A DNA stretch of 64,000 nucleotides from Parapedobacter tibetensis (GTDB taxonomy: Bacteria > Bacteroidota > Bacteroidia > Sphingobacteriales > Sphingobacteriaceae). The notes beneath the pieces are model-generated. The model had not been told where the DNA came from and did no database searches. It worked only from the letters and a program-made list of their open reading frames with translations. Positions 1 through 64,000 of the stretch are shown piece by piece. Both the position numbers and the translations under genes were made by a program. Numbering within the stretch: the stretch's first letter is position 1; each line of letters begins with the position of its first letter. The stretch is from assembly GCF_024704835.1 (NCBI RefSeq), contig NZ_JAMXBE010000007.1:1-64000 (forward strand), given 5' to 3'.

Positions 1-387
1 GCTGATGGCACGTGTACCCATGCCACGGGCATACATGCTCAATACGTTACCCTCCAGTTCCTCGGTGATGATCAGTTGCCGCTTGGGCACGATCTTAGGC
101 TCAAAGGAGCCTTCCCGGTCACGGCCCGTCTCCAGCTCGAAGCTGCCGCCGCCCATGCTCCTGACCGTTTTCTTGCTCTTGCCGTTGCGCCGGTTGGACT
201 CACCCGAGGCTTTCTCTTCCTCAAGGTGGTTCTCCAGTTCGCCGTCCAGCATGGATTCCAATAGGTGTTTGAGCATAGGCGCTAATACGCCGTCCGTGCC
301 GCCGGCCTTCTTGCCAGCGTACAAACCTTCCATCGCTTCCTGCTTGAAGCGCTCGAAGTCAAATGGGGTGTTCTTTTTCATTAACAT
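1..387 (-). CDS. IS256-family (mutator-type) transposase, N-terminal part, cut by window edge
   Basis: About 129 codons are present, reading leftward and staying open to base 1. The start is either ATG at 387 (MLMKKNTPFDF) or ATG at 381 (MKKNTPFDF). No strong ribosome-binding site separates them. Visible signatures are the N-terminal helical segment ending in MLDGELENHLEEE, then NRRNGKSKKTV and the ELETGRDREGSFEP strand. These are typical of the N-terminal region of IS256-type transposases (Pfam Transposase_mut). The catalytic DDE residues lie further along and are not in the window, so activity cannot be judged. The family assignment is firm. Confidence 0.88.
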   Translation of the reverse strand, partial: MLMKKNTPFDFERFKQEAMEGLYAGKKAGGTDGVLAPMLKHLLESMLDGELENHLEEEKASGESNRRNGKSKKTVRSMGGGSFELETGRDREGSFEPKIVPKRQLIITEELEGNVLSMYARGMGTRAIS

Positions 388-458
388 GTCACTTGGATAT
401 TCGAATTTATTATTTTTATCCGGTTATCCAGTGACACAGTTTAGGTTACACTCTCGAG
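1..458 (-). mobile_element. Truncated end of an IS256-family insertion sequence
   Basis: The first 387 bases encode the N-terminal part of a mutator-type (IS256-family) transposase running off the left edge. Upstream of it, bases 431-458 read on the minus strand as CTCGAGAGTGTAACC followed by TAAACTGTGTCAC, which resembles the terminal inverted repeats of this family. I take this as the element's start-side end. The matching end is outside the window, so the boundary is inferred. The element abuts the decayed toxin-immunity cassette, a common insertion site in RHS tip arrays. Confidence 0.6.
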
Positions 459-514
459 GGTGTGGTTTTGTCGCAATTCCATTGTTTGTAATGTCGCTCT
501 CAGCTATCTCTATA

Positions 515-1005
515 TTATATCGTATTCAGATTTTCAATAGTTTTGCCATTAATTAAAAGTTCATCTGGCTTCCAATAGTCAATCATTAATTTAATCAGAG
601 AATTTCTATTCTGTCCATCTCTATAAAAATTAAAATCAGCCGGCAAACCTAAAACACAGCTATTTCGATTATGAGGTTTATTCCCATATACCCCCACGTT
701 AAAACTTATCTCTGCTGCCTTGCCGTCTTCTATATATCCTGTCCAATACGAAATCCTTGCACTAAATTATCAAACAATTTATCCCCTTTTTTGACAATTT
801 CACTATGGAAAAAACTTTTGTCAAGGGGTATTTCAAATTTCATTGCCTCTTTCTTACTTCTGCCTTTTTTATACCATTTCCCGAACAACGTACTATTGTG
901 CTCTTTCAATAGAAATAAAAAATTACACACGGCTTCAGCCCACTTCTCTACTTCTTTTTTGTCCGATCTCCAAAATACGCTTATTGATTCAAGTTTTTCT
1001 TCCAT
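515..1005 (-). pseudogene. Imm52-type immunity gene, frameshifted second copy
   Basis: This is a degenerate copy of the immunity gene at 1996-2487. The first part (1005 to about 760) starts MEEKLESISVFW and matches the intact copy, but the frame then stops at 730. The second part (to 515) is in another frame and ends with the same DELLINGKTIENLN sequence. Aligning the DNA by eye, the intact copy reads TTTAGGTGCAAG where this copy reads TTTAGTGCAAG. Restoring one G makes the frame continuous through GARISYWTGYIE-like residues. A single-base deletion therefore explains the break. It sits 7 bases after the orphan toxin tip, the same order and spacing as toxin and immunity gene in the intact pair. 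It is probably non-functional unless frameshifting occurs. Confidence 0.85.
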
Positions 1006-1012
1006 AAATTCA

Positions 1013-1264
1013 TTATTGCCTTGGTGTATGTATTAACTCTATGCCTTCTATCTTGTTTCTTTCAAATAATTCACGGGTCGCTTCCATCACTTTTTTATCT
1101 TCAAAATGCCATTGGATTTTAGCACCATTTACTGTTTCCAATTGTCTGCCGGCTTGATTTAATAGTCCATCTTTCCCACCGAACCATTCGTGAAATTCTC
1201 CATCCTTACCAACAAAGTTCTGCATGCCAGATTTGGCGTCTACCACCGCAAACCCTAAGCAAGG
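1013..1264 (-). pseudogene. Orphan C-terminal toxin tip, Tox-REase-5 fragment
   Basis: The frame is open from a TAG at 1265-1267 and ends at 1013. The only plausible start is GTG at 1246. It encodes about 77 residues, VDAKSGMQ to IELIHTPRQ, roughly three quarters identical by eye to the last 76 residues of the RHS toxin at 2494-6141. The conserved DAK motif, the WHFEDKKVM segment and the C-terminal TPRQ are kept. Everything before the DAK motif, including the KFDGF strand of the nuclease fold and any RHS carrier, is missing. This is the usual form of a displaced orphan tip: silent unless recombined onto the upstream RHS gene. The neighbouring immunity gene is frameshifted too. Confidence 0.82.
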
Positions 1265-1272
1265 CTAGGGTT
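1251..1272. terminator. Short perfect hairpin after the second Imm52-type gene
   Basis: AACCCTA (1251-1257) and TAGGGTT (1266-1272) form a perfect 7-bp stem with an 8-base loop. It overlaps the stop codon of the 1271-1936 gene and lies just upstream of the orphan tip. On the minus strand only a short T run follows, so intrinsic termination is possible but weak. It might instead mark the recombination junction where the orphan tip was joined. Confidence 0.3.
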
Positions 1273-1936
1273 ATTTTCCCTTTAAGCTATACAGTATACG
1301 TGTCGCCTCATCTACCGGATAGTCAACGAAATTTTCCAAATACACGAGCTTTCCAAAATTCTCAATGGAATCCGCAACAAAACAAGATGATAACTTCAAG
1401 TGCATTCCCGGTTGATAATAATTGACCCAACCGATACGAATCCCGGTGCCCATGCTGTCCCTAAGATCGTTCGATTGCAAAAGCGCTTCATCAGGATCCC
1501 AAATTGTAATAAAACTTCGCATCATTTTCTTAATCTCGTCGATCTGCAGAACGTCTTTCAACACCTTCTTATCATACGGCAAATGTAAAACGCAATGGTT
1601 TACTACACTTTTTGATTCAGCGCCTGCCCTAATGGAAAAGCTGTACGACTTTTCATCGTCCTCACCTGACCAGGCGGAAAAAGAATAGCCAAATTTAGCA
1701 TAGCCTAAATTATCTAAATCCCTTGATTTTATGCTTTTCAACAAATGTCCTTTTACGATATCAAAATCGACAAACAACTTTTTTTCCAATGAATCCGCTC
1801 GACTTTTTCCGGGCAAATACCAACTCGCGACAAAACCACGAAGTTGATCAATGAACAAGATTACCTTTTCCGTTACACGATCGATATCTTCCTTTCTATT
1901 TCGCCAATAGGCGCCAATATAAAACACATTCTCCAT
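1271..1936 (-). CDS. Second Imm52-type immunity protein
   Basis: A 221-aa protein without a signal peptide, so probably cytoplasmic. It shares layout with the 163-aa immunity protein next door: an N-terminal strand with a conserved Trp (YIGAYWRN here, ISVFWKLE there), a central beta region ending in a CVLHLP / CVINLP motif, then a helix and W-P-D-E-A/L (IWDPDEALL here, HWKPDELLI there). It has an extra C-terminal extension of about 50 residues. Imm52 proteins are known partners of Tox-REase-5 nuclease toxins. It lies 59 bases after the cognate immunity gene and probably protects against a related toxin, or is left over from an earlier tip. It is divergent enough that the family call is by pattern only. 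Confidence 0.65.
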   Translation of the reverse strand: MENVFYIGAYWRNRKEDIDRVTEKVILFIDQLRGFVASWYLPGKSRADSLEKKLFVDFDIVKGHLLKSIKSRDLDNLGYAKFGYSFSAWSGEDDEKSYSFSIRAGAESKSVVNHCVLHLPYDKKVLKDVLQIDEIKKMMRSFITIWDPDEALLQSNDLRDSMGTGIRIGWVNYYQPGMHLKLSSCFVADSIENFGKLVYLENFVDYPVDEATRILYSLKGK

Positions 1937-1995
1937 TTTTACTGACCGTTTGATTTGTTCGCTATTTGTAAAGTTTCTCTTGCCTATCTTCTGTG

Positions 1996-2487
1996 TCAGT
2001 ATGTATTCAGATTTTCAATAGTTTTACCATTAATTAAAAGTTCATCCGGCTTCCAATGGTCAATCATTAATTTAATCAGGGAATTTCTATTCTGTTCATT
2101 CCTATAAAAATCATAATCAGTTGGCAGGTTTATAACGCAACTGTTCCTATTATAGGATTTATCTCCATACGCTCCAACATTAAAGCTTATATCTCCAGAT
2201 TTATCTTCCTCAACATAGCCTGTCCAATAGGAAATCCTTGCACCTAAATCGTCAAATAATCTGTTCCACTTCCTAACTATCTCTTTATGGAAAAAACTTT
2301 CTTCTAAGGGTATTTCATGTTTCAGCGCCTCTTTCACACTCCTACCTTTCTTATACCATTTCCCAAACAAAGCACCGTTATGCGATTTCAGAAGTAATAA
2401 AAAATCACATACAGATTTGGATAGTCCCTCTACCTCTTTTTTTTCCAACTTCCAAAATACACTTATTGATTCGAATTTTTCCGTCAT
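1996..2487 (-). CDS. Imm52-family immunity protein, partner of the RHS toxin
   Basis: A 163-aa cytoplasmic-type protein that begins 6 bases after the stop of the RHS toxin gene, the classic position of a cognate immunity gene. The sequence is beta-rich with conserved tryptophans (ISVFWKLE near the N-terminus, ISYWTGYVEE in the middle, DHWKPDELL near the end), fitting the Imm52 family described with Tox-REase-5 toxins. It should bind and neutralise the nuclease tip in the cytoplasm of the producer and its kin. A frameshifted copy lies at 515-1005. The gene is AT-rich compared with the RHS core, as is usual for exchanged tip and immunity modules. The family call is moderately sure; the immunity role is strongly supported by position. 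Confidence 0.8.
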   Translation of the reverse strand: MTEKFESISVFWKLEKKEVEGLSKSVCDFLLLLKSHNGALFGKWYKKGRSVKEALKHEIPLEESFFHKEIVRKWNRLFDDLGARISYWTGYVEEDKSGDISFNVGAYGDKSYNRNSCVINLPTDYDFYRNEQNRNSLIKLMIDHWKPDELLINGKTIENLNTY

Positions 2488-2493
2488 AATTCA

Positions 2494-5400
2494 CTATTGC
2501 CTTGGTGTATAGATTAACTCGATTCCCTCTATTTTATTTCTTTCAAATAAATCCCTTGTCGCATCCATCACTTTTTTATCTTCAAAATGCCACTGAATTT
2601 TGGTGCCATCAGCAGCTTTCAATTGATTATTTGCTTGATTTACTAAACCTTCTGTTCCCTTGAACCAATTTTGAAATTTACCGTCTTTACCAACAAAACT
2701 CTGCATGCCGGATTTAGCATCTACCAACGCACCATCCACAAATCCATCAAATTTCACATCACCAACTTTGAATGCTTTTCCGGTTCCTACCCCCGTAATG
2801 TACTCCTGGTAACTCTTCGCCGCACTTGACCAACCCGCAACGCTTTCTTCTACCCATTGCCCAATTTGGGTGCCACCCAGTTTTCTGATGCCTTGGCCAA
2901 CTGCGTTTCCAAGCGCTTCGTCCCCCGGTAACCCGGGAGTATAATCAGCCGCCGGATTCGGATCCAAAGCATTGGCCACGGTGCCAGCGACATAAGTGGT
3001 AGCCAAAGGATTCGCGCTTGCCCAAATAGCTCCTTTTGCTAAATATGGCAATGCATAATATCCTCCAACAGCCGCCCCTACAGTTGCTAGTGCGCCTGCT
3101 GCAAACCTTGCGTTGGCCCGATAGCTAGCTTTCCTAGCCCCCTCATCATTTTGCAGGTATTGGAATGGAACGAATTGAAGGCCCCATAGATCGATTCCGC
3201 TTGAAGGATTGTTCTCCGCATAATTATATGGAGACACATGTGAGAATTTTTCGGCAATTGGGTCTATTGATACAAATTTCCCAATCACCGGATCGTAATG
3301 CCTAAAGCCATAATCATACCAATCCAATCCCCCTTCATCCTGTAATTCCTTGCCGTTGTATAGGTATTTGTTTTCCGCACCCGACGCATAGGAGTTGAAC
3401 ACCGCCCCGAAAGGGTAATAACTGTCTTCCTGTATGAGGCGTGCCTTGCCCGTGGAAGGGTTCCTGTCGAATGCCACCCTTACGTTGCCCAGATGGTCCT
3501 TCAAGTGGTACTCATAGGTATACTGCCCATTGCTTGCAGAACGCAGGATGCGGCCCTGCGCAGTTTGGATGAAGCTGATGTTGTCACCGCTGTAGTGGAT
3601 GCCGCCTATATAGCGGGTGACCGCGCTGCCCACGGTCTTCTTCAGCTTCGTGCCATCTGCCGCATACTGGTAGCCGATGGTGCTACCCCCGATGGCAACC
3701 TGCTGCGGCAGGTTCAGGTAATTGTAGGCCACCGCCGTGACTCCCTTGTTCACATCGGTCTCCATATTGCCGTTGGCATCAAAGGTGTATTCGGTGTTGC
3801 CTATAGGCGTGGGTTCCCTGAAACCATGGCTTCTGCTCCCCGTGGATTTCTCGTTCACCCGGCTCAACTGGTTGCCGGTATAAAAGTATTCCAGGTCATC
3901 CATGATGCCGAAGGTGCTTGCCCCTGTCACCCCATAGCGTCGAAGCTGCCGGATATTGCCCAGTTTGTCGTAGGCAATATTCGCGACACTGTATCGCGTG
4001 TTTTCCGCATCGCTTGTCCAGTTGCCGTTGTATGCCCGGTATGCCGCGGCAAGCAGCCGGTTCAACCGGTCGTAATTGAAGGCGTATGCACGGGGCTTGT
4101 CCGCCCGGCCGGTGTTCCAGATCACCTCACTGATATTTCCGTTGTACTGCCCCGGATACAGCTGCAGCAGCCGCTCGCTGTCACCGTATTTCAGCTCCAG
4201 GCCGAACAGGTCGTTCTCCGTGGCATTGAGGGTACGCCCGTTGATCTGCGTGAGCCAGCCCCTGATGTTATAACGGTAGTCCAGCTTCTGGAGGTAACTG
4301 CCCCCGTTGTCCTCCGAATGCAACTTTTTGGTGATCAGCACTCCCGTTTCGTTGTATGTATTGGACGCCAATAACACCTCCGGCTGGCTGTTGATCCGGT
4401 GGTAGGTATTGAGCAACCTGCCGGCATGGTCGTATTCATGGCGTTCCTTTACCGTGGTGGTTGCCGAACCCTTGGTATGGGTGCGCGTGGTGGAGGTTGG
4501 CTGTCCCGTGAAATTATAGGCGGTGACCACCACGTCCGTGCCACCGTGGTGGTGCTGGCCGTTGCTTTGGATCACCCGTCCCCAATTGTCGTAATAGTCC
4601 ACCGACCACAGGTAGGTATCGGTTCCGAGCACCTTGGTCTTGGTGGCTGTGCGGAGGCCGTGTACCATCTTGGAATGCCCGCTCCCCGGTGTCCGCCAGG
4701 CTGAAGGGCAATCGGTAGGCAGGCCATAATTATCGTAATAGGTATAGGTATACACTTCGGCTCCGTTGCCGCTGGGAAAGGAGGTGTTGGCATATCCACT
4801 GGCATTGGTGGCATGCGGTGTTTCCCAGCCGGTTGCATGGCCGTTTACCGCTGTCTGCACCGCCGCACGCGTGCCTGCCGTGGTCGTGTAGCGCCCGGTC
4901 ATCACCACCCGCCCGTGTGCATCGTATTTCGTGAAGGTCCATTCCTTCGGGCTTTTGGCCCGCTGGATGGCGTCCTGGGTCAACACCACCTGGTCCAGTT
5001 TGTTGTACACCGTGTATTCCACACCCTTGCCCGGCAGCTTTTTCTCCACCATCCTTTTCCGCCCGTCGAAACGGTATTGGTAACAGAAGTTGTCCAGCAG
5101 CACGGAACCCGGGAGGGAAGCCGCGTCGGGATTGAATTCACCGTCCCTTCCGGGCGGCAGCACGTACGCCAGGTTGCCGAAACCGTCGTACACGAAATAG
5201 GTGGAAAGCATCTCCACGCCGTTGTCCGGTTTCTTATTGAAGCTGCGCTTGAGCACCAACCGGCCCTGTTTGTCCACGTATTCCTCCGTGGTGCCCGCCC
5301 GGCCGTCGGCCGGCTTCCAGTTTTCGTCCTTGGTGACCGCCACGTACAGTTGGTTCGCCGCATAGGCACCGTCCAGGGTAAGCGTGGGTGTACCGTCGGT

Positions 5401-6141
5401 TGCCAGGCTTACCCCGTACAAAGCCACCCTGCGGGTGTTCGCCACATCGCTGAATGCCGTGGTGTTGTTCGTGGCGTATTCCGTCCTGATGGTATGGCCT
5501 GAACCGGAAATGCCTGTATGCTGCGGCTGCCAGTCGGCACCCGGCGCCCCTTGCTCGGTAATCCGGTTCAGCGGGGATGGTTCGAACACCGTCACGGAAT
5601 GGGGATAGGGGCTGCCCTGCACGCCCGTGGGTGGGGTATTGTAGAAACTTCCCTGGGTTGTAACCGCGTTGGTCCTGAACGCTCCCGGCGTACCGCTGAC
5701 CGTGTAGGGTAAATACTTTTTTGCCTCCCTTCCGAAGGCATCGTATTCAACGGGGGTAACCACGTCCTTGAAGGAAGGGGAACCCTTCACCTGTATGGCC
5801 TGTGAGGGACGACCGAGCCCATCGAAGTACATAATGGCCTGTATGGCATCGTCCGTGGTGGGGTTGCCCGGTGGCGTACCGTATGGTTTCCGGTAGGCCG
5901 TGGCCAGGATATAGTTCTGGTTACCACTGGGTACGGTACCCAAAGGCTGTGGGGCGGGGACACCGGTGATGTGGATCCAGACGTTTTGCCCCGTGGCCAC
6001 ATGGAAGCCCGGTTTCAGTGTGATGCTGCCGGTGGCCGAGATTTCACTTTGGCCACTGTAGCTGGTCAGCGTGATGTCCTGTGCGAAAACCGAACCCGGT
6101 AGGACAAGCAGTAATAATGCTACATAGTGATTCCGTTGCAT
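2494..6141 (-). CDS. Secreted RHS/YD-repeat protein with C-terminal Tox-REase-5 nuclease tip
   Basis: 1215 aa. Residues 1-20 are a signal peptide ending VFAQ. A DUF6443-like N-terminal region follows ([21 protein letters not shown]), then a long series of YD/RHS repeats (about 200-870). The RHS core runs to about 987: [48 protein letters not shown], ending at IDLWG. The last 228 residues hold an Ala/Gly-rich, possibly membrane-interacting stretch and then the toxin. In the toxin, KFDGF and VDAKSG (Asp near 1141, Lys near 1143) fit the D...(D/E)xK site of restriction-endonuclease-fold nucleases, and WHFEDKKVM with GIELIYTP fits the Tox-REase-5 family. The product probably acts in contact-dependent killing by cleaving target nucleic acid. 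The immunity gene follows after 6 bases. No T6SS or T9SS signal is visible, so the export route beyond Sec is unknown. Confidence 0.88.
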
Positions 6142-6244
6142 ATCATTCAGTTAATAAAGGTAAGACTTCCTGATGGATTTCTGCAAAATTTTCCCGATGC
6201 CCCATCGCGGCACCGTCTCTCCACGTTTCCATGTCCGTATACAT

Positions 6245-9200
6245 TTAGGGTGTCCTGTAATTGTACTTATACTCCTCGACCACGTTGCCGGAATGGTCTT
6301 TTATTCCTTTCAGGCGGCCGGCGTCGTCGTATTCGTAATGGAACACGGCTCCGGAGGCATCCGTATGGCTGGTCATCCCCACCAGCGGGTCGTATGTATA
6401 GCTGTCCATCGAGGCTTCGATGGGGTGGAGCCGTACGTCGTCCACCGCGACGCTGCCGCTGAGCGTCACCGAGGTGACCCCGGAAACCACACGCTGGTAT
6501 TGTGTCCAGCCATTGTGTGTGCGCATAACCGTGGCTGTGCCACCGCTGATGCCCGCCGCGGAGGCGCTCTTCGCCCAGTAGGCCAGCAGGTATGCCCGCG
6601 AAGCGGTCAGCCCGCCTTTGCTCAAGCTGCCCCCGCTAAGGCTGTATACCCTTTTCCCTGTAGGGGCGGTGCCATCCGCAGACGTGGCCCCGCCATATGT
6701 CCAGTTGCCTTTGCCGTCGGACTCGAAACCGGCGTATGCCATATCAGTTTGCATCGCATTGGTAACCGCCGCAACGGGATACCGGCCTTTATATGACCAC
6801 AAGTAACTGGTGGATGGCCCACTTGCCTTTGCTAAGCTCAACACATTCCCCTTATCATCAAACTGATGATAGATTATCGCATCTTCCCGCGTTTGACTGG
6901 TTGTATTGAATGCCTTGATCTTGTTTCGTACGAAAATCTCACCCGGAAGTTCGTCGTATTCATTCGTGGTCCAACTTATAAGAACATCATTTACAGATAC
7001 CTCTTCCTCCAAAACCTCACTGAGATTATTGGTTTGGACCATCCTTGCAAATACCGACCCCGAATAGTTCCTATCTGCCGGATATACCGTGAGTCTGTCT
7101 ATAATATTGTGTCTGCTATCTTCTTCGACCCCCCTGATCATTTGGTTCCTGGAATTGTAATAATAGGAGATAACCCTAGATATTGAATCACTCCCGGAGT
7201 AGATCACTTCCTTTTTTTCCTCTAGCATTATCTTAGCGGTCTCTATCTGATATTCGCCAAAATTGTAAAATGATGAAATGTAAAAATAATAGGCAGGGGT
7301 ATACTGATCGATTGCCCCCTCGGATCTGGCGAATGGCCGTACTTTCAATCCTTTAAAGGTTGGGTAATACTTGTTGAAATACTTATAGACCTCTTTTTTT
7401 AACAGTGTGCCTCCACTCGAATAATATTGTTTTTCTGAAAGCACGGGCTTCTTCCAATAGGCATAATTTGAAACGTACTTTGGCGCGACCCCGTAATACT
7501 GCATGAGGTTGCCATCATCATTGATTATTTCAACAGCATACGGGTATCTCGTGGATGGTTGATATATTGAAGTGTATTTGTACACGGTCTTTCCACTGTT
7601 TGCTCCGCTGGGCGAAGAAATATATTCCGTTGCGTAGGTGTAGTAGGTGCTGCTACCCGGATCTGGAGGGTCTCCCTGGAGATTGGAGGAATAAGTTACA
7701 GCACGCTTTGCATAGGTTGGATAACCATCCGCAAATACGGTGTGTTCCTTCCTGAAGTCTATAGCTTCAAAGTAAAATGGCGCATAGCCATTGCCCGACT
7801 CATTCTGGCCGTACTTGTAAATCCGTTTTAACTGCTCGATCCCGTCGTCGAACTTGGTAATGGATTTTATTCGGATCCCTCCCCACTGCTTGGATTGGTT
7901 AATACCGGACGATATCCTGTTCGGTTCATATTCATAAACAGATTTTCCTCCTGTCTGATAAGCAATGCTTTTCAGTGAAAATATCTCGGGGTGTGGGTTT
8001 TCTTTCCTTTCCGTAAACACATGGGGGTATTGGTTATACAGAGTGGTGTTTAAAATTCCATCGCAAGTCTCTCCCGGCGGATCCATCGGGTCTGTCTTGA
8101 ACTCATTGTGTATTAGGCGGGAGAGACTCGTTTCAACCTTGTTATAGCCCCAGTGGTCCGGCACCAAAATAACGTTGGAAGATAGATTCCTTTCGAAGTA
8201 GTCTAAATTGTATTTCTCAACGCTGACCAAATCCCCCCCAAAAACCGCTATCGAATCCAAAAAGACATAACTGGCCGTGGTTCCATAGTAACTGCCGAAA
8301 TACAATTGGATCCGTTTAATTAAACTATTATCGGAAACATCGTAGATATTGATCTGACGAAGTTTTGTGCCGGTTAAGGAATTCGACTGTTCGACGAACG
8401 CTATCCGTTCGTGGGGCGTGGTAATCTCCGACAACGAGAATATGGAGAATTGGCTGCTTTGCCGTTCATCATCGTAGCTGTATTGCCAGGGCTCGGAAGC
8501 AGCACAATTGGTCACATTGATCGTGGTATGCATTTGATACTTACTGGATACGGACCTATTCGTATATTCAAATTTAATTTTTTCACCATACTTTGTATCT
8601 ATGTCCGTCAATGCCCATGCGGTTGCAGCAGCACCCTGATAGTAACCATTATTCGTTTCCAAAACGTCAAACCCGGACTTGTCTACCTGCTCCCCGAAAC
8701 TGTAAGTATTTTGGTTATCGTCCTTGATGCTGAAGCCGATGATTCCCCTGGTCCAATTATTTGAAGCCACGCTATCCAAGAAGGAAAATTTATTGTTTGT
8801 CGGATCAAATTCGCTAACAGTCTTATTTATACGATCACTGATGATGAAGCTTCCACATTGTCCTGGGATACTGTAATTAAAATGGTCATATTCCCCATCC
8901 AAATTATTTCCGCTAGCCGGCGGCATGTTCATATTGAAATTATGCTGACTTACGAACCTGGATAAAAACCTGTCCCTGTCCAGGTATTTCTGAAGGGCGG
9001 TACGGATCTCCGGCGTAATCTGCTGTGATGGTACATGGAGGTAACCTTCGTATTGATCTATCGCATCATTATATCCCTGGAGCAACGTTTCGAAATTGGA
9101 CGGCATTGCCGTTTCCTTAGAATCAGCCCATCCATAGATTGTTCTGGAAACGCGGTAACTACAACTCAAGCTCCATCCCACCCCCACGTTCCCATCGTCT

Positions 9201-9481
9201 TGCCCTGCCCTTATTCCAGAAGCATGGTAATTCAGTGCTATCGGAATTTCCAGTCCTTTGGCTCTGATAACGTAAAGTGGAATCGAAATCTCGGGTAAAC
9301 CGGTACTATGATCCACCGGGAAATTGATGTACTTATTAAGTTCGGCCGTTATAGGTGAAGGCGGCACCACATTTGGAACCTCCTGGCTTAATGTACAAAG
9401 CGGTATTAAAAATAAAAAGAACACACTGGAAAAGCTTTCGGCTCCTTTCATCAAACAACGGATTTTTCTGGTAATTTCCAT
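6245..9481 (-). CDS. Large secreted RHS-family companion protein
   Basis: 1078 aa. The start is ATG at 9481 or ATG at 9451 (MKGAES). A hydrophobic segment ending in PLCTLSQ is a signal peptide. The early region PVDHSTGLPEISIPLYVI and IALNYHASGIRAGQDDG-like sequence is typical of the N-terminus of large Bacteroidota RHS-associated proteins. The middle is beta-rich without clear motifs. Near 890-1020 there is a carbohydrate-binding-like beta-sandwich (YSLSGGSL, AVDDVRLHP). The C-terminus is an RHS/YD repeat (YTYDPLVGMTSHTD, YEYDDAGRLKGIKDH) and carries no toxin. It lies 103 bases upstream of the RHS toxin gene and is probably co-transcribed. A role in export, shell formation or anchoring of the toxin is inference. 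Base composition switches from AT-rich to GC-rich near 6830. Confidence 0.75.
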   Translation of the reverse strand: MEITRKIRCLMKGAESFSSVFFLFLIPLCTLSQEVPNVVPPSPITAELNKYINFPVDHSTGLPEISIPLYVIRAKGLEIPIALNYHASGIRAGQDDGNVGVGWSLSCSYRVSRTIYGWADSKETAMPSNFETLLQGYNDAIDQYEGYLHVPSQQITPEIRTALQKYLDRDRFLSRFVSQHNFNMNMPPASGNNLDGEYDHFNYSIPGQCGSFIISDRINKTVSEFDPTNNKFSFLDSVASNNWTRGIIGFSIKDDNQNTYSFGEQVDKSGFDVLETNNGYYQGAAATAWALTDIDTKYGEKIKFEYTNRSVSSKYQMHTTINVTNCAASEPWQYSYDDERQSSQFSIFSLSEITTPHERIAFVEQSNSLTGTKLRQINIYDVSDNSLIKRIQLYFGSYYGTTASYVFLDSIAVFGGDLVSVEKYNLDYFERNLSSNVILVPDHWGYNKVETSLSRLIHNEFKTDPMDPPGETCDGILNTTLYNQYPHVFTERKENPHPEIFSLKSIAYQTGGKSVYEYEPNRISSGINQSKQWGGIRIKSITKFDDGIEQLKRIYKYGQNESGNGYAPFYFEAIDFRKEHTVFADGYPTYAKRAVTYSSNLQGDPPDPGSSTYYTYATEYISSPSGANSGKTVYKYTSIYQPSTRYPYAVEIINDDGNLMQYYGVAPKYVSNYAYWKKPVLSEKQYYSSGGTLLKKEVYKYFNKYYPTFKGLKVRPFARSEGAIDQYTPAYYFYISSFYNFGEYQIETAKIMLEEKKEVIYSGSDSISRVISYYYNSRNQMIRGVEEDSRHNIIDRLTVYPADRNYSGSVFARMVQTNNLSEVLEEEVSVNDVLISWTTNEYDELPGEIFVRNKIKAFNTTSQTREDAIIYHQFDDKGNVLSLAKASGPSTSYLWSYKGRYPVAAVTNAMQTDMAYAGFESDGKGNWTYGGATSADGTAPTGKRVYSLSGGSLSKGGLTASRAYLLAYWAKSASAAGISGGTATVMRTHNGWTQYQRVVSGVTSVTLSGSVAVDDVRLHPIEASMDSYTYDPLVGMTSHTDASGAVFHYEYDDAGRLKGIKDHSGNVVEEYKYNYRTP

Positions 9482-9602
9482 ACGATTCGGTTTCTTGCTT
9501 ATTGCGTATATTTAAAGTGACTTCAATTCCTCTCAGATTTCGATAAGTCGTAAACGGGTCGTAAAAGCACTATGTTAAGGCTAATTAACCCGTTTTGAAA
9601 AC

Positions 9603-10232
9603 TTATTTTGATCCCGTAAGGGTATTAACTTTTTTCTCCAATTCGATAATATGCATGGTCAATTCCTCAATTTTTTTCAAGAGCAGCAGGTTCATCCCGG
9701 CAAGATCGAGGCCGTCACGCCGGATATCCTCAGCCGATGGGATTTCCGGTAGGTGTTTATGTTCCTTCACATAGGCCTCGATATACTGTAGCGTTGGTAG
9801 CTCGTAGTCCGGTTCGAATACGTAGTCCGGCACGGAGATATCAGTCTTCACCTTTACTTCCTTGGCCAGGATGTTGCCATCAACAGCCAGCTTCGCTTGC
9901 GGGTCAATGGTACCGATGCCGGTATTGCCATTCGGCAGTATGTAAAGACCAAGTTTTGAAGACCACGGGCTCTGCCCATAGGCCAAGTAAAAACGCTGGA
10001 CTTCTTCAGCGGATCCAAACATACCCATTTCCATGGCCCGTGTGCTGGGTTGCTGGTTGGTATATAAACCTATCCCCCTTGCCCATGTTCCCGCCGTGAC
10101 CGGGCTGATTAGTTTGATTCCGCCACCGTCTATCGTTACATAGGTGTTTTTGGTGGTTGGAAATAAATTCTGGGCGGATAGGTGTAAGGCACATGCGCAT
10201 AGCAGGGCTATAAAGGTGAGTATAGGTTTCAT
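9603..10232 (-). CDS. Secreted tail-fibre-like protein with C-terminal coiled coil
   Basis: 209 aa with a signal peptide (ACALHLSAQ). The middle carries the NGNTGIGTIDPQAKLAVDGN pattern of trimeric phage-fibre-like proteins common in Bacteroidota. The end resembles the region before a peptidase S74 chaperone domain (LPTLQYIEAYVKEHKHLPEIPS) and then a leucine-rich coiled coil (LLLLKKIEELTMHIIELEKK). A full S74 catalytic domain is absent. It is the first gene of the three-gene RHS group, 121 bases upstream of the 1078-aa protein. It may form a trimeric stalk or adhesin. No enzymatic function is visible. Confidence 0.65.
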   Translation of the reverse strand: MKPILTFIALLCACALHLSAQNLFPTTKNTYVTIDGGGIKLISPVTAGTWARGIGLYTNQQPSTRAMEMGMFGSAEEVQRFYLAYGQSPWSSKLGLYILPNGNTGIGTIDPQAKLAVDGNILAKEVKVKTDISVPDYVFEPDYELPTLQYIEAYVKEHKHLPEIPSAEDIRRDGLDLAGMNLLLLKKIEELTMHIIELEKKVNTLTGSK

Positions 10233-10513
10233 AAATATTAATCGGTATATGTTAATTCCTCAAGTTGATCTGTTGGTTCACGTAAATCGGTTTAATGATT
10301 AAATATGTCCTTGGGGCCATTCACCCCCGCACACATTAGCCAATAATACACCCTGATGGAATCTTACACACGTTTAGGCTGATGTTTTATTTCGCCATAA
10401 TATTACGGATGCAAATCCGGAAATCCAAATGGTTTTTCACTTTTTTTGCCTGTTGCGATTTATGTCGGGAACCACCCTTGCCCCACCGGAAGTTCACGTC
10501 TGGCAACCGGTCC

Positions 10514-11629
10514 TCAACCGGATATTTCGCCTAAAAAACGCCATTTATACCCCTTACACCTAGACAGTATTCCCTTACATGCGGCCGATATAGCCGTTTC
10601 CGATGCCTGTATGGCACGGGCTGCTTCCCTGATACTATCAAAGGAACCGACATATTTTCCTTTTAGGGTATACTGGTTTACTTTTTTAACCCGTAGGGCT
10701 CTTCCGGCTTTATGGTTCGACAGGTCAATCTTAGCGGGCCCGACGCCTTCTTTCCAGAAATAGTTGCCGGCGCTTTTATACCTGCCCAGCAAAACCATCC
10801 TGATGGAACCATTGCGTATTCCCGTTTCCTGTTCTGCTTTTAGCATCGATGGATACTCAGCAACTTTGTTACCCCTTAAATCATATTGGGTTACCCGCGT
10901 TCCCCAGGATTTATAATCCCGTCGCCGTTTCGCTAACAGACCTTTAATATCAATTTTCCGTGCCTTACCATACCGCCAGTAAAACCCTCCTGCGGAAAAC
11001 ACAAGTTCACGTGCCGAGGTCCCGATTGAAGCATGTGAAATCCCTGTTAACCGTTCGGCTTCTCTTACGCTTGGATAGGTACTGATCTTTTTCCCGTCTT
11101 TTCCGTATTGCGATACTGTTTTTTGGCACGCAGCTACCGAAGCGCTTTTTATCTTCTCTTTATAATGCCCTTTCAGCGCGTTGGACCTTCTGCCGCTCTC
11201 ATACGTCTTGCTTCTTTGCTGAATGGCCGGAATCATTTTTAGGTTGTCTGGCCGCATGTCCAAGCCATTCCCGTTTTTGGGGATGATCAGCACCGAAGAG
11301 TCGTCCAAGGCGAATTCCTTGACAAAACAACAATAAACCAGCCGTCTCACCGAAAACCGGTACGTCTTATTACTGACCTGCATGCTGGCCCTAAGATGCA
11401 AAGTGAAATCCCCCAGCTCTTCATTCGGCGCCTTATGCAACGTGGTAACGTTTATCTTTTCCGGAAGCGTTATTACCTTGCCATCGGGATAAACCACTTC
11501 CCGCTTGAGCCTTTTAATGCGGCCCAAACTGGAAACAAGATAATACCCGTCCAAGCCAGGGACATCAGTCCATTCCTCCCTTTCCATATCTTCCAAGACA
11601 AGGTTTTGATATGGATATTGTTTAAACAT
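10514..11629 (-). CDS. Free-standing NUMOD4/NUMOD1-repeat protein, HNH-endonuclease-like but degenerate
   Basis: 371 aa. The start is ATG at 11629, or more conservatively ATG at 11587 (MEREEW), because the first codons belong to a 21-bp duplication. The N-terminus EEWTDVPGLDGYYLVSSLGRIKRL-like stretch is a NUMOD4 motif. A following segment, PKNGNGLDMRPDNLKMI, has the shape of an HNH_3 finger, but the expected leading His pair is replaced by Ile residues. At least three NUMOD1-type DNA-binding repeats follow (YPSVREAERLTGIS, YPSMLKAEQETGIR, FDSIREAARAIQAS), each ending in an aromatic-Trp strand. Such modules occur in homing endonucleases of phages and introns. Here there is no host intron, and the catalytic His appears lost, so a DNA-binding or relic role is likely. 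Confidence 0.75.
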   Translation of the reverse strand: MFKQYPYQNLVLEDMEREEWTDVPGLDGYYLVSSLGRIKRLKREVVYPDGKVITLPEKINVTTLHKAPNEELGDFTLHLRASMQVSNKTYRFSVRRLVYCCFVKEFALDDSSVLIIPKNGNGLDMRPDNLKMIPAIQQRSKTYESGRRSNALKGHYKEKIKSASVAACQKTVSQYGKDGKKISTYPSVREAERLTGISHASIGTSARELVFSAGGFYWRYGKARKIDIKGLLAKRRRDYKSWGTRVTQYDLRGNKVAEYPSMLKAEQETGIRNGSIRMVLLGRYKSAGNYFWKEGVGPAKIDLSNHKAGRALRVKKVNQYTLKGKYVGSFDSIREAARAIQASETAISAACKGILSRCKGYKWRFLGEISG

Positions 11630-11649
11630 TGATATGGGTATTGTTTAAA
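11606..11649. repeat. 21-bp direct duplication spanning the NUMOD gene start
   Basis: TTGATATGGATATTGTTTAA (continuing to 11626) and TTGATATGGGTATTGTTTAA (11629-11649) are tandem copies offset by 23 bases with one mismatch. One copy encodes the first residues of the longest frame (FKQYPYQ on the minus strand); the other lies just before it. The duplication either created the present ATG at 11629 or is a footprint of an insertion event. Confidence 0.7.
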
Positions 11650-11666
11650 AAAGCAAGTAGTCCAAT

Positions 11667-12095
11667 TTACTCGTGTGGGGTGCCTGCGCGCAATGCCACC
11701 GCGTACATCTTCATCTGCTTCACCATGGAAAGCAATCCGTTGGCACGGGTAGGTGAAAGATGCTCTTTAAGGCCGATTTGATCGATGAAATATAAATCAC
11801 TATTGGCAATTTCCGCTGGAGAATGACCAGACAGCACCTTGACCATTAGACCTACTAATCCTTTTGTGATGATGGCATCACTATCTGCAGTGAATAAGAT
11901 CTTGCTCTCCTGATGGTCAGCGTGAAGCCAAACCTTCGACTGGCAGCCTTTGATCAAATATTCATCCTTTTTATATTGTTCGTCAATGAGTGGCAGTTCT
12001 TTCCCTAACTGGATGATGTATTCATACTTGGCCATCCAATCGTCAAAGAAAGAAAAATCTTCAATTAATTCGTCCTGTATTTCGTTTATAGTCAT
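11667..12095 (-). CDS. sufE: SufE cysteine desulfurization protein
   Basis: 142 aa, the usual SufE length. The sulfur-accepting cysteine is in the signature IKGCQSKVW (about residue 51), followed by the FTADSDAIITKGLVGLMV segment found throughout the family. SufE takes persulfide sulfur from SufS and hands it to the SUF Fe-S scaffold in the cytoplasm. It lies 57 bases downstream of sufS, separated by a short minisatellite, and is probably co-transcribed with it. SufB, SufC and SufD are not in the window. The assignment is confident. Confidence 0.95.
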   Translation of the reverse strand: MTINEIQDELIEDFSFFDDWMAKYEYIIQLGKELPLIDEQYKKDEYLIKGCQSKVWLHADHQESKILFTADSDAIITKGLVGLMVKVLSGHSPAEIANSDLYFIDQIGLKEHLSPTRANGLLSMVKQMKMYAVALRAGTPHE

Positions 12096-12102
12096 TTTTT
12101 TA

Positions 12103-12151
12103 GATGTGAGATATGAGACGTGAGATATGAGATGTGAGATGTGAGATATGA
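12103..12151. repeat. GATGTGAGATATGA minisatellite between sufS and sufE
   Basis: Three near-perfect 14-bp units of GATGTGAGATATGA type plus one half-unit lie head to tail (one unit has GACGTG). The array fills most of the 57-base sufS-sufE gap. There are no spacers, so it is not a CRISPR. It could vary in copy number and alter spacing in the operon. Confidence 0.8.
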
Positions 12152-12152
12152 C

Positions 12153-13394
12153 TTACCCCAACATCGCCGCAGCTTTCTGGACCCCAGCGGTCAATATGTC
12201 AATATCCTCCTTGGTGTTGTACATGGCAATGGAAGCCCGTACCGTGCCTGGAATGCCATACCAATCCATGAGCGGTTGAGTACAGTGATGTCCCGTACGT
12301 ACAGCCACGCCTAGTTTGTCCAGTATCAAGCCCACATCATACGGATGTGTACCATCGACCAAAAACGAAATAACGCTCGACTTATCTCCGGCTGTACCGA
12401 TAATCCGCAGTCCCGGTATTTGCAGCAATTGCTGCGTAGCATATTCCAATAGCGCTTGTTCGTGTTGCGCGATGTTGTCCAAGCCCACAGCATTGATATA
12501 ATCAATGGCATACGCCAAGCAGATACCTGCCTCTATATTGGGTGTCCCCGCTTCAAACTTAAACGGCAATTCATTATAGGTGGTTTTGGCGAATGTCACA
12601 TCCTTGATCATCTCACCCCCCCCTTGGAAGGGTGGCATCGCGTTGAGCCATTTTTCTTTTCCATAAAGTACGCCCACTCCTGTGGGTCCATACATCTTAT
12701 GTCCAGAAAACGCGAGGAAATCTACGTCCAGCGCCTGTACGTCGACTGGAACATGCTGTACAGCCTGAGCGGCGTCCAACAATACTGGGGCACCGTGGGC
12801 ATGCGCCAAATCGATGATTTCCTTCACCGGATTAATCGTTCCCAATGAATTGGATACATAGGTGATGGCTACCATTCTGGTCCGCTCGTTAAGCAAGGAG
12901 CAATAGGTCTCCATATCCAGTTCACCTGCATTGTTGATGGGAACCACATTCAATACCGCTCCCCTATCTTCGCACAGCATCTGCCAAGGGACAATATTGG
13001 AATGATGTTCCATGGCGGAGATGATAATTTCATCCCCAGCATTCACAAATGCCCTGCCGTAACAACTTGCCACCAAATTGATGCTTTCCGTAGTCCCTTT
13101 CGTAAAGATGATTTCATGTTCATGGGCTGCATTGATGAAGGGTTTCAACTTGCGCCGCGTCACTTCATAGGCATCGGTGGCCAACTGACTCAAGTGGTGT
13201 ACACCACGATGCACGTTGCTGTTCAGCAAGCTATAGTATCCCACAACGGCATCGATGACCTGTTGTGGTTTTTGCGTCGTCGCCCCATTATCAAGGTAAA
13301 CCAATGGTTTTCCGTTCACCTCTCGGGAGAGAATCGGGAAGTCTTTCCTAATCCTATCCACATCAAATCGCTCCAAAACTACTGTCCTTTCCAT
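12153..13394 (-). CDS. sufS: SufS-type cysteine desulfurase
   Basis: About 413 aa from ATG at 13394 (MERTVVLERFDV). A longer frame begins with TTG at 13403, but this overlaps a TACCTTTG promoter box and is less likely. It is a PLP-dependent class II enzyme (SufS/CsdA group). Visible are the YLDNGATTQKP N-terminal motif, the His-rich AMEHHSNIVPWQ segment, the PLP lysine in FSGHKMYGPTG (about residue 232) and the active cysteine in RTGHHCTQPLMD (about 370). It removes sulfur from cysteine as persulfide and passes it to SufE, encoded next. Length and motifs are complete. Confidence 0.95.
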   Translation of the reverse strand: MERTVVLERFDVDRIRKDFPILSREVNGKPLVYLDNGATTQKPQQVIDAVVGYYSLLNSNVHRGVHHLSQLATDAYEVTRRKLKPFINAAHEHEIIFTKGTTESINLVASCYGRAFVNAGDEIIISAMEHHSNIVPWQMLCEDRGAVLNVVPINNAGELDMETYCSLLNERTRMVAITYVSNSLGTINPVKEIIDLAHAHGAPVLLDAAQAVQHVPVDVQALDVDFLAFSGHKMYGPTGVGVLYGKEKWLNAMPPFQGGGEMIKDVTFAKTTYNELPFKFEAGTPNIEAGICLAYAIDYINAVGLDNIAQHEQALLEYATQQLLQIPGLRIIGTAGDKSSVISFLVDGTHPYDVGLILDKLGVAVRTGHHCTQPLMDWYGIPGTVRASIAMYNTKEDIDILTAGVQKAAAMLG

Positions 13395-13400
13395 AGGGTA

Positions 13401-13408
13401 CAAAGGTA
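13401..13408 (-). promoter_or_regulatory. Candidate Bacteroidota -7 box (TACCTTTG) abutting the sufS start
   Basis: Minus-strand TACCTTTG exactly fits the TAnnTTTG consensus and lies only 6 bases before ATG 13394. Transcription would begin at or next to the start codon. No TTG at the expected upstream distance was found; the nearest is about 29 bases away. Confidence 0.35.
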
Positions 13409-13479
13409 CGAGTATTTTATTTATCGCGATGTTGATGCAACGTAAAGTTTTGGCCGGATAACCATCGTATCCCCATGTT

Positions 13480-14784
13480 TCAATTGATCCGCGCCAAAAG
13501 AAACAGTTGCAAAAAACGCCCCACTTCTCCTTTCATATACCGGTTGTATGCAACGAGGTTACCGTCAGGCGACCAATTGGGTGCTCCCACGGGCTTCGCG
13601 TCATCCTCGAAGCGTTCGGTAATCCGCAGGGTTTCACCGGTAGATAAATCTGTAATGAAGATGCTGTTGTCTGCCGGATAAGCAACCCAATCCTCATCTG
13701 GATGGATGTTAAACGGCCCCTGTATTGGAAAAGAGTTGTCCGTAAGTTGGCGAGGCAGCCCTCCATTGGGAGAAACACCAAAAAGCTGTACCATATCGTT
13801 ATCATCTTTTGCGAGATATAGAATCAAGTTGCCATCGGGGGTTGTCCGCAACCAATGCCTTGGTCCTTCTACACCATGTTTGGAATAGGTGACCCGTCGT
13901 TGTACAACCCCAGCCGGAGGGTTGGGCCGGGTATTTTCCGTGCCTTCCAACGGTCTGCCGTCTTGAGCTTGTTTTATATCTTCAGGTAAATCTACGACAA
14001 AGATTTCAGTTACAATGTTTCCTGCTTTATCCCGCACATCTCCCTGAAAAGCAATAGCATGTCGCTGTATACTTCCATCATGCTTGAGGTAGCCATGATT
14101 GCCTATCCAGCATTCATCGAAAGCCTTATCGATTTCATTGCTCCCAGGAGTAGGGTTTTCCACTACTTCAGTCACCACCACCGAAAACCTGTCCCCATCG
14201 TTGCACTCCAATAGGCTATCATGAACAACCGCCACCTTACCCGACACCATGATACCCACCATACGCAAATCCCTTATGCTTGAATCCGTTTTGGCCAGTT
14301 GTTCCATCACGTAATCATTGTACGTAAAGCTAATCCATTGCCCATCGCTGCTCCATGAGTGCGCGTGGGTACCTCCACGAAGCGCTCCAGCTGTAAATGG
14401 CGGGGTAATATCCCGGGCGTCCATTAAAATTGGTTGCTGAGGGCGGTCAATATCGATAGCTACACCCGTACGACGCGTCATGCCATATGGCTTGGATTTA
14501 TCGGCATTGCGGATACCATGGATAAACAATACCCGGTCTTCAACAGGTGAAAATGTAGCGGCACCCACACCGGGGCCAAATTCCGTTTGGTTTTCCGTGC
14601 AGTATAACACCCGTACTTCACCCGTCTGCACATTGACCAGCTCAATGCTACCCGTACTGCCTATCTGGGTATCATCATTGCGTGTGTCATAAATAATCCA
14701 TCGGCTGTCTTTAGAAAATACTTGCGTGTTGTGGATCGTGTGGCCGTTCGGCGCAGTGGTGAGCTGGATTTCCTTAAATTTCAT
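13480..14784 (-). CDS. YidR-like DUF3748 beta-propeller protein
   Basis: 434 aa, no signal peptide. The sequence follows the E. coli YidR/DUF3748 pattern closely: HTIHNTQVFSKDSRWIIYD at the start, then VLFIHGIRNAD, the RRTGVAID segment, MDARDITPPFTAGALRGGTH, SFTYNDYVME, PTPGSNEIDKAFDECWIGNH and PAGVVQRRVTY, ending with TolB-like propeller blades (WSPDGNLVAYNRY). The family folds as a WD40/TolB-type propeller; its biochemical role is not established. It is transcribed away from the M28 peptidase gene, from a 129-base divergent spacer with a good TAnnTTTG box. The family assignment is strong and the function unknown. Confidence 0.88.
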   Translation of the reverse strand: MKFKEIQLTTAPNGHTIHNTQVFSKDSRWIIYDTRNDDTQIGSTGSIELVNVQTGEVRVLYCTENQTEFGPGVGAATFSPVEDRVLFIHGIRNADKSKPYGMTRRTGVAIDIDRPQQPILMDARDITPPFTAGALRGGTHAHSWSSDGQWISFTYNDYVMEQLAKTDSSIRDLRMVGIMVSGKVAVVHDSLLECNDGDRFSVVVTEVVENPTPGSNEIDKAFDECWIGNHGYLKHDGSIQRHAIAFQGDVRDKAGNIVTEIFVVDLPEDIKQAQDGRPLEGTENTRPNPPAGVVQRRVTYSKHGVEGPRHWLRTTPDGNLILYLAKDDNDMVQLFGVSPNGGLPRQLTDNSFPIQGPFNIHPDEDWVAYPADNSIFITDLSTGETLRITERFEDDAKPVGAPNWSPDGNLVAYNRYMKGEVGRFLQLFLLARIN

Positions 14785-14827
14785 CGGGTGTGTTACGGTT
14801 ATTGCAATTCATCGTTCATTCGATTAC

Positions 14828-14835
14828 CAAAGGTA
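14828..14835 (-). promoter_or_regulatory. Candidate Bacteroidota -7 box for the DUF3748 gene
   Basis: TACCTTTG on the minus strand lies inside the palindrome TTACCAAAGGTAA (14824-14836). It would place the transcript start near 14821, leaving a leader of about 37 bases before ATG 14784. The nearest upstream TTG is about 27 bases away, longer than the usual spacing. Confidence 0.4.
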
Positions 14836-14913
14836 AAATTTCTGCCACATTAACCATATTCTCAACTTTTTTCTGGAGCTTTAAAAAATCTGTTTAACCA
14901 AAATCAAAATATC

Positions 14914-16518
14914 ATGAAATACATCAACTTTCATTTTAAAACGCAAAAGCTAGGTCTTTCATCTTGGCTATGCATGCTCTTTATTATCAGTACGACCTTA
15001 TCATTTGGGCAGCGTGGGCGGTTTGCTGATCCCCCACTGGATCCCATGGTGGAGCAAATTGTGAAGGAAGCCAACGATAACTCGCAATTAAAACAGCTTG
15101 GCCATGAACTGCTGGATGTCGTAGGTCCTCGCTTGGTCGGCACACCGCAAATGAAGAACGCACATGATTGGGCCGTAGAAAAGTACAAAGGATGGGGCAT
15201 CGAAGCCCGTTATGAGGAGTTTGGCGAGTGGCGTGGCTGGGATCGCGGCATCTCTCACATCGACATGGTACACCCCCGTGTAAAAACCTTGGCGGGCACT
15301 CAATTAGCTTGGAGTCCTACAACAGGCGGCAAGGCGGTGGAAGGAGAGGTCATTACACTCCCTGATGTACAAGATTCCTCAGCTTTTCAAGCGTGGCTAC
15401 CCCATGTAAAAGGTAAGTACGTGATGATATCCATGCTGCAGCCAACTGGACGGCCCGATTACAATTGGGAAGAGTTCGGGAAACCTGAATCGGTTGAAAA
15501 AATGAAAAAGGAACGCGATTCATTGACAGCAGCCTGGAACGAAAAGATAAGTACTTTTGGTATATCGAGCAATTCGCTTCCTCGCATTCTGGAAGAGGCA
15601 GGTGCAGCAGGGATTCTTAGCAGCTACTGGTCGCGCGAATTTGGATCGAACAAGATTTTCGGGGCGCGTACGACGAACGTCCCTTCCCTCGACATCTCGT
15701 TGGAAGACTATGGCATCCTTTATCGACTTGCAAAAAATGGCCACAAGCCACGCATTAAGGTCGAGACCGATTCTAAAGACCTGGGTACCGTACCCACCTT
15801 CAATACCATTGCTGAAATCAAAGGGACAGAGAAGCCTGATGAATATGTCATCCTTTCAGCCCATTTCGATTCTTGGGAAGGAGGCTCCGGTGCTACCGAT
15901 AACGGCACGGGTACGATTACCATGATGGAGGTGGCGCGCATTTTGAAAAAAATACTACCTAATCCCAAAAGGACGATTTTGATCGGGCACTGGGGAAGTG
16001 AAGAACAGGGGCTGAACGGCTCAAGAGCGTTCGTATTGGACCATCCTGAAATCGTGGAAAAGACCCAAGCCGTATTCAATCAAGACAATGGCACTGGTAG
16101 GGTAGCCAACATCAATGGATCTGGATTCTTGCATGCGTATGATTTCATGGGGAAGTGGATGGCCGCTGCACCGCGTGAGATTACGCGGGATATTAAAACG
16201 GATTATCCAGGTTCTCCCGGCGGCGGCGGATCTGACCATGCTTCCTTTGTCGCGGCGGGAATACCGGCATTTATGATGAGCTCCTTATCATGGGGTTATG
16301 GCACGATCACTTGGCATACTAATCTGGACACCTATGATAAGCTGATTTTTGATGATTTGAAGGACAATGTTATCCTCATTGCAACCCTGGCTTATAAGGC
16401 CAGTGAAGAACCTGAACTCGTAAATAGGGAAAAACGTGTACTTTCTCCAGGCCGCGATGGCCAACCGGGACAGTGGCCCGTCATCCGCCAACCAAGGCGC
16501 TCAGGGGTGGGGTATTAA
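14914..16518 (+). CDS. Secreted M28-family zinc peptidase with PA domain
   Basis: 534 aa, the only clear plus-strand gene. The signal peptide ends near TLSFGQ. The region before the catalytic domain holds a PA-like insert (LPRILEEAGAAGILSSYW). The M28 domain has all its zinc ligands: HFDSWEGGSGATDNGTGT (His about 317, Asp about 328), SEEQGLNGSRA (Glu pair about 363), a later Asp in NQDNGTGRV, and WHTNLDTYDK (His about 467). It resembles plasma glutamate carboxypeptidase-like aminopeptidases. It would release amino acids or dipeptides in the periplasm or outside. It converges with the DUF4168 gene across a strong terminator. Confidence 0.92.
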   Translation: MKYINFHFKTQKLGLSSWLCMLFIISTTLSFGQRGRFADPPLDPMVEQIVKEANDNSQLKQLGHELLDVVGPRLVGTPQMKNAHDWAVEKYKGWGIEARYEEFGEWRGWDRGISHIDMVHPRVKTLAGTQLAWSPTTGGKAVEGEVITLPDVQDSSAFQAWLPHVKGKYVMISMLQPTGRPDYNWEEFGKPESVEKMKKERDSLTAAWNEKISTFGISSNSLPRILEEAGAAGILSSYWSREFGSNKIFGARTTNVPSLDISLEDYGILYRLAKNGHKPRIKVETDSKDLGTVPTFNTIAEIKGTEKPDEYVILSAHFDSWEGGSGATDNGTGTITMMEVARILKKILPNPKRTILIGHWGSEEQGLNGSRAFVLDHPEIVEKTQAVFNQDNGTGRVANINGSGFLHAYDFMGKWMAAAPREITRDIKTDYPGSPGGGGSDHASFVAAGIPAFMMSSLSWGYGTITWHTNLDTYDKLIFDDLKDNVILIATLAYKASEEPELVNREKRVLSPGRDGQPGQWPVIRQPRRSGVGY

Positions 16519-16531
16519 TGTTCTAAGTTAT

Positions 16532-16569
16532 ATAATTAGCCCATGCGATATCTGACGTGGGCTAATTAT
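16532..16569. terminator. Bidirectional intrinsic terminator between convergent genes
   Basis: ATAATTAGCCCA at 16532-16543 pairs with TGGGCTAATTAT at 16558-16569, a 12-bp perfect stem with a 14-base loop. The A/T-rich stem ends give A and T tracts on both sides, so it can end both the peptidase transcript and the opposing DUF4168 transcript. Confidence 0.85.
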
Positions 16570-16582
16570 AATTTGCTGATCA

Positions 16583-17095
16583 TTAATTCTCCTTTTTCTT
16601 TTCCTGCAGTTGTTCTTCCATCATCTTGTCCAATTGCCCTTTTACTTTTGGGCTCTGTTGATAGGCTTGTGCGATTTGCTGATACGTATTCACATCCAAC
16701 CCTTCTCCTTCAACGGTTTTTATCATTTTTCCTTCAATGGTTTGCTGCATCCCCGTGATTTTCTCTGCGGCCTTTTGAAAGGACTCCATATCCTTGGGGT
16801 CATTTTTTTGAGCGGTGCTGTACTGTTGCTGTTGGGACTGGGCTATTTGATTGAACTTCTCAACGGAAATCCCCTCGGCTTCAATAATTTTCACCATCTC
16901 ACCCTGCGCCTCCATTTGGATTTCACTGATTTTTGCATTGGCATTGAGAAAGGACGTCAACTCCTTCTGCTCAAAATCTTCCTTTAGCGGCGGCTGGCTG
17001 GGGGTAGGCACTTGCCCGAAAGCTACATTAAAGCTCAAAAAAGCCACTAATAGCACGAACGTTCCGAACAAGGCATTTCTTTTTTTAGTCATCAT
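16583..17095 (-). CDS. Secreted DUF4168-type protein
   Basis: About 170 aa from ATG at 17095 (MMTKKRNALF). A longer frame reaches 17140, but the shorter start gives a clean signal peptide ending NVAFGQ. The mature protein contains two similar helical halves: FLNANAKISEIQMEAQGEMVK with IAQSQQQQYS, and KAAEKITGMQQTIEGKMIK with IAQAYQQSPKV. This is the DUF4168 pattern, with a Lys/Glu-rich tail. No catalytic residue stands out. The family is secreted and of unknown role. It stands apart from the PUL, which begins 156 bases upstream. Confidence 0.8.
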   Translation of the reverse strand: MMTKKRNALFGTFVLLVAFLSFNVAFGQVPTPSQPPLKEDFEQKELTSFLNANAKISEIQMEAQGEMVKIIEAEGISVEKFNQIAQSQQQQYSTAQKNDPKDMESFQKAAEKITGMQQTIEGKMIKTVEGEGLDVNTYQQIAQAYQQSPKVKGQLDKMMEEQLQEKKKEN

Positions 17096-17251
17096 CACTT
17101 TGCTGCTTTTTGCGTTATCGTATATATATATTGAACGCAAGCAGTCGATATTATTGCCCTGACAACCAATAAATCTGAAAATCTTACCATTAAAACCTGC
17201 TTCAAGTTGTGCTATCCCCCTTTTTCCAATCGCAGGTACCGTTAGCCAATG

Positions 17252-18388
17252 TCAAAGCTTGGTCGGGTCGACCACGATATACTTGATGGATCTCCTGTTA
17301 TACGTATACGTTATATGCACTAATCCGTCGGTTGACTGAATAACAGCTGGATAAGCGTAACCATCTTCTATGGGTTCATTTTCCAAGGTCATCACTGGTT
17401 TCCAGTTAATCCCATCAGTGGATAAGGCAAGATTTAATATGTTTCTGCCCTTTGGTTCCTCTCCTTCTTTCGTGCTATGATTATAAACCAGCAATTGGCG
17501 ACCATCCTTTAACGTTACGGCATCGGTACCTGAATTGGGATTGGGCAACGCTAAGGCAGACATTTTACTCCAGGACCTGCCTTGGTCTTCAGACCAGCTT
17601 TGGGATAATACATTTTGCCTCGTACGGCAAATGACCTGCATCCGGCCGTCAGCATAGGTTAAAATACTTGGCTGTATGGCATCAAACTCCACGCCGTCAT
17701 TAATTGGTGAAACGACCTCCCAGGTTTGGCCCTTATCTTTACTAATCTCAAAATAAACCCGCCAATCCTGCTCTTTACCTTCCCTTGGATACTCAATACT
17801 GGTTGGATTGATGATTGTGCCATCGGTTAACTGTATGGGTTTATTTTTTATTGGGCCAAGTAAATGACCTATTTTGGAGTCCTCCCCTAATTTCCTGGGG
17901 GCGGACCAGGTTACTCCATTATCATCAGAAGTTACGACCATTCCCCACCATGTTTGCGGACTGGGGCCGACCTTATAAAACAACATCAGTGGCCCGTCTT
18001 TCGGGAGAAAGAGTACGGGATTCCAACAAGGATAACGTAACGTATCATTTATTTGACCATTAACCGCTTCTTCCGGCTGGGTCCATTTTCCGTCTATAAG
18101 CCTCGCTATCCTGATGCTAACATCCGGATGGCGTTCATGAGTGCCGGCAAAAAATGCGCAGACTATCCCCGTCGGTATCTCTACTAGGGTTGATGCATGG
18201 CATTGGGGCGTTGGTCTATCATCCAACGGGTAGATGAGTTCGCCTTTTAAATAAGCGCCCTCACCGGGATAAGATCGCGTCGGGATTTTATATTTACCGT
18301 TCATTTCTTGTGAGTGGGTATGCTGTATGGTAACCATGATCAATAACGATACAGCAAAGCAGTTAAGTTTTATGGATTGTCTCATCAA
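17252..18388 (-). CDS. Secreted BNR/sialidase-fold beta-propeller protein (copy 1)
   Basis: 378 aa with a signal peptide (QHTHSQ). It has Asp-box blades (TSDDNGVTWSAP, SKDKGQTWEV, SEDQGRSWSK, STDGINWKP) and the family segment CHASTLVEIPTG followed by AFFAGTHERHPDV, placing it with PF13088-type sialidase-like propellers common in PULs. The GGT(H/R)ER-PDV and WNPVLF motifs recur in a paralogue at 48648-49811. No sialic-acid genes are nearby, so action on sialic acid is unlikely. In an RG-II setting a 2-keto-sugar acid (Kdo or Dha) or another capped residue is a plausible but unproven target. It is the last gene of the PUL, 92 bases after the DUF5703 gene. Confidence 0.72.
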   Translation of the reverse strand: MMRQSIKLNCFAVSLLIMVTIQHTHSQEMNGKYKIPTRSYPGEGAYLKGELIYPLDDRPTPQCHASTLVEIPTGIVCAFFAGTHERHPDVSIRIARLIDGKWTQPEEAVNGQINDTLRYPCWNPVLFLPKDGPLMLFYKVGPSPQTWWGMVVTSDDNGVTWSAPRKLGEDSKIGHLLGPIKNKPIQLTDGTIINPTSIEYPREGKEQDWRVYFEISKDKGQTWEVVSPINDGVEFDAIQPSILTYADGRMQVICRTRQNVLSQSWSEDQGRSWSKMSALALPNPNSGTDAVTLKDGRQLLVYNHSTKEGEEPKGRNILNLALSTDGINWKPVMTLENEPIEDGYAYPAVIQSTDGLVHITYTYNRRSIKYIVVDPTKL

Positions 18389-18480
18389 TTAAAATTACGT
18401 TAAATTCTTATAAAGCGTTCACGGTGCAATATATTAATATCTTTCGTTCCATACGAACAATGAATCTCCGTTGCATCAAG

Positions 18481-20826
18481 TTATTTAGCGGCGGTGTCAG
18501 TACCAAAAATATTCCTTTCCCTATCTGCAGGGGTAATGCGTTGTTTCTGAATCTTTCCCTTTCTAAAGGAAATTTCCACAGTTGTATGATGAGGGGCATG
18601 CAGCTTGAAGTCTACATCCCAGTCATCCGGCCAGGCAGGTAAAAGAAACAAGTTGACACCATCCGATTGCAGCAGCATTTCCTGTAGCCCAATCATACCT
18701 GAACCTCCCCAATTATGATCGGGAACCCAATCGAAACCTGGTCCCCAGAACGCGGGGAATCTCCGATCAGAATCCTTTAATTTTAAGGTCGTGTATTCAC
18801 GTGCTTCCTCCGTAAGTCCCAGTCGCGCTGCAAAAATATTGTCTTGCTTCCACCCGATATGGCTCCTGAATTTCAACACATCGGGATCATATTTAAAGGT
18901 GTTAATGGCGGTGTCCAACCCCGGCCTACCCAACCCATATATGCCCCAAGGATAAACTGGATACAATTGAGGGGATTCGGTATTGTTTATCCGCTCCCAT
19001 AGTTTAGCCGGGGACAACATCGTACGTCCATCAATGGTACGGAAGCTCAAAGGCGGTATGCGTTTATACAGCTCTTGGAAATAAGCTCGCTTTTCCGGCT
19101 CCAGCAGCTGATCTGGCAATTCCAACAGGCGCTGTACCACCACACGCAATCCAGCAACTGTAGTACTGGCATTGTAGGCCATTTTATAGGTTTCGGCCGA
19201 TGATCCAGGATAGAACACCAAATGCCCATATTCAGCAAAAACCTTAGCTCCCCGTTGCCTGGCACGGTATTGATAATGTTCATCGAAAAACCGAAGGCAA
19301 CTTTCGATGAATGGGATGTATTCACGAATATCCGCATCCACATAGCTGTGGGTTTCCAGCATCATCATGCAAAATTCCAGTACGGTATCCCATTGGTATT
19401 CCAGCCACGCATTGTATTCTACCCCTTTATCAAAATCAGCAGGTCTTTTCCAACTATATTCAGCTGGATTGGGCAGACCGAAATTCTCCAGTTGCTCGGT
19501 AAAACTTGCGCCTTGATGTCCCCAATAGGTTTCAGTTCGCAACTCGGCATTACGTAATAACCGGGTATAAAAATGGAACTGTGATTTAAGCATATCGAAA
19601 TCACCGCTCCTCAACATCGGCCAATAAACCAACCGTTGGTTTTGTGCTGTATGGGTACCTCCTCCCCAATTCCTAAAATCGGGGGTAAAACGGTAGGAAC
19701 TGTCGATACTTAAAGGGTCATAGGTAAATAATCCGCCATTGAATTTCGTAGGGTACTTGCCATAGGCATTGCATCCCAACATATAGCGGAATAATTGATA
19801 ATTGCGGCCGACCTGAAATCCCAAATCATTATCATCGTTTTTATCCGGGTTGATGATGATGTAACTACGTTGCCAGTAGGCATTCCACCAACGCATCGTT
19901 CGTGCCTTGGCTAGACTTCGCGCTGCGCTTGCTTTAGAAACTGAGGTGAGCAGCGCCTCCTTCCAATCGGCAATATGATCATGTTGACCAACATGCAATC
20001 CGACCTGAAGGTGGTGTTTTCTTGCAGGGGCCACGCTTTCCAGTTTCCAACCTTTAAAATCGGTGTCCATATACCGCCCGTAAACTACCCCGGCAGGCCG
20101 CATATTTTTTCCAACCATTGCACCTCCTGAAGTCAATTTCTGAAGAGGATTATAAAGTTGGTTTTTGACCTGATCGAGCCCCTGTTGCCTTACGGCTACA
20201 TCAAATATGGTGCTATCTGCATTTTCATGGTAAAACAGCACGGAATTATTCTCAAAATTAATCGAGTCCTTAGCGGTACGTATGATTCCCTGTGGGGCCC
20301 ATTTCCATGAATTGGCGTTGTTCTCCCGCTTTTCGGGAAACAAGTCCCGAAATCGCCAACTTTCATAGGTCGCTGTCGCTTTTAACGGCCGGTTAGCTGA
20401 AATATCGATATGGATAGTTGGACTGAACACGTCCACCCATAGGTCTAGGTTAACCTTTACCCCCTGACTTTCCGCTTCAATGTTTACATATCCATCCGCT
20501 AGTTTAAGCTCCTGCTTAAAGTTGCCATTGTCAAATGGATTTGGGAATAATTCAACGCGTACTCTTCCTAATTTCAATAAGGTATTATTCTCATCAAATG
20601 CCCCACTCCTACTCATATAAAATAGCAGTGCCCCATCTTCTACCCATACATTGAGGCCTATATCTCCCCCGCCCAGCGGCATGGATTCCCCTGAATGCTT
20701 GCTTGGCGCATCCCAAACCACATTGTAACGATCAAAAATACCCTCCTGAGAATGTGCGTTCCAGCAAATAGCCATCCAAAAAATGGATAAAAATGCTATT
20801 CTTACTACCTGACCACGGGCAACCAT
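18481..20826 (-). CDS. DUF5703-containing (alpha/alpha)6-type putative glycosidase
   Basis: 781 aa with a signal peptide (CWNAHSQ). The N-terminal domain begins VVWDAPSKHSGESMPLGGGDIG, the mark of DUF5703 and similar in layout to the N-domain of GH95 enzymes. Residues about 300-690 are helical with conserved aromatic motifs (NWGGGTHTAQNQRLVYWPML, FYPGSSAETYKMAYNAS) resembling an (alpha/alpha)6 barrel, then a short C-terminal beta region. It overlaps the GH127 gene upstream by 22 bases, so the two are translationally coupled. In B. thetaiotaomicron RG-II breakdown, L-galactose removal is assigned to a GH95 enzyme, so this related fold is a candidate here. That last point is inference. Confidence 0.65.
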   Translation of the reverse strand: MVARGQVVRIAFLSIFWMAICWNAHSQEGIFDRYNVVWDAPSKHSGESMPLGGGDIGLNVWVEDGALLFYMSRSGAFDENNTLLKLGRVRVELFPNPFDNGNFKQELKLADGYVNIEAESQGVKVNLDLWVDVFSPTIHIDISANRPLKATATYESWRFRDLFPEKRENNANSWKWAPQGIIRTAKDSINFENNSVLFYHENADSTIFDVAVRQQGLDQVKNQLYNPLQKLTSGGAMVGKNMRPAGVVYGRYMDTDFKGWKLESVAPARKHHLQVGLHVGQHDHIADWKEALLTSVSKASAARSLAKARTMRWWNAYWQRSYIIINPDKNDDNDLGFQVGRNYQLFRYMLGCNAYGKYPTKFNGGLFTYDPLSIDSSYRFTPDFRNWGGGTHTAQNQRLVYWPMLRSGDFDMLKSQFHFYTRLLRNAELRTETYWGHQGASFTEQLENFGLPNPAEYSWKRPADFDKGVEYNAWLEYQWDTVLEFCMMMLETHSYVDADIREYIPFIESCLRFFDEHYQYRARQRGAKVFAEYGHLVFYPGSSAETYKMAYNASTTVAGLRVVVQRLLELPDQLLEPEKRAYFQELYKRIPPLSFRTIDGRTMLSPAKLWERINNTESPQLYPVYPWGIYGLGRPGLDTAINTFKYDPDVLKFRSHIGWKQDNIFAARLGLTEEAREYTTLKLKDSDRRFPAFWGPGFDWVPDHNWGGSGMIGLQEMLLQSDGVNLFLLPAWPDDWDVDFKLHAPHHTTVEISFRKGKIQKQRITPADRERNIFGTDTAAK

Positions 20827-22838
20827 ACCGACATGTTTCCGAATTCACGATTGCCCCAAGCATAGTAGGGGATTAACTTCACTGGGATTTGCGATTGTGG
20901 GCCAACGCTTACCGGCCGGTATAAGCCATCCCATTTACCTTTACCAATGGAAACCGCATTTCCCGATAATAGCATAACCGTGGACTCGCCGATTTTTGCC
21001 TTCACGGGTCTAAAGTCTGCTGTAACCGAGATAGCCAAATCAAACAGGTCTATAGCTGCCGGAATGTCTGCTGCCTCCAAGCAATAGACCATTGGGCCAC
21101 GTTTCACGGCGATCTGGTTGCGTGTCTCCTCCACCAATGGATTGGATTCCAATAGCGTTACAGGCATATCTAAAATCAACTCCACACGGTCTCCTGCTTT
21201 CCATAACCTGGAAATCTCCATATAGTTTCCGCCATCTGATTTGATGTCTTGTTTCTCGCCATTCACCAATACCATTGATGAGGCACACCATCCCGGAACC
21301 CTAAGGAAAAACGAAAAGGTTTCCGCCGGGGCTTTTTCTACATGGATATTAACTTTACCATCCCATGGATAATCTGTTGTTTGTGTGATTTTGATTTCGC
21401 CTCCTTGAATTTCCGTGTCAAGTGTATTTCCGCCATATAAATTAAACCAAATCCCGCTATCCGAAAAGCTATATAAATAATTGACCACCTCTGCCACCGT
21501 CCGCACGGTATTCGGAGGGCAACAGTTAGATAATGAAATATAGGGGACTCGTTTCTTCGACCAGCGCTGTTGGAAGGGAAGCCGGTCTGAGTAACTCAAC
21601 GGGTTGGTATATAAAAAGCTTCCCCCATCCAGGCTCACACCAGACAACACACTGTTGTACAACGCTAGTTCCATCACGTCGGCATATTTTGCATCCCCTG
21701 TCAGTAGGAGCATCCTCCAGTTCCATAATACATTGCCGATGTTGGCACACGTTTCGTTATGTGCCGTGAAGTTCGGCAACTGGTAATCCCGGCCGAAAGC
21801 CTGGTGGACTTTTTGTACTGTATCTGGGTTGTAGGATGTACCGTCTGGCGAAACGCCATCGTATAATGACCCGCAGCCGCCCGTTACATACATTTTATGG
21901 GAAATCAAATCATGCCAAATGTGTTCCAAACGGTTCATCAGCGTGGTGTCTCCGGTCTCTGCGAACAAATCAGCCACTCCAGCATATAGGTAAGTGGCAC
22001 GGACAGCATGGCCAACGGCTTTGTTTTGTTGACGAAAGGGAACCCGATCCTGGTTGTCGTCCGTACCATCCTCAATTTCTCCCCTGATATCCACCAGGTG
22101 GGTAGCCAATTCCAAGTAACGGGGATTGTTCGTCGTCCTGTACATTTCTACCACACCCATATAATGTGAGGGACAAATGGCATTTCTTGCCAAAGTGGGT
22201 GATGCTTTTTTATAAAATCCGTACAGGTAATCCGCAGCTTTTTTGGCAATATCCAAAAGATTTGTCTGGCTGGTGACCCGATGATGGATGCAGGCTGCCG
22301 TCATCAGATGGCCAATGTTGTAGGCTTCAAAACTCAAACGGTCTTCAAATGCCACCCCTGCTCCGGTATTGCGTTGGTCAATGGTGGCTTTGGTATAGAT
22401 ATAACCGTCTTCACGTTGGGATTGTGCAATGACGGGAATTACCTCTTCCAACCATCGTTCGAGCTTTTTGTCTTGCGTAATTGCATAAACACCACAAACA
22501 GCTTCCATGGTTTTATAAAAGTCTCCATCATGAAAGGACGGTCCACGATGCACCCCTTCGTATAATCCCGCCGCAATTTCAAAATTGCGGAAAGCATGGC
22601 TGATTTCATGATCGGTGTAAATATTCCACAACGTCGGCACCATGTTATGGGTGCAGATGTCAAACCGCTCTGCCCAAAAGCCTTCGGTCCACTTCACTGC
22701 GCCCATATCCGCAGCATGCAGTTTGGCATAAGGACTCCCGCTGGTGTTGACCAATGCTCTTTGTTGGGCAAAGAGCAGATGAGACGCAATAATCAGATAA
22801 ACCACCAATGCTATACGCTTAACATATCTTTCCATCAT
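20805..22838 (-). CDS. GH127 family glycosidase (DUF1680)
   Basis: 677 aa with a signal peptide (HLLFAQ). It is a full DUF1680 barrel: GLYEGVHRGPSFHDGDFYKTMEA, a GGCGSLYDG segment, TAHNETCANIGN (catalytic Glu and a zinc Cys, about 361-363) and SNCCPPNTVRT (Cys pair about 438). These match the Glu/Cys-Zn site known in GH127 beta-L-arabinofuranosidases. A C-terminal beta-sandwich follows. In RG-II breakdown a GH127 enzyme removes aceric acid; other members act on beta-L-arabinofuranose. It shares 4 bases with the GH106 gene before it and 22 with the DUF5703 gene after it. The family is certain; the exact substrate is not. Confidence 0.92.
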   Translation of the reverse strand: MMERYVKRIALVVYLIIASHLLFAQQRALVNTSGSPYAKLHAADMGAVKWTEGFWAERFDICTHNMVPTLWNIYTDHEISHAFRNFEIAAGLYEGVHRGPSFHDGDFYKTMEAVCGVYAITQDKKLERWLEEVIPVIAQSQREDGYIYTKATIDQRNTGAGVAFEDRLSFEAYNIGHLMTAACIHHRVTSQTNLLDIAKKAADYLYGFYKKASPTLARNAICPSHYMGVVEMYRTTNNPRYLELATHLVDIRGEIEDGTDDNQDRVPFRQQNKAVGHAVRATYLYAGVADLFAETGDTTLMNRLEHIWHDLISHKMYVTGGCGSLYDGVSPDGTSYNPDTVQKVHQAFGRDYQLPNFTAHNETCANIGNVLWNWRMLLLTGDAKYADVMELALYNSVLSGVSLDGGSFLYTNPLSYSDRLPFQQRWSKKRVPYISLSNCCPPNTVRTVAEVVNYLYSFSDSGIWFNLYGGNTLDTEIQGGEIKITQTTDYPWDGKVNIHVEKAPAETFSFFLRVPGWCASSMVLVNGEKQDIKSDGGNYMEISRLWKAGDRVELILDMPVTLLESNPLVEETRNQIAVKRGPMVYCLEAADIPAAIDLFDLAISVTADFRPVKAKIGESTVMLLSGNAVSIGKGKWDGLYRPVSVGPQSQIPVKLIPYYAWGNREFGNMSVWLPVVR

Positions 22839-25800
22839 CGTTTATTTTTAGTGGTGTCCATGAATTGTTGTTCGGTGACTATTTCTACCGGTCCAAATAA
22901 TCCAGCTTTATGAAGCTGCCCAGACAATCGATAAGGGGCCGTGGTCTCCGTGATGCGCTTATCCGCAGGGAGTTTTTGATCCCCAATCAGCCTGTTTGCC
23001 CATGTGTTGGTCACCCTTATTTCAATGCTGTTTTTGCCAGATTTCCATGCTTGGGTAATATCAACACGGTTAGGTGCTGTCCAAACAACCCCACAATTGA
23101 CGCCATTTACCATCACTTCTGCTACGTTTGCCACTTCCCCTAATGATAGGTAGACCCGTTCATTTTTCCTTGCTTTTTTACCCTTAATCGCTGCCTGATA
23201 ACATGCTGTTCCAGCGTAATAGGTTATCCTTTCGTCATCATGCGTGCTCCAATCTTGCAAGGTTTCGAAAATCACGGGTTGTGCAGGCCCTCCATACTGT
23301 TCACTAAACAATACCTTCCATGGGGTAAGGATTTCCTTTGTTTCTACCACCCTGCTTTGGGGCAATGAAATTTCCTGCGTAGTGAAGATGACAAAAAGTG
23401 ATTGTGACTCGTGCATCATGCAGTCAAATGACGTTCGGCTTTCTTCGTTCTCCCATCTTACGGGCATCCATGTTTGTCCTGTAACGGCATCATAGATGAT
23501 TGGCACTTTGTCTTTCACCCGAAATGAAAAATGCAATTCCCTTTTTTGGTCTTGTTGATTCGAAATGAAATAGATTTCCTCATCATGATCTATGCGATGG
23601 TTCCAAGCCATATCTTTGGCATATGATCCGCCCTCGGAAACGATAAAATCTCGCTCCAGTCCAATTACATCGAATGTCGACGCTTCATAGGGCCCTTTGA
23701 TTACCTTTCCTTTACCGATTTCCCTCACCCATACTTCCTTCCCGTCCTGAACTTCTTTTGTAAAGTTCCCTTCAAACAATGTGTTGGCCACCTCGCGTAC
23801 CACGGCATCATGCTGTGCGTTATTGGCCAGTCCGGGAACCTTTTCCGGACGCTCCCCTAATACCACGACCGCTCCCTCTTTGATGAGTTGCAATAGTTTA
23901 GTGGCCGTCTCTGCAGTCATCAATTCCGGATGTGGCTGCATCTGGTGTTTACGGGGTAGCACCAATACGGAATATGCCACTCCTCCGGGCAGTACAATCT
24001 TACCTTGCTCCACGCGCGCGCCATTGATCAAGGCGTCTGGATTTACCGAGTCATAAGCATATCCATTCAATGGGTTTATCCACTGTTCGGCTTGAGCCAT
24101 GTTTGCACCCGTAGTTACCCCTGCTATTTTCTGTATAGAATTCCCCTCATTTTTCAGTCGCTGCACCTCCTTTTCCACCCTTTCCGCTCCAAATATTCCC
24201 GGGAGGGTACTGACCAATCTATCGGGTAATACCGCTCTCCGTGGATATTCCTCTCCGATGAATACCGCAATATCCCGAACAGGCTTACCCTTCTGCAATA
24301 AGGTGTGACACCTTTTTGCATAATCTACCCAACTCTTACCCGGTTTCCACCATGTTTGATCGCGCTGGAAATACAATCCCACGCCATCCAACGTCATCCC
24401 AGGTTTCCGGTCCATCCATGGATTGTGCGTATACACGTGGTATACCAAATTGTTGATACCTAACGCATAGTTCCTATCTTGCAAGGTTTTAATATTTCCG
24501 GGGTGTTCATCCCACTCCATCCGGATTTGTGTAAATGCTTCCGCCTGCACCACGGGTTTCCCATAGATATGTGCGCTGGAAATCGCATCCAAGATGTCGT
24601 TTGGTTTGTCGTGCGAGGGACTTCTCAACCAAAATTCCCCCATAGGCACGTCAACTTCCCTAAAATGGATGAGCCCATCGGCGGTCATTACGGGGGCGGT
24701 GGCTTCCGATGTAAAAATGACACTATTGGCATGAGCAAGTTCAGCTAAAACCGTAAAGAAATTATCAGCGATCAATTCGGATATGGTTTGCCTGACATCA
24801 TAAAGGAAACTTTCAGCAACATCCGCACGTTCAACAGGCACACCTGCCATGGCTGGTAGGTATGGCAGGGGATCGTATCCCCTACGCTTGATAAATTCCG
24901 ACCGGAAAACAGGCGACCAATTCTGGCTTCCGCATTCCCATGAATCCACGTGGAAAACGGAAAGCACGTTAGTTGCCAACTCCAGGCCAGCCACTTCCTT
25001 GGCTTTCATGAACCAGCTGTTGAACTGCAATTTCACCGCCTCAGGATTGAATTTATCACATTCCAATCCCTTTCCAGCTCCCGCGGTTTCATTTTTGTGA
25101 CCGGTGGAAGTATGTCCCATACGGATAATCGCCCAATTTCCCGCGGGGACATTCCAATCCAGGGATCCATCGGCATTCAACCTATCGGTAATGTCGATGA
25201 TGCTTTCCAACGGAATTCCAGCTGTGGCTGGTATTTGTGCTTCTGTAGTTCTCGGCCCCACCCGCCATACCATACCCGATTTACCTTCAAACTGGTGGAG
25301 TTTAGGTGTCTCGAACAACGTGATCCCAGTCAATTTCAAGCTCGGTTTCCATTTGGCCGCATCTAAGTCTTCACTGCCGGGCTCCGTGCCTTCGGGATCA
25401 TATACAAACCGAAAATACCTTGCCGTGACTGGCAAGATGGTATGTGTTACCCCCGCATCCCAATCCAACCATCCTGATCGAGGTGGTGTAAGCCGACCTA
25501 TCCGTTCATAATGGATACCATCGTCACTCGTTTCGACTATCAAACGATTGGCTTGGGTATTCGAACTATTCACCTCAATTTTTATACGATTACACGCAAA
25601 GGGCTTATCAAACCGGTATTGTATCCATAGCGGGTCATTGCTACCAAAGGTTTTGGTATTGTTGGGTTCCACCAAATACTGCACATCCTTGCCGGTACTT
25701 GAAGAAACCTGAACAGGGGTATTGAGCGTGCTTTTTGCATAATTGTCGCCTACGGGATAGGCATACACCCGAATATCCTGATAAAAACCTTCATGAGCTT

Positions 25801-26281
25801 CGGGCCTCCGGAGCACCATGTTTTTATGTAACCCTCCCATAACCAGGGTATCCGTCCAAACTACCTTTTGCATGGAAAGTTCTGGTGTGATCCATGGGCC
25901 GCCGGCCGTCGCGAAACCATCATTGGGCAACAAGGCTATTTTAATGCCCAATCGCTCTGCTTCCTCAAAGGTATACTGCATCAATTGCCACCACTCGGGT
26001 GTTAGCGTTTCAATCACGGGCTCAAACAACGGTGGATCTGTTTTTCCTTTGATTGGTGCCAGGTATGCTCCTGCAATTCCGACTTCTTTCATAGCCTCCA
26101 AGTCGGCCGTGATGCCGGCCTTCGAAAAGCTTGCATGCATCAAATACCAAAACACCCAAGGCGAAGCTGAAGTCGGAATATGCTGGTCATCGGGCACAAT
26201 ATGCCCCGGCAATGTTGCATATTGCGCAAGCATTGATGAAGGAATGAAACAAAAAAGGCAAAGCAACAGTTTAAAATTCAT
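22835..26281 (-). CDS. GH106 alpha-L-rhamnosidase
   Basis: 1148 aa, a normal length for GH106. Signal peptide MNFKLLLCLFCFIPSSMLAQ. Family marks include WYLMHASFSKAGITADLEAM, GIKIALLPNDGFATAGGPW and FHVDSWECGSQNWSP (about 445-460), with FIKRRGYDPLPYLP after it. A mid-region galactose-binding-like insert (TSDDGIHYERIGRL) and a C-terminal jelly roll (EVMVNGVNCGVVWTAP) complete it. GH106 enzymes remove alpha-L-rhamnose, and RG-II loci in Bacteroides carry two of them. It lies in a tightly packed run GH78-GH106-GH127-DUF5703. The periplasm or cell surface is the expected site. Confidence 0.92.
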   Translation of the reverse strand: MNFKLLLCLFCFIPSSMLAQYATLPGHIVPDDQHIPTSASPWVFWYLMHASFSKAGITADLEAMKEVGIAGAYLAPIKGKTDPPLFEPVIETLTPEWWQLMQYTFEEAERLGIKIALLPNDGFATAGGPWITPELSMQKVVWTDTLVMGGLHKNMVLRRPEAHEGFYQDIRVYAYPVGDNYAKSTLNTPVQVSSSTGKDVQYLVEPNNTKTFGSNDPLWIQYRFDKPFACNRIKIEVNSSNTQANRLIVETSDDGIHYERIGRLTPPRSGWLDWDAGVTHTILPVTARYFRFVYDPEGTEPGSEDLDAAKWKPSLKLTGITLFETPKLHQFEGKSGMVWRVGPRTTEAQIPATAGIPLESIIDITDRLNADGSLDWNVPAGNWAIIRMGHTSTGHKNETAGAGKGLECDKFNPEAVKLQFNSWFMKAKEVAGLELATNVLSVFHVDSWECGSQNWSPVFRSEFIKRRGYDPLPYLPAMAGVPVERADVAESFLYDVRQTISELIADNFFTVLAELAHANSVIFTSEATAPVMTADGLIHFREVDVPMGEFWLRSPSHDKPNDILDAISSAHIYGKPVVQAEAFTQIRMEWDEHPGNIKTLQDRNYALGINNLVYHVYTHNPWMDRKPGMTLDGVGLYFQRDQTWWKPGKSWVDYAKRCHTLLQKGKPVRDIAVFIGEEYPRRAVLPDRLVSTLPGIFGAERVEKEVQRLKNEGNSIQKIAGVTTGANMAQAEQWINPLNGYAYDSVNPDALINGARVEQGKIVLPGGVAYSVLVLPRKHQMQPHPELMTAETATKLLQLIKEGAVVVLGERPEKVPGLANNAQHDAVVREVANTLFEGNFTKEVQDGKEVWVREIGKGKVIKGPYEASTFDVIGLERDFIVSEGGSYAKDMAWNHRIDHDEEIYFISNQQDQKRELHFSFRVKDKVPIIYDAVTGQTWMPVRWENEESRTSFDCMMHESQSLFVIFTTQEISLPQSRVVETKEILTPWKVLFSEQYGGPAQPVIFETLQDWSTHDDERITYYAGTACYQAAIKGKKARKNERVYLSLGEVANVAEVMVNGVNCGVVWTAPNRVDITQAWKSGKNSIEIRVTNTWANRLIGDQKLPADKRITETTAPYRLSGQLHKAGLFGPVEIVTEQQFMDTTKNKR

Positions 26282-26294
26282 ACCTTGTTATAAC

Positions 26295-28475
26295 TTAATA
26301 GACCACCGTATAGGTACGCGTGCCTTCCAGTACCACCTCGTATTTTCCGGCTCCCAAATCAACCAGATCAGCCTGCTCACATGTTGGCTTGGTTTTGCTT
26401 CGTAACAACAATTTCCCAGTGCCTCCAGCAGTTTTCACTTTGATTTCATTTGTCGTGACGCGAACTTCGATATCGCCGTTTGGTGTAGGAACCGTTCCTT
26501 CCATCCATTCCATATCCCCGAGCTGCGGCTCAATCACGTAAGTCGCATAACCCGCTGACACCGGTTTAACGCCAAGGAAATATTTACCCAGGAGGTAAAT
26601 GGGACTTGCGCCCCATGAATGGCAGAGGCTTTTTCCAAACGGCCTGCCGTACATGGCATAATGTTCTGCCCCTTGCTTGTTCGGATCATATGCTTCCCAG
26701 AATGAAGTGGCCCCAAGCTTGAGCATGCCTCCCCAGTAATCACGGATTTCATCCAATACAACCCCATATTCACCCAAGGTGCATAACGCTTCCAACTCAT
26801 AGAATCGCATATAAGGCGTAGTGATTTGCTGTACCGCATCATTCAGCAGCACGTGTTTTTTTACCCCTTGTTGTTGTGCTTCATTTAGGTAATCGAAGAA
26901 AATGGCGAACATATTGGTATAACGAGTTACTTGGTCTGTCGGTTTGCCATCCACCCGGCTATGGATAAAGGCCTGTTTATCTTCATCCCAATATGAAGCG
27001 AAGATGTTGCGCTTTAACGCTTTGGCCAATTGAGCATATTGCTGTTCGCCTTGCTTGTCGTTGACGATCTCCGCACAAAGTTTCATAGTTTCCAGGCTAC
27101 GGCAGAAAAGAAGTTGTTCAAAGCTGACCTCTCCTTGTTTGCTCAGCCCATCGGCCCAATCGATGAAAATCCAGTCGCCCGGCAAACCTTCCAAAAAGCC
27201 TCGCTCATTTCTCCGCGCTAAGCAAAAATCCATCAGGCTTTGCATACGTGGGTAAAACGTCTCCACAAACGCCCTGTCTCCCGTGTACATGTAATAGTCA
27301 TATATCCCCAAAAACCAATAAAAGGTATAGTCCATGATCGTGTTGATATGGCTGCTTACCGGATCCTTGCCCCTCAAGGCGAGTGTAGTTCGCTTTACGG
27401 AGGGGGAATCAAAAAACAAGTAATAATTCATCAGGTAACTTTGGTAGGCATCACCCGACCATATCCAACGGTCACGTTTGATTCCATCGACGAAAAACTC
27501 CCGCGAGGTCAGGTGCATCGTATATTTGGATACATCCCAAATTTCATTGAGCAGTTCATCCGAACTCCTAAAGTGGCCTCTTTCATCCACGGGCAGGTAC
27601 TCGTACAACATGGATACCGAATCCAATTGCATGCCGTTGTCAACTTCAACATTTACAAAGCGGAAAGCCTTGGATAGCTCCAATACGGTATCACCCTGCG
27701 CCTGACCGGAAATATGCAGCCTATCCAAAGTTTCGCAAGTTTCAGTAGCCAATGCTTCTTCTTTTGACTCACCATAATAGAGCGAAATAAGGCCCTGCCC
27801 TTTCACTCCGTGCAACTTGACAAAACCAAATGTTTCTTTCCCGAAATCAACAAGCCACCGTCCTCCCTGTTGCTCCATCGATACGGCACCATCGGGTTCG
27901 GTAGCAAGCTTGAATGCGGAAGGACGGTTTTCGGGCGAATTAAAATGCCATAATGCTGCCCGCAACCATGCAGTCCCCGATTGGTCGGAGGCCTTGCCTG
28001 TTTCATCAATCCATTCCTTATCTTCGTTCGTGACGAGCCAAGAGCCATCGGACACCACTGTTTTACCCCTTACAAAAATCGCAGGCACATGATCCTGCGC
28101 ACGCACCTTCAGGTTCAACTTATGTGTTCCGGCTGGTATGGTTAGCGTAGTGGGTTCGCCCTCGATGAGTTTCCCATCCAGTTTTACATTGTACTGTCCT
28201 TCAGCATATAACTCCACTTCTTCTGACTCATCAAGTACAAATTCCTTATGGAAATCAATCAACACAAAATGGCTGTCCTGCCGCCAAAATGGAGGAAAAA
28301 AGGCCCCTCTTTCCGTGCGTTTGTTTTGCATTTGGTTGCTCAGCCATATTTCAAAGTCGCCGGGATACCAAATCCATGTTGCCTTGGTTTCCTGTGCCTC
28401 CAGTGACTCGGCAGCAAATACCATCAGCAAAACAATGCTCAACGTCTGTAATAGGTTTGTTCTCTTCATCTCCAC
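26295..28475 (-). CDS. GH78 alpha-L-rhamnosidase (compact type)
   Basis: 726 aa. The start is ATG at 28475 or 28469; the signal peptide ends ESLEAQ. N-terminal beta-sandwich domains are followed by an (alpha/alpha)6 barrel. The catalytic-acid region is FVDGIKRDRWIWSGDAYQS (about 330-348), a variant of the D-x-x-x-R-D-x-x-x-W-x-G-D motif of GH78, and the base is in TSFWEAYDP (about 593). A C-terminal beta domain closes it. It removes terminal alpha-L-rhamnose. It is the smaller of two GH78 genes in the locus and differs in the catalytic motif from the one at 43498, which suggests different linkages. It starts 5 bases after the symporter stop. Confidence 0.9.
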   Translation of the reverse strand: MEMKRTNLLQTLSIVLLMVFAAESLEAQETKATWIWYPGDFEIWLSNQMQNKRTERGAFFPPFWRQDSHFVLIDFHKEFVLDESEEVELYAEGQYNVKLDGKLIEGEPTTLTIPAGTHKLNLKVRAQDHVPAIFVRGKTVVSDGSWLVTNEDKEWIDETGKASDQSGTAWLRAALWHFNSPENRPSAFKLATEPDGAVSMEQQGGRWLVDFGKETFGFVKLHGVKGQGLISLYYGESKEEALATETCETLDRLHISGQAQGDTVLELSKAFRFVNVEVDNGMQLDSVSMLYEYLPVDERGHFRSSDELLNEIWDVSKYTMHLTSREFFVDGIKRDRWIWSGDAYQSYLMNYYLFFDSPSVKRTTLALRGKDPVSSHINTIMDYTFYWFLGIYDYYMYTGDRAFVETFYPRMQSLMDFCLARRNERGFLEGLPGDWIFIDWADGLSKQGEVSFEQLLFCRSLETMKLCAEIVNDKQGEQQYAQLAKALKRNIFASYWDEDKQAFIHSRVDGKPTDQVTRYTNMFAIFFDYLNEAQQQGVKKHVLLNDAVQQITTPYMRFYELEALCTLGEYGVVLDEIRDYWGGMLKLGATSFWEAYDPNKQGAEHYAMYGRPFGKSLCHSWGASPIYLLGKYFLGVKPVSAGYATYVIEPQLGDMEWMEGTVPTPNGDIEVRVTTNEIKVKTAGGTGKLLLRSKTKPTCEQADLVDLGAGKYEVVLEGTRTYTVVY

Positions 28476-28480
28476 AACTT

Positions 28481-30070
28481 TTATTTAAAAAATAGGTACA
28501 ATCCAATCATAACCACAAACAGAAGTGTCCATGCCAGTCTCACTTTCGGAGTAGGTTTCTGCAAGGTGATTTTCACAAGTGATTCTTGATTTAATTCATA
28601 TGCACTTTTGGGTATAACCAACGTAATGATTAACCCTAAAATAAACAATAACAGGAATATATAGAATGACAACATCAAATAATGCGGCCAAAAGTCATAG
28701 TTGTCTGCCGGAAATACCCACAGGTACAACACGCCCACCCCTAAGCTCAATACCGAGCCAAAGGAAAGTACCACATTAACCGCGGCCCTATTGGTACGTT
28801 TCCAGAAAACGGATAACAAGAACACCACCGACAATGGTGGTGCGATAAAACCCAAAACGGATTGGAAAACATCAAACAAACTCAGTCCATTGATGCTGTC
28901 AATGGCAATGGCTGTCAACACCGCAAATAAACAACCAATGACGATCGTGGTCCTGCCAACTTTTTTGAGCTGTGCTGAGGTGGCTTGGGTATTTATTTTC
29001 TTGGCATATACATCCATGGTAAATACGGTGCCTAATGAATTCAAAGAGGATCCTATTGTGCCGACAAGCACAGCAATCAGCACGACAATGACCAATCCAT
29101 TCAGTCCTGCCGGAAACAAATTGGTTACCATGGTCATGTAGGCTTCAGACGGGTCTGCCAATCCCGGGTAAAGGACGTAGCACAAAATTCCCGTAAGGAC
29201 AAATAAGGGTAGCGACAGGATTTTCAACCAGGCGATAAAATTCACTCCCAATTGCCCCTGTTCGAGGTTCTTAGCGCCCAACACCGACTGCACCATCGCT
29301 TGATCCGTGCAGAAGAAAGCGATAGCGGCTACGGGATAACCCAGCAATATAGCGTACCATGGATAATCAGGATCTGTAGCTGGCCGAATCAACGACCAAT
29401 AATGCTCAGGCACAGCATGGTAAACCGCTGTGATTCCCCCAGCTTTTATCAATCCCAGAATCACCAGCAGCAACGAAACGAGGATTAACAAAATCATCTG
29501 GAAAATATTGATTTTCGCCACGGTTTTCAGTCCACCTGCATAGGCAAATATGCCGGCGAAAAGCACCAATACAATCACCGACTGCCACATGGGGATATCC
29601 AATACTTGCCTGACCAAAAAGCCTCCGGCAAACAATCCCAGTGAGAGCCATGAGATTAACATTTTCACCAATGAATACCAGGCGAGTATATTTTGAGTCG
29701 AATCGCCATATTTCTTTCCCATGTACTCCGGCAAGGTACTCACATTGGTCGCGATATACCGGGGCGCAAAGACGACGGCCAATAAAAACAGGAATACGAA
29801 AGCATACCAATCAAAATTGACCGCCACAATCCCTGTGGTATAGCCGATGCTCGCAAAAGCCAATAGCATGGATGGTCCAACATTGGTGGCCCACATATTA
29901 AAACCGATGCTTGGCCAAGTCAGCGATTTGCCTGCCAAAAACATAGACTCGTCCAACACACGCTTTTTACTGCCAAAACTTGTTTTATAGCCAATAAAAA
30001 GCAGTGCGGACAGGTACAGGGCTACAATGGCATAATCCAGCGTAGTAAGTTTATCGGCTATACTATTCAT
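28481..30070 (-). CDS. Sodium:solute symporter (SSS family)
   Basis: 529 aa with about 13-14 hydrophobic segments. It has the SSS signature layout of SGLT-type sugar transporters: FLAGKSLTWPSIGFNMWATNVGP-like TM2 region, TLPEYMGKKYGDST, and GGLKTVAKINIFQMI with AIAFFCTDQAMVQSVL. No signal peptide is needed; the N-terminus starts LDYAIVALYLSAL. It should import a mono- or small oligosaccharide released by the PUL enzymes into the cytoplasm with sodium. It is placed between the oxidoreductase and a GH78, so rhamnose or a rare sugar is a reasonable guess. Confidence 0.9.
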   Translation of the reverse strand: MNSIADKLTTLDYAIVALYLSALLFIGYKTSFGSKKRVLDESMFLAGKSLTWPSIGFNMWATNVGPSMLLAFASIGYTTGIVAVNFDWYAFVFLFLLAVVFAPRYIATNVSTLPEYMGKKYGDSTQNILAWYSLVKMLISWLSLGLFAGGFLVRQVLDIPMWQSVIVLVLFAGIFAYAGGLKTVAKINIFQMILLILVSLLLVILGLIKAGGITAVYHAVPEHYWSLIRPATDPDYPWYAILLGYPVAAIAFFCTDQAMVQSVLGAKNLEQGQLGVNFIAWLKILSLPLFVLTGILCYVLYPGLADPSEAYMTMVTNLFPAGLNGLVIVVLIAVLVGTIGSSLNSLGTVFTMDVYAKKINTQATSAQLKKVGRTTIVIGCLFAVLTAIAIDSINGLSLFDVFQSVLGFIAPPLSVVFLLSVFWKRTNRAAVNVVLSFGSVLSLGVGVLYLWVFPADNYDFWPHYLMLSFYIFLLLFILGLIITLVIPKSAYELNQESLVKITLQKPTPKVRLAWTLLFVVMIGLYLFFK

Positions 30071-30087
30071 TCGAAAATAATTATTGA

Positions 30088-30264
30088 TTAGTGTTCTTTT
30101 TTAATGGTATCAATGAATGCTTCGCAGTTTATTCTTAGTGGCCTCATGGAACCTGCATTTTCATCGGCACTGTTTGCTTTCATCGGTGATGAAGCTTGCG
30201 TTCGCCTCCGGCTTCCGCAGGTTTCATCGCCTTTTGCGTTAGGCGCTGACATGGCAGGTTTCAT
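30088..30264 (-). CDS. Small ORF (58 aa), possible gene remnant
   Basis: An open frame from ATG 30264 to TAA 30088 fills most of the 198-base gap between the oxidoreductase and symporter genes and begins inside the last bases of neither. It encodes MKPAMSAPNAKGDETCG to INCEAFIDTIKKEH. There is no visible ribosome-binding site, signal peptide or known domain. The DNA repeats the motif GATGAAACCTGC or close variants several times. The last 18 residues look protein-like and faintly resemble C-termini of Gfo/Idh/MocA enzymes, so it may be the tail of a lost second oxidoreductase. It could also be non-coding spacer. Confidence 0.25.
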   Translation of the reverse strand: MKPAMSAPNAKGDETCGSRRRTQASSPMKANSADENAGSMRPLRINCEAFIDTIKKEH

Positions 30265-30268
30265 GCAA

Positions 30269-31375
30269 TCAGATTTTATGGATTAGTTCCGGTGCCACAC
30301 CATGTCGCAACAGTAAATCATCAGGACGAACGGGTTTACCTGTTTTCAGCGATTCATCCATGGCTTGCAGCAACGCGACGGTGCCGATGCCTTCTTTCAA
30401 ATCCGGATATGCCGGTTTATTTTCATGGATGGCATGGGCGAAATATTCCAAATAGTTCTGGTATTCGCCTGCATGATGGCTTTTGCCCTCGAATCGGAAA
30501 TAATGCTTAAGCTTGTGTTCCCAAGTAATGATCTTCTCCTCACCCGCATTTGAGGTCACCGCATACCGTAAATCCATGTAATCTGCCTGGCTACAACCTT
30601 CGGTTCCTCTCAGGATGCAACTCATTTCACTATCCCGAGCCACAGGCTGCACGGGGCCAGTATATGCTCCGCTTATGCGAGCAATTCTACCGTCTTTGGC
30701 TTTGAAGATGAAATGCATCGTATCTTCATTTTTCAGTCCACCTTTTCGCCCGTTGCTGCTCAACATGCCGTATCCCATGACCTCTTCGATATCGGGCAAG
30801 TACCAGCGGATAAAATCCGCGGGATGACTCAATCCTCCATAAAGCCATTTGAATGATTTTTCCAATGCCCAAGGTTTTTCCAAGAACCAACGGTGGTCAG
30901 CATGGTAATATCCTTCTATGGTAATCAATTCACCGATGATCCCTTCTTCAAAATCCCTGCGTTGCCGTATCATGGGTTCAAAGAAACGTGAACTTTGGCC
31001 AACAAAGACGTTCTTCCCTGTCTTTTCGGCAAGCTCAACCAGGGATGCTGCATCCGCTAAATTATCGATGAAGGGCTTGGTGCAAACGACATGCTTGCCG
31101 TGTTGTAAGGCCAGCTTGATATGCTGCGCGTGGAATTTATCGGGTGTATAAATGGCTATGGCTTCGATTTCAGGGTCATCCAGTAATTCTTGATAATATG
31201 CGGTGTAGTGTGGAAAATCAAACTCCTTCATCCGTTTCCTTCCCAATTCCTCGTTGAGGTCGCATATGTTCACCAATTCGACTTTAGGGCTTGCCAAAGC
31301 TGCCGACATGGTACTCCGTCCTTCTCCCAAACCTAAAATCCCTAACTTCAACTTCTTCATTGAATCTTGATTCAT
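30269..31375 (-). CDS. Gfo/Idh/MocA-family oxidoreductase
   Basis: 368 aa. The start is ATG at 31375 or at 31360 (MKKLKLG). No signal peptide, so probably cytoplasmic. The Rossmann fold begins LKLGILGLGEGRSTMSAALA (G-x-G-x-G-like). The catalytic-region motif HGKHVVCTKPF carries the family Lys. The C-terminal GFO domain is visible in ITIEGYYHADHRWF and GGLSHPADFIRWYLPD. It probably oxidises or epimerises an imported sugar with NAD(P). It sits next to the symporter, which supports uptake and conversion of a released monosaccharide. Confidence 0.9.
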   Translation of the reverse strand: MNQDSMKKLKLGILGLGEGRSTMSAALASPKVELVNICDLNEELGRKRMKEFDFPHYTAYYQELLDDPEIEAIAIYTPDKFHAQHIKLALQHGKHVVCTKPFIDNLADAASLVELAEKTGKNVFVGQSSRFFEPMIRQRRDFEEGIIGELITIEGYYHADHRWFLEKPWALEKSFKWLYGGLSHPADFIRWYLPDIEEVMGYGMLSSNGRKGGLKNEDTMHFIFKAKDGRIARISGAYTGPVQPVARDSEMSCILRGTEGCSQADYMDLRYAVTSNAGEEKIITWEHKLKHYFRFEGKSHHAGEYQNYLEYFAHAIHENKPAYPDLKEGIGTVALLQAMDESLKTGKPVRPDDLLLRHGVAPELIHKI

Positions 31376-31393
31376 CAGTAAATGACTTTATCT

Positions 31394-33919
31394 TTATTTA
31401 AAAAACACCCATATTTCTCCGTCTTCGGTTCCTGTAATCCCTTCTTGGTATTGTCCCATGATGCGGTTCCATTCATCCATACTGGGATTGCTTTCGGTTG
31501 TTTTTGGGTTCAATGCCTCAAAATCCTCCCCCGCAGGGATGCTTATTATCAGCATCAACTGCCTACCGTTTCGGTATAGCAATACTTCCTGAAAATTAGC
31601 ATGGCAAAATCCTTGCGATACTTCCGGCCAGTCCTCAAATTGGGTCTCGTGATAGTCGAAATAGGCGGCTTGTTTTTGCTCATCGGCAACTAAGTTTGCA
31701 GATAGCACGATATAGCTCACTGGTACAGTTTGCGCTTCGCCTTTACAGTGGCTCCGATTGAATTCATAAAACAAATCATTAAATACTGTCGTCCTTGCTT
31801 TGGGATAAATGGCAGTCAATGCCCCTTGGAATTTCTTAGCCAGCTCTTGGGAGGTGACTAATACATAGCGATCCTTCCACTGCAGGATTTCGGGATTATC
31901 GATTCCCTGCCTTTCAGCCGCCTGCTGTAGCGAAGTTAAGTTGATATCCCTATCATCCCCGGCTTCCACCTGCACAAGTACAGGTTTCCTAAATGGAACG
32001 TGTATGTTGATCTCGTACCGGGCATCAGTTGGTACCCGCTCACGGAGCAACTGCTTATATGCTTGGGTTAACCCTGCGTTCAGCCTGAACGTTTCTTCAA
32101 CCTCACTGCCATTGTTCCTCCACATATTGCCTGGTCCGTTGGCATTTTGGAGCGTTTTATCTGATGGGTACCAATTGTTTTCGATGGTAAAGTAAGCCGT
32201 TCCTTCATCCGTGTATAGGTAAAACCAATGATCCGGTAGATGTGCGTACGGTGCTTTATAAATGCTATCGATACTGTTCTCGGCGATGATAGAACCCGGC
32301 TGTGCCGACAAGGTATAGATCCCCGCTACGTCATACAGGTGTTTACCATACCGTTGAATACGATTGGCCGAGATGCGATTGTTTTTCATTGCGTTTACCG
32401 TGGGGGTCCAGCCCCAGCCCAGGCTGATTCCCGTATAGGACACCTCGCTGATGTCGTTGTGGCGGATATGGATTTCGCGCACAAAACCGGCGCCGATTCC
32501 CACCGTACCCCAATCTTCGTTGGTCACATCTGTAATTAAATTATCTTCAACAGTTATATGGCTGCTGATTTCTCGTTCGTCTGTCGGGTGGTACGGCAAA
32601 TGGGCTTCAAAGGCTTCATCGGAGAATTTACCAATCAAAATCCCACTTCCTCCTATATCCTTGAATACATTTCCTACGATCCTGTCGGCATAATTTCCGT
32701 AATGATAATCCAGGCCGGTAGATGCAAGGTGTTCAAAACGGCAATCTTTAAAAACAGTATGCGATGAATACGAAACCTGTACGGCACTGGCTGGTCTCCC
32801 TACCCAGGCTTGGTTTTCCAATGTCGCTTTGTCCGCTGTGCCCGGTGTTTCCAATTTGTACGCATCTAAAAGATACATTCCAGCTTGTAAGGGTATATGC
32901 CCATGCATTGAAGGCCGAAGCCAAGTGCTGTGTTGAAATGAAATGCCCTCGAAATGGATATTCTTCACTGGAAAATCTGGAGTTCCCTTGATATCCACCA
33001 GGGTTTCAAGATAAGGGTAAACGACTTCGGCTTGATTCATATCCTCATCTTCCCTTGGCCAATAATATATCTTCCTGTTTACTTTATCGAGGTACCATTC
33101 GCCTGGCTCATCAAGAAATTGGATGGAATTGGATAGGTAAAAAGCCGAGTTTCCCGTCTCCGCTGAAATCCAAGGTGCTGGCCAAGGGTGTTCGGATTGG
33201 ATTCGGCTTTCAGGTTGATGGAAAGCCAGCTTCATGCTATCCGCTTGCACAATCGCTTCCTTAATACGGAGGATCGCAATGGCCCACCATTGATGAATAA
33301 AAAATTCCATTCCCGGTGTGAATTTGAATGATGAATCTCCAGGGTTGGGAATCCAGCAGGTCTGTTCTTCATGGTTCCAGGATAAAATCCGCCCCATCGC
33401 TAAGCCATTATGGCTCTTACTTCTTGTCGCTTTATGGCCATTTATCCACAACTGCCTAAAATCAACTATATTTCCTGCCACTGTAGGGGCATCCGCAACC
33501 CATACCTTTCCGGCCGCGGATTTCGGTAGTCCATTTACGGTTCCGGCCCTTTTCCATCCAATGATGGTTCTTCCCCCGCTGAGAATCGGATGCTCACCGG
33601 ATTGTGCGCGCACAACCGTCGGGCTTTGCGCCGTTCCACTGTCTTCCGGACGAATAAAAAGGGTTTCGTCCAAGTGGTAGACGCCAGCTTTAAGGATAAT
33701 GGCAATTCCCTGCGCAATTGACGGGTCATGTAGCCTCCTGAGCTCCCTGGCTTTGCGAAGCGCCTGGTCTACTGTCGCATACGGTTTCTCTGCTGTTCCG
33801 TCTCCTAGGCGTGAACCGCTAGGCGATACCCATATTTCGGTGGCGCTAACCTGGATGAACAGCCCCATGAAAATGGCTGTTTGTATGATTACCCTAAGAT
33901 ACTTGTTCCAATCACCCAT
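31394..33919 (-). CDS. GH141-like parallel beta-helix protein fused to an L-rhamnose-mutarotase-like domain
   Basis: 841 aa with a signal peptide (FIQVSA). Residues about 25-600 form a right-handed beta-helix with an inserted sandwich: PYATVDQALRKARELRR, FRQLWINGHKATRSK, GISFQHSTWL, IVGNVFKDIGGSGILIG, DISEVSYTGISLGWGW. This is the pattern of GH141, which includes an RG-II alpha-L-fucosidase and a xylanase. After about 640 come two ferredoxin-like halves. The last (about 745-835: YFDYHETQFEDWPEV, LLYRNGRQLMLII, MDEWNRIMGQY) resembles RhaM/DUF718 sugar mutarotases. Such a fusion would couple sugar release with anomer conversion. The beta-helix family call is good; the mutarotase call is by pattern. 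Confidence 0.8.
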   Translation of the reverse strand: MGDWNKYLRVIIQTAIFMGLFIQVSATEIWVSPSGSRLGDGTAEKPYATVDQALRKARELRRLHDPSIAQGIAIILKAGVYHLDETLFIRPEDSGTAQSPTVVRAQSGEHPILSGGRTIIGWKRAGTVNGLPKSAAGKVWVADAPTVAGNIVDFRQLWINGHKATRSKSHNGLAMGRILSWNHEEQTCWIPNPGDSSFKFTPGMEFFIHQWWAIAILRIKEAIVQADSMKLAFHQPESRIQSEHPWPAPWISAETGNSAFYLSNSIQFLDEPGEWYLDKVNRKIYYWPREDEDMNQAEVVYPYLETLVDIKGTPDFPVKNIHFEGISFQHSTWLRPSMHGHIPLQAGMYLLDAYKLETPGTADKATLENQAWVGRPASAVQVSYSSHTVFKDCRFEHLASTGLDYHYGNYADRIVGNVFKDIGGSGILIGKFSDEAFEAHLPYHPTDEREISSHITVEDNLITDVTNEDWGTVGIGAGFVREIHIRHNDISEVSYTGISLGWGWTPTVNAMKNNRISANRIQRYGKHLYDVAGIYTLSAQPGSIIAENSIDSIYKAPYAHLPDHWFYLYTDEGTAYFTIENNWYPSDKTLQNANGPGNMWRNNGSEVEETFRLNAGLTQAYKQLLRERVPTDARYEINIHVPFRKPVLVQVEAGDDRDINLTSLQQAAERQGIDNPEILQWKDRYVLVTSQELAKKFQGALTAIYPKARTTVFNDLFYEFNRSHCKGEAQTVPVSYIVLSANLVADEQKQAAYFDYHETQFEDWPEVSQGFCHANFQEVLLYRNGRQLMLIISIPAGEDFEALNPKTTESNPSMDEWNRIMGQYQEGITGTEDGEIWVFFK

Positions 33920-33930
33920 ATGTTGTTTGC

Positions 33931-36696
33931 TTACCTTGCAGAAAAATTGAAATAAACTACCATATTCAATACCCTTGCGGGGTCTTTTTCATAATCGTAT
34001 AATATGTTTTTCAACCCCATTGGCCCCGTAGTCTCGCTGGTCTGTGTGCGACTACCAATGGCGGGGATAGCATGCATGAATGAAATATCACCGGGCGGGA
34101 AATGGGGTTCATAGTTATGCCATTGATCGGTTTTCCAGTTGGGCGTGAACAACCGGAGAAATAAGTCTTCGGTTTCGGTGAGCACCGTAAAGCGCTGTCC
34201 TTCCATTTGGAAAATCCCACCATAGAAGTTGGCATGGTATCCCTTGAATTCCGGATAAACCCAACGTTCACCGGTTTCGGTATCGTTGTGCTCCTTTGTC
34301 CATACACCAAAACGCCCACCTTTCAAGCGGTTTTTCCATACCCTGTAAGGGCCTTTGCCCATATAGGTTACCGACCGGATGCTGTCTTCAGGAAATGAAA
34401 AATTGACCCCTAGCATAAGCGTATGCAGCTCCGCCGGAAAATAGTTGACCTCCATTTTCACCCAACCGGATGTATAAATGGTCCAGCGAAGGGTATTGTA
34501 ATTTGTTTTGCGGTCGAACGTCGATCCAACCACCAAATTGCCCGCATCATCATATTGATGCGTGAAGTCCGCAAAGTTGGTTTCACCCTCGTGGATAGTC
34601 GGTCCATCGGTCAATGGAATAATGCCCTTGGCATTAGCAACGGCCTGAAGCAATCCTGTCGTCTTGTTAATTGATAAGCTGATATCCGCAACTTGTATAT
34701 CATAAACTGAATCCGTTATATTCAGTGCTATTTTGCCCGCGCCTGTTTGCTGAACGATGTCAGCGACCAGCTTTTCCGGGCGGCTAATTGGAAAACTCCA
34801 AGTGAACAGTTCCCGGCCATACGGATCGTCTGCGGTCATATACAAGACGTCATAGTCCGCCCAATTATCCGGCAAAGAGAGCTTCAATGTCCCCTTTTGA
34901 TGTGGTGGGATATCCGGGGCATTTGCCTTGCCTGATTGTTCCATTTGAATGCCCTGCAAACCCATCTTTTGTAGCTTCCATGTAAACTTACATGCATTGA
35001 CATTGGTGAAATGATAGCGGTTTTCAAGGATAAACGTTCCATCGAAACCCTCGGTTATTTCCCTGCGTTCAACATGGATGGGGCCCCATATCTCTTTCAC
35101 AGCGAAAAAACTCCCCTCCTTTTCATGGTGTGGCCCTAAGATGCCATCGGCGCCGCGATGCTTATCCGTATCCAGGGAGTCGTTCAAATCCTTGCGCACA
35201 ACGGCCTGATCGGCAAAATCCCATAAAAAGCCCCCAGCGCTGAGTGGATTATGCCACATCCGATGCCAATAGTCTTCCAATCCCGCGCCGTGCCCACCAT
35301 CAAACCAACCGTGTAGAAATTCGGTGGGCATTACGATTTCGCGTCCGTTTTCATAGTTGCCTACACCATAGTTATATTGGCGATAATGCTGTGTCTCGAT
35401 ACTGTTATGCAGCTGCCATGGGTGTATTATCGGCCGCTTTTGAATATCAAACTCAGCAAAAAGTGGATCAAGTTCGGTATTATGGCCTCCTTCGTTTCCG
35501 TTGGCCCATATCACCACAGATGGATGGTTGCCATCATGATCAATCATCTCTTTTAACAACCGCGTGCCGGTGGGTGTATCGTAATGTCCATGCCAGCCAG
35601 CCAATTCATCAACGACAAACAGGCCCAAGGAATCACAAACGTCTAGGAAATGGCCGTCCGGCGGATAGTGTGCCATGCGAACGGCATTCATATTCATCTC
35701 TTTGATTAGCTCGACATCCGCTATGCTGATGCGTTTGCTCGTAGCCCGGCCTGTTTCCGGACGGAACGCATGACGATTGATACCTTTAAATTTCATCTTC
35801 ACCCCATTGACATAGATGCCGTCCCGCTTCCTCACTTCAATTGTTCGAAAGCCGATCCTTTCCCGCACTTCGTGTACAACCTCATCTCCGCTTTGGAGTG
35901 TAAGGACTGCGGTATATAGATGGGGTGATTCAGGGCTCCAGGGTTTCGCTCCTATTAATCGTTCAGATAGAACGAATTGATTGGGCCTTTCCTTTTTCAA
36001 CGTGAACGTATTGCCTACTGGATTGTTCTTTTGATCAAATAGACGTAAAGTCATCCCATCCGCTTCCTTGCCATCCACATTGGCATGCACCAAAAAATCA
36101 CCGTCGGCATTGGCATCAATTGCGACCTTTCTGATATGGGTTGCTGGCAAAACTTCCAACCAAACCGGCCTGAAAATCCCTCCGAAAATCCAGTAGTCCG
36201 CATGGCGCTCAGCCTTATTAACGCTTTCATTGGCTGAGTGCTTGGCAACGGTCACTTCCAGTATATTATCCTGCCCATACCTTAGCAGTTTATTGATATC
36301 ATACTTGAATGCATAGAAGGCTCCCTGATGTATCGGTCCCGCGGACTTCCCGTTGATCAGCACCTCCGCATCCGTCATTACTCCCTCGAACACGATGTTT
36401 ATTGTTTTGCCTTTCCAAGATTGAGGTACATGGAAGCGGTGCTTGTATAAGCCATTTCCCTTCCCGCGGACGCTATCCGGAGCGAAGCCATAGTCATATC
36501 GGCCAAACCCCTGCAGTTCCCAACATGAGGGCACGCCTATTTTTGTCCACTTTTCGGCGTTCATGCCGTCCGTACAATAGAAATCCCACATCACCATATC
36601 ATCACTCCCTTGGCCGGATAGATAAATCTTTTCCGTTTGTTGCCCCTGCATGGTTGTTGCAGAAAGCATAACAAGGAGCATGGAGAGCAAACGCAT
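33931..36696 (-). CDS. GH2-family glycosidase (1)
   Basis: About 921 aa from ATG at 36696 (MRLLSMLLVMLSATTMQGQ), preferred over ATG 36741 because it starts a clean signal peptide and has an AGGCGG sequence upstream. GH2 sandwich, immunoglobulin and barrel domains are present: VPSCWELQGFGRYDYGF, NGLYKHRFHVP, VLINGKSAGPIHQGAF and MNAVRMAHYPPDGHFLDVCD. The acid/base is in WANGNEGGH (about 402) and the nucleophile in MPTEFLHGWFDGG (about 459). C-terminal beta-galactosidase small-chain-like domains follow. RG-II loci use several GH2 enzymes, including beta-galactosidase, beta-glucuronidase and alpha-L-arabinopyranosidase. I cannot tell which this is. Confidence 0.9.
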   Translation of the reverse strand: MRLLSMLLVMLSATTMQGQQTEKIYLSGQGSDDMVMWDFYCTDGMNAEKWTKIGVPSCWELQGFGRYDYGFAPDSVRGKGNGLYKHRFHVPQSWKGKTINIVFEGVMTDAEVLINGKSAGPIHQGAFYAFKYDINKLLRYGQDNILEVTVAKHSANESVNKAERHADYWIFGGIFRPVWLEVLPATHIRKVAIDANADGDFLVHANVDGKEADGMTLRLFDQKNNPVGNTFTLKKERPNQFVLSERLIGAKPWSPESPHLYTAVLTLQSGDEVVHEVRERIGFRTIEVRKRDGIYVNGVKMKFKGINRHAFRPETGRATSKRISIADVELIKEMNMNAVRMAHYPPDGHFLDVCDSLGLFVVDELAGWHGHYDTPTGTRLLKEMIDHDGNHPSVVIWANGNEGGHNTELDPLFAEFDIQKRPIIHPWQLHNSIETQHYRQYNYGVGNYENGREIVMPTEFLHGWFDGGHGAGLEDYWHRMWHNPLSAGGFLWDFADQAVVRKDLNDSLDTDKHRGADGILGPHHEKEGSFFAVKEIWGPIHVERREITEGFDGTFILENRYHFTNVNACKFTWKLQKMGLQGIQMEQSGKANAPDIPPHQKGTLKLSLPDNWADYDVLYMTADDPYGRELFTWSFPISRPEKLVADIVQQTGAGKIALNITDSVYDIQVADISLSINKTTGLLQAVANAKGIIPLTDGPTIHEGETNFADFTHQYDDAGNLVVGSTFDRKTNYNTLRWTIYTSGWVKMEVNYFPAELHTLMLGVNFSFPEDSIRSVTYMGKGPYRVWKNRLKGGRFGVWTKEHNDTETGERWVYPEFKGYHANFYGGIFQMEGQRFTVLTETEDLFLRLFTPNWKTDQWHNYEPHFPPGDISFMHAIPAIGSRTQTSETTGPMGLKNILYDYEKDPARVLNMVVYFNFSAR

Positions 36697-36744
36697 CGTC
36701 CGAATACCGCCTGAAATGGAAATTTGTGTATTAAACATCATTAA

Positions 36745-38121
36745 TTATACTGTGTCCAAAATCAACACCCAATCGTTTCCATCGCCTTCAGCTTCTGGCG
36801 TACGGAATGTTCGCGTTTCTTGGTTTTCAAATTCCCCGATAACCTCGGTATTCCCTGTACGAGGATCAAACCATGATGCCTTTACTTTTTCTCCGGCGAT
36901 GCTACCCAGGTTGACGTGGATATCCCCACCATTGTAAGCATAAATGAATGCGTAGGTATCCCCTCTGGTGCCCATACGGTAAGCATATTTTTCTCCATTG
37001 GATGCCAATAGGGTTTGGTCGGGTACACGTTCAAGGAAGGGCCGTGATAACATCAGCTTCTTTAAATGCTGCATTTGGTTAGCGCCGGGCGCATGGATAG
37101 CCGAGGTCCACAATTCATCCGAACCGTAAGCCGTGGTGGTATCTGTGGCACTGTGCATTTGCATCACCGAATTATGTCCGTATGTAAAGCCGAATGCGCC
37201 CGCAAATACCGACCAGTAGGCATACCGGCGCATATCAGCATCTGTCCATACGGGCTGTGTGGTGTCATGCAAGCCTTGGGGGATTCCTTCATAAGAAGGT
37301 TCACCATCTATGGTAGGTTTAACCGGATCAAGCGAGTAATCATAAGCGGCGTAGCGCCAGTTATCTTCGCCATGATGGTGTTTTTCATTCGAAGAAGTAT
37401 CCTGGTCGTACCGGCGATGGCCCGATTGAAACATATTGAAATCCAACCACGCCTCAGCATGAAACCAATCGGTAGATGAGGTTCTGCCTCGGGGATGGAA
37501 GGTAATCAGTTTATCAGGATTAGTTTCACGCAACGTCCGCCCGAGGGTTTGCCATACCATGGTCGAATCGTCGCCGCGGATGTCCCCACCATTGAGCCAT
37601 ATTACATTGGAATATGTCTTATATCGATTCGCGAGAAACCGTGCGTATGCCTCCGCTTGCTGCGGGCTTACCCCTCCTTCCTTTACATTGGTACCCCATA
37701 CGGGAACAAGCGCCATGTATAAGCCCTTTTGTTCAGCGAGATTAACTACGTAATCAACATATTCCCAGTATCCCAACGCATCGCCAGCTGTTCGCGCTGT
37801 CAGATTAGGTTTGCCGACATCGCCATTGACCAGTGCAGAATCACCGTAAGCATTGGTTGCCTTCAGCATATGGAGTACCATTACTTGAATCACATTGAAC
37901 CCCTTATCCTTACGGTCTTGCAAATAAAGCTCGGCTTCTTCCTTGGTCAATTTCGAGAACAGCAACCACCCCGTGTCACCCAGCCAGAAAAAAGGATTTC
38001 CTTCACCATCAACCAGAAACCTGCTATTATTCGAAACCGTCAATGACTCTGTTCCACTGTTTTCTTTGGTGCCAGCACATCCCAGTGCAAACACCAATAA
38101 GCTTAGATATACAAACTTCAT
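36745..38121 (-). CDS. GH140-like apiosidase lipoprotein (DUF4038)
   Basis: About 458 aa from ATG at 38121 (MKFVYLSLLVFALGC), chosen because it begins a lipoprotein signal with Cys after ALG. A longer frame reaches 38154 and overlaps the gene before. Motifs are FFWLGDTGWLLFSKLT, VLHMLKATNAYGDSA, IWLNGGDIRGDDS (catalytic Asp about 179) and TIDGEPSYEGIP (catalytic Glu about 272), with a DUF4038 barrel and a C-terminal beta domain (ASWFDPRTGNTE). The founding GH140 enzyme cuts the apiose-galacturonate bond that holds RG-II side chains A and B. This is the most diagnostic RG-II gene in the window. The lipoprotein signal suggests surface or outer-membrane location. Confidence 0.88.
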   Translation of the reverse strand: MKFVYLSLLVFALGCAGTKENSGTESLTVSNNSRFLVDGEGNPFFWLGDTGWLLFSKLTKEEAELYLQDRKDKGFNVIQVMVLHMLKATNAYGDSALVNGDVGKPNLTARTAGDALGYWEYVDYVVNLAEQKGLYMALVPVWGTNVKEGGVSPQQAEAYARFLANRYKTYSNVIWLNGGDIRGDDSTMVWQTLGRTLRETNPDKLITFHPRGRTSSTDWFHAEAWLDFNMFQSGHRRYDQDTSSNEKHHHGEDNWRYAAYDYSLDPVKPTIDGEPSYEGIPQGLHDTTQPVWTDADMRRYAYWSVFAGAFGFTYGHNSVMQMHSATDTTTAYGSDELWTSAIHAPGANQMQHLKKLMLSRPFLERVPDQTLLASNGEKYAYRMGTRGDTYAFIYAYNGGDIHVNLGSIAGEKVKASWFDPRTGNTEVIGEFENQETRTFRTPEAEGDGNDWVLILDTV

Positions 38122-38150
38122 AACTCTTATTTTAATAACTTGTTCATCGC

Positions 38151-40937
38151 TCAATCGAAAAGCCAGTCAATGTCACGATCTTCATCAGATACACCGATCC
38201 CAGCGTTATATGTGCGAATCAACGCGTCCTCATCGACAAACCCCAGCACCAAGCATAGTCCCTTGGGTAAATTCAGTGTGTGACGACCTGCACCAAACAA
38301 ATAGGTATGAATATTCACCCTTGGCAAGCCCTCCACCGCTATTGCATTGGAAATTTTCACCTCCTCTTGCCCATAATCCCCGGCGCTTGCATCATGTTCA
38401 AGAGTAGGTTTGGGCGCATATAGGGATTGCCTATCGTCACTTGAATAACCGACTTTATCTTCGATGAAGTAACCGACTAACACCTTAACAGGGACGTCCG
38501 ACGTGAAGCTGATGCTCGTGCCTTGATTGATTTGTTTTCCACGGTCAAGCGCTACTCCCTGAAGCCCTTCGATTTCGGGAGCAAGCCCGGCAATCCGGGA
38601 TGAATCGTCCCGGAAAGCCATTTGTCCTTCCGTTATGTGGTAAACCCGATGTCCTCCATGAAGCTTAACAGGTATACTCGCCAATCGGTTTATGGGCTGT
38701 GCATGCCCGCGGTGGTTGGCGGATTTCAGGGAATCGATATTTTTGATGAAATTTTGATATTCTTGCTGATATAGCGGCAATAACTCTTTCCATGTCTTAT
38801 ACTTACCATCCGCCGCACGTATGGGTATCCGCCGTTGCGGTGTCTGCATACTGTTGGCATAATAATACGTGTCTTCTGTTAAATAAACGAGTTTTTCATA
38901 ATGGGAAATACTCGCTGCAAGCAGGGGTGCAGCGGCCTCTAAATCTTGGATATCATGGGAATACTTATACCGCAATACCTTAAGCGCTGCTTTTACTTTT
39001 GCCGCATAACAGTTGGCAAGCGCTTCATAGCTATGTACATCATTCATAAGCCGGTTAAACTCTTCCCTATTTTGGGTTACCATCGGTTCGGCCTGTTCAA
39101 TGACTTGCACGGCCGCCCTGGCATGGGCAACCACTTCAGACGCCACACGGCTTGGTGTTTCTCCAATGTGCGTTTCCTTATGCCATGCCTTCCTCGCTTC
39201 ATCGATAATCATTTCACCTTCGGGAGCCTCCGATTCATACAGCATGGTAAATAGGCTGTATTTGTAGGGATTGATGAATTGTGTCATGAACATTCCCAAT
39301 GTCAAGGTCTGTCTGTTGCCGTCTGTGATTCCGAACCGGCGCAGGAGTTTTGGTGCTATCTCACCCGTTTCTTCATAGGCGCTGAGAATAGACTTGCCCT
39401 GATCTGTCTTTGTCCCATAATAATCAGCCAATACATTGCTCCAGTATACTTCTTCAGCGGCGCGTTCCCGCTTGCTTTTCCAGGCATACCTTGCCCAAGC
39501 CTGATACCACATCCAGTCGCGATCCAGTTGCAGCAAGCGTTTACTCGTGTCCGCTGAAATCCGGTCGGCCGTGTAAGGCCAATCCCAATAGGACGCTTGC
39601 GGATATAGATGCAGTCCATTGGAGCCGTATACCTCATGCATAGCGATGACCGATTTTTGGATAAAATCCGGCGAACTGTAGCGAAAGGGTTCCAGATTGG
39701 CCAATATGTGTACGTTTTGGATGTGCACCGGAGCTACAGCACTTAGCTTACGATGCAGTTCAGCCCATTTACCCCGCGGGGTATAGGTGGTCAGGGCCTC
39801 ACCGTTGTATTTGGCCATCGTGTACAAATTGCCATACAGTGGTTTGGCTGTTTCCATCACCCTTGGTGCATCCGTATCGTGTGCGCGTAGCACGATCGGC
39901 GGCTCATCATCCCGTCCCAACGCTTTCATGCCATCCTGTACCGCTGGGATGATGGTCTTGGTAAACCAATCCACATCGTCTTGCCCTACCCCTTCCATCG
40001 CTTCGCCCAAGGTGACCAGCAATCCGACATTGGGGTATTTCTCGACGAATGCCGCGATGGACTTGCGTGTGTAGTCAGCAATCAATGGCATAATGGGGCG
40101 GTTACGATCTTGCGTCTTTATCCCATGATGTTCGGCGAAGGGTTTGGATACGATAATGTTATAGAACATTTGGATAATCCATATTCCACGTTTGTCTGCC
40201 TCTGCGGTCAGGAAGGTAAAGAGTTCCTCATTTCGTTTAAACGTCTCCTCATCAACTTCCACAGCATACGGATAATCATCCAGTTTGACTAGCGAAGCAA
40301 ATGGATGGCCGTTCCACAGGTATAATGAATTATAACGGTTTTCCACCATCATGTCGAGATACCGTATCCATTGCTCCTTGTCATATAACCACGGGAAGAC
40401 TTCTGGCGTATACGGATATTCATAGACTGTACGCCCTGGTAAATAATAGGGCTTTTGTACACCGATGGCCGTGCCACGCAGCACCATTTCTGGCTGGTCT
40501 GAAAAATCAAGGTTGACAGGAAATTCGCCGATGTGCTTGATACGCTCAACCAGTTCCATGCAACCATACAACGTGCCTGTAGCGTCCGCGCCGGCGATTA
40601 TACCGCTACCTGCCTTTGCTTCGGTCAACAAGCGAAACCCTTCTTTTGCAACCGGGAGCACGCCGTTGAGATGTTCACGAATAAAAGTGTCCGTATGCTC
40701 CCCCACAATGATCCGGTTTCCATGGACACTTCTGTCGCCATCGGTTTGCACGGTCACATCATATCCGATGGTCACCAGCGCTTGCCTTAATTTCTCTACA
40801 CCGAATGCAATACGGGGGTTTCCCTCCTCAGCCATAACAATAGTCGTCTTCGACGACTCGACTGTGGGTTCAGAAGTCTGGGGGAAACCATATAGACATA
40901 TTGAAAGAAAACAGCAAATAAAACTTCCTTTGATCAT
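38151..40937 (-). CDS. GH138-like alpha-galacturonidase candidate
   Basis: About 928 aa from ATG at 40937 (MIKGSFICC), preferred over ATG 40958 because AAAAGG lies nine bases upstream and it starts the signal peptide (GFPQT). An N-terminal GH20-zincin-like alpha/beta domain (IAFGVEKLRQALVTIGYD, GADATGTLYGCMELVERI) is followed by a barrel (MMVENRYNSLYLWNGHPFAS, LLVTLGEAMEGVGQDDVDWF) and a long helical region with a C-terminal beta domain. The layout and length fit GH138, the family that removes alpha-galacturonic acid from RG-II chain A. GH67 and GH115 glucuronidases were considered but their motifs are not seen. I call it GH138-like with moderate confidence. Confidence 0.6.
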   Translation of the reverse strand: MIKGSFICCFLSICLYGFPQTSEPTVESSKTTIVMAEEGNPRIAFGVEKLRQALVTIGYDVTVQTDGDRSVHGNRIIVGEHTDTFIREHLNGVLPVAKEGFRLLTEAKAGSGIIAGADATGTLYGCMELVERIKHIGEFPVNLDFSDQPEMVLRGTAIGVQKPYYLPGRTVYEYPYTPEVFPWLYDKEQWIRYLDMMVENRYNSLYLWNGHPFASLVKLDDYPYAVEVDEETFKRNEELFTFLTAEADKRGIWIIQMFYNIIVSKPFAEHHGIKTQDRNRPIMPLIADYTRKSIAAFVEKYPNVGLLVTLGEAMEGVGQDDVDWFTKTIIPAVQDGMKALGRDDEPPIVLRAHDTDAPRVMETAKPLYGNLYTMAKYNGEALTTYTPRGKWAELHRKLSAVAPVHIQNVHILANLEPFRYSSPDFIQKSVIAMHEVYGSNGLHLYPQASYWDWPYTADRISADTSKRLLQLDRDWMWYQAWARYAWKSKRERAAEEVYWSNVLADYYGTKTDQGKSILSAYEETGEIAPKLLRRFGITDGNRQTLTLGMFMTQFINPYKYSLFTMLYESEAPEGEMIIDEARKAWHKETHIGETPSRVASEVVAHARAAVQVIEQAEPMVTQNREEFNRLMNDVHSYEALANCYAAKVKAALKVLRYKYSHDIQDLEAAAPLLAASISHYEKLVYLTEDTYYYANSMQTPQRRIPIRAADGKYKTWKELLPLYQQEYQNFIKNIDSLKSANHRGHAQPINRLASIPVKLHGGHRVYHITEGQMAFRDDSSRIAGLAPEIEGLQGVALDRGKQINQGTSISFTSDVPVKVLVGYFIEDKVGYSSDDRQSLYAPKPTLEHDASAGDYGQEEVKISNAIAVEGLPRVNIHTYLFGAGRHTLNLPKGLCLVLGFVDEDALIRTYNAGIGVSDEDRDIDWLFD

Positions 40938-40964
40938 ATAACAACCTTTTATATTCATATCCTT

Positions 40965-43412
40965 TTACCGTACCCTAATTTCCAAGTAACTGTCAGTCAG
41001 CCCTTCTGAGTGTCCTTCAAGTGTAAGCAGCCCCTTTTCTCCAGTCGATTGGATAATTACCAAGCATTTGCCCTTATAAGCTTTCCGCTTCATTGCCTGA
41101 AAAGGTTCAAGGCTGGCTTGGTAACCGTTATCGACCGCGGCTATCTTTCCCTGGCCCTTTACGTTAAATGCAATTAGATGTTCTGCATCAGGAACGAGGT
41201 TGCCATCCTGATCCAGCACTTCTACCGTCACGAACGATAAATCTTTTCCATCAGCATCGATGGCATAGCGGTCTGCGGTCAACCGGATTTGGGCGGCCTT
41301 GCCCGCCGTATTGATGACCCGTTCAAGCACCACGTCGCCTGATTTACGGGACACGGCTTTCAACTGTCCCGGCTCATAGGGTACATCCCACGACACATGC
41401 AGTGCATCTCCTGCCTTACGCCGTTTTCCGAGCGACCGACCATTCAAAAACAGCTCTACCTCGTCAGCATTGTTGTAGTAAGCCCAAACCGGTACCGTAT
41501 CTCCTTCATTCCAATTCCAATGGGGGAAAATATGCAGTACGTCTTTATCCGTCCACTCGCTCTGGTACATGTAATACACATCTTTGGGGAAGCCCGCTAA
41601 GTCGACAATCCCATAGTACGAACTCCTTGCTGGATATGGGTATGGAACCGGTTCACCCAAGTAATCAAAACCCGTCCATACAAACGTGCCAGCAAGGTAA
41701 TCTGCTTGCTTCACGGCATTCCACGCGATTTCATGGCTGGTGCCCCAATATGCAGCAACATGGTCATAGGCCGAAACCGTGTAATCGGGGTTACCATTTT
41801 CCACGTGTTTTTGTCGGCCATTGGCAGGCCAAAAACGCAAGGTATCATGTCCTAAATCATAATGCCCCCTGGTTTGCAGGGCTGAAGCGGTCTCTGAGGC
41901 CAGCAATGGTTTCCCAGGAAAATTGATGGGCAATTTGGGGTAATCGGCATATTTGTAATTGAACCCCAAGACATCCAATGCCTCGGCCTGTGCGATGAAA
42001 TTCTTTGCATAGTCGGTCTCGGTCAATGCAGCCATTACTGGTCTGGTTGTATCCTGTGATTTTACGATGTTTACCAAATCACGGGTTAGTTGTATGCCCG
42101 TACTATCAAATTGCTCCCGTATCTCATTACCGATGCTCCACATGATGACAGATGGATGGTTGCGATCCCGCTTTACCAAATCTTCCAAATCTCGTTTATG
42201 CCAGGCTTCGAAATCAAGGTGGTAATCAAATTTATTCTTCCGCTTTCTCCACATATCATAGGCCTCATCAATTACCAAAAACCCCATTTCATCGCATAGA
42301 TCAAGAAAATCCTTGGCTGGGGGATTGTGTGAAATCCGAATGGCATTGGTTCCCATCTCGCGGAGTATTTCGAGTTGGCGTTCCATTGCCCGCACATTCA
42401 CTGCTGCCCCTAGTGCGCCTAAATCATGATGCATGCAAACGCCATGTATTTTCAATGGCTTACCGTTCAAGGAAAACCCCTTTTCTACATCAAAATCAAA
42501 ATAGCGGATACCAAATCGCGCTACGTGTTCATTCAGCAATTGACCTTGCTGGTAAATAGACGTTATTATTTTATAAAGGTAGGGTTGCTCCACAGACCAT
42601 AATTGGGGCATATTGACCGACAGTTCATAGTCAATCGTCGTCATGGAGTCGCGAAGTACTTGCTTACCTGTCCTTTTTACAATCTCCTTATCATCCGCAT
42701 CCCGGATCACGATTTCGACCTCCACATCTTGCTCAACACCGGTCAAGTTTTCGATATGGGTTTGCTGCACCACTAATGCTTTTTCAGTGCTGATTGCTGG
42801 TGTTGTCACAAAAGCGCCCCAATGGGCAATGCCTATCTTATTTCTTAGCACCAAATGGACATTGCGGTAAATCCCCGAGCCGGAATACCAACGAGAATTG
42901 GGTTGCGCTGAATTGTCTACCCGCACGGCCACAACATGTTTGCCATCCTTCCCATCGCGCACATAAGGTGTCAGATCATAGCGAAACGCTATATAACCAT
43001 TTGGCCGCTTGCCTAAATAATGGCCGTTTATCCACACCTCACTATTACGGTAAACACCATCAAAATCAATATACACTTGATTGTCATCCGTATCATCAGG
43101 TAAAACAACTGTTTTCCGGTACCAACCAATACCGCCGGGCAGAGCTCCGCCTTGACTGGTTGCGGGATGCTCCCCGCTAAATTCACCTTCGATGCTCCAA
43201 TCGTGAGGCAAATCCAAAAGCCGCCATTCGCTGTCGTCGTAATCCGGTGTATGGGCCATGGAATCGTCTCCAAGGTGGAATTTCCAGCCTTCATTGAAGT
43301 CCATTCGCCCATCGTCCGTCAACTTATTCTTTTGACTAACCGGTTGGCAAGCTATTGCTCCAAAAAAAACAACCACCAGCAAACCAATACTAAACTTCCT
43401 TATGGCATCCAT
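40965..43412 (-). CDS. GH2-family glycosidase lipoprotein (2)
   Basis: 815 aa. The lipoprotein signal is MDAIRKFSIGLLVVVFFGAIAC. Classic GH2 order: FNEGWKFHLGD, LPHDWSIEGEF, GGIGWYRKTVVLP, the YSGSGIYRNVHL motif, GVCMHHDLGALG, acid/base in WSIGNEIRE (about 427), nucleophile in LLASETASA (about 505), then DUF4982-type and C-terminal big-like domains (ADGKDLSFVTVEVLD). The YSGSGIYR and MHHDLG motifs are typical of Bacteroidota beta-galactosidases, though beta-glucuronidases also occur in this group. It is preceded by an 85-base gap with a possible promoter box and followed 6 bases later by the GH138-like gene. Confidence 0.9.
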   Translation of the reverse strand: MDAIRKFSIGLLVVVFFGAIACQPVSQKNKLTDDGRMDFNEGWKFHLGDDSMAHTPDYDDSEWRLLDLPHDWSIEGEFSGEHPATSQGGALPGGIGWYRKTVVLPDDTDDNQVYIDFDGVYRNSEVWINGHYLGKRPNGYIAFRYDLTPYVRDGKDGKHVVAVRVDNSAQPNSRWYSGSGIYRNVHLVLRNKIGIAHWGAFVTTPAISTEKALVVQQTHIENLTGVEQDVEVEIVIRDADDKEIVKRTGKQVLRDSMTTIDYELSVNMPQLWSVEQPYLYKIITSIYQQGQLLNEHVARFGIRYFDFDVEKGFSLNGKPLKIHGVCMHHDLGALGAAVNVRAMERQLEILREMGTNAIRISHNPPAKDFLDLCDEMGFLVIDEAYDMWRKRKNKFDYHLDFEAWHKRDLEDLVKRDRNHPSVIMWSIGNEIREQFDSTGIQLTRDLVNIVKSQDTTRPVMAALTETDYAKNFIAQAEALDVLGFNYKYADYPKLPINFPGKPLLASETASALQTRGHYDLGHDTLRFWPANGRQKHVENGNPDYTVSAYDHVAAYWGTSHEIAWNAVKQADYLAGTFVWTGFDYLGEPVPYPYPARSSYYGIVDLAGFPKDVYYMYQSEWTDKDVLHIFPHWNWNEGDTVPVWAYYNNADEVELFLNGRSLGKRRKAGDALHVSWDVPYEPGQLKAVSRKSGDVVLERVINTAGKAAQIRLTADRYAIDADGKDLSFVTVEVLDQDGNLVPDAEHLIAFNVKGQGKIAAVDNGYQASLEPFQAMKRKAYKGKCLVIIQSTGEKGLLTLEGHSEGLTDSYLEIRVR

Positions 43413-43416
43413 AAAT

Positions 43417-43424
43417 CAAACCTA
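43417..43424 (-). promoter_or_regulatory. Candidate internal PUL promoter box (TAGGTTTG)
   Basis: Minus-strand TAGGTTTG fits TAnnTTTG and lies 4 bases before the GH2 start at 43412, in one of the larger gaps of the PUL (85 bases). A TTG is found only 15 bases upstream, shorter than usual. Use of the box would give a leaderless or nearly leaderless transcript. Confidence 0.22.
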
Positions 43425-43497
43425 ATCATTCACAAAATTCAATGAGCTCCGTCCAATATCCTTTGAAGTGGCCACCGCGATTCTCCGTTGGTCCTTG

Positions 43498-46278
43498 TCA
43501 TTTCACTTCAAAAAGGTAAGTTCCTGACCCAATTTCTACCACGTGTCGCTCGTCTTTATAATTCCCCGCAGCAATTCCTGCCTCCCCGAGTGCCTTGTTG
43601 CTTTCCGTCACCCTGCTGCTTTCGCTTCCAGGCAGATACACTTTTGCGGTCGTATTGGACGGAATCGTTACGCTCAGCTTAAAGCGTCGCTCATCTTTTT
43701 CCCATGCCGAACGGATCAATCCATACGGTGATTCATAGCTTGCTTCAGCCCGTCGGATATCCCCGACAGGATTTGGGAAAATTTCAATTTCTTTAAACGC
43801 TACCCCGTCTTCCGACTGCCTGATTCCAGCCAAACCGCTGTAAAACCACTCCATCAGATGCCCCAGCATGAAATGATTGTTTGATACATTCGGTAATGCC
43901 TGCCAGGATTCGGTAAGCGCCGTGGCGCCCTTTGCTAATTGATACCCATAGCCCGGCACATCATCCCGACTATTCATATCAAAGATGATATCCGAACGGC
44001 CTTCCTTTTCCAATACGCGCAGCAAATAGCGATGGCCTATATCCCCTGATGTAAAACTATTGTTTCTGGAGCGGATATCCGATATGATATGGTTCACCAC
44101 CGCCTCTTTATGTTCGGGCGCTACAAGTTTCATATACACGGCCATGGCGTTGGCCGTCTGGCTACCTGTAGCATACTGTTTTGTGCGCTCATCAAAAAAT
44201 GTATCATTGAAGGCTTTTCTAACGTCGATTGCCCTAGCAGCGTAGGCCTTTTCGGCTTCAAGGTCACCGAGTTTTTTGGCAATTTTTGCCAATATGGTTA
44301 GGTCATAATAGTAAATGGCTGTTCCCGTTACCCCCATAGGGGTCAGTTGTGAAACGCCAGGGGGATCATCGCCTAAATCATACCAATCGCCTAAACCTTG
44401 ACGAAGGATGTGGTTTTCAGCCTTTGTCTGCAAATACGCAACATAACGTTGCATCATCGGATACGCTTTCCTCAAAATTTCTTCATCGCCATACCAGCGA
44501 TAAAGGTACCAAGGCACGATGATGCTACTGCTTCCCCACTCCGGTGAATCACGAAACATATCACCACCCCAAGTGAAGTTCACATATTCTGGGGCAATCT
44601 CGGGCACCAATCCATTCTCTAATTGTGAATTCATCATGTCATTGACCGACTTACGCGCGAGGTTGGGAATATCGTACCTGAATTTTAAGGAAGGTCCCAT
44701 AAGGTGCACCTCTTCGAGCCACCCTAATTTTTCTCGGTGTGGACAATCGGTAAAAACACTTGCCATGTTACTTCTTATTGCCCAGTCAATAAGTGTGTGT
44801 ATCTGATTGAACAAGGTATCGGAGGAGACGAAATCACCTACGGTAGTTGCAGAATTTCTGGTATGCAGCCCTTTCAAGCTGATTATGGTGGGTTTACCGG
44901 CTGGGTTATGCTGTCCTACCGGTACCCCACCCTGTACCTGGAGGTATCGAAACCCATAATAGGTAAATCTTGGCTGCCACCGTTGCTCTTCTTCATCGTT
45001 GAGTATATATTCGAAATAATAAGGAGCTCCTGTTGCTTGCTGTGACACTTCGCCATCTTTGAGCAATTCCCCCGGATAAATGCGCACGGTATCTCCTTGC
45101 CGGCCCTTTACCACCAATTCAATAATGCCGGAGGCATTTTGACCCAAATCATACACCCATGCTCCATTCGGTGTAGGGGCAATCGTTTTCGCTTCGAACT
45201 GTTCAAATACCTTTAATGGATCGGTCGTCTGCGGATTAATCTTAGGAGGGCCAGTGACGACTATCGGCTTTAACCAACCATCATCATCAAATCCGGGTTC
45301 ATCCCAGCCTTTTTGACTTAAACGGGCATCGTAATCTTCTCCTCCATACAGACTTGAGAAGGTAATTGGCCCGGATCGCGTTTTCCATGATTCATCGCTC
45401 ACTAAGTTATCCGTACTCCCGTCTTGGTATTCCACGAGAAGCCTGCTTATCATTTTTGGATAGCCAAAAGCAACCTTCTGCTTCCTAAACCTACCCTTGA
45501 CCGGAGGGATGAAGTAAAAACCATTTCCGAGCATGACACCTATGGCATTATCGCCCGAATTGAGATTGTTCGTGACATCAAACGTCACATAAAGTGCTTC
45601 TTTATCGTATTTTACCCATCCGGCATCAAGAAAATGGTCGCCGATTTTCCGACCATTAATCGATGCCTCAAAATGCCCTAATCCACTGATAAACCATGTA
45701 GCTCGCCGGACAGGCTTTTGAATGGTGAATGTCTTGCGGAATATTGGGAGTTGATTATTGCCATACCAAGTATCCTTTTTATCACTTGCTGGCAATGCAT
45801 CTACTTTGTCTTCCGAAAGCTCTTCCAACGCAATCCATTTGGCCCCAAGCCAATCGCTTTCATCAAGTAAGCCCATTTGCCAACTTCCTGTTTCACTCCA
45901 TGCCGAATCCTTGGTTACATTATCCCATACCATCACTTTCCAATAGTACATGCCAGCTGAAATTAACCGCTCACCTTCATAAGGTATCTGTATGGATTGA
46001 TCGGAAAACACTTTTCCAGAATCCCATACATTCCCTACATGCTTTTTGTTCAGCTCATTTTCGTTGTTAGCGACCAATATGCGGTAAGCGATTTGCTTCA
46101 CATTCCTTTGCTTATGAGTTAATTGCCAGCCCAAACGGGGCTGTTGAACGGCAATACCTATTGGATTGGTTTTGTATTCCACATTGAGGTGGTGAATACC
46201 GGCGGTCGAAGGTGAACAAGCCTGCCATACCTGTGATAGTAGGAAAAGATATAAAGGAAAAAAAACGCGAGATCTCAT
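43498..46278 (-). CDS. GH78 alpha-L-rhamnosidase (full-length type)
   Basis: 926 aa. The N-terminus MRSRVFFPLYLFLLSQVWQAC is a signal sequence, possibly a lipoprotein, although the residues before Cys are not ideal. Standard GH78 order: the N-domain LNVEYKTNPIGIAVQQPRLGW, a beta-sandwich with GLGHFEASINGRKIGDHFLD, then an (alpha/alpha)6 barrel with the catalytic motif FTDCPHREKLGWLEEVHLM (about 510-525) and the C-terminal NPVGDIRRAEASYESPYGL domain. It removes terminal alpha-L-rhamnose from pectin side chains. The catalytic motif has LEEVHL where many relatives have a GD pair. It differs clearly from the GH78 at 26295. Confidence 0.92.
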   Translation of the reverse strand: MRSRVFFPLYLFLLSQVWQACSPSTAGIHHLNVEYKTNPIGIAVQQPRLGWQLTHKQRNVKQIAYRILVANNENELNKKHVGNVWDSGKVFSDQSIQIPYEGERLISAGMYYWKVMVWDNVTKDSAWSETGSWQMGLLDESDWLGAKWIALEELSEDKVDALPASDKKDTWYGNNQLPIFRKTFTIQKPVRRATWFISGLGHFEASINGRKIGDHFLDAGWVKYDKEALYVTFDVTNNLNSGDNAIGVMLGNGFYFIPPVKGRFRKQKVAFGYPKMISRLLVEYQDGSTDNLVSDESWKTRSGPITFSSLYGGEDYDARLSQKGWDEPGFDDDGWLKPIVVTGPPKINPQTTDPLKVFEQFEAKTIAPTPNGAWVYDLGQNASGIIELVVKGRQGDTVRIYPGELLKDGEVSQQATGAPYYFEYILNDEEEQRWQPRFTYYGFRYLQVQGGVPVGQHNPAGKPTIISLKGLHTRNSATTVGDFVSSDTLFNQIHTLIDWAIRSNMASVFTDCPHREKLGWLEEVHLMGPSLKFRYDIPNLARKSVNDMMNSQLENGLVPEIAPEYVNFTWGGDMFRDSPEWGSSSIIVPWYLYRWYGDEEILRKAYPMMQRYVAYLQTKAENHILRQGLGDWYDLGDDPPGVSQLTPMGVTGTAIYYYDLTILAKIAKKLGDLEAEKAYAARAIDVRKAFNDTFFDERTKQYATGSQTANAMAVYMKLVAPEHKEAVVNHIISDIRSRNNSFTSGDIGHRYLLRVLEKEGRSDIIFDMNSRDDVPGYGYQLAKGATALTESWQALPNVSNNHFMLGHLMEWFYSGLAGIRQSEDGVAFKEIEIFPNPVGDIRRAEASYESPYGLIRSAWEKDERRFKLSVTIPSNTTAKVYLPGSESSRVTESNKALGEAGIAAGNYKDERHVVEIGSGTYLFEVK

Positions 46279-46306
46279 GCTTGATTTATATGCTAACCCA
46301 ATCTTC

Positions 46307-47206
46307 TTATCCTTCCTGGAATATTTTTTTCATAAACCGTGTGTTCGCCCCGAAATTGCCTTTGACATCACGCGGGTTATTGGCATCTCGTGAACGTTCA
46401 ATGACCAGCCACCCTTGCCAACCCATGCTGTCCAGTGTCTGTTTGATGCTGATCATATCTAACCGTTCGTTATTTTCTAGCCATACGCCATCATCGTCCG
46501 TGCAATGGATTTGGCAGATATTCGCAGCGCCGAGTGTGCGAAGTTCTGCTTGCAAGTCTCTTCCGCTTTTCAATGCGTTGGAAAAATTAAAATAGCTTTT
46601 CACCGCCGAGGAGCCCACATCCTTCAGGAACTGCAACTCCGCTGCTGCATCGTATGCGGTTTCGATACCTATGGTCACTTTTGCTTTTCGGGCCATTCGG
46701 CCTATTACCTTCATGCGTTCTACCAACGCCGGTCGCAGTTCGGGGTTTTTCTCCAAATCGCCCTGAACCCCAAAGGGTAGGAACCCGACTTTCACACCCA
46801 TTGATACCATGGTATCAATGCAATCTTGGACCATACGTTTGTACTTGGGTCTGGTTGCTAACGACTGCGCATAAAAACCGGTCATCGCCAGAGAACATAT
46901 TTCAATGCCTAGATCCCGGGCCTTCTCAAGATATGCGCTTCGCATCTGTTCGTCTGCAAGTTTGTTTTCAAACGTTTCCCTGTTTCCTAAACTTCCCATG
47001 TCTACCTCCACGCCATTGGCACCGAGCTCAGCCGTCAAGTCAAGTGCACTGATCTTCTGCCGCTTTAATAACATCAGGTCAATCAGACCAATCTTATACC
47101 GTTCCGCTTGGTAACCATTGCTCGTAGCAAACAAGAAGTCTTGGGGCAACAGCATCGAGCTGGCGACCGCCATACCACTTTTTATCAAAAATTTCCTTCT
47201 GTTCAT
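46307..47206 (-). CDS. Exported sugar isomerase/epimerase-like TIM-barrel protein
   Basis: 299 aa. The start MNRRKFLIKSGMAVASSMLLP has a twin-arginine-like RRKFL motif and a hydrophobic core, so export by Tat is likely. The mature part has AP-endonuclease-2/xylose-isomerase-like strands: LTAELGANGVEVDMG, LGIEICSLAMTGF, VTIGIETAYD, ICQIHCTDDDG, and GWLVIERSRD. The metal ligands of the family (Glu in GIET, His in QIHCTDDD, Glu in VIERS) are plausible. Exported members of this group are often next to PUL enzymes in Bacteroidota; their substrates are mostly unknown. It lies 11 bases after the esterase-like gene upstream on the minus strand. Confidence 0.8.
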   Translation of the reverse strand: MNRRKFLIKSGMAVASSMLLPQDFLFATSNGYQAERYKIGLIDLMLLKRQKISALDLTAELGANGVEVDMGSLGNRETFENKLADEQMRSAYLEKARDLGIEICSLAMTGFYAQSLATRPKYKRMVQDCIDTMVSMGVKVGFLPFGVQGDLEKNPELRPALVERMKVIGRMARKAKVTIGIETAYDAAAELQFLKDVGSSAVKSYFNFSNALKSGRDLQAELRTLGAANICQIHCTDDDGVWLENNERLDMISIKQTLDSMGWQGWLVIERSRDANNPRDVKGNFGANTRFMKKIFQEG

Positions 47207-47217
47207 TTCCGTGGATT

Positions 47218-48636
47218 TTATGGGTTGATGTTCTTCCTGAGTTCAGTAAATAGGTTTTCCAACTGTTCAAATCCCATGATGGCATTCGATGGAAGTTGCG
47301 CTCCTTCGTCTCCAAACACCCGTAATGCTTCCTCGGGCTCAATCGTTATTTCGGCCTCATCCGGCCAGCCATCGCGAAACCCAATACCATCGGTATCCAA
47401 TTGGAAATGCTTGACTAAAAAAGCATACAGCGCCCTTCGTTTGGAAATTCCAAAATCATGGCCTTCATCGGGAAGGTGAACGTGTTCCACAAGTAGTGGC
47501 AATTGATAGTATCCATATATCTTTTGGAGATAAGGATAATCATGCATGCCCATTTGGGCAGTCCAGTCCGCGCCATCAGACACCAACAATTGCGGTCGAG
47601 GGGCAGCCATTGCCGCAAGTTCCACATTATTGGTTCCTCCTGCCACAAAATGTATAGGCATGCCGCTTTCACAAGGACAACCTCCGAAATGGTATGAAGA
47701 CAAAGATACCACGGGCGCGCATAGCGTGATGCGGTCATCAAGGGCGGTCATGAGTGTGGTGTGGCTACCTCCTCCTGAGCCTCCGCTTATCCCAATGCGC
47801 GAAGTGTCAACTTCCGGCAAATTATTGAATACATAGTCCAGCATACGGATTCCGGCCAGTGTCTGCAAGGTATGGGCCAGGCTACGCCGATGGTCCTCCG
47901 GTTTGAATTGCAATAAGGATTCCCCCCAAGCAAATAAATCATAACTGATGGCTATTGCCCCCATGCGTGCGATGGAACCACATCGTAGCTGGGCATCCTC
48001 TCGATAGCGATGCCCGGCCCAATGCCCATCAGGGCTCAGCACGAGCGGTATTTTTCCAACGCTTTCCGAAGGTCTATAGATGGACCCATTGACATACAAT
48101 CCTGGGAGTATTTCAATCGCGATGTTTTCTACCGTATATCCCTTCATATAACGCCTCGGTGTGGTTATCGGGGATGTACCGGGGCTCAGTGGAAGTGGAT
48201 GAAGCTGTAAGGCTTCCCATAGTGCTTTACGAAGTGTATCCTTCCTGTGTTCCCAAGAGGAACGGTCATCATATTGAGAAGCAATGCGGTGCAGCCGTTT
48301 CCATGCTTCTGCCATGGGCCACCGATGGTATTCGAAATCCTTGAGCTTATAGGTGCTTTCCCTTTCCTTCACGGCCACCATGTCAAAAGGAGCCAGCACA
48401 TTATCCAAGCTGCTTTCGACATCCTCCCGCAAGCGCCAATAGCCATAAGTCAGCATTTTTCCCGCCACCTGCTTTTCGTTGTGTCTGATCTCGATGCCAA
48501 ATTTGTCTTCGATGCGCTTAAGTATTTCTTCTAATGGTACGCGATACAGATCATCTGAATTTTGCGCTGATGTGCCTATCGATAAACAAGCACCTAGCAC
48601 AATTAAGCACCATCTTTTCGTCCATGTCGGTTTCAT
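47218..48636 (-). CDS. Secreted alpha/beta-hydrolase esterase with N-terminal STN-like domain
   Basis: 472 aa with a signal peptide (SIGTSAQ). Residues about 30-98 look like an STN (secretin/TonB N-terminal) domain: VPLEEILKRIEDKFGIEIRH, KMLTYGYWRLREDVESSLDN, FDMVAVKERESTYKLKDF. The rest is an alpha/beta hydrolase: LVLSPDGHWAGHRYRED, nucleophile Ser in RIGISGGSGGGSHTT (about 285), a possible acid in LVSDGADWT, and His in PDEGHDFGIS (about 393). Carbohydrate esterases of this fold remove methyl or acetyl groups from pectin; the serine-type pectin methylesterase of B. thetaiotaomicron RG-II breakdown (CE19) is one precedent. An STN domain on an esterase is unusual. The esterase fold is sure; the substrate is inferred. 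Confidence 0.75.
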   Translation of the reverse strand: MKPTWTKRWCLIVLGACLSIGTSAQNSDDLYRVPLEEILKRIEDKFGIEIRHNEKQVAGKMLTYGYWRLREDVESSLDNVLAPFDMVAVKERESTYKLKDFEYHRWPMAEAWKRLHRIASQYDDRSSWEHRKDTLRKALWEALQLHPLPLSPGTSPITTPRRYMKGYTVENIAIEILPGLYVNGSIYRPSESVGKIPLVLSPDGHWAGHRYREDAQLRCGSIARMGAIAISYDLFAWGESLLQFKPEDHRRSLAHTLQTLAGIRMLDYVFNNLPEVDTSRIGISGGSGGGSHTTLMTALDDRITLCAPVVSLSSYHFGGCPCESGMPIHFVAGGTNNVELAAMAAPRPQLLVSDGADWTAQMGMHDYPYLQKIYGYYQLPLLVEHVHLPDEGHDFGISKRRALYAFLVKHFQLDTDGIGFRDGWPDEAEITIEPEEALRVFGDEGAQLPSNAIMGFEQLENLFTELRKNINP

Positions 48637-48647
48637 CCGTTTATCGT

Positions 48648-49811
48648 TTACACCTCTTCAGGTTCTCCGACAGTAACCGTCGGAGGGGTATAATTTTTTA
48701 ATTTTGGCCATACGCCTTTCTTGATTTTCTTGAGCTTTAATTCAGCGGGATCCACTACCACATGCTTGATGCGTTCCCGCCGCCATGTATAGACCACATG
48801 CAGCAATCCGTCACTGGTTTGGATAATGGATGGATAAGAATATTGGCTTATCGGCGAATCTTCTAAAATCAGTGCTGCATGCCAATTTTTGCCATCTTTG
48901 GAGATTGAAAGGTTCAGTGGCGTGCGGGGACCTTTGGCCAAATCACCGGGGGGCAATACATGGTTGTAAACCAGCGCATGCCTACCATCGCGCATCGTCA
49001 CCGCATCGGTACCCGAATTATTGTTTGGCAAATCAGATTTTTCGAGCGACGTCCAAGTTTCGCCATCGTCGTCCGACCATGCTTGCACCAATGCTCGGTT
49101 TCGACTTCTCGCCAGGAGTTGTAATTTGCCTTTGCCATGATTCAAGATACTCGGCTGGATGGCATCCAAGTTGTCATCCCCTTTTTCCAAAGGCCCTATT
49201 TTGCGCCAGGTTACGCCGAAATCAGATGTCACTTCATGGTGTATCCGCCATCCGTTGCCTTCGGTACTACTGGGTGCGATGAGATTCTCGTTGTCTAGTA
49301 ATACCGGTTTATTTTTTACTGGGCCAATGTAACCGTTGGGCAGTTTTATTGCTGCCGACCAGGTCTTCCCTCCATCATCGGAAGTTTTGAGCATGCCCCA
49401 CCATTCCGAGGGCTTCGGTCCCACTTTATAATACAGTTGCAATGCTCCTCCCGGTATTTGATACAGCACAGGGTTCCAAGTTGGTAACCTGAGTGTGTCG
49501 TTCACTATGCCGTTTGCGGCGGAAACAGGAGGCAGCCAATCACCATCTACATGGCGGCTCACATAAATCTCTACATCTGGGTTGCGCTCTCGAGTACCGC
49601 CAAAAAAAGCAGCAACCAAGCCCGTTGGGGTCTCTGTAATCGTTGCGGAATGGCACGATGGAAATGGAGCGGTATCAAACAGAAATTCATCGACCACAAT
49701 ACCCTTCCGCCATGGCTCGACTTCTTGGGCAGCGATTTGGAAGCTTAAATAGCCGTTCATTAAAACAATCAAGAACAGCACTTTACGAAGTATATAGACG
49801 GTATGATACAT
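48648..49811 (-). CDS. Secreted BNR/sialidase-fold beta-propeller protein (copy 2)
   Basis: About 387 aa from ATG at 49811 (MYHTVYILRKVLFLIV), chosen over 49847 because it starts a good signal peptide (QIAAQ) and does not overlap the gene before. It is a paralogue of the protein at 17252: AFFGGTRERNPDVEIYVSR, LPTWNPVLYQ, YYKVGPKPSEWWGMLKTSDD, IGPVKNKPVLLD, LDAIQPSIL, NNNSGTDAVTMRDGRHALVY and YPSIIQTSDGLLHVVYTWR. The Asp boxes are clear. The two copies share the same core but differ in several loops, so they may act on related sugars in different linkages. Its function is not known. It is placed between a larger propeller protein and the esterase. Confidence 0.72.
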   Translation of the reverse strand: MYHTVYILRKVLFLIVLMNGYLSFQIAAQEVEPWRKGIVVDEFLFDTAPFPSCHSATITETPTGLVAAFFGGTRERNPDVEIYVSRHVDGDWLPPVSAANGIVNDTLRLPTWNPVLYQIPGGALQLYYKVGPKPSEWWGMLKTSDDGGKTWSAAIKLPNGYIGPVKNKPVLLDNENLIAPSSTEGNGWRIHHEVTSDFGVTWRKIGPLEKGDDNLDAIQPSILNHGKGKLQLLARSRNRALVQAWSDDDGETWTSLEKSDLPNNNSGTDAVTMRDGRHALVYNHVLPPGDLAKGPRTPLNLSISKDGKNWHAALILEDSPISQYSYPSIIQTSDGLLHVVYTWRRERIKHVVVDPAELKLKKIKKGVWPKLKNYTPPTVTVGEPEEV

Positions 49812-49815
49812 AGCT

Positions 49816-51681
49816 TTATTGTCCGTTAGTATTGAGGCGAATCGCATTAAAATATCCTATTTGATAAACCGCTTCATCTACCGGTTCATCTGCTAAGGGC
49901 AAGTCAACCGTCTGGTCAGCCGGCGTATCCGCATGTGGAAATCTCCTTATCTCCCCTGTCCTGAATTTTACCCTAGCTATTACATCCACAGGTGAAAATG
50001 CTATTCCATGAAGTGCGTCCTTTCCATTGACATGTACTCGGTAAGACCGGGCAGCAACATCAAGAGTCACTTTTATATCATAGGTGGTGTTGGCTTCATA
50101 TTGTGCTACCTGCTTATAACGGGAGCCTGCCTTGGAGGTGAATTGACCTGCCGAGTCCAACGACAGCCGAACAAACGGCGTTCCCTTATCATTGGTAAAC
50201 TCAATATCCAAGTGTCCATGATCATTTTGTCCCGGCGTAATGGAAAATGAAACTTCCATATGCTTAGCATGGGGAACGACCCGCTCGGCAACAGCGTAAT
50301 CATATCGATCGCGATCCTTCAATACCAGTGCCGCTTCACCGGCAGGATACTGTTCAACCGTAACGGGAGCCCATAATGGGCTATAAATATTCCATAAAGC
50401 CAAATCGCGTATATCGGTTGCACCCTGTATTTCATCGCGCACATTTTCCGTGACGCGATCGACAATGGGTATTGGGATTTTTGCTACCCAGATATCTTCC
50501 TTGTTCATGCTATAGGTTATCCATACATGCCCATTACTGGGGAGTCCATTGCCTTCCTGAATACCCCGCACATATTGTGGCCCATAAGACTTGTAGTTGC
50601 CTCCAAACCGCATGGGCGGAATCTCTCCATTGACCAGCAATAGGTTGTCATAAACCAATCCATCATCACTAACCGATAAAGCTAAGGGCCAGCGGTATTC
50701 CGAAGGGTTATAAACCGTTACATATTTGCCATCCGTGGTTCGTTGTCCCCATATTTTCGCATTGCTATTCACAAAACCGGGGGCGCGTACTGCATTTTCG
50801 GGCCACGTACGTCCTCCATCCTCACTGATTGCAGTAAGCGCATGCTTCCATAATCCGACTACCCTGCCATCGTTCAAGTGATAGTAACTAAACGCCTTGT
50901 ATTGTTTTTTTAATGGAATCAGCGGGTCATCACGGTCAGCTTCTTCCACCCACTGCATCATCATCAATGGATTTGCCAGCAATTCCTCGCATGCCGCTAC
51001 AAAACCTTTGTCCCTGCTATCTTTATAAAATGGATATTCCGAATCTTTAGGATTCCATGAAGCATTGTAACGGATAAAATAGATCGGACCATAGGTACCA
51101 TCGGCATGGATTTCCCGTATTACCCGTCCTATCCCTTTCCCATCGTTGGGGTCATCCTTCGCGTCCATGGCTATGCCGTAATAACCTAATGTCAGCAACC
51201 TTCCATTTTTGGCCGTATAAAATCCCATCCGTTGGTGCATAATGGCATACAAATCCTTGGCCACCCCGTCGCTACCTTCCTTCTTGTACCCATCCGGAAT
51301 CCGATAGGGCGGAAAAACAACTTCGGGTATAGACCAGCTATACCCATCTGCAGATTTCGAAATATAGGTTTGACTCGGAGGGATGTGTTCCCCCACAGGG
51401 CCAGCTAGAAATTGCAAATAGAATTGCTTATCGCGATAAGCCAACATGGGTGCGTGGTTGTATGTCCAGCCATATCCCTCCGCAAGCGCTGGTTTGGTAC
51501 GGTTTGCTCTCAGCACCTGGATATTGTGCACCCCCACTGCTGGAGCCAATTGCCCATGGTGGTAGTCTACATTGGATAAGGTCTCTCCCGTATAATGTAC
51601 CGTATCTTGGGCATGCACGATACCACAATTTATCACGACCAATGCGGCTACCAAGCCTTTCACTTTACTCAATTCCACCAT
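49816..51681 (-). CDS. Secreted six- or seven-bladed propeller protein with C-terminal lectin-like domain
   Basis: 621 aa with a signal peptide (INCGIVHAQ). The N-terminal part (to about 400) is a BNR-type propeller: YGWTYNHAPMLAYRDKQFYL, YISKSADGYSWSIPEVVFP, MHQRMGFYTAKNGRLLTLGY, TAISEDGGRTWPENAVRAPG, WGQRTTDGKYVTVYNPSEY. After about 430 comes a beta-sandwich like LamG/concanavalin domains (AERVVPHAKHMEVSFSITPG, TTYDIKVTLDVAARSY). Propeller lyases and hydrolases that remove rhamnose caps from glucuronate (for example families GH145, PL27 and PL42) are possible relatives. I cannot assign it to one. It overlaps the GH43 gene by 17 bases. Confidence 0.62.
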   Translation of the reverse strand: MVELSKVKGLVAALVVINCGIVHAQDTVHYTGETLSNVDYHHGQLAPAVGVHNIQVLRANRTKPALAEGYGWTYNHAPMLAYRDKQFYLQFLAGPVGEHIPPSQTYISKSADGYSWSIPEVVFPPYRIPDGYKKEGSDGVAKDLYAIMHQRMGFYTAKNGRLLTLGYYGIAMDAKDDPNDGKGIGRVIREIHADGTYGPIYFIRYNASWNPKDSEYPFYKDSRDKGFVAACEELLANPLMMMQWVEEADRDDPLIPLKKQYKAFSYYHLNDGRVVGLWKHALTAISEDGGRTWPENAVRAPGFVNSNAKIWGQRTTDGKYVTVYNPSEYRWPLALSVSDDGLVYDNLLLVNGEIPPMRFGGNYKSYGPQYVRGIQEGNGLPSNGHVWITYSMNKEDIWVAKIPIPIVDRVTENVRDEIQGATDIRDLALWNIYSPLWAPVTVEQYPAGEAALVLKDRDRYDYAVAERVVPHAKHMEVSFSITPGQNDHGHLDIEFTNDKGTPFVRLSLDSAGQFTSKAGSRYKQVAQYEANTTYDIKVTLDVAARSYRVHVNGKDALHGIAFSPVDVIARVKFRTGEIRRFPHADTPADQTVDLPLADEPVDEAVYQIGYFNAIRLNTNGQ

Positions 51682-52612
51682 TTTCTAATACCTGCTTGAT
51701 GTAGTCCAACTGTTTTTTTGTTCCTTTAAAGATAGATCCATGTTTATGTCCCTCAGGTATGGAAATCTCCTCATTTGCATTTTCAAATACCTTGAAATCA
51801 CTTGTTTTTACCGCTTCGTAATGGTGATTGCCATAGGAATCGAAATAAATATACCATTCCGCCCCTACGTTCACTGCTGTAGGTCCCTCTGTCAGGTGAT
51901 CCGAAAAAGGTTCGCTGATATGGCGGTATGGACCGACGGGACTATCTGAAAAGGCCACTTTTAAATTCCTATTGGGACGTGTATTATCTTTCAATACCAA
52001 TACATAATCTTGTTTATCCCGCTTTATAATCACCGCATCGATTACGCTAAACCCGGGATCCAAGAAAAGTTTGGTTTCCGAAAAGGATTTAAAGTCCTTC
52101 GTTGTCGTATAATACATTCGATGATTGTTATCTTCATCCTCGATCCCTTTCTCAAAACGCCCTGGAATTGTCGATGCCCAAATGATGATAAATTGATCCG
52201 CTTCGTCATCATAAAATAATTCAGGAGCCCAAACGTTTACGGTAGTCGGTTCATGCTCCATCACATCAATAGCACGTTGATCTGACCAATTGACCAAATC
52301 CTTGGAATGCGCATAACCAAACCCCTTGGTACCCCTCCATCCTGTTGTCCACACCAAGTGAAAGGTGCCGTCCGGACCACGTACGATCGATGGATCACGC
52401 ATGATTTTTTGCTCACCGATTTCAGGTTTAATGAAAATACTTACCAGCCCCTGCCATGTCAACCCATCCAGGCTATATAATAGCCTCATTCCTTCATCAG
52501 CTGGCTCGTGAAATGATGTGAAGAAAAACACATCATCTTCCGCTGCTTGCTGTCTGGGTTGGCATGCCGCCAGTAAAACAACGATTAAGCTCCAAATCGG
52601 GAGATTTTTCAT
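51665..52612 (-). CDS. GH43-like lipoprotein
   Basis: About 315 aa from ATG at 52612 (MKNLPIWSLIVVLLAACQP), which gives a clean lipoprotein signal (LLAAC). A five-bladed GH43 propeller is visible with all three acids: IMRDPSIVRGPDGTFHLVW (base Asp about 74), FSVIDAVIIKRDKQDYVLVLK (Asp about 192), and DHLTEGPTAVNVG (acid Glu about 242). FGYAHSKDLVNWSDQ is also typical. Known GH43 activities include alpha-L-arabinofuranosidase and beta-galactosidase or xylosidase. In this locus, arabinose removal from pectin side chains is likely. It starts 39 bases after the beta-helix protein gene and overlaps the gene after it. Confidence 0.85.
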   Translation of the reverse strand: MKNLPIWSLIVVLLAACQPRQQAAEDDVFFFTSFHEPADEGMRLLYSLDGLTWQGLVSIFIKPEIGEQKIMRDPSIVRGPDGTFHLVWTTGWRGTKGFGYAHSKDLVNWSDQRAIDVMEHEPTTVNVWAPELFYDDEADQFIIIWASTIPGRFEKGIEDEDNNHRMYYTTTKDFKSFSETKLFLDPGFSVIDAVIIKRDKQDYVLVLKDNTRPNRNLKVAFSDSPVGPYRHISEPFSDHLTEGPTAVNVGAEWYIYFDSYGNHHYEAVKTSDFKVFENANEEISIPEGHKHGSIFKGTKKQLDYIKQVLENGGIE

Positions 52613-52651
52613 ACGTAAATGCAAGTAATAGTTCATCGATTACAACACTCC

Positions 52652-55600
52652 TTATTGTTCTTCAATCCATATTACAGTATCACGGTTATCAGTTGCCGAG
52701 AAATGGTGCTTTTCTCCTCCCGGCATCTTATCCGTACGGATGATTTTTCCATCTTTTGGATCAATCCATACAACGCGGTAATCACCCTGATATGGGGTGA
52801 GATCTACCGTCATTGACATGTTCGGAGTGAGAAAATACAATCCCGTTCCATTGCGCCCCTCAAGTATATATGCTGGTTCATTTCCGCTCTGCTTTTTAGG
52901 TTTCATCTCCAGTACACTCCTCCATAAATCTTCAGGTACCTCTTTTGGCAAATTCACCAATGAACCCCCTCCCATCAACGCGCTCCAGCCATGGGCATCG
53001 GCATTTGAAGCGGAAAAAACAACGGCTTTATCCGGATACGCCGTCCGGTATTCAAGCACCGCCCGATACACGGATTCAAAGGATACTTTACCCGGCTTCT
53101 GTAGTCGGGCATGTTGCCTAGGAGCCAGGTGCTTACCCCCTTCAGGGGCATAGGTTTCTCCGTCACTTTGCTCATGCCAATAGCGGATATCAATAATATC
53201 AATCCATTTCGCCCGCATAGGATCGTTAAGTATAGCATCCTGTACATCCTTGGTCGTACTCAATCCTACCAGCACATCACGTCCTTTTTCTTCCTCCCAC
53301 TCCTTGATGACATCAAGCCAAAATTCCACGAAATGCAGTGGACCGGTAAACTCTGCACCTATTGAATGAAGCACATTGATATTATTGCTAAAATTGGCTA
53401 AGCATTGACGGATATAAGCCCGGTGAATTTCCCTGCGCACAGGATGACTCACATCATAAAACTGTTCGTCCATGAAAATCCGTTTGTCACCCGCATAATT
53501 AGGTGGTTCAGGAAAACCAACATCATTGATGTTATTAGCCGTCCGCCAAGGAAAATCTGCGTAATGCGCTCCCGCCTCTAAAATATTGTGTTGGAAGTAA
53601 TGCTGGTGGATCAATATCAATCCCGCCGTATCAGCAATGTCAGTAAATCGACGCAACCTGTTCCAATACCAACTATTGTATTGTGTAAGGTCATACTTGC
53701 TCAGTCCATCCCACGCCGTCCCTTTTCCACTGCGGGCGAAAGGAAGCTCATAAAACGGCGCCCATGCATCCGCATCCATCCGGCGTACCCGTTGATGGTC
53801 ATCGCGCCGCCTGTCATACCACAGTCCGTAGTTGTGATCTATGGCAATGATGTTTTCCTTCACCATCCACGATGCAACTTCTTCCAGGTTGTCTGTATAG
53901 CCGGTTCCTGTATGCCCTGGAACAAACCGGGTAAGATGAGGTGTGGCTTTGGCTACCTCGGGTTTTCTAAGACTGCCTCTCCACCACATGACGTTGTGTC
54001 GTTTACCGGCAACTATCTTGTCATCGATGGTCAACCACCCCTGTTTAAGCTGCAATGGATTTTGCTGGATGGACTGCGGCGACGTTTGGTCTGTCGCCAA
54101 ATCATTTGCATTCAATAGACCTCCAGTCAGTTGAACTGAAATGGGCCGCTGGGAACTAGCGCTATCGATCCATGAATAGAGCGAAATTGCTGGCTCATAA
54201 GCCATTTTCGTCAGTTCAGCGGCTCTTTCAGCAGTTGGGCTGCTGGAAGTTTCCCCTTCCATCGGCGATAGGAAACTACGTTCCCATACCTCGGTTCCGA
54301 TTCGATCCGCCAACTGTGCATAATACAAACTCCGCGGTTTGACGTGGGTATCCGATAAGTACCAAGAGCCATCCCCTGCATAACGGGCCCAGGTACCGAA
54401 TGCCCAATTGTTAGCCCCTGGAGGGCGATAGCAATCAATCCGTGCGGCACTGCATTGCCAGATGACGCTATTAGCCCCTGTCCATCCTGTACCTTGGGCT
54501 TCCGGCCCACGATTCGGGAAGCCCAAGGCATGCCCGTCAATATTGATCATATCAAACAACACGCCTGACACCCAACTCCCGATCGCACCGCTGTAATTGA
54601 AAGGCAAATGCGACTCGCATTGCACAAATGCATTGAGCCCTACGGCTCCATATCCTACTGCAAAATCGTGATAACCGTACTCCGCATAAATACGCTGGAA
54701 CAATGTCTGTTGCCCCGCCGTAAAAAAGCTGTTTCTACGGTGAGCAGCAATTTCTGAAACCGGGTGAAGGGATTTGCAGTCTTCAACCGTAATACGCTTG
54801 GCCGTCTCACGCAACATGACAGCCGACCCTGCAAAATGCCGGAAAGTAACTTGCCTCACCCAGACATCCATCGCATTTTCGACAAGAATGCCTGTCCAAC
54901 GATGATCCTCGTCCCTGGGGTTATCATCATCATATGTGGATTTGCACACAAGGTTTTCTATACCGACCTCCGTAATCCGTCCCGACCAATGATAAGTCGT
55001 TAGAAACCCTCCTCCATGGCGCTGTTCTATAGCAGTTGTCAACGGTGCGTCCAACACAATTAAACCATCCTTCACATCCACCACCTGCCTGTCCCAACCC
55101 ATGTCGAATTCCCCCGCTTTCCATCCCAGCCAATTGTTGTCACCACCGAATTTTTGCATACCAATTTCGTTGACCCACAATTCGGTAGATGGTCGAGTGA
55201 CTACAATATAATCCCCTTTCTTTATGTTGTGAGCCGGGGCAAGGGTTAACTCCATGGTATTCACCGGGACATATTCATCCACAATGGTGCATGGCGTTTC
55301 ATTGAGCGTCCGATCATCCAAGCCCGCAACAGTGATTAATGTTTCCCTGCTCTTACCGGTACCGAGCAATACGGTACCACCTTCATGCATACCACTACCT
55401 CTCAGCACTACGCCCGAAGCACCAATACGGAGGCTTCCAGCCAGCTGATAAGTTCCGGGTTCCAACAAGACCGCTCCACGAAATCCGTGTTCATCGATCG
55501 GTAACTGGCTCACATAGTCAATAGCTGCCTGTATGCGCTTGCTCGCGTCTTCGCCATCTGCCATTAACGGGACGTGAACTTTGACCGGTACATGCGGAAT

Positions 55601-55810
55601 TGCAGTCAATCCGGCCTGATAACCTGCATATGAAAAATCCGGAATCCGATTTCCAAGGGAGTCTGCGGTATATACCAATGTTCCTGACTGAGATACCGTT
55701 AGCGGCACCCCGGTTTCTTGTGCATAAGCACAAAAGAGCAAAGCCTTGCCGGAAAAAACTCCGGCAAAGCTCAACATTAAACAAACTAACCAATTAAACT
55801 CTTTCTTCAT
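52652..55810 (-). CDS. Two-domain secreted protein: pectate-lyase-like beta-helix plus barrel (DUF6298-like)
   Basis: 1052 aa with a signal peptide (CAYAQ). Residues about 70-480 are a pectate-lyase-superfamily beta-helix: ASKRIQAAIDYVSQLPIDE, GAVLLEPGTYQLAGSLRI, VVLRGSGMHEGGTVLLGTG, VGIENLVCKSTYDDDN, HFAGSAVMLRETAKRITVED. The second half (about 600-960) looks like a TIM-barrel glycosidase: NIIAIDHNYGLWYDRRRDDH, GLILIHQHYFQHNILEAG, NNINVLHSIGAEFTGPLHFVE, AVVFSASNADAHG. It resembles proteins I know as DUF6298, whose activity is unassigned. The stop shares a base with the PL1 start before it, so translation is coupled. It may act on the pectin backbone next to the lyases. Confidence 0.7.
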   Translation of the reverse strand: MKKEFNWLVCLMLSFAGVFSGKALLFCAYAQETGVPLTVSQSGTLVYTADSLGNRIPDFSYAGYQAGLTAIPHVPVKVHVPLMADGEDASKRIQAAIDYVSQLPIDEHGFRGAVLLEPGTYQLAGSLRIGASGVVLRGSGMHEGGTVLLGTGKSRETLITVAGLDDRTLNETPCTIVDEYVPVNTMELTLAPAHNIKKGDYIVVTRPSTELWVNEIGMQKFGGDNNWLGWKAGEFDMGWDRQVVDVKDGLIVLDAPLTTAIEQRHGGGFLTTYHWSGRITEVGIENLVCKSTYDDDNPRDEDHRWTGILVENAMDVWVRQVTFRHFAGSAVMLRETAKRITVEDCKSLHPVSEIAAHRRNSFFTAGQQTLFQRIYAEYGYHDFAVGYGAVGLNAFVQCESHLPFNYSGAIGSWVSGVLFDMINIDGHALGFPNRGPEAQGTGWTGANSVIWQCSAARIDCYRPPGANNWAFGTWARYAGDGSWYLSDTHVKPRSLYYAQLADRIGTEVWERSFLSPMEGETSSSPTAERAAELTKMAYEPAISLYSWIDSASSQRPISVQLTGGLLNANDLATDQTSPQSIQQNPLQLKQGWLTIDDKIVAGKRHNVMWWRGSLRKPEVAKATPHLTRFVPGHTGTGYTDNLEEVASWMVKENIIAIDHNYGLWYDRRRDDHQRVRRMDADAWAPFYELPFARSGKGTAWDGLSKYDLTQYNSWYWNRLRRFTDIADTAGLILIHQHYFQHNILEAGAHYADFPWRTANNINDVGFPEPPNYAGDKRIFMDEQFYDVSHPVRREIHRAYIRQCLANFSNNINVLHSIGAEFTGPLHFVEFWLDVIKEWEEEKGRDVLVGLSTTKDVQDAILNDPMRAKWIDIIDIRYWHEQSDGETYAPEGGKHLAPRQHARLQKPGKVSFESVYRAVLEYRTAYPDKAVVFSASNADAHGWSALMGGGSLVNLPKEVPEDLWRSVLEMKPKKQSGNEPAYILEGRNGTGLYFLTPNMSMTVDLTPYQGDYRVVWIDPKDGKIIRTDKMPGGEKHHFSATDNRDTVIWIEEQ

Positions 55811-57486
55811 TAATTGCCCCCTATAGCTGTTAATGGGGGAACAACCGTACTTTCATCCACCAAACTATTTAAATAATTTTCAATATGGGTATATCCATTA
55901 GCTGTATACTGCGACGCATCCGATGGGTCATTGGGATCCAACCCATTCTTGACCTCCCAATCATTCGGTATACCATCGCTGTCCGTGTCTTTATAAGGAA
56001 CGCCTGTATAACCAGGATATCCACCCACTTGACTAATATCAGTAATAATACCGATTTTATAGGAATCAGCAGGCAATCGGCGATGTTCAAATTCGTTCTC
56101 CGGCAACTGGACATTTTCGGGATACTCTGCTTGCCCACTTCGCACGGTTCTGATGACCCGTTCATCGACAGCATCGCGGTGCGGTAATGTTGCCCCTGCG
56201 TTGTTCAGTACATATTCATATGCTGCTTGCGCAGGAATGATGGTAAATACCGGCATTGCGAAAGGTTTTTCCGAACGGATGTAATCCGTATATTCTGCGG
56301 CATCGGACAAGGACTCGACTTGCACCCCACCGTCCCAGTTATTCTTGGTAACGCGCTCATTGCCCTCAACGATATTCCCGTCCACATAAGCCCGGCCATA
56401 GGTTTTTTCATCTAACTTACTCCTGCCGGACTCAGGCTTAAGTATGCGAAAAGCAAGCCTGGAGTCCATGGGGGTTGCGGGACCGGGTTTATAGTAATTA
56501 TTGATGATATTGAATTTGGCCATGTAATCACCTCCATCCACATTGCGATGCACCCAGTTGAACAACACGTTATTGGCAAAATTGAATACCCCATTCCATC
56601 CTACGGACGGGTTTCGGCCAGCATTGTTTGCCCATAGGTTACGGATGAACGAGCAGTTTTCTCCGCCCAATGTGCTACCAAAGGAATGGTTCCACGTATC
56701 CAATGCCTCTGAGAATACGGAGTTTTGGATGGTGATGTTCACCGTACCGAATTTCTTCGGCGCGCTGCCCGTCCCGTCATCATACATGTGCCTGTACATG
56801 GACATATTTTCATCCAAGCCCCAACTGGCCGATACATGGTCAATCATGATGTTGCCAATCGGATTGCCGCCAATAGCATCATCGCGACGGCCCACCCAGG
56901 TTTCCCCGCGCCGGAAGCGCATGTACCGGATAACCACATCATGCGTGTCTATCCAAACCGTCTCACCTGCGATACAAACCCCATCTCCGGGAGCGGACTG
57001 CCCAGCAATGGTAATGTAGGGAGCACGTATGATCAGGGGGCTTTTCAAACGGATGATTCCAGCCACGTTAAATACGATGGTACGGGCGCCACCTTCTTCG
57101 CAAGCCCAACGCAATGTGCCCGGCCCACTATCTTCAAGGCTGGTCACCACCAGCACTTTGCCTCCCCTTCCGCCCGGCGTATAGGCACCACCACCTTCCG
57201 CGCCGGGGAAGGCCAAAATATCGGCCTGGGGTAAATCATCAGGTCGACTGGCCCAAGGCACATAAGGCCTTTCCCCACGTGCTTCTTCCTGCACAATCGG
57301 CCATGCTTTCTCCCAAGCCAAGTCAGACTGGCGCTTTGCAGCTTCCATCAGTGCCTGGGAAGCATCGCTGTCCGCTTGGGGCACTTTGGGGTATTGCGCG
57401 AACGCGTCAGAAACCGGCCACCCGATTCCGATGACACAAGCAATTTTCAATATTACGACACAACATCTACCCGTGAGCTCTCTCAT
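55810..57486 (-). CDS. PL1-family pectate lyase with C-terminal calcium-binding repeat (1)
   Basis: 558 aa with a signal peptide (DAFAQ). The beta-helix begins ADILAFPGAEGGGAYTPGG, followed by the PL1 hallmark repeats TSLEDSGPGTLRWACEEGG, ITIAGQSAPGDGVCIAGE, IDHVSASWGLDENMSMYRH (about 219) and NNAGRNPSVGWNGVFNFANN. Near 504 a thrombospondin-3/EF-hand-like motif DTDSDGIPNDWEVKNG binds calcium and precedes a short tail. It cuts polygalacturonate by beta-elimination. RG-II loci in B. thetaiotaomicron also carry a PL1. It is followed directly by the beta-helix plus barrel gene and preceded by a paralogue, so two lyases of one type are stacked. Confidence 0.92.
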   Translation of the reverse strand: MRELTGRCCVVILKIACVIGIGWPVSDAFAQYPKVPQADSDASQALMEAAKRQSDLAWEKAWPIVQEEARGERPYVPWASRPDDLPQADILAFPGAEGGGAYTPGGRGGKVLVVTSLEDSGPGTLRWACEEGGARTIVFNVAGIIRLKSPLIIRAPYITIAGQSAPGDGVCIAGETVWIDTHDVVIRYMRFRRGETWVGRRDDAIGGNPIGNIMIDHVSASWGLDENMSMYRHMYDDGTGSAPKKFGTVNITIQNSVFSEALDTWNHSFGSTLGGENCSFIRNLWANNAGRNPSVGWNGVFNFANNVLFNWVHRNVDGGDYMAKFNIINNYYKPGPATPMDSRLAFRILKPESGRSKLDEKTYGRAYVDGNIVEGNERVTKNNWDGGVQVESLSDAAEYTDYIRSEKPFAMPVFTIIPAQAAYEYVLNNAGATLPHRDAVDERVIRTVRSGQAEYPENVQLPENEFEHRRLPADSYKIGIITDISQVGGYPGYTGVPYKDTDSDGIPNDWEVKNGLDPNDPSDASQYTANGYTHIENYLNSLVDESTVVPPLTAIGGN

Positions 57487-57515
57487 AACACCCTTTATTT
57501 ATTTTATCTGTTTAT

Positions 57516-59069
57516 TTAACTTATTGTATCGACATTGTTGCCAAGATTGCGGTAATCGATTTTCTCTCGAGGATCGGTTCCATTCAGATATTCTTCCACA
57601 TTGGTATAACCATCGCCATCAGCGTCCTTAGCACCATCGGTAGGGTCATTCGGATCCAAGCCATATTTAATTTCCCATTCGTCCGGCATACCGTCGCCGT
57701 CGTTATCCACGGGTATCTGTGCGCGGTCGTAAGTCAGGGTTGGATAACCGCCCACTTCGGCAATATCTTTAATGATACCTGTTTTGGTTGTTGGCTTTCC
57801 GGTGCGCACCATTTCTACCACACGGGCATCCACGGCATCACGTTTTGGTAAGGTCGCGCCGGCATTCGCCAATACCGCTTCAAAAGCTTCTTCAGCGGTA
57901 TGGTGCGGCGCTACTGGCCAGCCTACAAAAGGCGTATTGACACCTGCTGCTTCTTTGGATTCTTCTCCTACAGCGCGTGCATCCTTCAAGCGCATTCCGA
58001 GCCAGTTGTTGTTGGTCAAGGCTTCGTTACCATACATTATGTTTCCGGCAACATACCACTTGCCGGGCCGGTCTGCTTCTTTCTTATACCAATCGCCGTC
58101 GGCCCATGCGCTACCAGGCGAGTACATGCTACGCTGTTCGATGCGAGCAAATACGTCGCGTATATTATCGTTCGTTGCCGGTCCCGGTTTAAAATAATTA
58201 TTGATGAGATTGATTTCCGACGTTTCGTCCCCACCGTCTATCGACCGATGGCGCCAGTTAAAGATGACGTTGTTTCGAAAATCGAATGGTCCCGACATCC
58301 CTATAGAAGGATTCCGTGCCGTATTGCTGGCAAAAAGATTATGATGAAACGTCGATGGATTTCCTCCCCAAGTGCCACCGAATGCATGTCCTCTGGCATC
58401 CAGCGCCTCACTGGAAATCGTCCATTGAATGGTGATATTCTTCGCGGGATCCTTGATTTGTGTACTTCCATCCAAAGAGGGTCTCATGTGTCGGTAAAGT
58501 GAAATGTTCTCGTCCATGCCCCAGCTTGTAGAACAATGGTCAATGATGATGTGATGGTCTGGATTACCGCCGATATTATCATCGCCCTGTCCTCCGACGG
58601 GTACGCCGCGGCGTACGCGCAGGTGCCGGATAATGACATTGTGCGTGTTGATGTTCAGTGTACTGGCAATACAGATCCCATCACCAGGAGCGGATTGACC
58701 TGCGATAGTAATATCTGGATTATCGATATTGAGGTCGCCCTTCACTTTTATCATGCCCGCAACGCGAAACACCACTATACGTGGTCCTTTTGCTGCTAAC
58801 GCTGCACGGAGGCTTCCCTCTCCGCTATCGTTTAGGTTGGTCACGGCGATCACCTTACCTCCACGGCCCCCGGTAGTAAACATCCCTCCTCCCCATGCTC
58901 CTGGAAATGCGGGAATAGCAGCTTCGGGGAGTCTTGGCGGATGTGGAGGTATCTGTCCGGGTTCCGGGTGTCCTGCAGAAGCTCCCTGTTGTGCTTTTGC
59001 GTCCATATTCGGGTTTAACAAAGCGAGCAAACACAAACTTGTTACGGAAATTTTATGGAATGTTTTCAT
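57516..59069 (-). CDS. PL1-family pectate lyase with C-terminal calcium-binding repeat (2)
   Basis: 517 aa with a signal peptide (MDAKAQ). It has the same plan as the lyase downstream: AIPAFPGAWGGGMFTTGG, TNLNDSGEGSLRAALAAKG, ITIAGQSAPGDGICIAST, IDHCSTSWGMDENISLYRH (about 180), FGGTWGGNPSTFHHNLFASN, FDFRNNVIFNWRHRSIDGG, and a C-terminal calcium motif DNDGDGMPDEWEIKYG (about 460) with ADGDGYTNVEEYLNGTDP. The two differ enough in loops to prefer different pectin lengths or decorations. It is the first gene after the intrinsic terminator at 59231-59264, so either read-through or a separate promoter in 59070-59230 drives the enzyme block. Confidence 0.92.
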   Translation of the reverse strand: MKTFHKISVTSLCLLALLNPNMDAKAQQGASAGHPEPGQIPPHPPRLPEAAIPAFPGAWGGGMFTTGGRGGKVIAVTNLNDSGEGSLRAALAAKGPRIVVFRVAGMIKVKGDLNIDNPDITIAGQSAPGDGICIASTLNINTHNVIIRHLRVRRGVPVGGQGDDNIGGNPDHHIIIDHCSTSWGMDENISLYRHMRPSLDGSTQIKDPAKNITIQWTISSEALDARGHAFGGTWGGNPSTFHHNLFASNTARNPSIGMSGPFDFRNNVIFNWRHRSIDGGDETSEINLINNYFKPGPATNDNIRDVFARIEQRSMYSPGSAWADGDWYKKEADRPGKWYVAGNIMYGNEALTNNNWLGMRLKDARAVGEESKEAAGVNTPFVGWPVAPHHTAEEAFEAVLANAGATLPKRDAVDARVVEMVRTGKPTTKTGIIKDIAEVGGYPTLTYDRAQIPVDNDGDGMPDEWEIKYGLDPNDPTDGAKDADGDGYTNVEEYLNGTDPREKIDYRNLGNNVDTIS

Positions 59070-59230
59070 TTTTGATTTTTATTTAAACGACAATAAAGAT
59101 TTATAATACAGCGATCAAGTATCGCATCCGGGCTTACATAAATATCGGCAAAAAAATCCTTCTGTGTTTATAGTATTTTCTCTAGCTTTTGTATCATGTT
59201 AGCCCGAGGGGACGGGGGGGCGAATGACAC

Positions 59231-59264
59231 AAAAAATCCGAGCCTGTTGTTGACAGGCTCGGAT
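59231..59264 (-). terminator. Strong intrinsic terminator ending the SusCD operon
   Basis: ATCCGAGCCTGT (59236-59247) pairs with ACAGGCTCGGAT (59253-59264), a perfect 12-bp GC-rich stem with a 5-base loop. On the minus strand it is followed by a run of six T (TTTTTTGTG). It lies about 130 bases downstream of the 149-aa gene and would terminate or attenuate the transcript before the lyase genes. Confidence 0.92.
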
Positions 59265-59316
59265 GAAACCTGATCTTATTGTTCTGTTAATTTTGCGGTT
59301 CGCCAGATGTGTGTAT

Positions 59317-59352
59317 ATTGGCAACTCTTTAATAACCCGCAACATTGCCAAT
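59317..59352. repeat. 8-bp inverted repeat in the 3' leader region before the terminator
   Basis: ATTGGCAA (59317-59324) and TTGCCAAT (59345-59352) are perfect inverted copies 20 bases apart. They could form a hairpin in the transcript tail or an operator. Without conservation data it may be chance. Confidence 0.35.
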
Positions 59353-59392
59353 GCCTACACCAAATCTGTAACACAATTGAGTAGTGCATGGT

Positions 59393-59842
59393 TTAATAAT
59401 CAGTAATGTAAAGATGTAAGGCTGGACCACTTGAAGAGGGTTCTTCAATCTCTATATCCTCAGTCAATATAGTATAATATTGAGAATCAACATGAACATA
59501 ATTGCCCGATTGGGTTCCTGCCGACCAGTTAAAGTATAGACCATAATGAGGAATGGAGTGAGACGGCCATAAAGATATCGAGACCCGATAATTACCCGGA
59601 GGTACTTTACCTAGCCTGTATGTATTGGGCTCATCATACTGGGGATTTATTGTGTCGAAAAAATAATCTTCACTAATATCCTTGTTATAAAACTCCACGT
59701 TGAATGTTACGTAGCTGAGATATCCCCCATAGGTCAACCATACTGGGACACCATTAGGATCACTCTGTGCTTTAACTTTTCCAGTAAATGAAAACACTGC
59801 AAACACGACTGCCAGTGTCAAAAAGATTGTTGATTTTTTCAT
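59393..59842 (-). CDS. Small secreted protein of unknown function in the SusCD operon
   Basis: 149 aa with a signal peptide (FTGKVKAQ, residue about 25). The mature part of about 123 residues is beta-rich with many aromatic residues: VPVWLTYGGYLSYVTFNVEF, YRLGKVPPGNYRVSISLWPS, and HYGLYFNWSAGTQSG. A PPGNYRVS motif recalls small Ig-like or carbohydrate-binding sandwiches. No lipobox, catalytic site or named family is recognised. It is the last gene before the terminator, in the block SusC-SusD-lipoprotein, so it is probably co-expressed with glycan import and might help bind a glycan. That role is a guess. Confidence 0.7.
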   Translation of the reverse strand: MKKSTIFLTLAVVFAVFSFTGKVKAQSDPNGVPVWLTYGGYLSYVTFNVEFYNKDISEDYFFDTINPQYDEPNTYRLGKVPPGNYRVSISLWPSHSIPHYGLYFNWSAGTQSGNYVHVDSQYYTILTEDIEIEEPSSSGPALHLYITDY

Positions 59843-59909
59843 TATTGATTGATTTTAGATTTATGAATTAAACTATTTACAATATGATACATACTTCTTT
59901 TCCAGTCAT

Positions 59910-60875
59910 CTACTTCTGAATTTTTATATCTACACTCACGTAATGCCGACCTTGCTGATCTCGTGTCGCCTGGTTGACGTACATTGCTCCGTATTTCCCT
60001 TCCGGGGTTTGGAAATACATCATACTTGCTGCAGCAAGCCCTTGCGTGTATTGTATCCCATCGGTTTGTTCCCGGTTAATAGCTTGATTTGAAGCCTGTT
60101 CTCCGATCCTACTTGACGACACCAACGTACGGGTAAACGTGGTATATGCATTCGAAGCTGTTATGGGAGCGCTAAATTTAGTTTCTCGTTTGGTCCAGCC
60201 AGAAACATCGTAGTACGGTACCGGATACTCATCCACAGTCAACGCGTATAAATTATACACCAAAAAAGTAGAGTATTGTGGCCTGTTATCAAATATCGTA
60301 TCAATTCCGAAGTCAATCTGATCAGAAAAAGCAGCAGCTTCATTATAGCTATATGTCTGCCCAGTACTAAAGGACAAGAAACTCGGACTATCTTCTCCCT
60401 CCACAGGTGCATATAACTTTCTGTCCGCGAAAAGCGTATAGCTAGGCGCTCCATCCACCGTGATCGACGTATACCCGTCACCTATATACACATTCTTATC
60501 ATTCTTGGCATAAAAACGGAAAGTCATCTTCCCATCGCGCTGCATCTTAAACTTCCGAACCCCGGAATAGGAGCGACGCTCTGATTCGGTTGTTAGTATT
60601 TCTCGCTGCGAATAGGTTCCGGTACCGTTCGTGCTATCCACAACGATCGCCATCATGTCTTCATGTGCCGAGGTGATCGTAAAATAAATATGTACACTAT
60701 CACCATCATTGACGACCGCATCTTCCACAATAGCGTACTGGCTGTGATTGTGAAAGGTTACCTTAACATCATCAAACATCGTAAATATACTATCCGACTC
60801 CACTTTACAGGTGCTAAAGGCCAGTAGTGCGCAAAAAAACGGAAGGATTCTTTTAATATTTATCTTCTTCATCAT
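59910..60875 (-). CDS. SusE-position surface lipoprotein
   Basis: 321 aa with a lipoprotein signal (MKKINIKRILPFFCALLAFSTC). The mature protein has beta-sandwich features: VKVTFHNHSQYAIVEDAVVN, DSVHIYFTITSAHEDM, KMTFRFYAKNDKNVYIGDG and a C-terminal LVSSSRIGEQASNQAINREQ followed by QGLAAASMMYFQTPEGKYGA. It lies 30 bases after SusD, the usual place of SusE/SusF-like glycan-binding lipoproteins. It does not match SusE motifs I know and may belong to another DUF group found beside SusD. Surface glycan binding is the likely job. Confidence 0.7.
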   Translation of the reverse strand: MMKKINIKRILPFFCALLAFSTCKVESDSIFTMFDDVKVTFHNHSQYAIVEDAVVNDGDSVHIYFTITSAHEDMMAIVVDSTNGTGTYSQREILTTESERRSYSGVRKFKMQRDGKMTFRFYAKNDKNVYIGDGYTSITVDGAPSYTLFADRKLYAPVEGEDSPSFLSFSTGQTYSYNEAAAFSDQIDFGIDTIFDNRPQYSTFLVYNLYALTVDEYPVPYYDVSGWTKRETKFSAPITASNAYTTFTRTLVSSSRIGEQASNQAINREQTDGIQYTQGLAAASMMYFQTPEGKYGAMYVNQATRDQQGRHYVSVDIKIQK

Positions 60876-60905
60876 TAATTATTTAAATCAATTATCAACA
60901 TCCTC

Positions 60906-62816
60906 TTAATCATCTAGGGGGTCAAAGGTTCCACCTTCCCAGCCGATAGTCGTTTCGATATTCACCCCCCTACGGACAAAGTCATTGTGGAAAGTGTAGA
61001 AATTATGATACTCTGGAATATTCATCGCCCGGAAACCCGTTTGTTGAGGCACAATGTAATGCGGTTGAAAATATTCCAAATACAAATCCCGGTCATTCAA
61101 ATCCAAGCCGTCGCGAAATGGTTCGCCTGTTTCCGGATCAATTGCCTCCAACTCGTTAATCTTTGCCGTCCGATCAGCACCAGTTTCACCCGCTACTTGC
61201 ACTTGATAAACCTCTAAGAATTCCCCGGTTAGCTTATGCCAGTTTCGCGTACGTCGCAGATCGGCATTGCGTTTATTTTCAAAGGCAAATTCCACCATAC
61301 GTTCGTTAAGTAATAAGTCCCGCATTTGCTCAATACTGGCAATATTCCCCAAACCGTAATCATTACTTCCCTGCTCAATACCGGCGCGTTGGCGAATTTG
61401 ACGCACCATATCCTTAGCCGTGGCCATATCACCGGTTTCATTCGCACAATCCGCCAAGTTCAACATCACTTCTGCAAAACGCATTTCGATCCAGTCCATA
61501 CCGCTACCACCAATTCCATCGGAATAAGGCACAGACGCTTCCGCTAAGCCCGGCGTGGTAAACTTCTTACAATAAACAGCCCAATTTGCACTTTCCGCAC
61601 GACCATTATTCGTTGCTCCCTCGTAATTCCATTGTCTGCGTCCTTGCTTATTGCTCAATACCCAAACACTGCCGTTATATGCCATCGTAGCCTCAAAACG
61701 AGGATCGCGATCTCTCCAAAACAACACATCATCATAGCCATAATTACCCGCTTCATCAATGCGATTACCATCTTTCATCGGGTAGGCGCGGAGCAATTTC
61801 ACTGTGGCGCGGTACCCATTATGCGGCCCGGAATTCTGGTTCTCAGAACGCGGACGTGATCTCCGTTCTTCATCATGTCCACGACGTTGACGCGTACTCG
61901 AATAAGGGCGGGAAATCAAGGTTTCCGTATTTGCGGAGCCCTGAATGCGAAAGATCTCCGCATAGTCCTCGATAAGACGCTTCCCAGCAGCTAAGCCAAT
62001 ATCATAAGCGTCTTTATTCGCCGTCAGCGCCTCCTGCCAACGCGACACGTCGTAGGGATGCTTCGGATCGTCCAACGGATTGAACTGAGGACTTGCCCAG
62101 TACAATAAGGCTTTTCCTTTTAGTGCCGCAGCTGCAGCATAAGTAATCCGTCCCCAATCATCTCCACCCCAAGTTACGCCTTCCAGGTACTGCATCGCAT
62201 GATTCAGGTCATCCACGATTTGTGCGAAACAGGCTCTAGCACTGGAACGGCCGTCGGTCATGACAGCATCAGGGTCCTGCGGCTCCAGCACCAAGGGCAC
62301 ACCACCATACACCTTGACCAATTCCAGATAGACCATAGCACGCAAGGCATAGTACTGCCCCAGCAATGGAAACTTCGTCTCATCAGGGATGGTACTTTCA
62401 GGCAGGTATTTTATCCCATTATTACAACGGGCTATATCCATATAGCGATTATCTAGATAATTTTGATTATAACTATTCCCTGTATATCGCACATCGTGAT
62501 TAATCAGGGCGTTGCCAGCAATCCCTAGAGCCTGAGCACCAAAGCTTCCGTTCGATGCGAAAAAATGTTCGTCGCTAACCAGGTGTATATCGAAACGGGA
62601 AGGTACCGTCTGCCAAGGAAACCGAGGAATAATCAACTCATAAGCTTTATTCAGATGCATATTCACAGCACCTTCTGTATTCCATAACCCCTCGGCATCC
62701 AATCCTCCCCTATCGGGCAGGATAAAGAAATCGTCGTTATTACAGGAAAACAAGAAAGTAGCCGACAAGGTCACCAAAAAGCCTTTTCTTAGCCTGTTAT
62801 ATAAATTCTTTTTCAT
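60906..62816 (-). CDS. SusD/RagB-family nutrient-binding lipoprotein
   Basis: 636 aa. The lipoprotein signal is MKKNLYNRLRKGFLVTLSATFLFSC. SusD features include the N-terminal LWNTEGAVNMHLNKAYELII, a tetratricopeptide-like helical core (YYALRAMVYLELVKVYGGVPLV, AAAALKGKALLYWASPQFNP), MRFAEVMLNLADCANETGD, LLNERMVEFAFENKRNADLR and the C-terminal GTFDPLDD. It captures oligosaccharides at the surface and sits as a lid on the SusC channel encoded just before it. The spacing of 18 bases to SusC suggests tight co-expression. Confidence 0.95.
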   Translation of the reverse strand: MKKNLYNRLRKGFLVTLSATFLFSCNNDDFFILPDRGGLDAEGLWNTEGAVNMHLNKAYELIIPRFPWQTVPSRFDIHLVSDEHFFASNGSFGAQALGIAGNALINHDVRYTGNSYNQNYLDNRYMDIARCNNGIKYLPESTIPDETKFPLLGQYYALRAMVYLELVKVYGGVPLVLEPQDPDAVMTDGRSSARACFAQIVDDLNHAMQYLEGVTWGGDDWGRITYAAAAALKGKALLYWASPQFNPLDDPKHPYDVSRWQEALTANKDAYDIGLAAGKRLIEDYAEIFRIQGSANTETLISRPYSSTRQRRGHDEERRSRPRSENQNSGPHNGYRATVKLLRAYPMKDGNRIDEAGNYGYDDVLFWRDRDPRFEATMAYNGSVWVLSNKQGRRQWNYEGATNNGRAESANWAVYCKKFTTPGLAEASVPYSDGIGGSGMDWIEMRFAEVMLNLADCANETGDMATAKDMVRQIRQRAGIEQGSNDYGLGNIASIEQMRDLLLNERMVEFAFENKRNADLRRTRNWHKLTGEFLEVYQVQVAGETGADRTAKINELEAIDPETGEPFRDGLDLNDRDLYLEYFQPHYIVPQQTGFRAMNIPEYHNFYTFHNDFVRRGVNIETTIGWEGGTFDPLDD

Positions 62817-62834
62817 GTCTATTCTTATTAAATC

Positions 62835-64000
62835 TTATAAACTCGCACTTAAACCCACTGAAATTGTTCTGATCGTTGGGTAATTATATACTCCAGACGA
62901 GTATGGATCCTTATAGCTAAAAGGGTTCACTAAGGTCCAGAGGTTATTACCCGTCAAGAGGATACGCCCACTACCCAAACCTATACGACGAGCGACGTTC
63001 GACGGAATCGAGTAGCTTAAGGTCACGTTGTTCACCCGGATGGTTGTTCCATTTAGCGCCCATATATCGGCATTGTCGTTAATCAAAGGATCATCTGCCC
63101 GCGGATATTTCCCATTCATCGGATCCTCCGGTGTCCAGCGATCCCGCCAAAAAATTGGCACATTCGTATCCGGCTCCGGCTTCGACCGCGCTCGGCTATC
63201 CACGAAGACCTTACCCCCGAAACGTGCCATAATATTGGTTCTGAGACTAAAGTTTTTATACCCCACACCTAGGTTAATTCCTGTAGAAAACCTTGGGGAT
63301 ATGCGATCGAATAATACTACGTTATCGTTAAAGTTAACCACGCCATCACCATTCGTGTCTTCATAGATCATCCAACCCACTTGCGGCACGTTTCCGTTAA
63401 TCGTATAGTTTGGATTCTCCGCAAGAAAAGCGTCTACCTGTTCCTGCGTACGGAACATTCCCTGGGTACGGAATCCAACATTACTGTTGATATATTTTCG
63501 AGGATCCACCCCAAAACTGGTTCCCAACCAATTACCACTAGAGCGATCCGTTTCAATGAGGTTGTTTTCATTGTAGAGCATTTTCGTAACGACGGAATTT
63601 CCCCAGCCGAAGTTCATCCCCGCATTGATGCTCCAGTCTTCGGCTATTTTTGTATTATAGCCGATAGTGAACTCTGAGCCCCAGTTATAAGCTTCCCGAT
63701 AATTGATGACCGGCGCGATTAAGCCGGAATACAGCGGGTTGGTTTCATTTGCGCCCCGATCGAAACCATCGAACGTTTTGTTCTGGAAGAACTCCATCCC
63801 GATGTTCAGTTTATTATTCCACATGGTGGATTCTATTCCGAAGTTAAAAGAGCGCCTTTTCTCCCAAGTGATATTTAGGTTTGGATAAGATTGAGGATTC
63901 ATGCCAACACCATAGTTATTATCTCCGAACATATAGCCATTGTTGAGGTCTATGGCATAGCGTTCCTGCCAAAGGCGTTCATTCACCCGGTCATCCCCTG
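62835..64000 (-). CDS. SusC/RagA TonB-dependent transporter, C-terminal part, cut by window edge
   Basis: The frame is open to the right edge. A GTG at 63986 is internal, because the codons before it (GDDR) continue the protein, so the true start lies beyond 64000. The visible 388 codons are the C-terminal beta-barrel: YPNLNITWEKRRSFNFGIES, MEFFQNKTFDGFDRG, DWSINAGMNFGWGNS, a periplasmic-turn segment YEDTNGDGVVNFNDNVVLFD, FSLRTNIMARFGGK and the end YPTIRTISVGLSASL. This is the SusC/RagA family that imports oligosaccharides with TonB energy. The plug and TonB box cannot be seen. Confidence 0.95.
   Translation of the reverse strand, partial: GDDRVNERLWQERYAIDLNNGYMFGDNNYGVGMNPQSYPNLNITWEKRRSFNFGIESTMWNNKLNIGMEFFQNKTFDGFDRGANETNPLYSGLIAPVINYREAYNWGSEFTIGYNTKIAEDWSINAGMNFGWGNSVVTKMLYNENNLIETDRSSGNWLGTSFGVDPRKYINSNVGFRTQGMFRTQEQVDAFLAENPNYTINGNVPQVGWMIYEDTNGDGVVNFNDNVVLFDRISPRFSTGINLGVGYKNFSLRTNIMARFGGKVFVDSRARSKPEPDTNVPIFWRDRWTPEDPMNGKYPRADDPLINDNADIWALNGTTIRVNNVTLSYSIPSNVARRIGLGSGRILLTGNNLWTLVNPFSYKDPYSSGVYNYPTIRTISVGLSASL

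Follow-up and report, generated by a model that had tools for sequence, protein, structure and literature searches.

Which genes of an RG-II utilisation locus act on methylated fucose and on the 2-keto acids Kdo and Dha? The window, a 64,000-nt stretch of Parapedobacter tibetensis DNA, carries the bulk of an RG-II utilisation locus of the Parapedobacter type, as a sequence-only reading had correctly recognised. That reading left four proteins without a sure substrate as candidates for the missing linkages: a DUF5703 protein, a 621-aa propeller and two sialidase-fold paralogues, hereafter referred to as BNRA and BNRB. We confirmed all four open reading frames on the minus strand (Table 1), and the best start of BNRB was the ATG at 49811, in agreement with the earlier call. 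Taken together, our analysis makes it probable (about 0.75) that the DUF5703 protein is a GH139 and the propeller a GH143, that BNRB is a Kdo hydrolase, and that BNRA is a sister exo-ulosonidase belonging to a separate cassette.

Table 1. Features of the locus, by position in the window or on its contig (C67)
Feature	Position	Strand	Evidence or remark
BNRA, BNR_2 sialidase-fold paralogue, predicted exo-ulosonidase of separate SSF-aldolase cassette	17252..18388	-	BNR_2 296 bits
GH139, predicted 2-O-methyl-alpha-L-fucosidase (DUF5703_N), BT0984 orthologue	18481..20826	-	PF18961, 9hyq
GH127, BT1003-type orthologue (aceric-acid hydrolase)	20805..22838	-	PF07944 363 bits; 52% to Bacteroides RG-II GH127
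GH106 alpha-L-rhamnosidase	22835..26281	-	PF17132 561 bits
GH78-like rhamnosidase, BT1001-like	26295..28475	-	57% to L154:7189-9411; PF21209
GH141 fucosidase with C-terminal rhaM-like domain	31394..33919	-	PF21231 231 bits, PF05336 33 bits; 48% to Bacteroides RG-II GH141
GH140 apiosidase	36745..38154	-	PF13204 391 bits; 47% to Bacteroides RG-II GH140
GH138 alpha-galacturonidase	38151..40958	-	6hzf BPa0997 1028 bits; 53% to Bacteroides RG-II homologue
Gap at P. composti GH137 position (chain-B beta-L-arabinofuranosidase)	43413..43497		
BT1017-type pectin methylesterase	47218..48636	-	49% to Bacteroides BT1017-type protein; PMC7939467
BNRB, BNR_2 sialidase-fold, predicted RG-II chain-C alpha-Kdo hydrolase	48648..49811	-	BNR_2 288 bits
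GH143 propeller, 621 aa	49816..51681	-	PF24067, PF22585, 5mqr
GH43, BT1021-type alpha-L-arabinofuranosidase	51665..52636	-	58% identity; PMC7939467
GH95	C67:72897-75725		~9 kb past window
GH142, separate gene	C67:77520-79094		~13.5 kb past window
DHDPS-family (pyruvate-aldolase) gene	C67:83472-84476		same contig
SSF symporter	C67:88486-90057		same contig

Family assignment of the DUF5703 protein and the propeller

In profile searches the DUF5703 protein matched PF18961 with 394 bits, and it scored 942 bits against 9hyq. Aligned with BT0984, it was 56.7% identical over 744 residues and retained 11 of 11 published functional residues: N412, E561, D723, N729, Q411, W683, N639 and E641 correspond to N396, E545, D699, N705, Q395, W659, N615 and E617, and the Trp triad W162/W403/W490 is complete as W176/W387/W474. 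In BT0984, N412 is the base and E561 the acid, with D723 and N729 activating, and a full Trp triad is found in just over 40% of the GH139 family (PMC12282258). We therefore place the protein in GH139. On the strength of this alignment it is assigned as an inverting 2-O-methyl-alpha-L-fucosidase, which would take alpha-1,2-linked 2-O-methyl-L-fucose off chain B with an Asn base and a Glu acid.

The same protein had earlier been proposed as a GH95-like L-galactosidase, with the propeller as an open candidate for Kdo or another linkage. The likeness of fold stands, given that GH139 and GH95 have a common fold and -1 subsite features (PMC12282258), but the L-galactosidase role is ruled out by the retained BT0984 residues, complete Trp triad included, and by a separate GH95 gene in the same locus. 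The propeller, for its part, matched PF24067 ('BT_1020-like', 408 bits, residues 26-261) and PF22585 (a sialidase-like CBM domain, 206 bits, residues 430-590), and aligned with BT1020 (5mqr) at 792 bits over residues 24-608, the sole solved chain at E<=0.001. This match to the GH143 half of BT1020 rules out a Kdo enzyme and leaves the earlier proposal for the two proteins highly improbable. We assign the propeller by homology to GH143, the Dha-hydrolase family; it would cut Dha from the backbone, probably once the separate GH142 has removed the capping beta-L-Araf of chain D. A free-standing GH143 of ~620 aa is also the form found in most environmental Bacteroidota loci examined.

Two of the four proteins are thus assigned to methylated fucose and Dha, in line with the sequence-only reading, although its statement that they lack a sure substrate does not hold. 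Both belong to known families instead of being new candidates, and the biology here is mostly known already. Orthology to families with unrelated substrates was not what we found, because the demonstrated substrates of both assigned families are RG-II ones. Moreover, GH95 and GH142, which had been counted as missing, lie just past the window. We also considered whether GH127 stands in for the chain-D beta-L-arabinofuranosidase; this was ruled out, since GH142 is present and the GH127 resembles the Bacteroides RG-II GH127, an aceric acid hydrolase (PMC11214529).

Two enzymes carried by the sister species, Parapedobacter composti, appear to be lacking in this genome. GH137, corresponding to the N-terminal region of the BT0996-type protein, is encoded in P. 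composti between GH2 and GH78 (C39:114655-115680) and was not matched anywhere in the P. tibetensis genome, and no obvious chain-C rhamnosidase (GH78) was seen there either. The GH78 at 43498-46278 was ruled out for the latter role, as it groups with BT1019-type proteins in the tree. Together, these assignments give most RG-II linkages a gene in this soil bacterium and expose the lacking ones.

BNRB in RG-II loci

AlphaFold2 models of BNRA and BNRB (pLDDT 85-88) are six-bladed propellers for which Foldseek returned GH33 sialidases (E 1e-14 to 3e-16), which, with the BNR_2 matches, confirms the sialidase fold of both paralogues. The best 50 matches are almost all sialidases and neither PL27 nor PL42 is named among them, which disfavours a lyase of these types for either protein.

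The two paralogues are 48% identical. A 1299-aa GH78 fusion protein (L152:13163-17059), which adjoins GH140 in a BT1020-identical Bacteroides genome, has a C-terminal domain that is likewise 48% identical to BNRB. This domain is the sole BNR-clade domain in the fetched Bacteroides RG-II stretches (tblastn, BNRA and BNRB queries). The GH78-BNR_2 fusion also occurs in Chitinophagaceae and other Bacteroidota (L042, L053, L066, L070 and L075), and the fused and neighbouring GH78s form a single clade (support 100/100) apart from the BT1019-type GH78. BNRB was within reach in 67 of 80 GH143 loci; among loci that lack it and have full flanks, 6 of 6 genomes encode a BNRB elsewhere. Across 396 genomes, the 14 strongest BNRB matches all fell in GH143-bearing genomes (Fisher p=1.2e-18). 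Plant Kdo and Dha are confined to RG-II (PMC12168206), for which a 'Kdo hydrolase (GH33)' is said to be needed (PMC11214529).

Family membership, conserved active-site residues, fusion, synteny and co-occurrence are observed directly; from these we infer that BNRB is most likely the RG-II Kdo hydrolase, a BT1013-type orthologue. It would be an exo-acting alpha-Kdo hydrolase on chain C, and the rhamnosidase fused to or adjoining it elsewhere is predicted to remove the Rha cap first. That BT1013 itself is a Kdo hydrolase is our working assumption, resting on gene order, exclusion and CAZy annotation, and the want of an obvious chain-C rhamnosidase in this genome counts against the BNRB reading. 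Lyases are known among propeller folds (PL27 and PL42, also raised by the sequence-only reading), and two catalytic GH33 residues are swapped in BNRB (Arg1 to His, Glu to Gln), so it could instead be a lyase, or could partner GH78 in the manner of a lectin. We regard this as improbable, given that Asp, Tyr and two of the Arg residues are retained wherever their positions are aligned, unlike in a degenerate lectin, and given the sialidase matches and the strong co-occurrence with GH143.

BNRA and a proposed separate SSF-aldolase cassette

The suggestion that a sialidase fold suits Kdo is therefore very probably right for BNRB, whereas it probably does not extend to both paralogues. In the tree, a branch with 100/98 support has the RG-II BNRB group on one side and the BNRA group, a separate 12-row clade, on the other. 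Orthologues of BNRA (67-78% identity) occur in relatives without RG-II neighbours, and 7 of the 11 copies outside the window have a DHDPS gene in the flanking sequence that was fetched. AraC, SSF, DHDPS and BNRA are contiguous in two genomes (G028 and G019), and a third (G087) has both flanks without the RG-II PUL; in P. tibetensis (G000) the PUL lies between BNRA, at 17 kb, and the aldolase side, at 83-90 kb. The remark that sialic-acid catabolic genes are absent is true only inside the window, since beyond it the contig also encodes a DHDPS-family aldolase and an SSF symporter.

These findings suggest that BNRA is probably an older neighbour with relatives outside RG-II clusters, and by ancestry not part of the RG-II PUL. 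We further infer its whole pathway: BNRA, as a sister exo-ulosonidase whose home in the genus is this point of the chromosome, would free a 2-keto-3-deoxy acid, which the sodium/solute symporter would import and the pyruvate-dependent aldolase split.

Gene order leaves some room for a shared role. BNRA follows GH139 on the same strand after a gap of 92 bp in which no terminator was seen, and may therefore be co-expressed with the PUL. In P. composti the aldolase and symporter adjoin the RG-II PUL although BNRA is absent, so that arm may serve RG-II too. Both BNR_2 proteins would then act on RG-II, BNRB on Kdo and BNRA on a second 2-keto acid or Kdo variant, such as Dha in another context or Kdo left by incomplete chain trimming. 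The close spacing to GH139, the active-site signature common to the two proteins and the aldolase/symporter arm that both Parapedobacter genomes with an RG-II PUL carry at its opposite end speak for this, but we hold it to be rather unlikely: the BNRA orthologues sit in relatives lacking RG-II neighbours, no BNRA-clade protein accompanies the full RG-II PUL of P. composti, and Dha is already covered by GH143. BNRA as part of a separate cassette thus remains the preferred reading, and the cassette offers a lead on bacterial breakdown of Kdo-like acids outside RG-II.

Comparison with known systems

The closest parallels are with the Bacteroides RG-II enzymes. All described catalytic and binding residues of BT0984 (9hyq) are present in the GH139, although the host genus differs. 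BT1020 (5mqr) aligns through its GH143 half with almost the full length of the propeller, but joins GH143 and GH142 in one protein, whereas they are separate genes here. Similarly, the BT1013-type protein shares with BNRB an active-site signature and an RG-II setting, but is fused to a GH78 that the P. tibetensis genome apparently lacks, leaving BNRB free-standing.

The aldolase gene beside BNRA orthologues belongs to the same DHDPS superfamily as YagE and NanA. Judged by eye, a Lys-Asp-Thr motif and a Tyr are plausibly placed in its product, but the product scores below all NCBIfam equivalog cut-offs.

GH33 sialidases (NanB, Neu2 and the P. gingivalis sialidase) are six-bladed propellers like BNRA and BNRB (TM about 0.6-0.7), with only 12-19% identity. 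The acid/base Asp is conserved (D89 in 107 of 107 sequences, spaced from motif 1 as in the RIP proteins), as are Arg2 and Arg3 (R255 and R315, BNRA numbering) and the Tyr (Y346, aligned with NanB Y653). Arg1 of the RIP motif, however, is His64, so that the arginine triad of GH33 is incomplete; motif 1 aligns ungapped with the RIP protein L089, with an R-to-D spacing of 25 in both. Likewise, NanB Glu541 aligns with Q239, a Gln in 107 of 107 sequences, which breaks the Tyr/Glu pair. Both replacements are invariant in the 107 BNR-clade sequences, a new observation, and catalysis is therefore not a simple copy of the sialidase one. We tentatively propose, as a possibility well short of even odds, that the BNR_2 clade of BNRA and BNRB forms a ulosonic-acid hydrolase family of its own, with a distinct catalytic apparatus, and that AraC-SSF-DHDPS-BNRA is an undescribed stand-alone cassette that frees, imports and cleaves a 2-keto-3-deoxy acid, e.g., Kdo; if so, the cassette aldolase would supply a gene for Kdo-type aldolase activity. 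Set against the GH33 template, the conserved His and Gln turn the mechanism of Kdo removal from RG-II into a concrete, testable question.

RG-II locus and assignment of the DUF5703 and propeller proteins

The sequence-only reading had proposed four proteins as candidates for missing linkages of the plant pectin RG-II, namely two sialidase-fold proteins (BNRA and BNRB), a DUF5703 protein and a 621-aa propeller, and its boundaries for the four ORFs were correct. The surrounding RG-II polysaccharide utilisation locus (PUL) encodes GH127, GH106, GH78-like, GH141, GH2, GH140, GH138, GH78, methylesterase, GH43, DUF6298, two PL1 and SusCD proteins. Most of these genes have matches among the RG-II genes of one Bacteroides genome, in which BT1020 is identical to the crystallised protein across the 385 residues searched and BT (Bacteroides thetaiotaomicron) numbers were assigned from gene order and published functions, not annotation (PMC7939467). 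A C-terminal L-rhamnose-mutarotase-like domain occupies residues 747-834 of the GH141 protein; none was seen in the 622-aa Bacteroides homologue. The DUF6298 protein, which almost every GH143 locus retains beside PL1, GH43 and GH140, is a candidate new RG-II or pectin enzyme. RG-II loci also keep a TIM-barrel protein next to BNRB and the methylesterase.

Features in the window and beyond its end, in coordinates of contig NZ_JAMXBE010000007.1
Feature	Coordinates	Strand	Description
BNRA	17252-18388	-	BNR_2 (Pfam, 296 bits)
DUF5703 protein	18481-20826	-	DUF5703_N (Pfam, 394 bits)
GH141 protein	31394-33919		
GH2-GH78 interval	43413-43497		85 bp
TIM-barrel protein	46307-47206		xylose-isomerase-like
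BNRB	48648-49811	-	BNR_2 (Pfam, 288 bits)
Propeller	49816-51681	-	Beta-prop_BT_1020 (Pfam, 408 bits) and sialidase-like CBM domain (206 bits)
DUF6298 protein	52652-55810		1052 aa
GH95 gene	72897-75725		9 kb beyond window end
GH142 gene	77520-79094		525 aa
GH106-like gene	80190-83429 (L172:2190-5429)		1080 aa, divergent
Aldolase	83472-84476		DHDPS family
PVC-type protein	84883-88347 (L172:6883-10347)		1155 aa, heme-binding/HEAT-repeat
Symporter	88486-90057		

By homology, the DUF5703 protein is a GH139 member, sharing 57% identity (942 bits) with BT0984 (9hyq), an inverting 2-O-methyl-alpha-L-fucosidase with base N412 and acid E561 and a fold related to GH95 (PMC12282258). All 11 BT0984 residues discussed in that study are kept, including the complete Trp triad, which slightly more than 40% of the family has (PMC12282258). 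The GH95-like fold suggested earlier for this protein stands, while L-galactose as its substrate does not, being better assigned to the nearby GH95 gene. The propeller, judged by its sequence, is GH143, with residues 24-608 aligning with BT1020 (5mqr; 792 bits). BT1020 fuses GH143 and GH142 activities, whereas GH143 is a separate protein in the window genome, as in most environmental loci, and the GH142 partner (50% identity) is encoded beyond the window end.

BNRB and chain C of RG-II

BNRB is most likely a Kdo hydrolase, a prediction based on synteny, gene fusion, a GH78 clade, chain-C chemistry and genome co-occurrence. It was present in 67 of 80 GH143 loci, a non-independent sample of related Bacteroidota, usually in the order GH143-GH2-GH78-BNRB-methylesterase; of the 13 loci without it, seven are truncated, and the genomes with the six complete ones encode a copy at 59-68% identity outside the locus. 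In several Chitinophagaceae, other Bacteroidota and Bacteroides, a GH78 protein of ~1255-1300 aa ends in BNRB, which makes up its C-terminal ~380 residues. The GH78s fused to or neighbouring BNRB constitute one clade (100/100); the window's own GH78 is of the BT1019 type, which branches separately. Since chain C is Rha-alpha1,5-Kdo (PMC12282258, together with established RG-II knowledge), fusion of a rhamnosidase with a sialidase fold is the expected form of a chain-C enzyme. Among 396 genomes, the 14 strongest BNRB matches fell exactly in GH143 genomes, with BNRB in 14/17 of these versus 6/379 others (p = 1.2e-18, kinship of genomes ignored). The Bacteroides RG-II stretches that were read yielded no second BNR domain of the BNRA/BNRB clade, and we take BT1013, partly by exclusion, to be active on Kdo. 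A Kdo hydrolase (GH33) is listed among RG-II enzymes (PMC11214529), and Kdo in plants is confined to RG-II (PMC12168206).

GH137, the enzyme for chain-B beta-L-arabinofuranose, occurs in 7/7 RG-II comparators, including the sister species Parapedobacter composti, and was not found in the window genome's assembly. The P. composti gene is flanked by the GH2 and GH78 homologues, which in the window are separated by 85 bp. The chain-C GH78 was likewise not found in the window genome, where the other GH78s identified lie outside the clade on long branches, and its neighbours in P. composti, GH143 and BNRB, abut in the window. With 85 contigs in the assembly, a gap remains a less likely cause of these absences. 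A GH106-like gene lies between the aldolase and GH142 genes, and we speculate that it could replace the missing chain-C rhamnosidase.

BNRA and the aldolase/symporter cassette

BNRA shares 48% identity with BNRB, and the two fall into separate groups (each 100/98 support). We fetched 11 copies of BNRA orthologues (67-78% identity) from 10 related genomes; the flanks read held no RG-II genes, and those of seven copies held a DHDPS-family protein. AraC-SSF-DHDPS-BNRA is contiguous in two related genomes (G028 and G019). At the same chromosomal site in another (G087), BNRA lies between gyrB/AraC/aldolase/symporter and an M28 peptidase, and the stretch read around it lacks RG-II genes. BNRA of the window genome adjoins the peptidase, with the RG-II PUL between it and the aldolase and symporter, and P. 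composti has the PUL at this site with aldolase and symporter and without BNRA. Insertion of the PUL beside a resident BNRA cassette would account for this arrangement; alternatively, the PUL may have been lost from the other genomes, and under insertion or loss alike BNRA is independent of RG-II. The DHDPS-family protein scores under all named subfamilies; among solved structures, YagE, a probable 2-keto-3-deoxygalactonate aldolase, is closest to it. On the simplest reading of the cassette, BNRA would hydrolyse off a 2-keto-3-deoxy acid, which would then be imported and undergo aldol cleavage. The aldolase arm also contains a PVC-type protein that adjoins GH139 in P. composti.

Active site of the BNRA/BNRB clade

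Elsewhere in the window genome, contig C2 (L084-L091) encodes eight BNR_2 proteins in ~107 kb, at least three with the RIP motif as in classical sialidases. BNRA and BNRB have a GH33-like fold in the predicted models used for structural comparison. In the alignment with NanB (4xma; +38 numbering offset derived from printed coordinates), Tyr653 matches the second Tyr of Y-x-Y-P (Y346, BNRA numbering) and Glu541 matches Q239 of BNRA. Gap-free alignment of the clade's C-H-x-x-T with RIP-motif proteins of the window genome placed His64 at the Arg1 position and D89 at the acid/base Asp, with a spacing of 25 residues in both. Across 107 sequences, H64, D89, Q239 and R255 were invariant; R315, Y344 and Y346 were likewise invariant in 106, the remaining one having a gap. 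Compared with GH33, two defining positions are changed across the whole clade, including the Bacteroides RG-II fusion.
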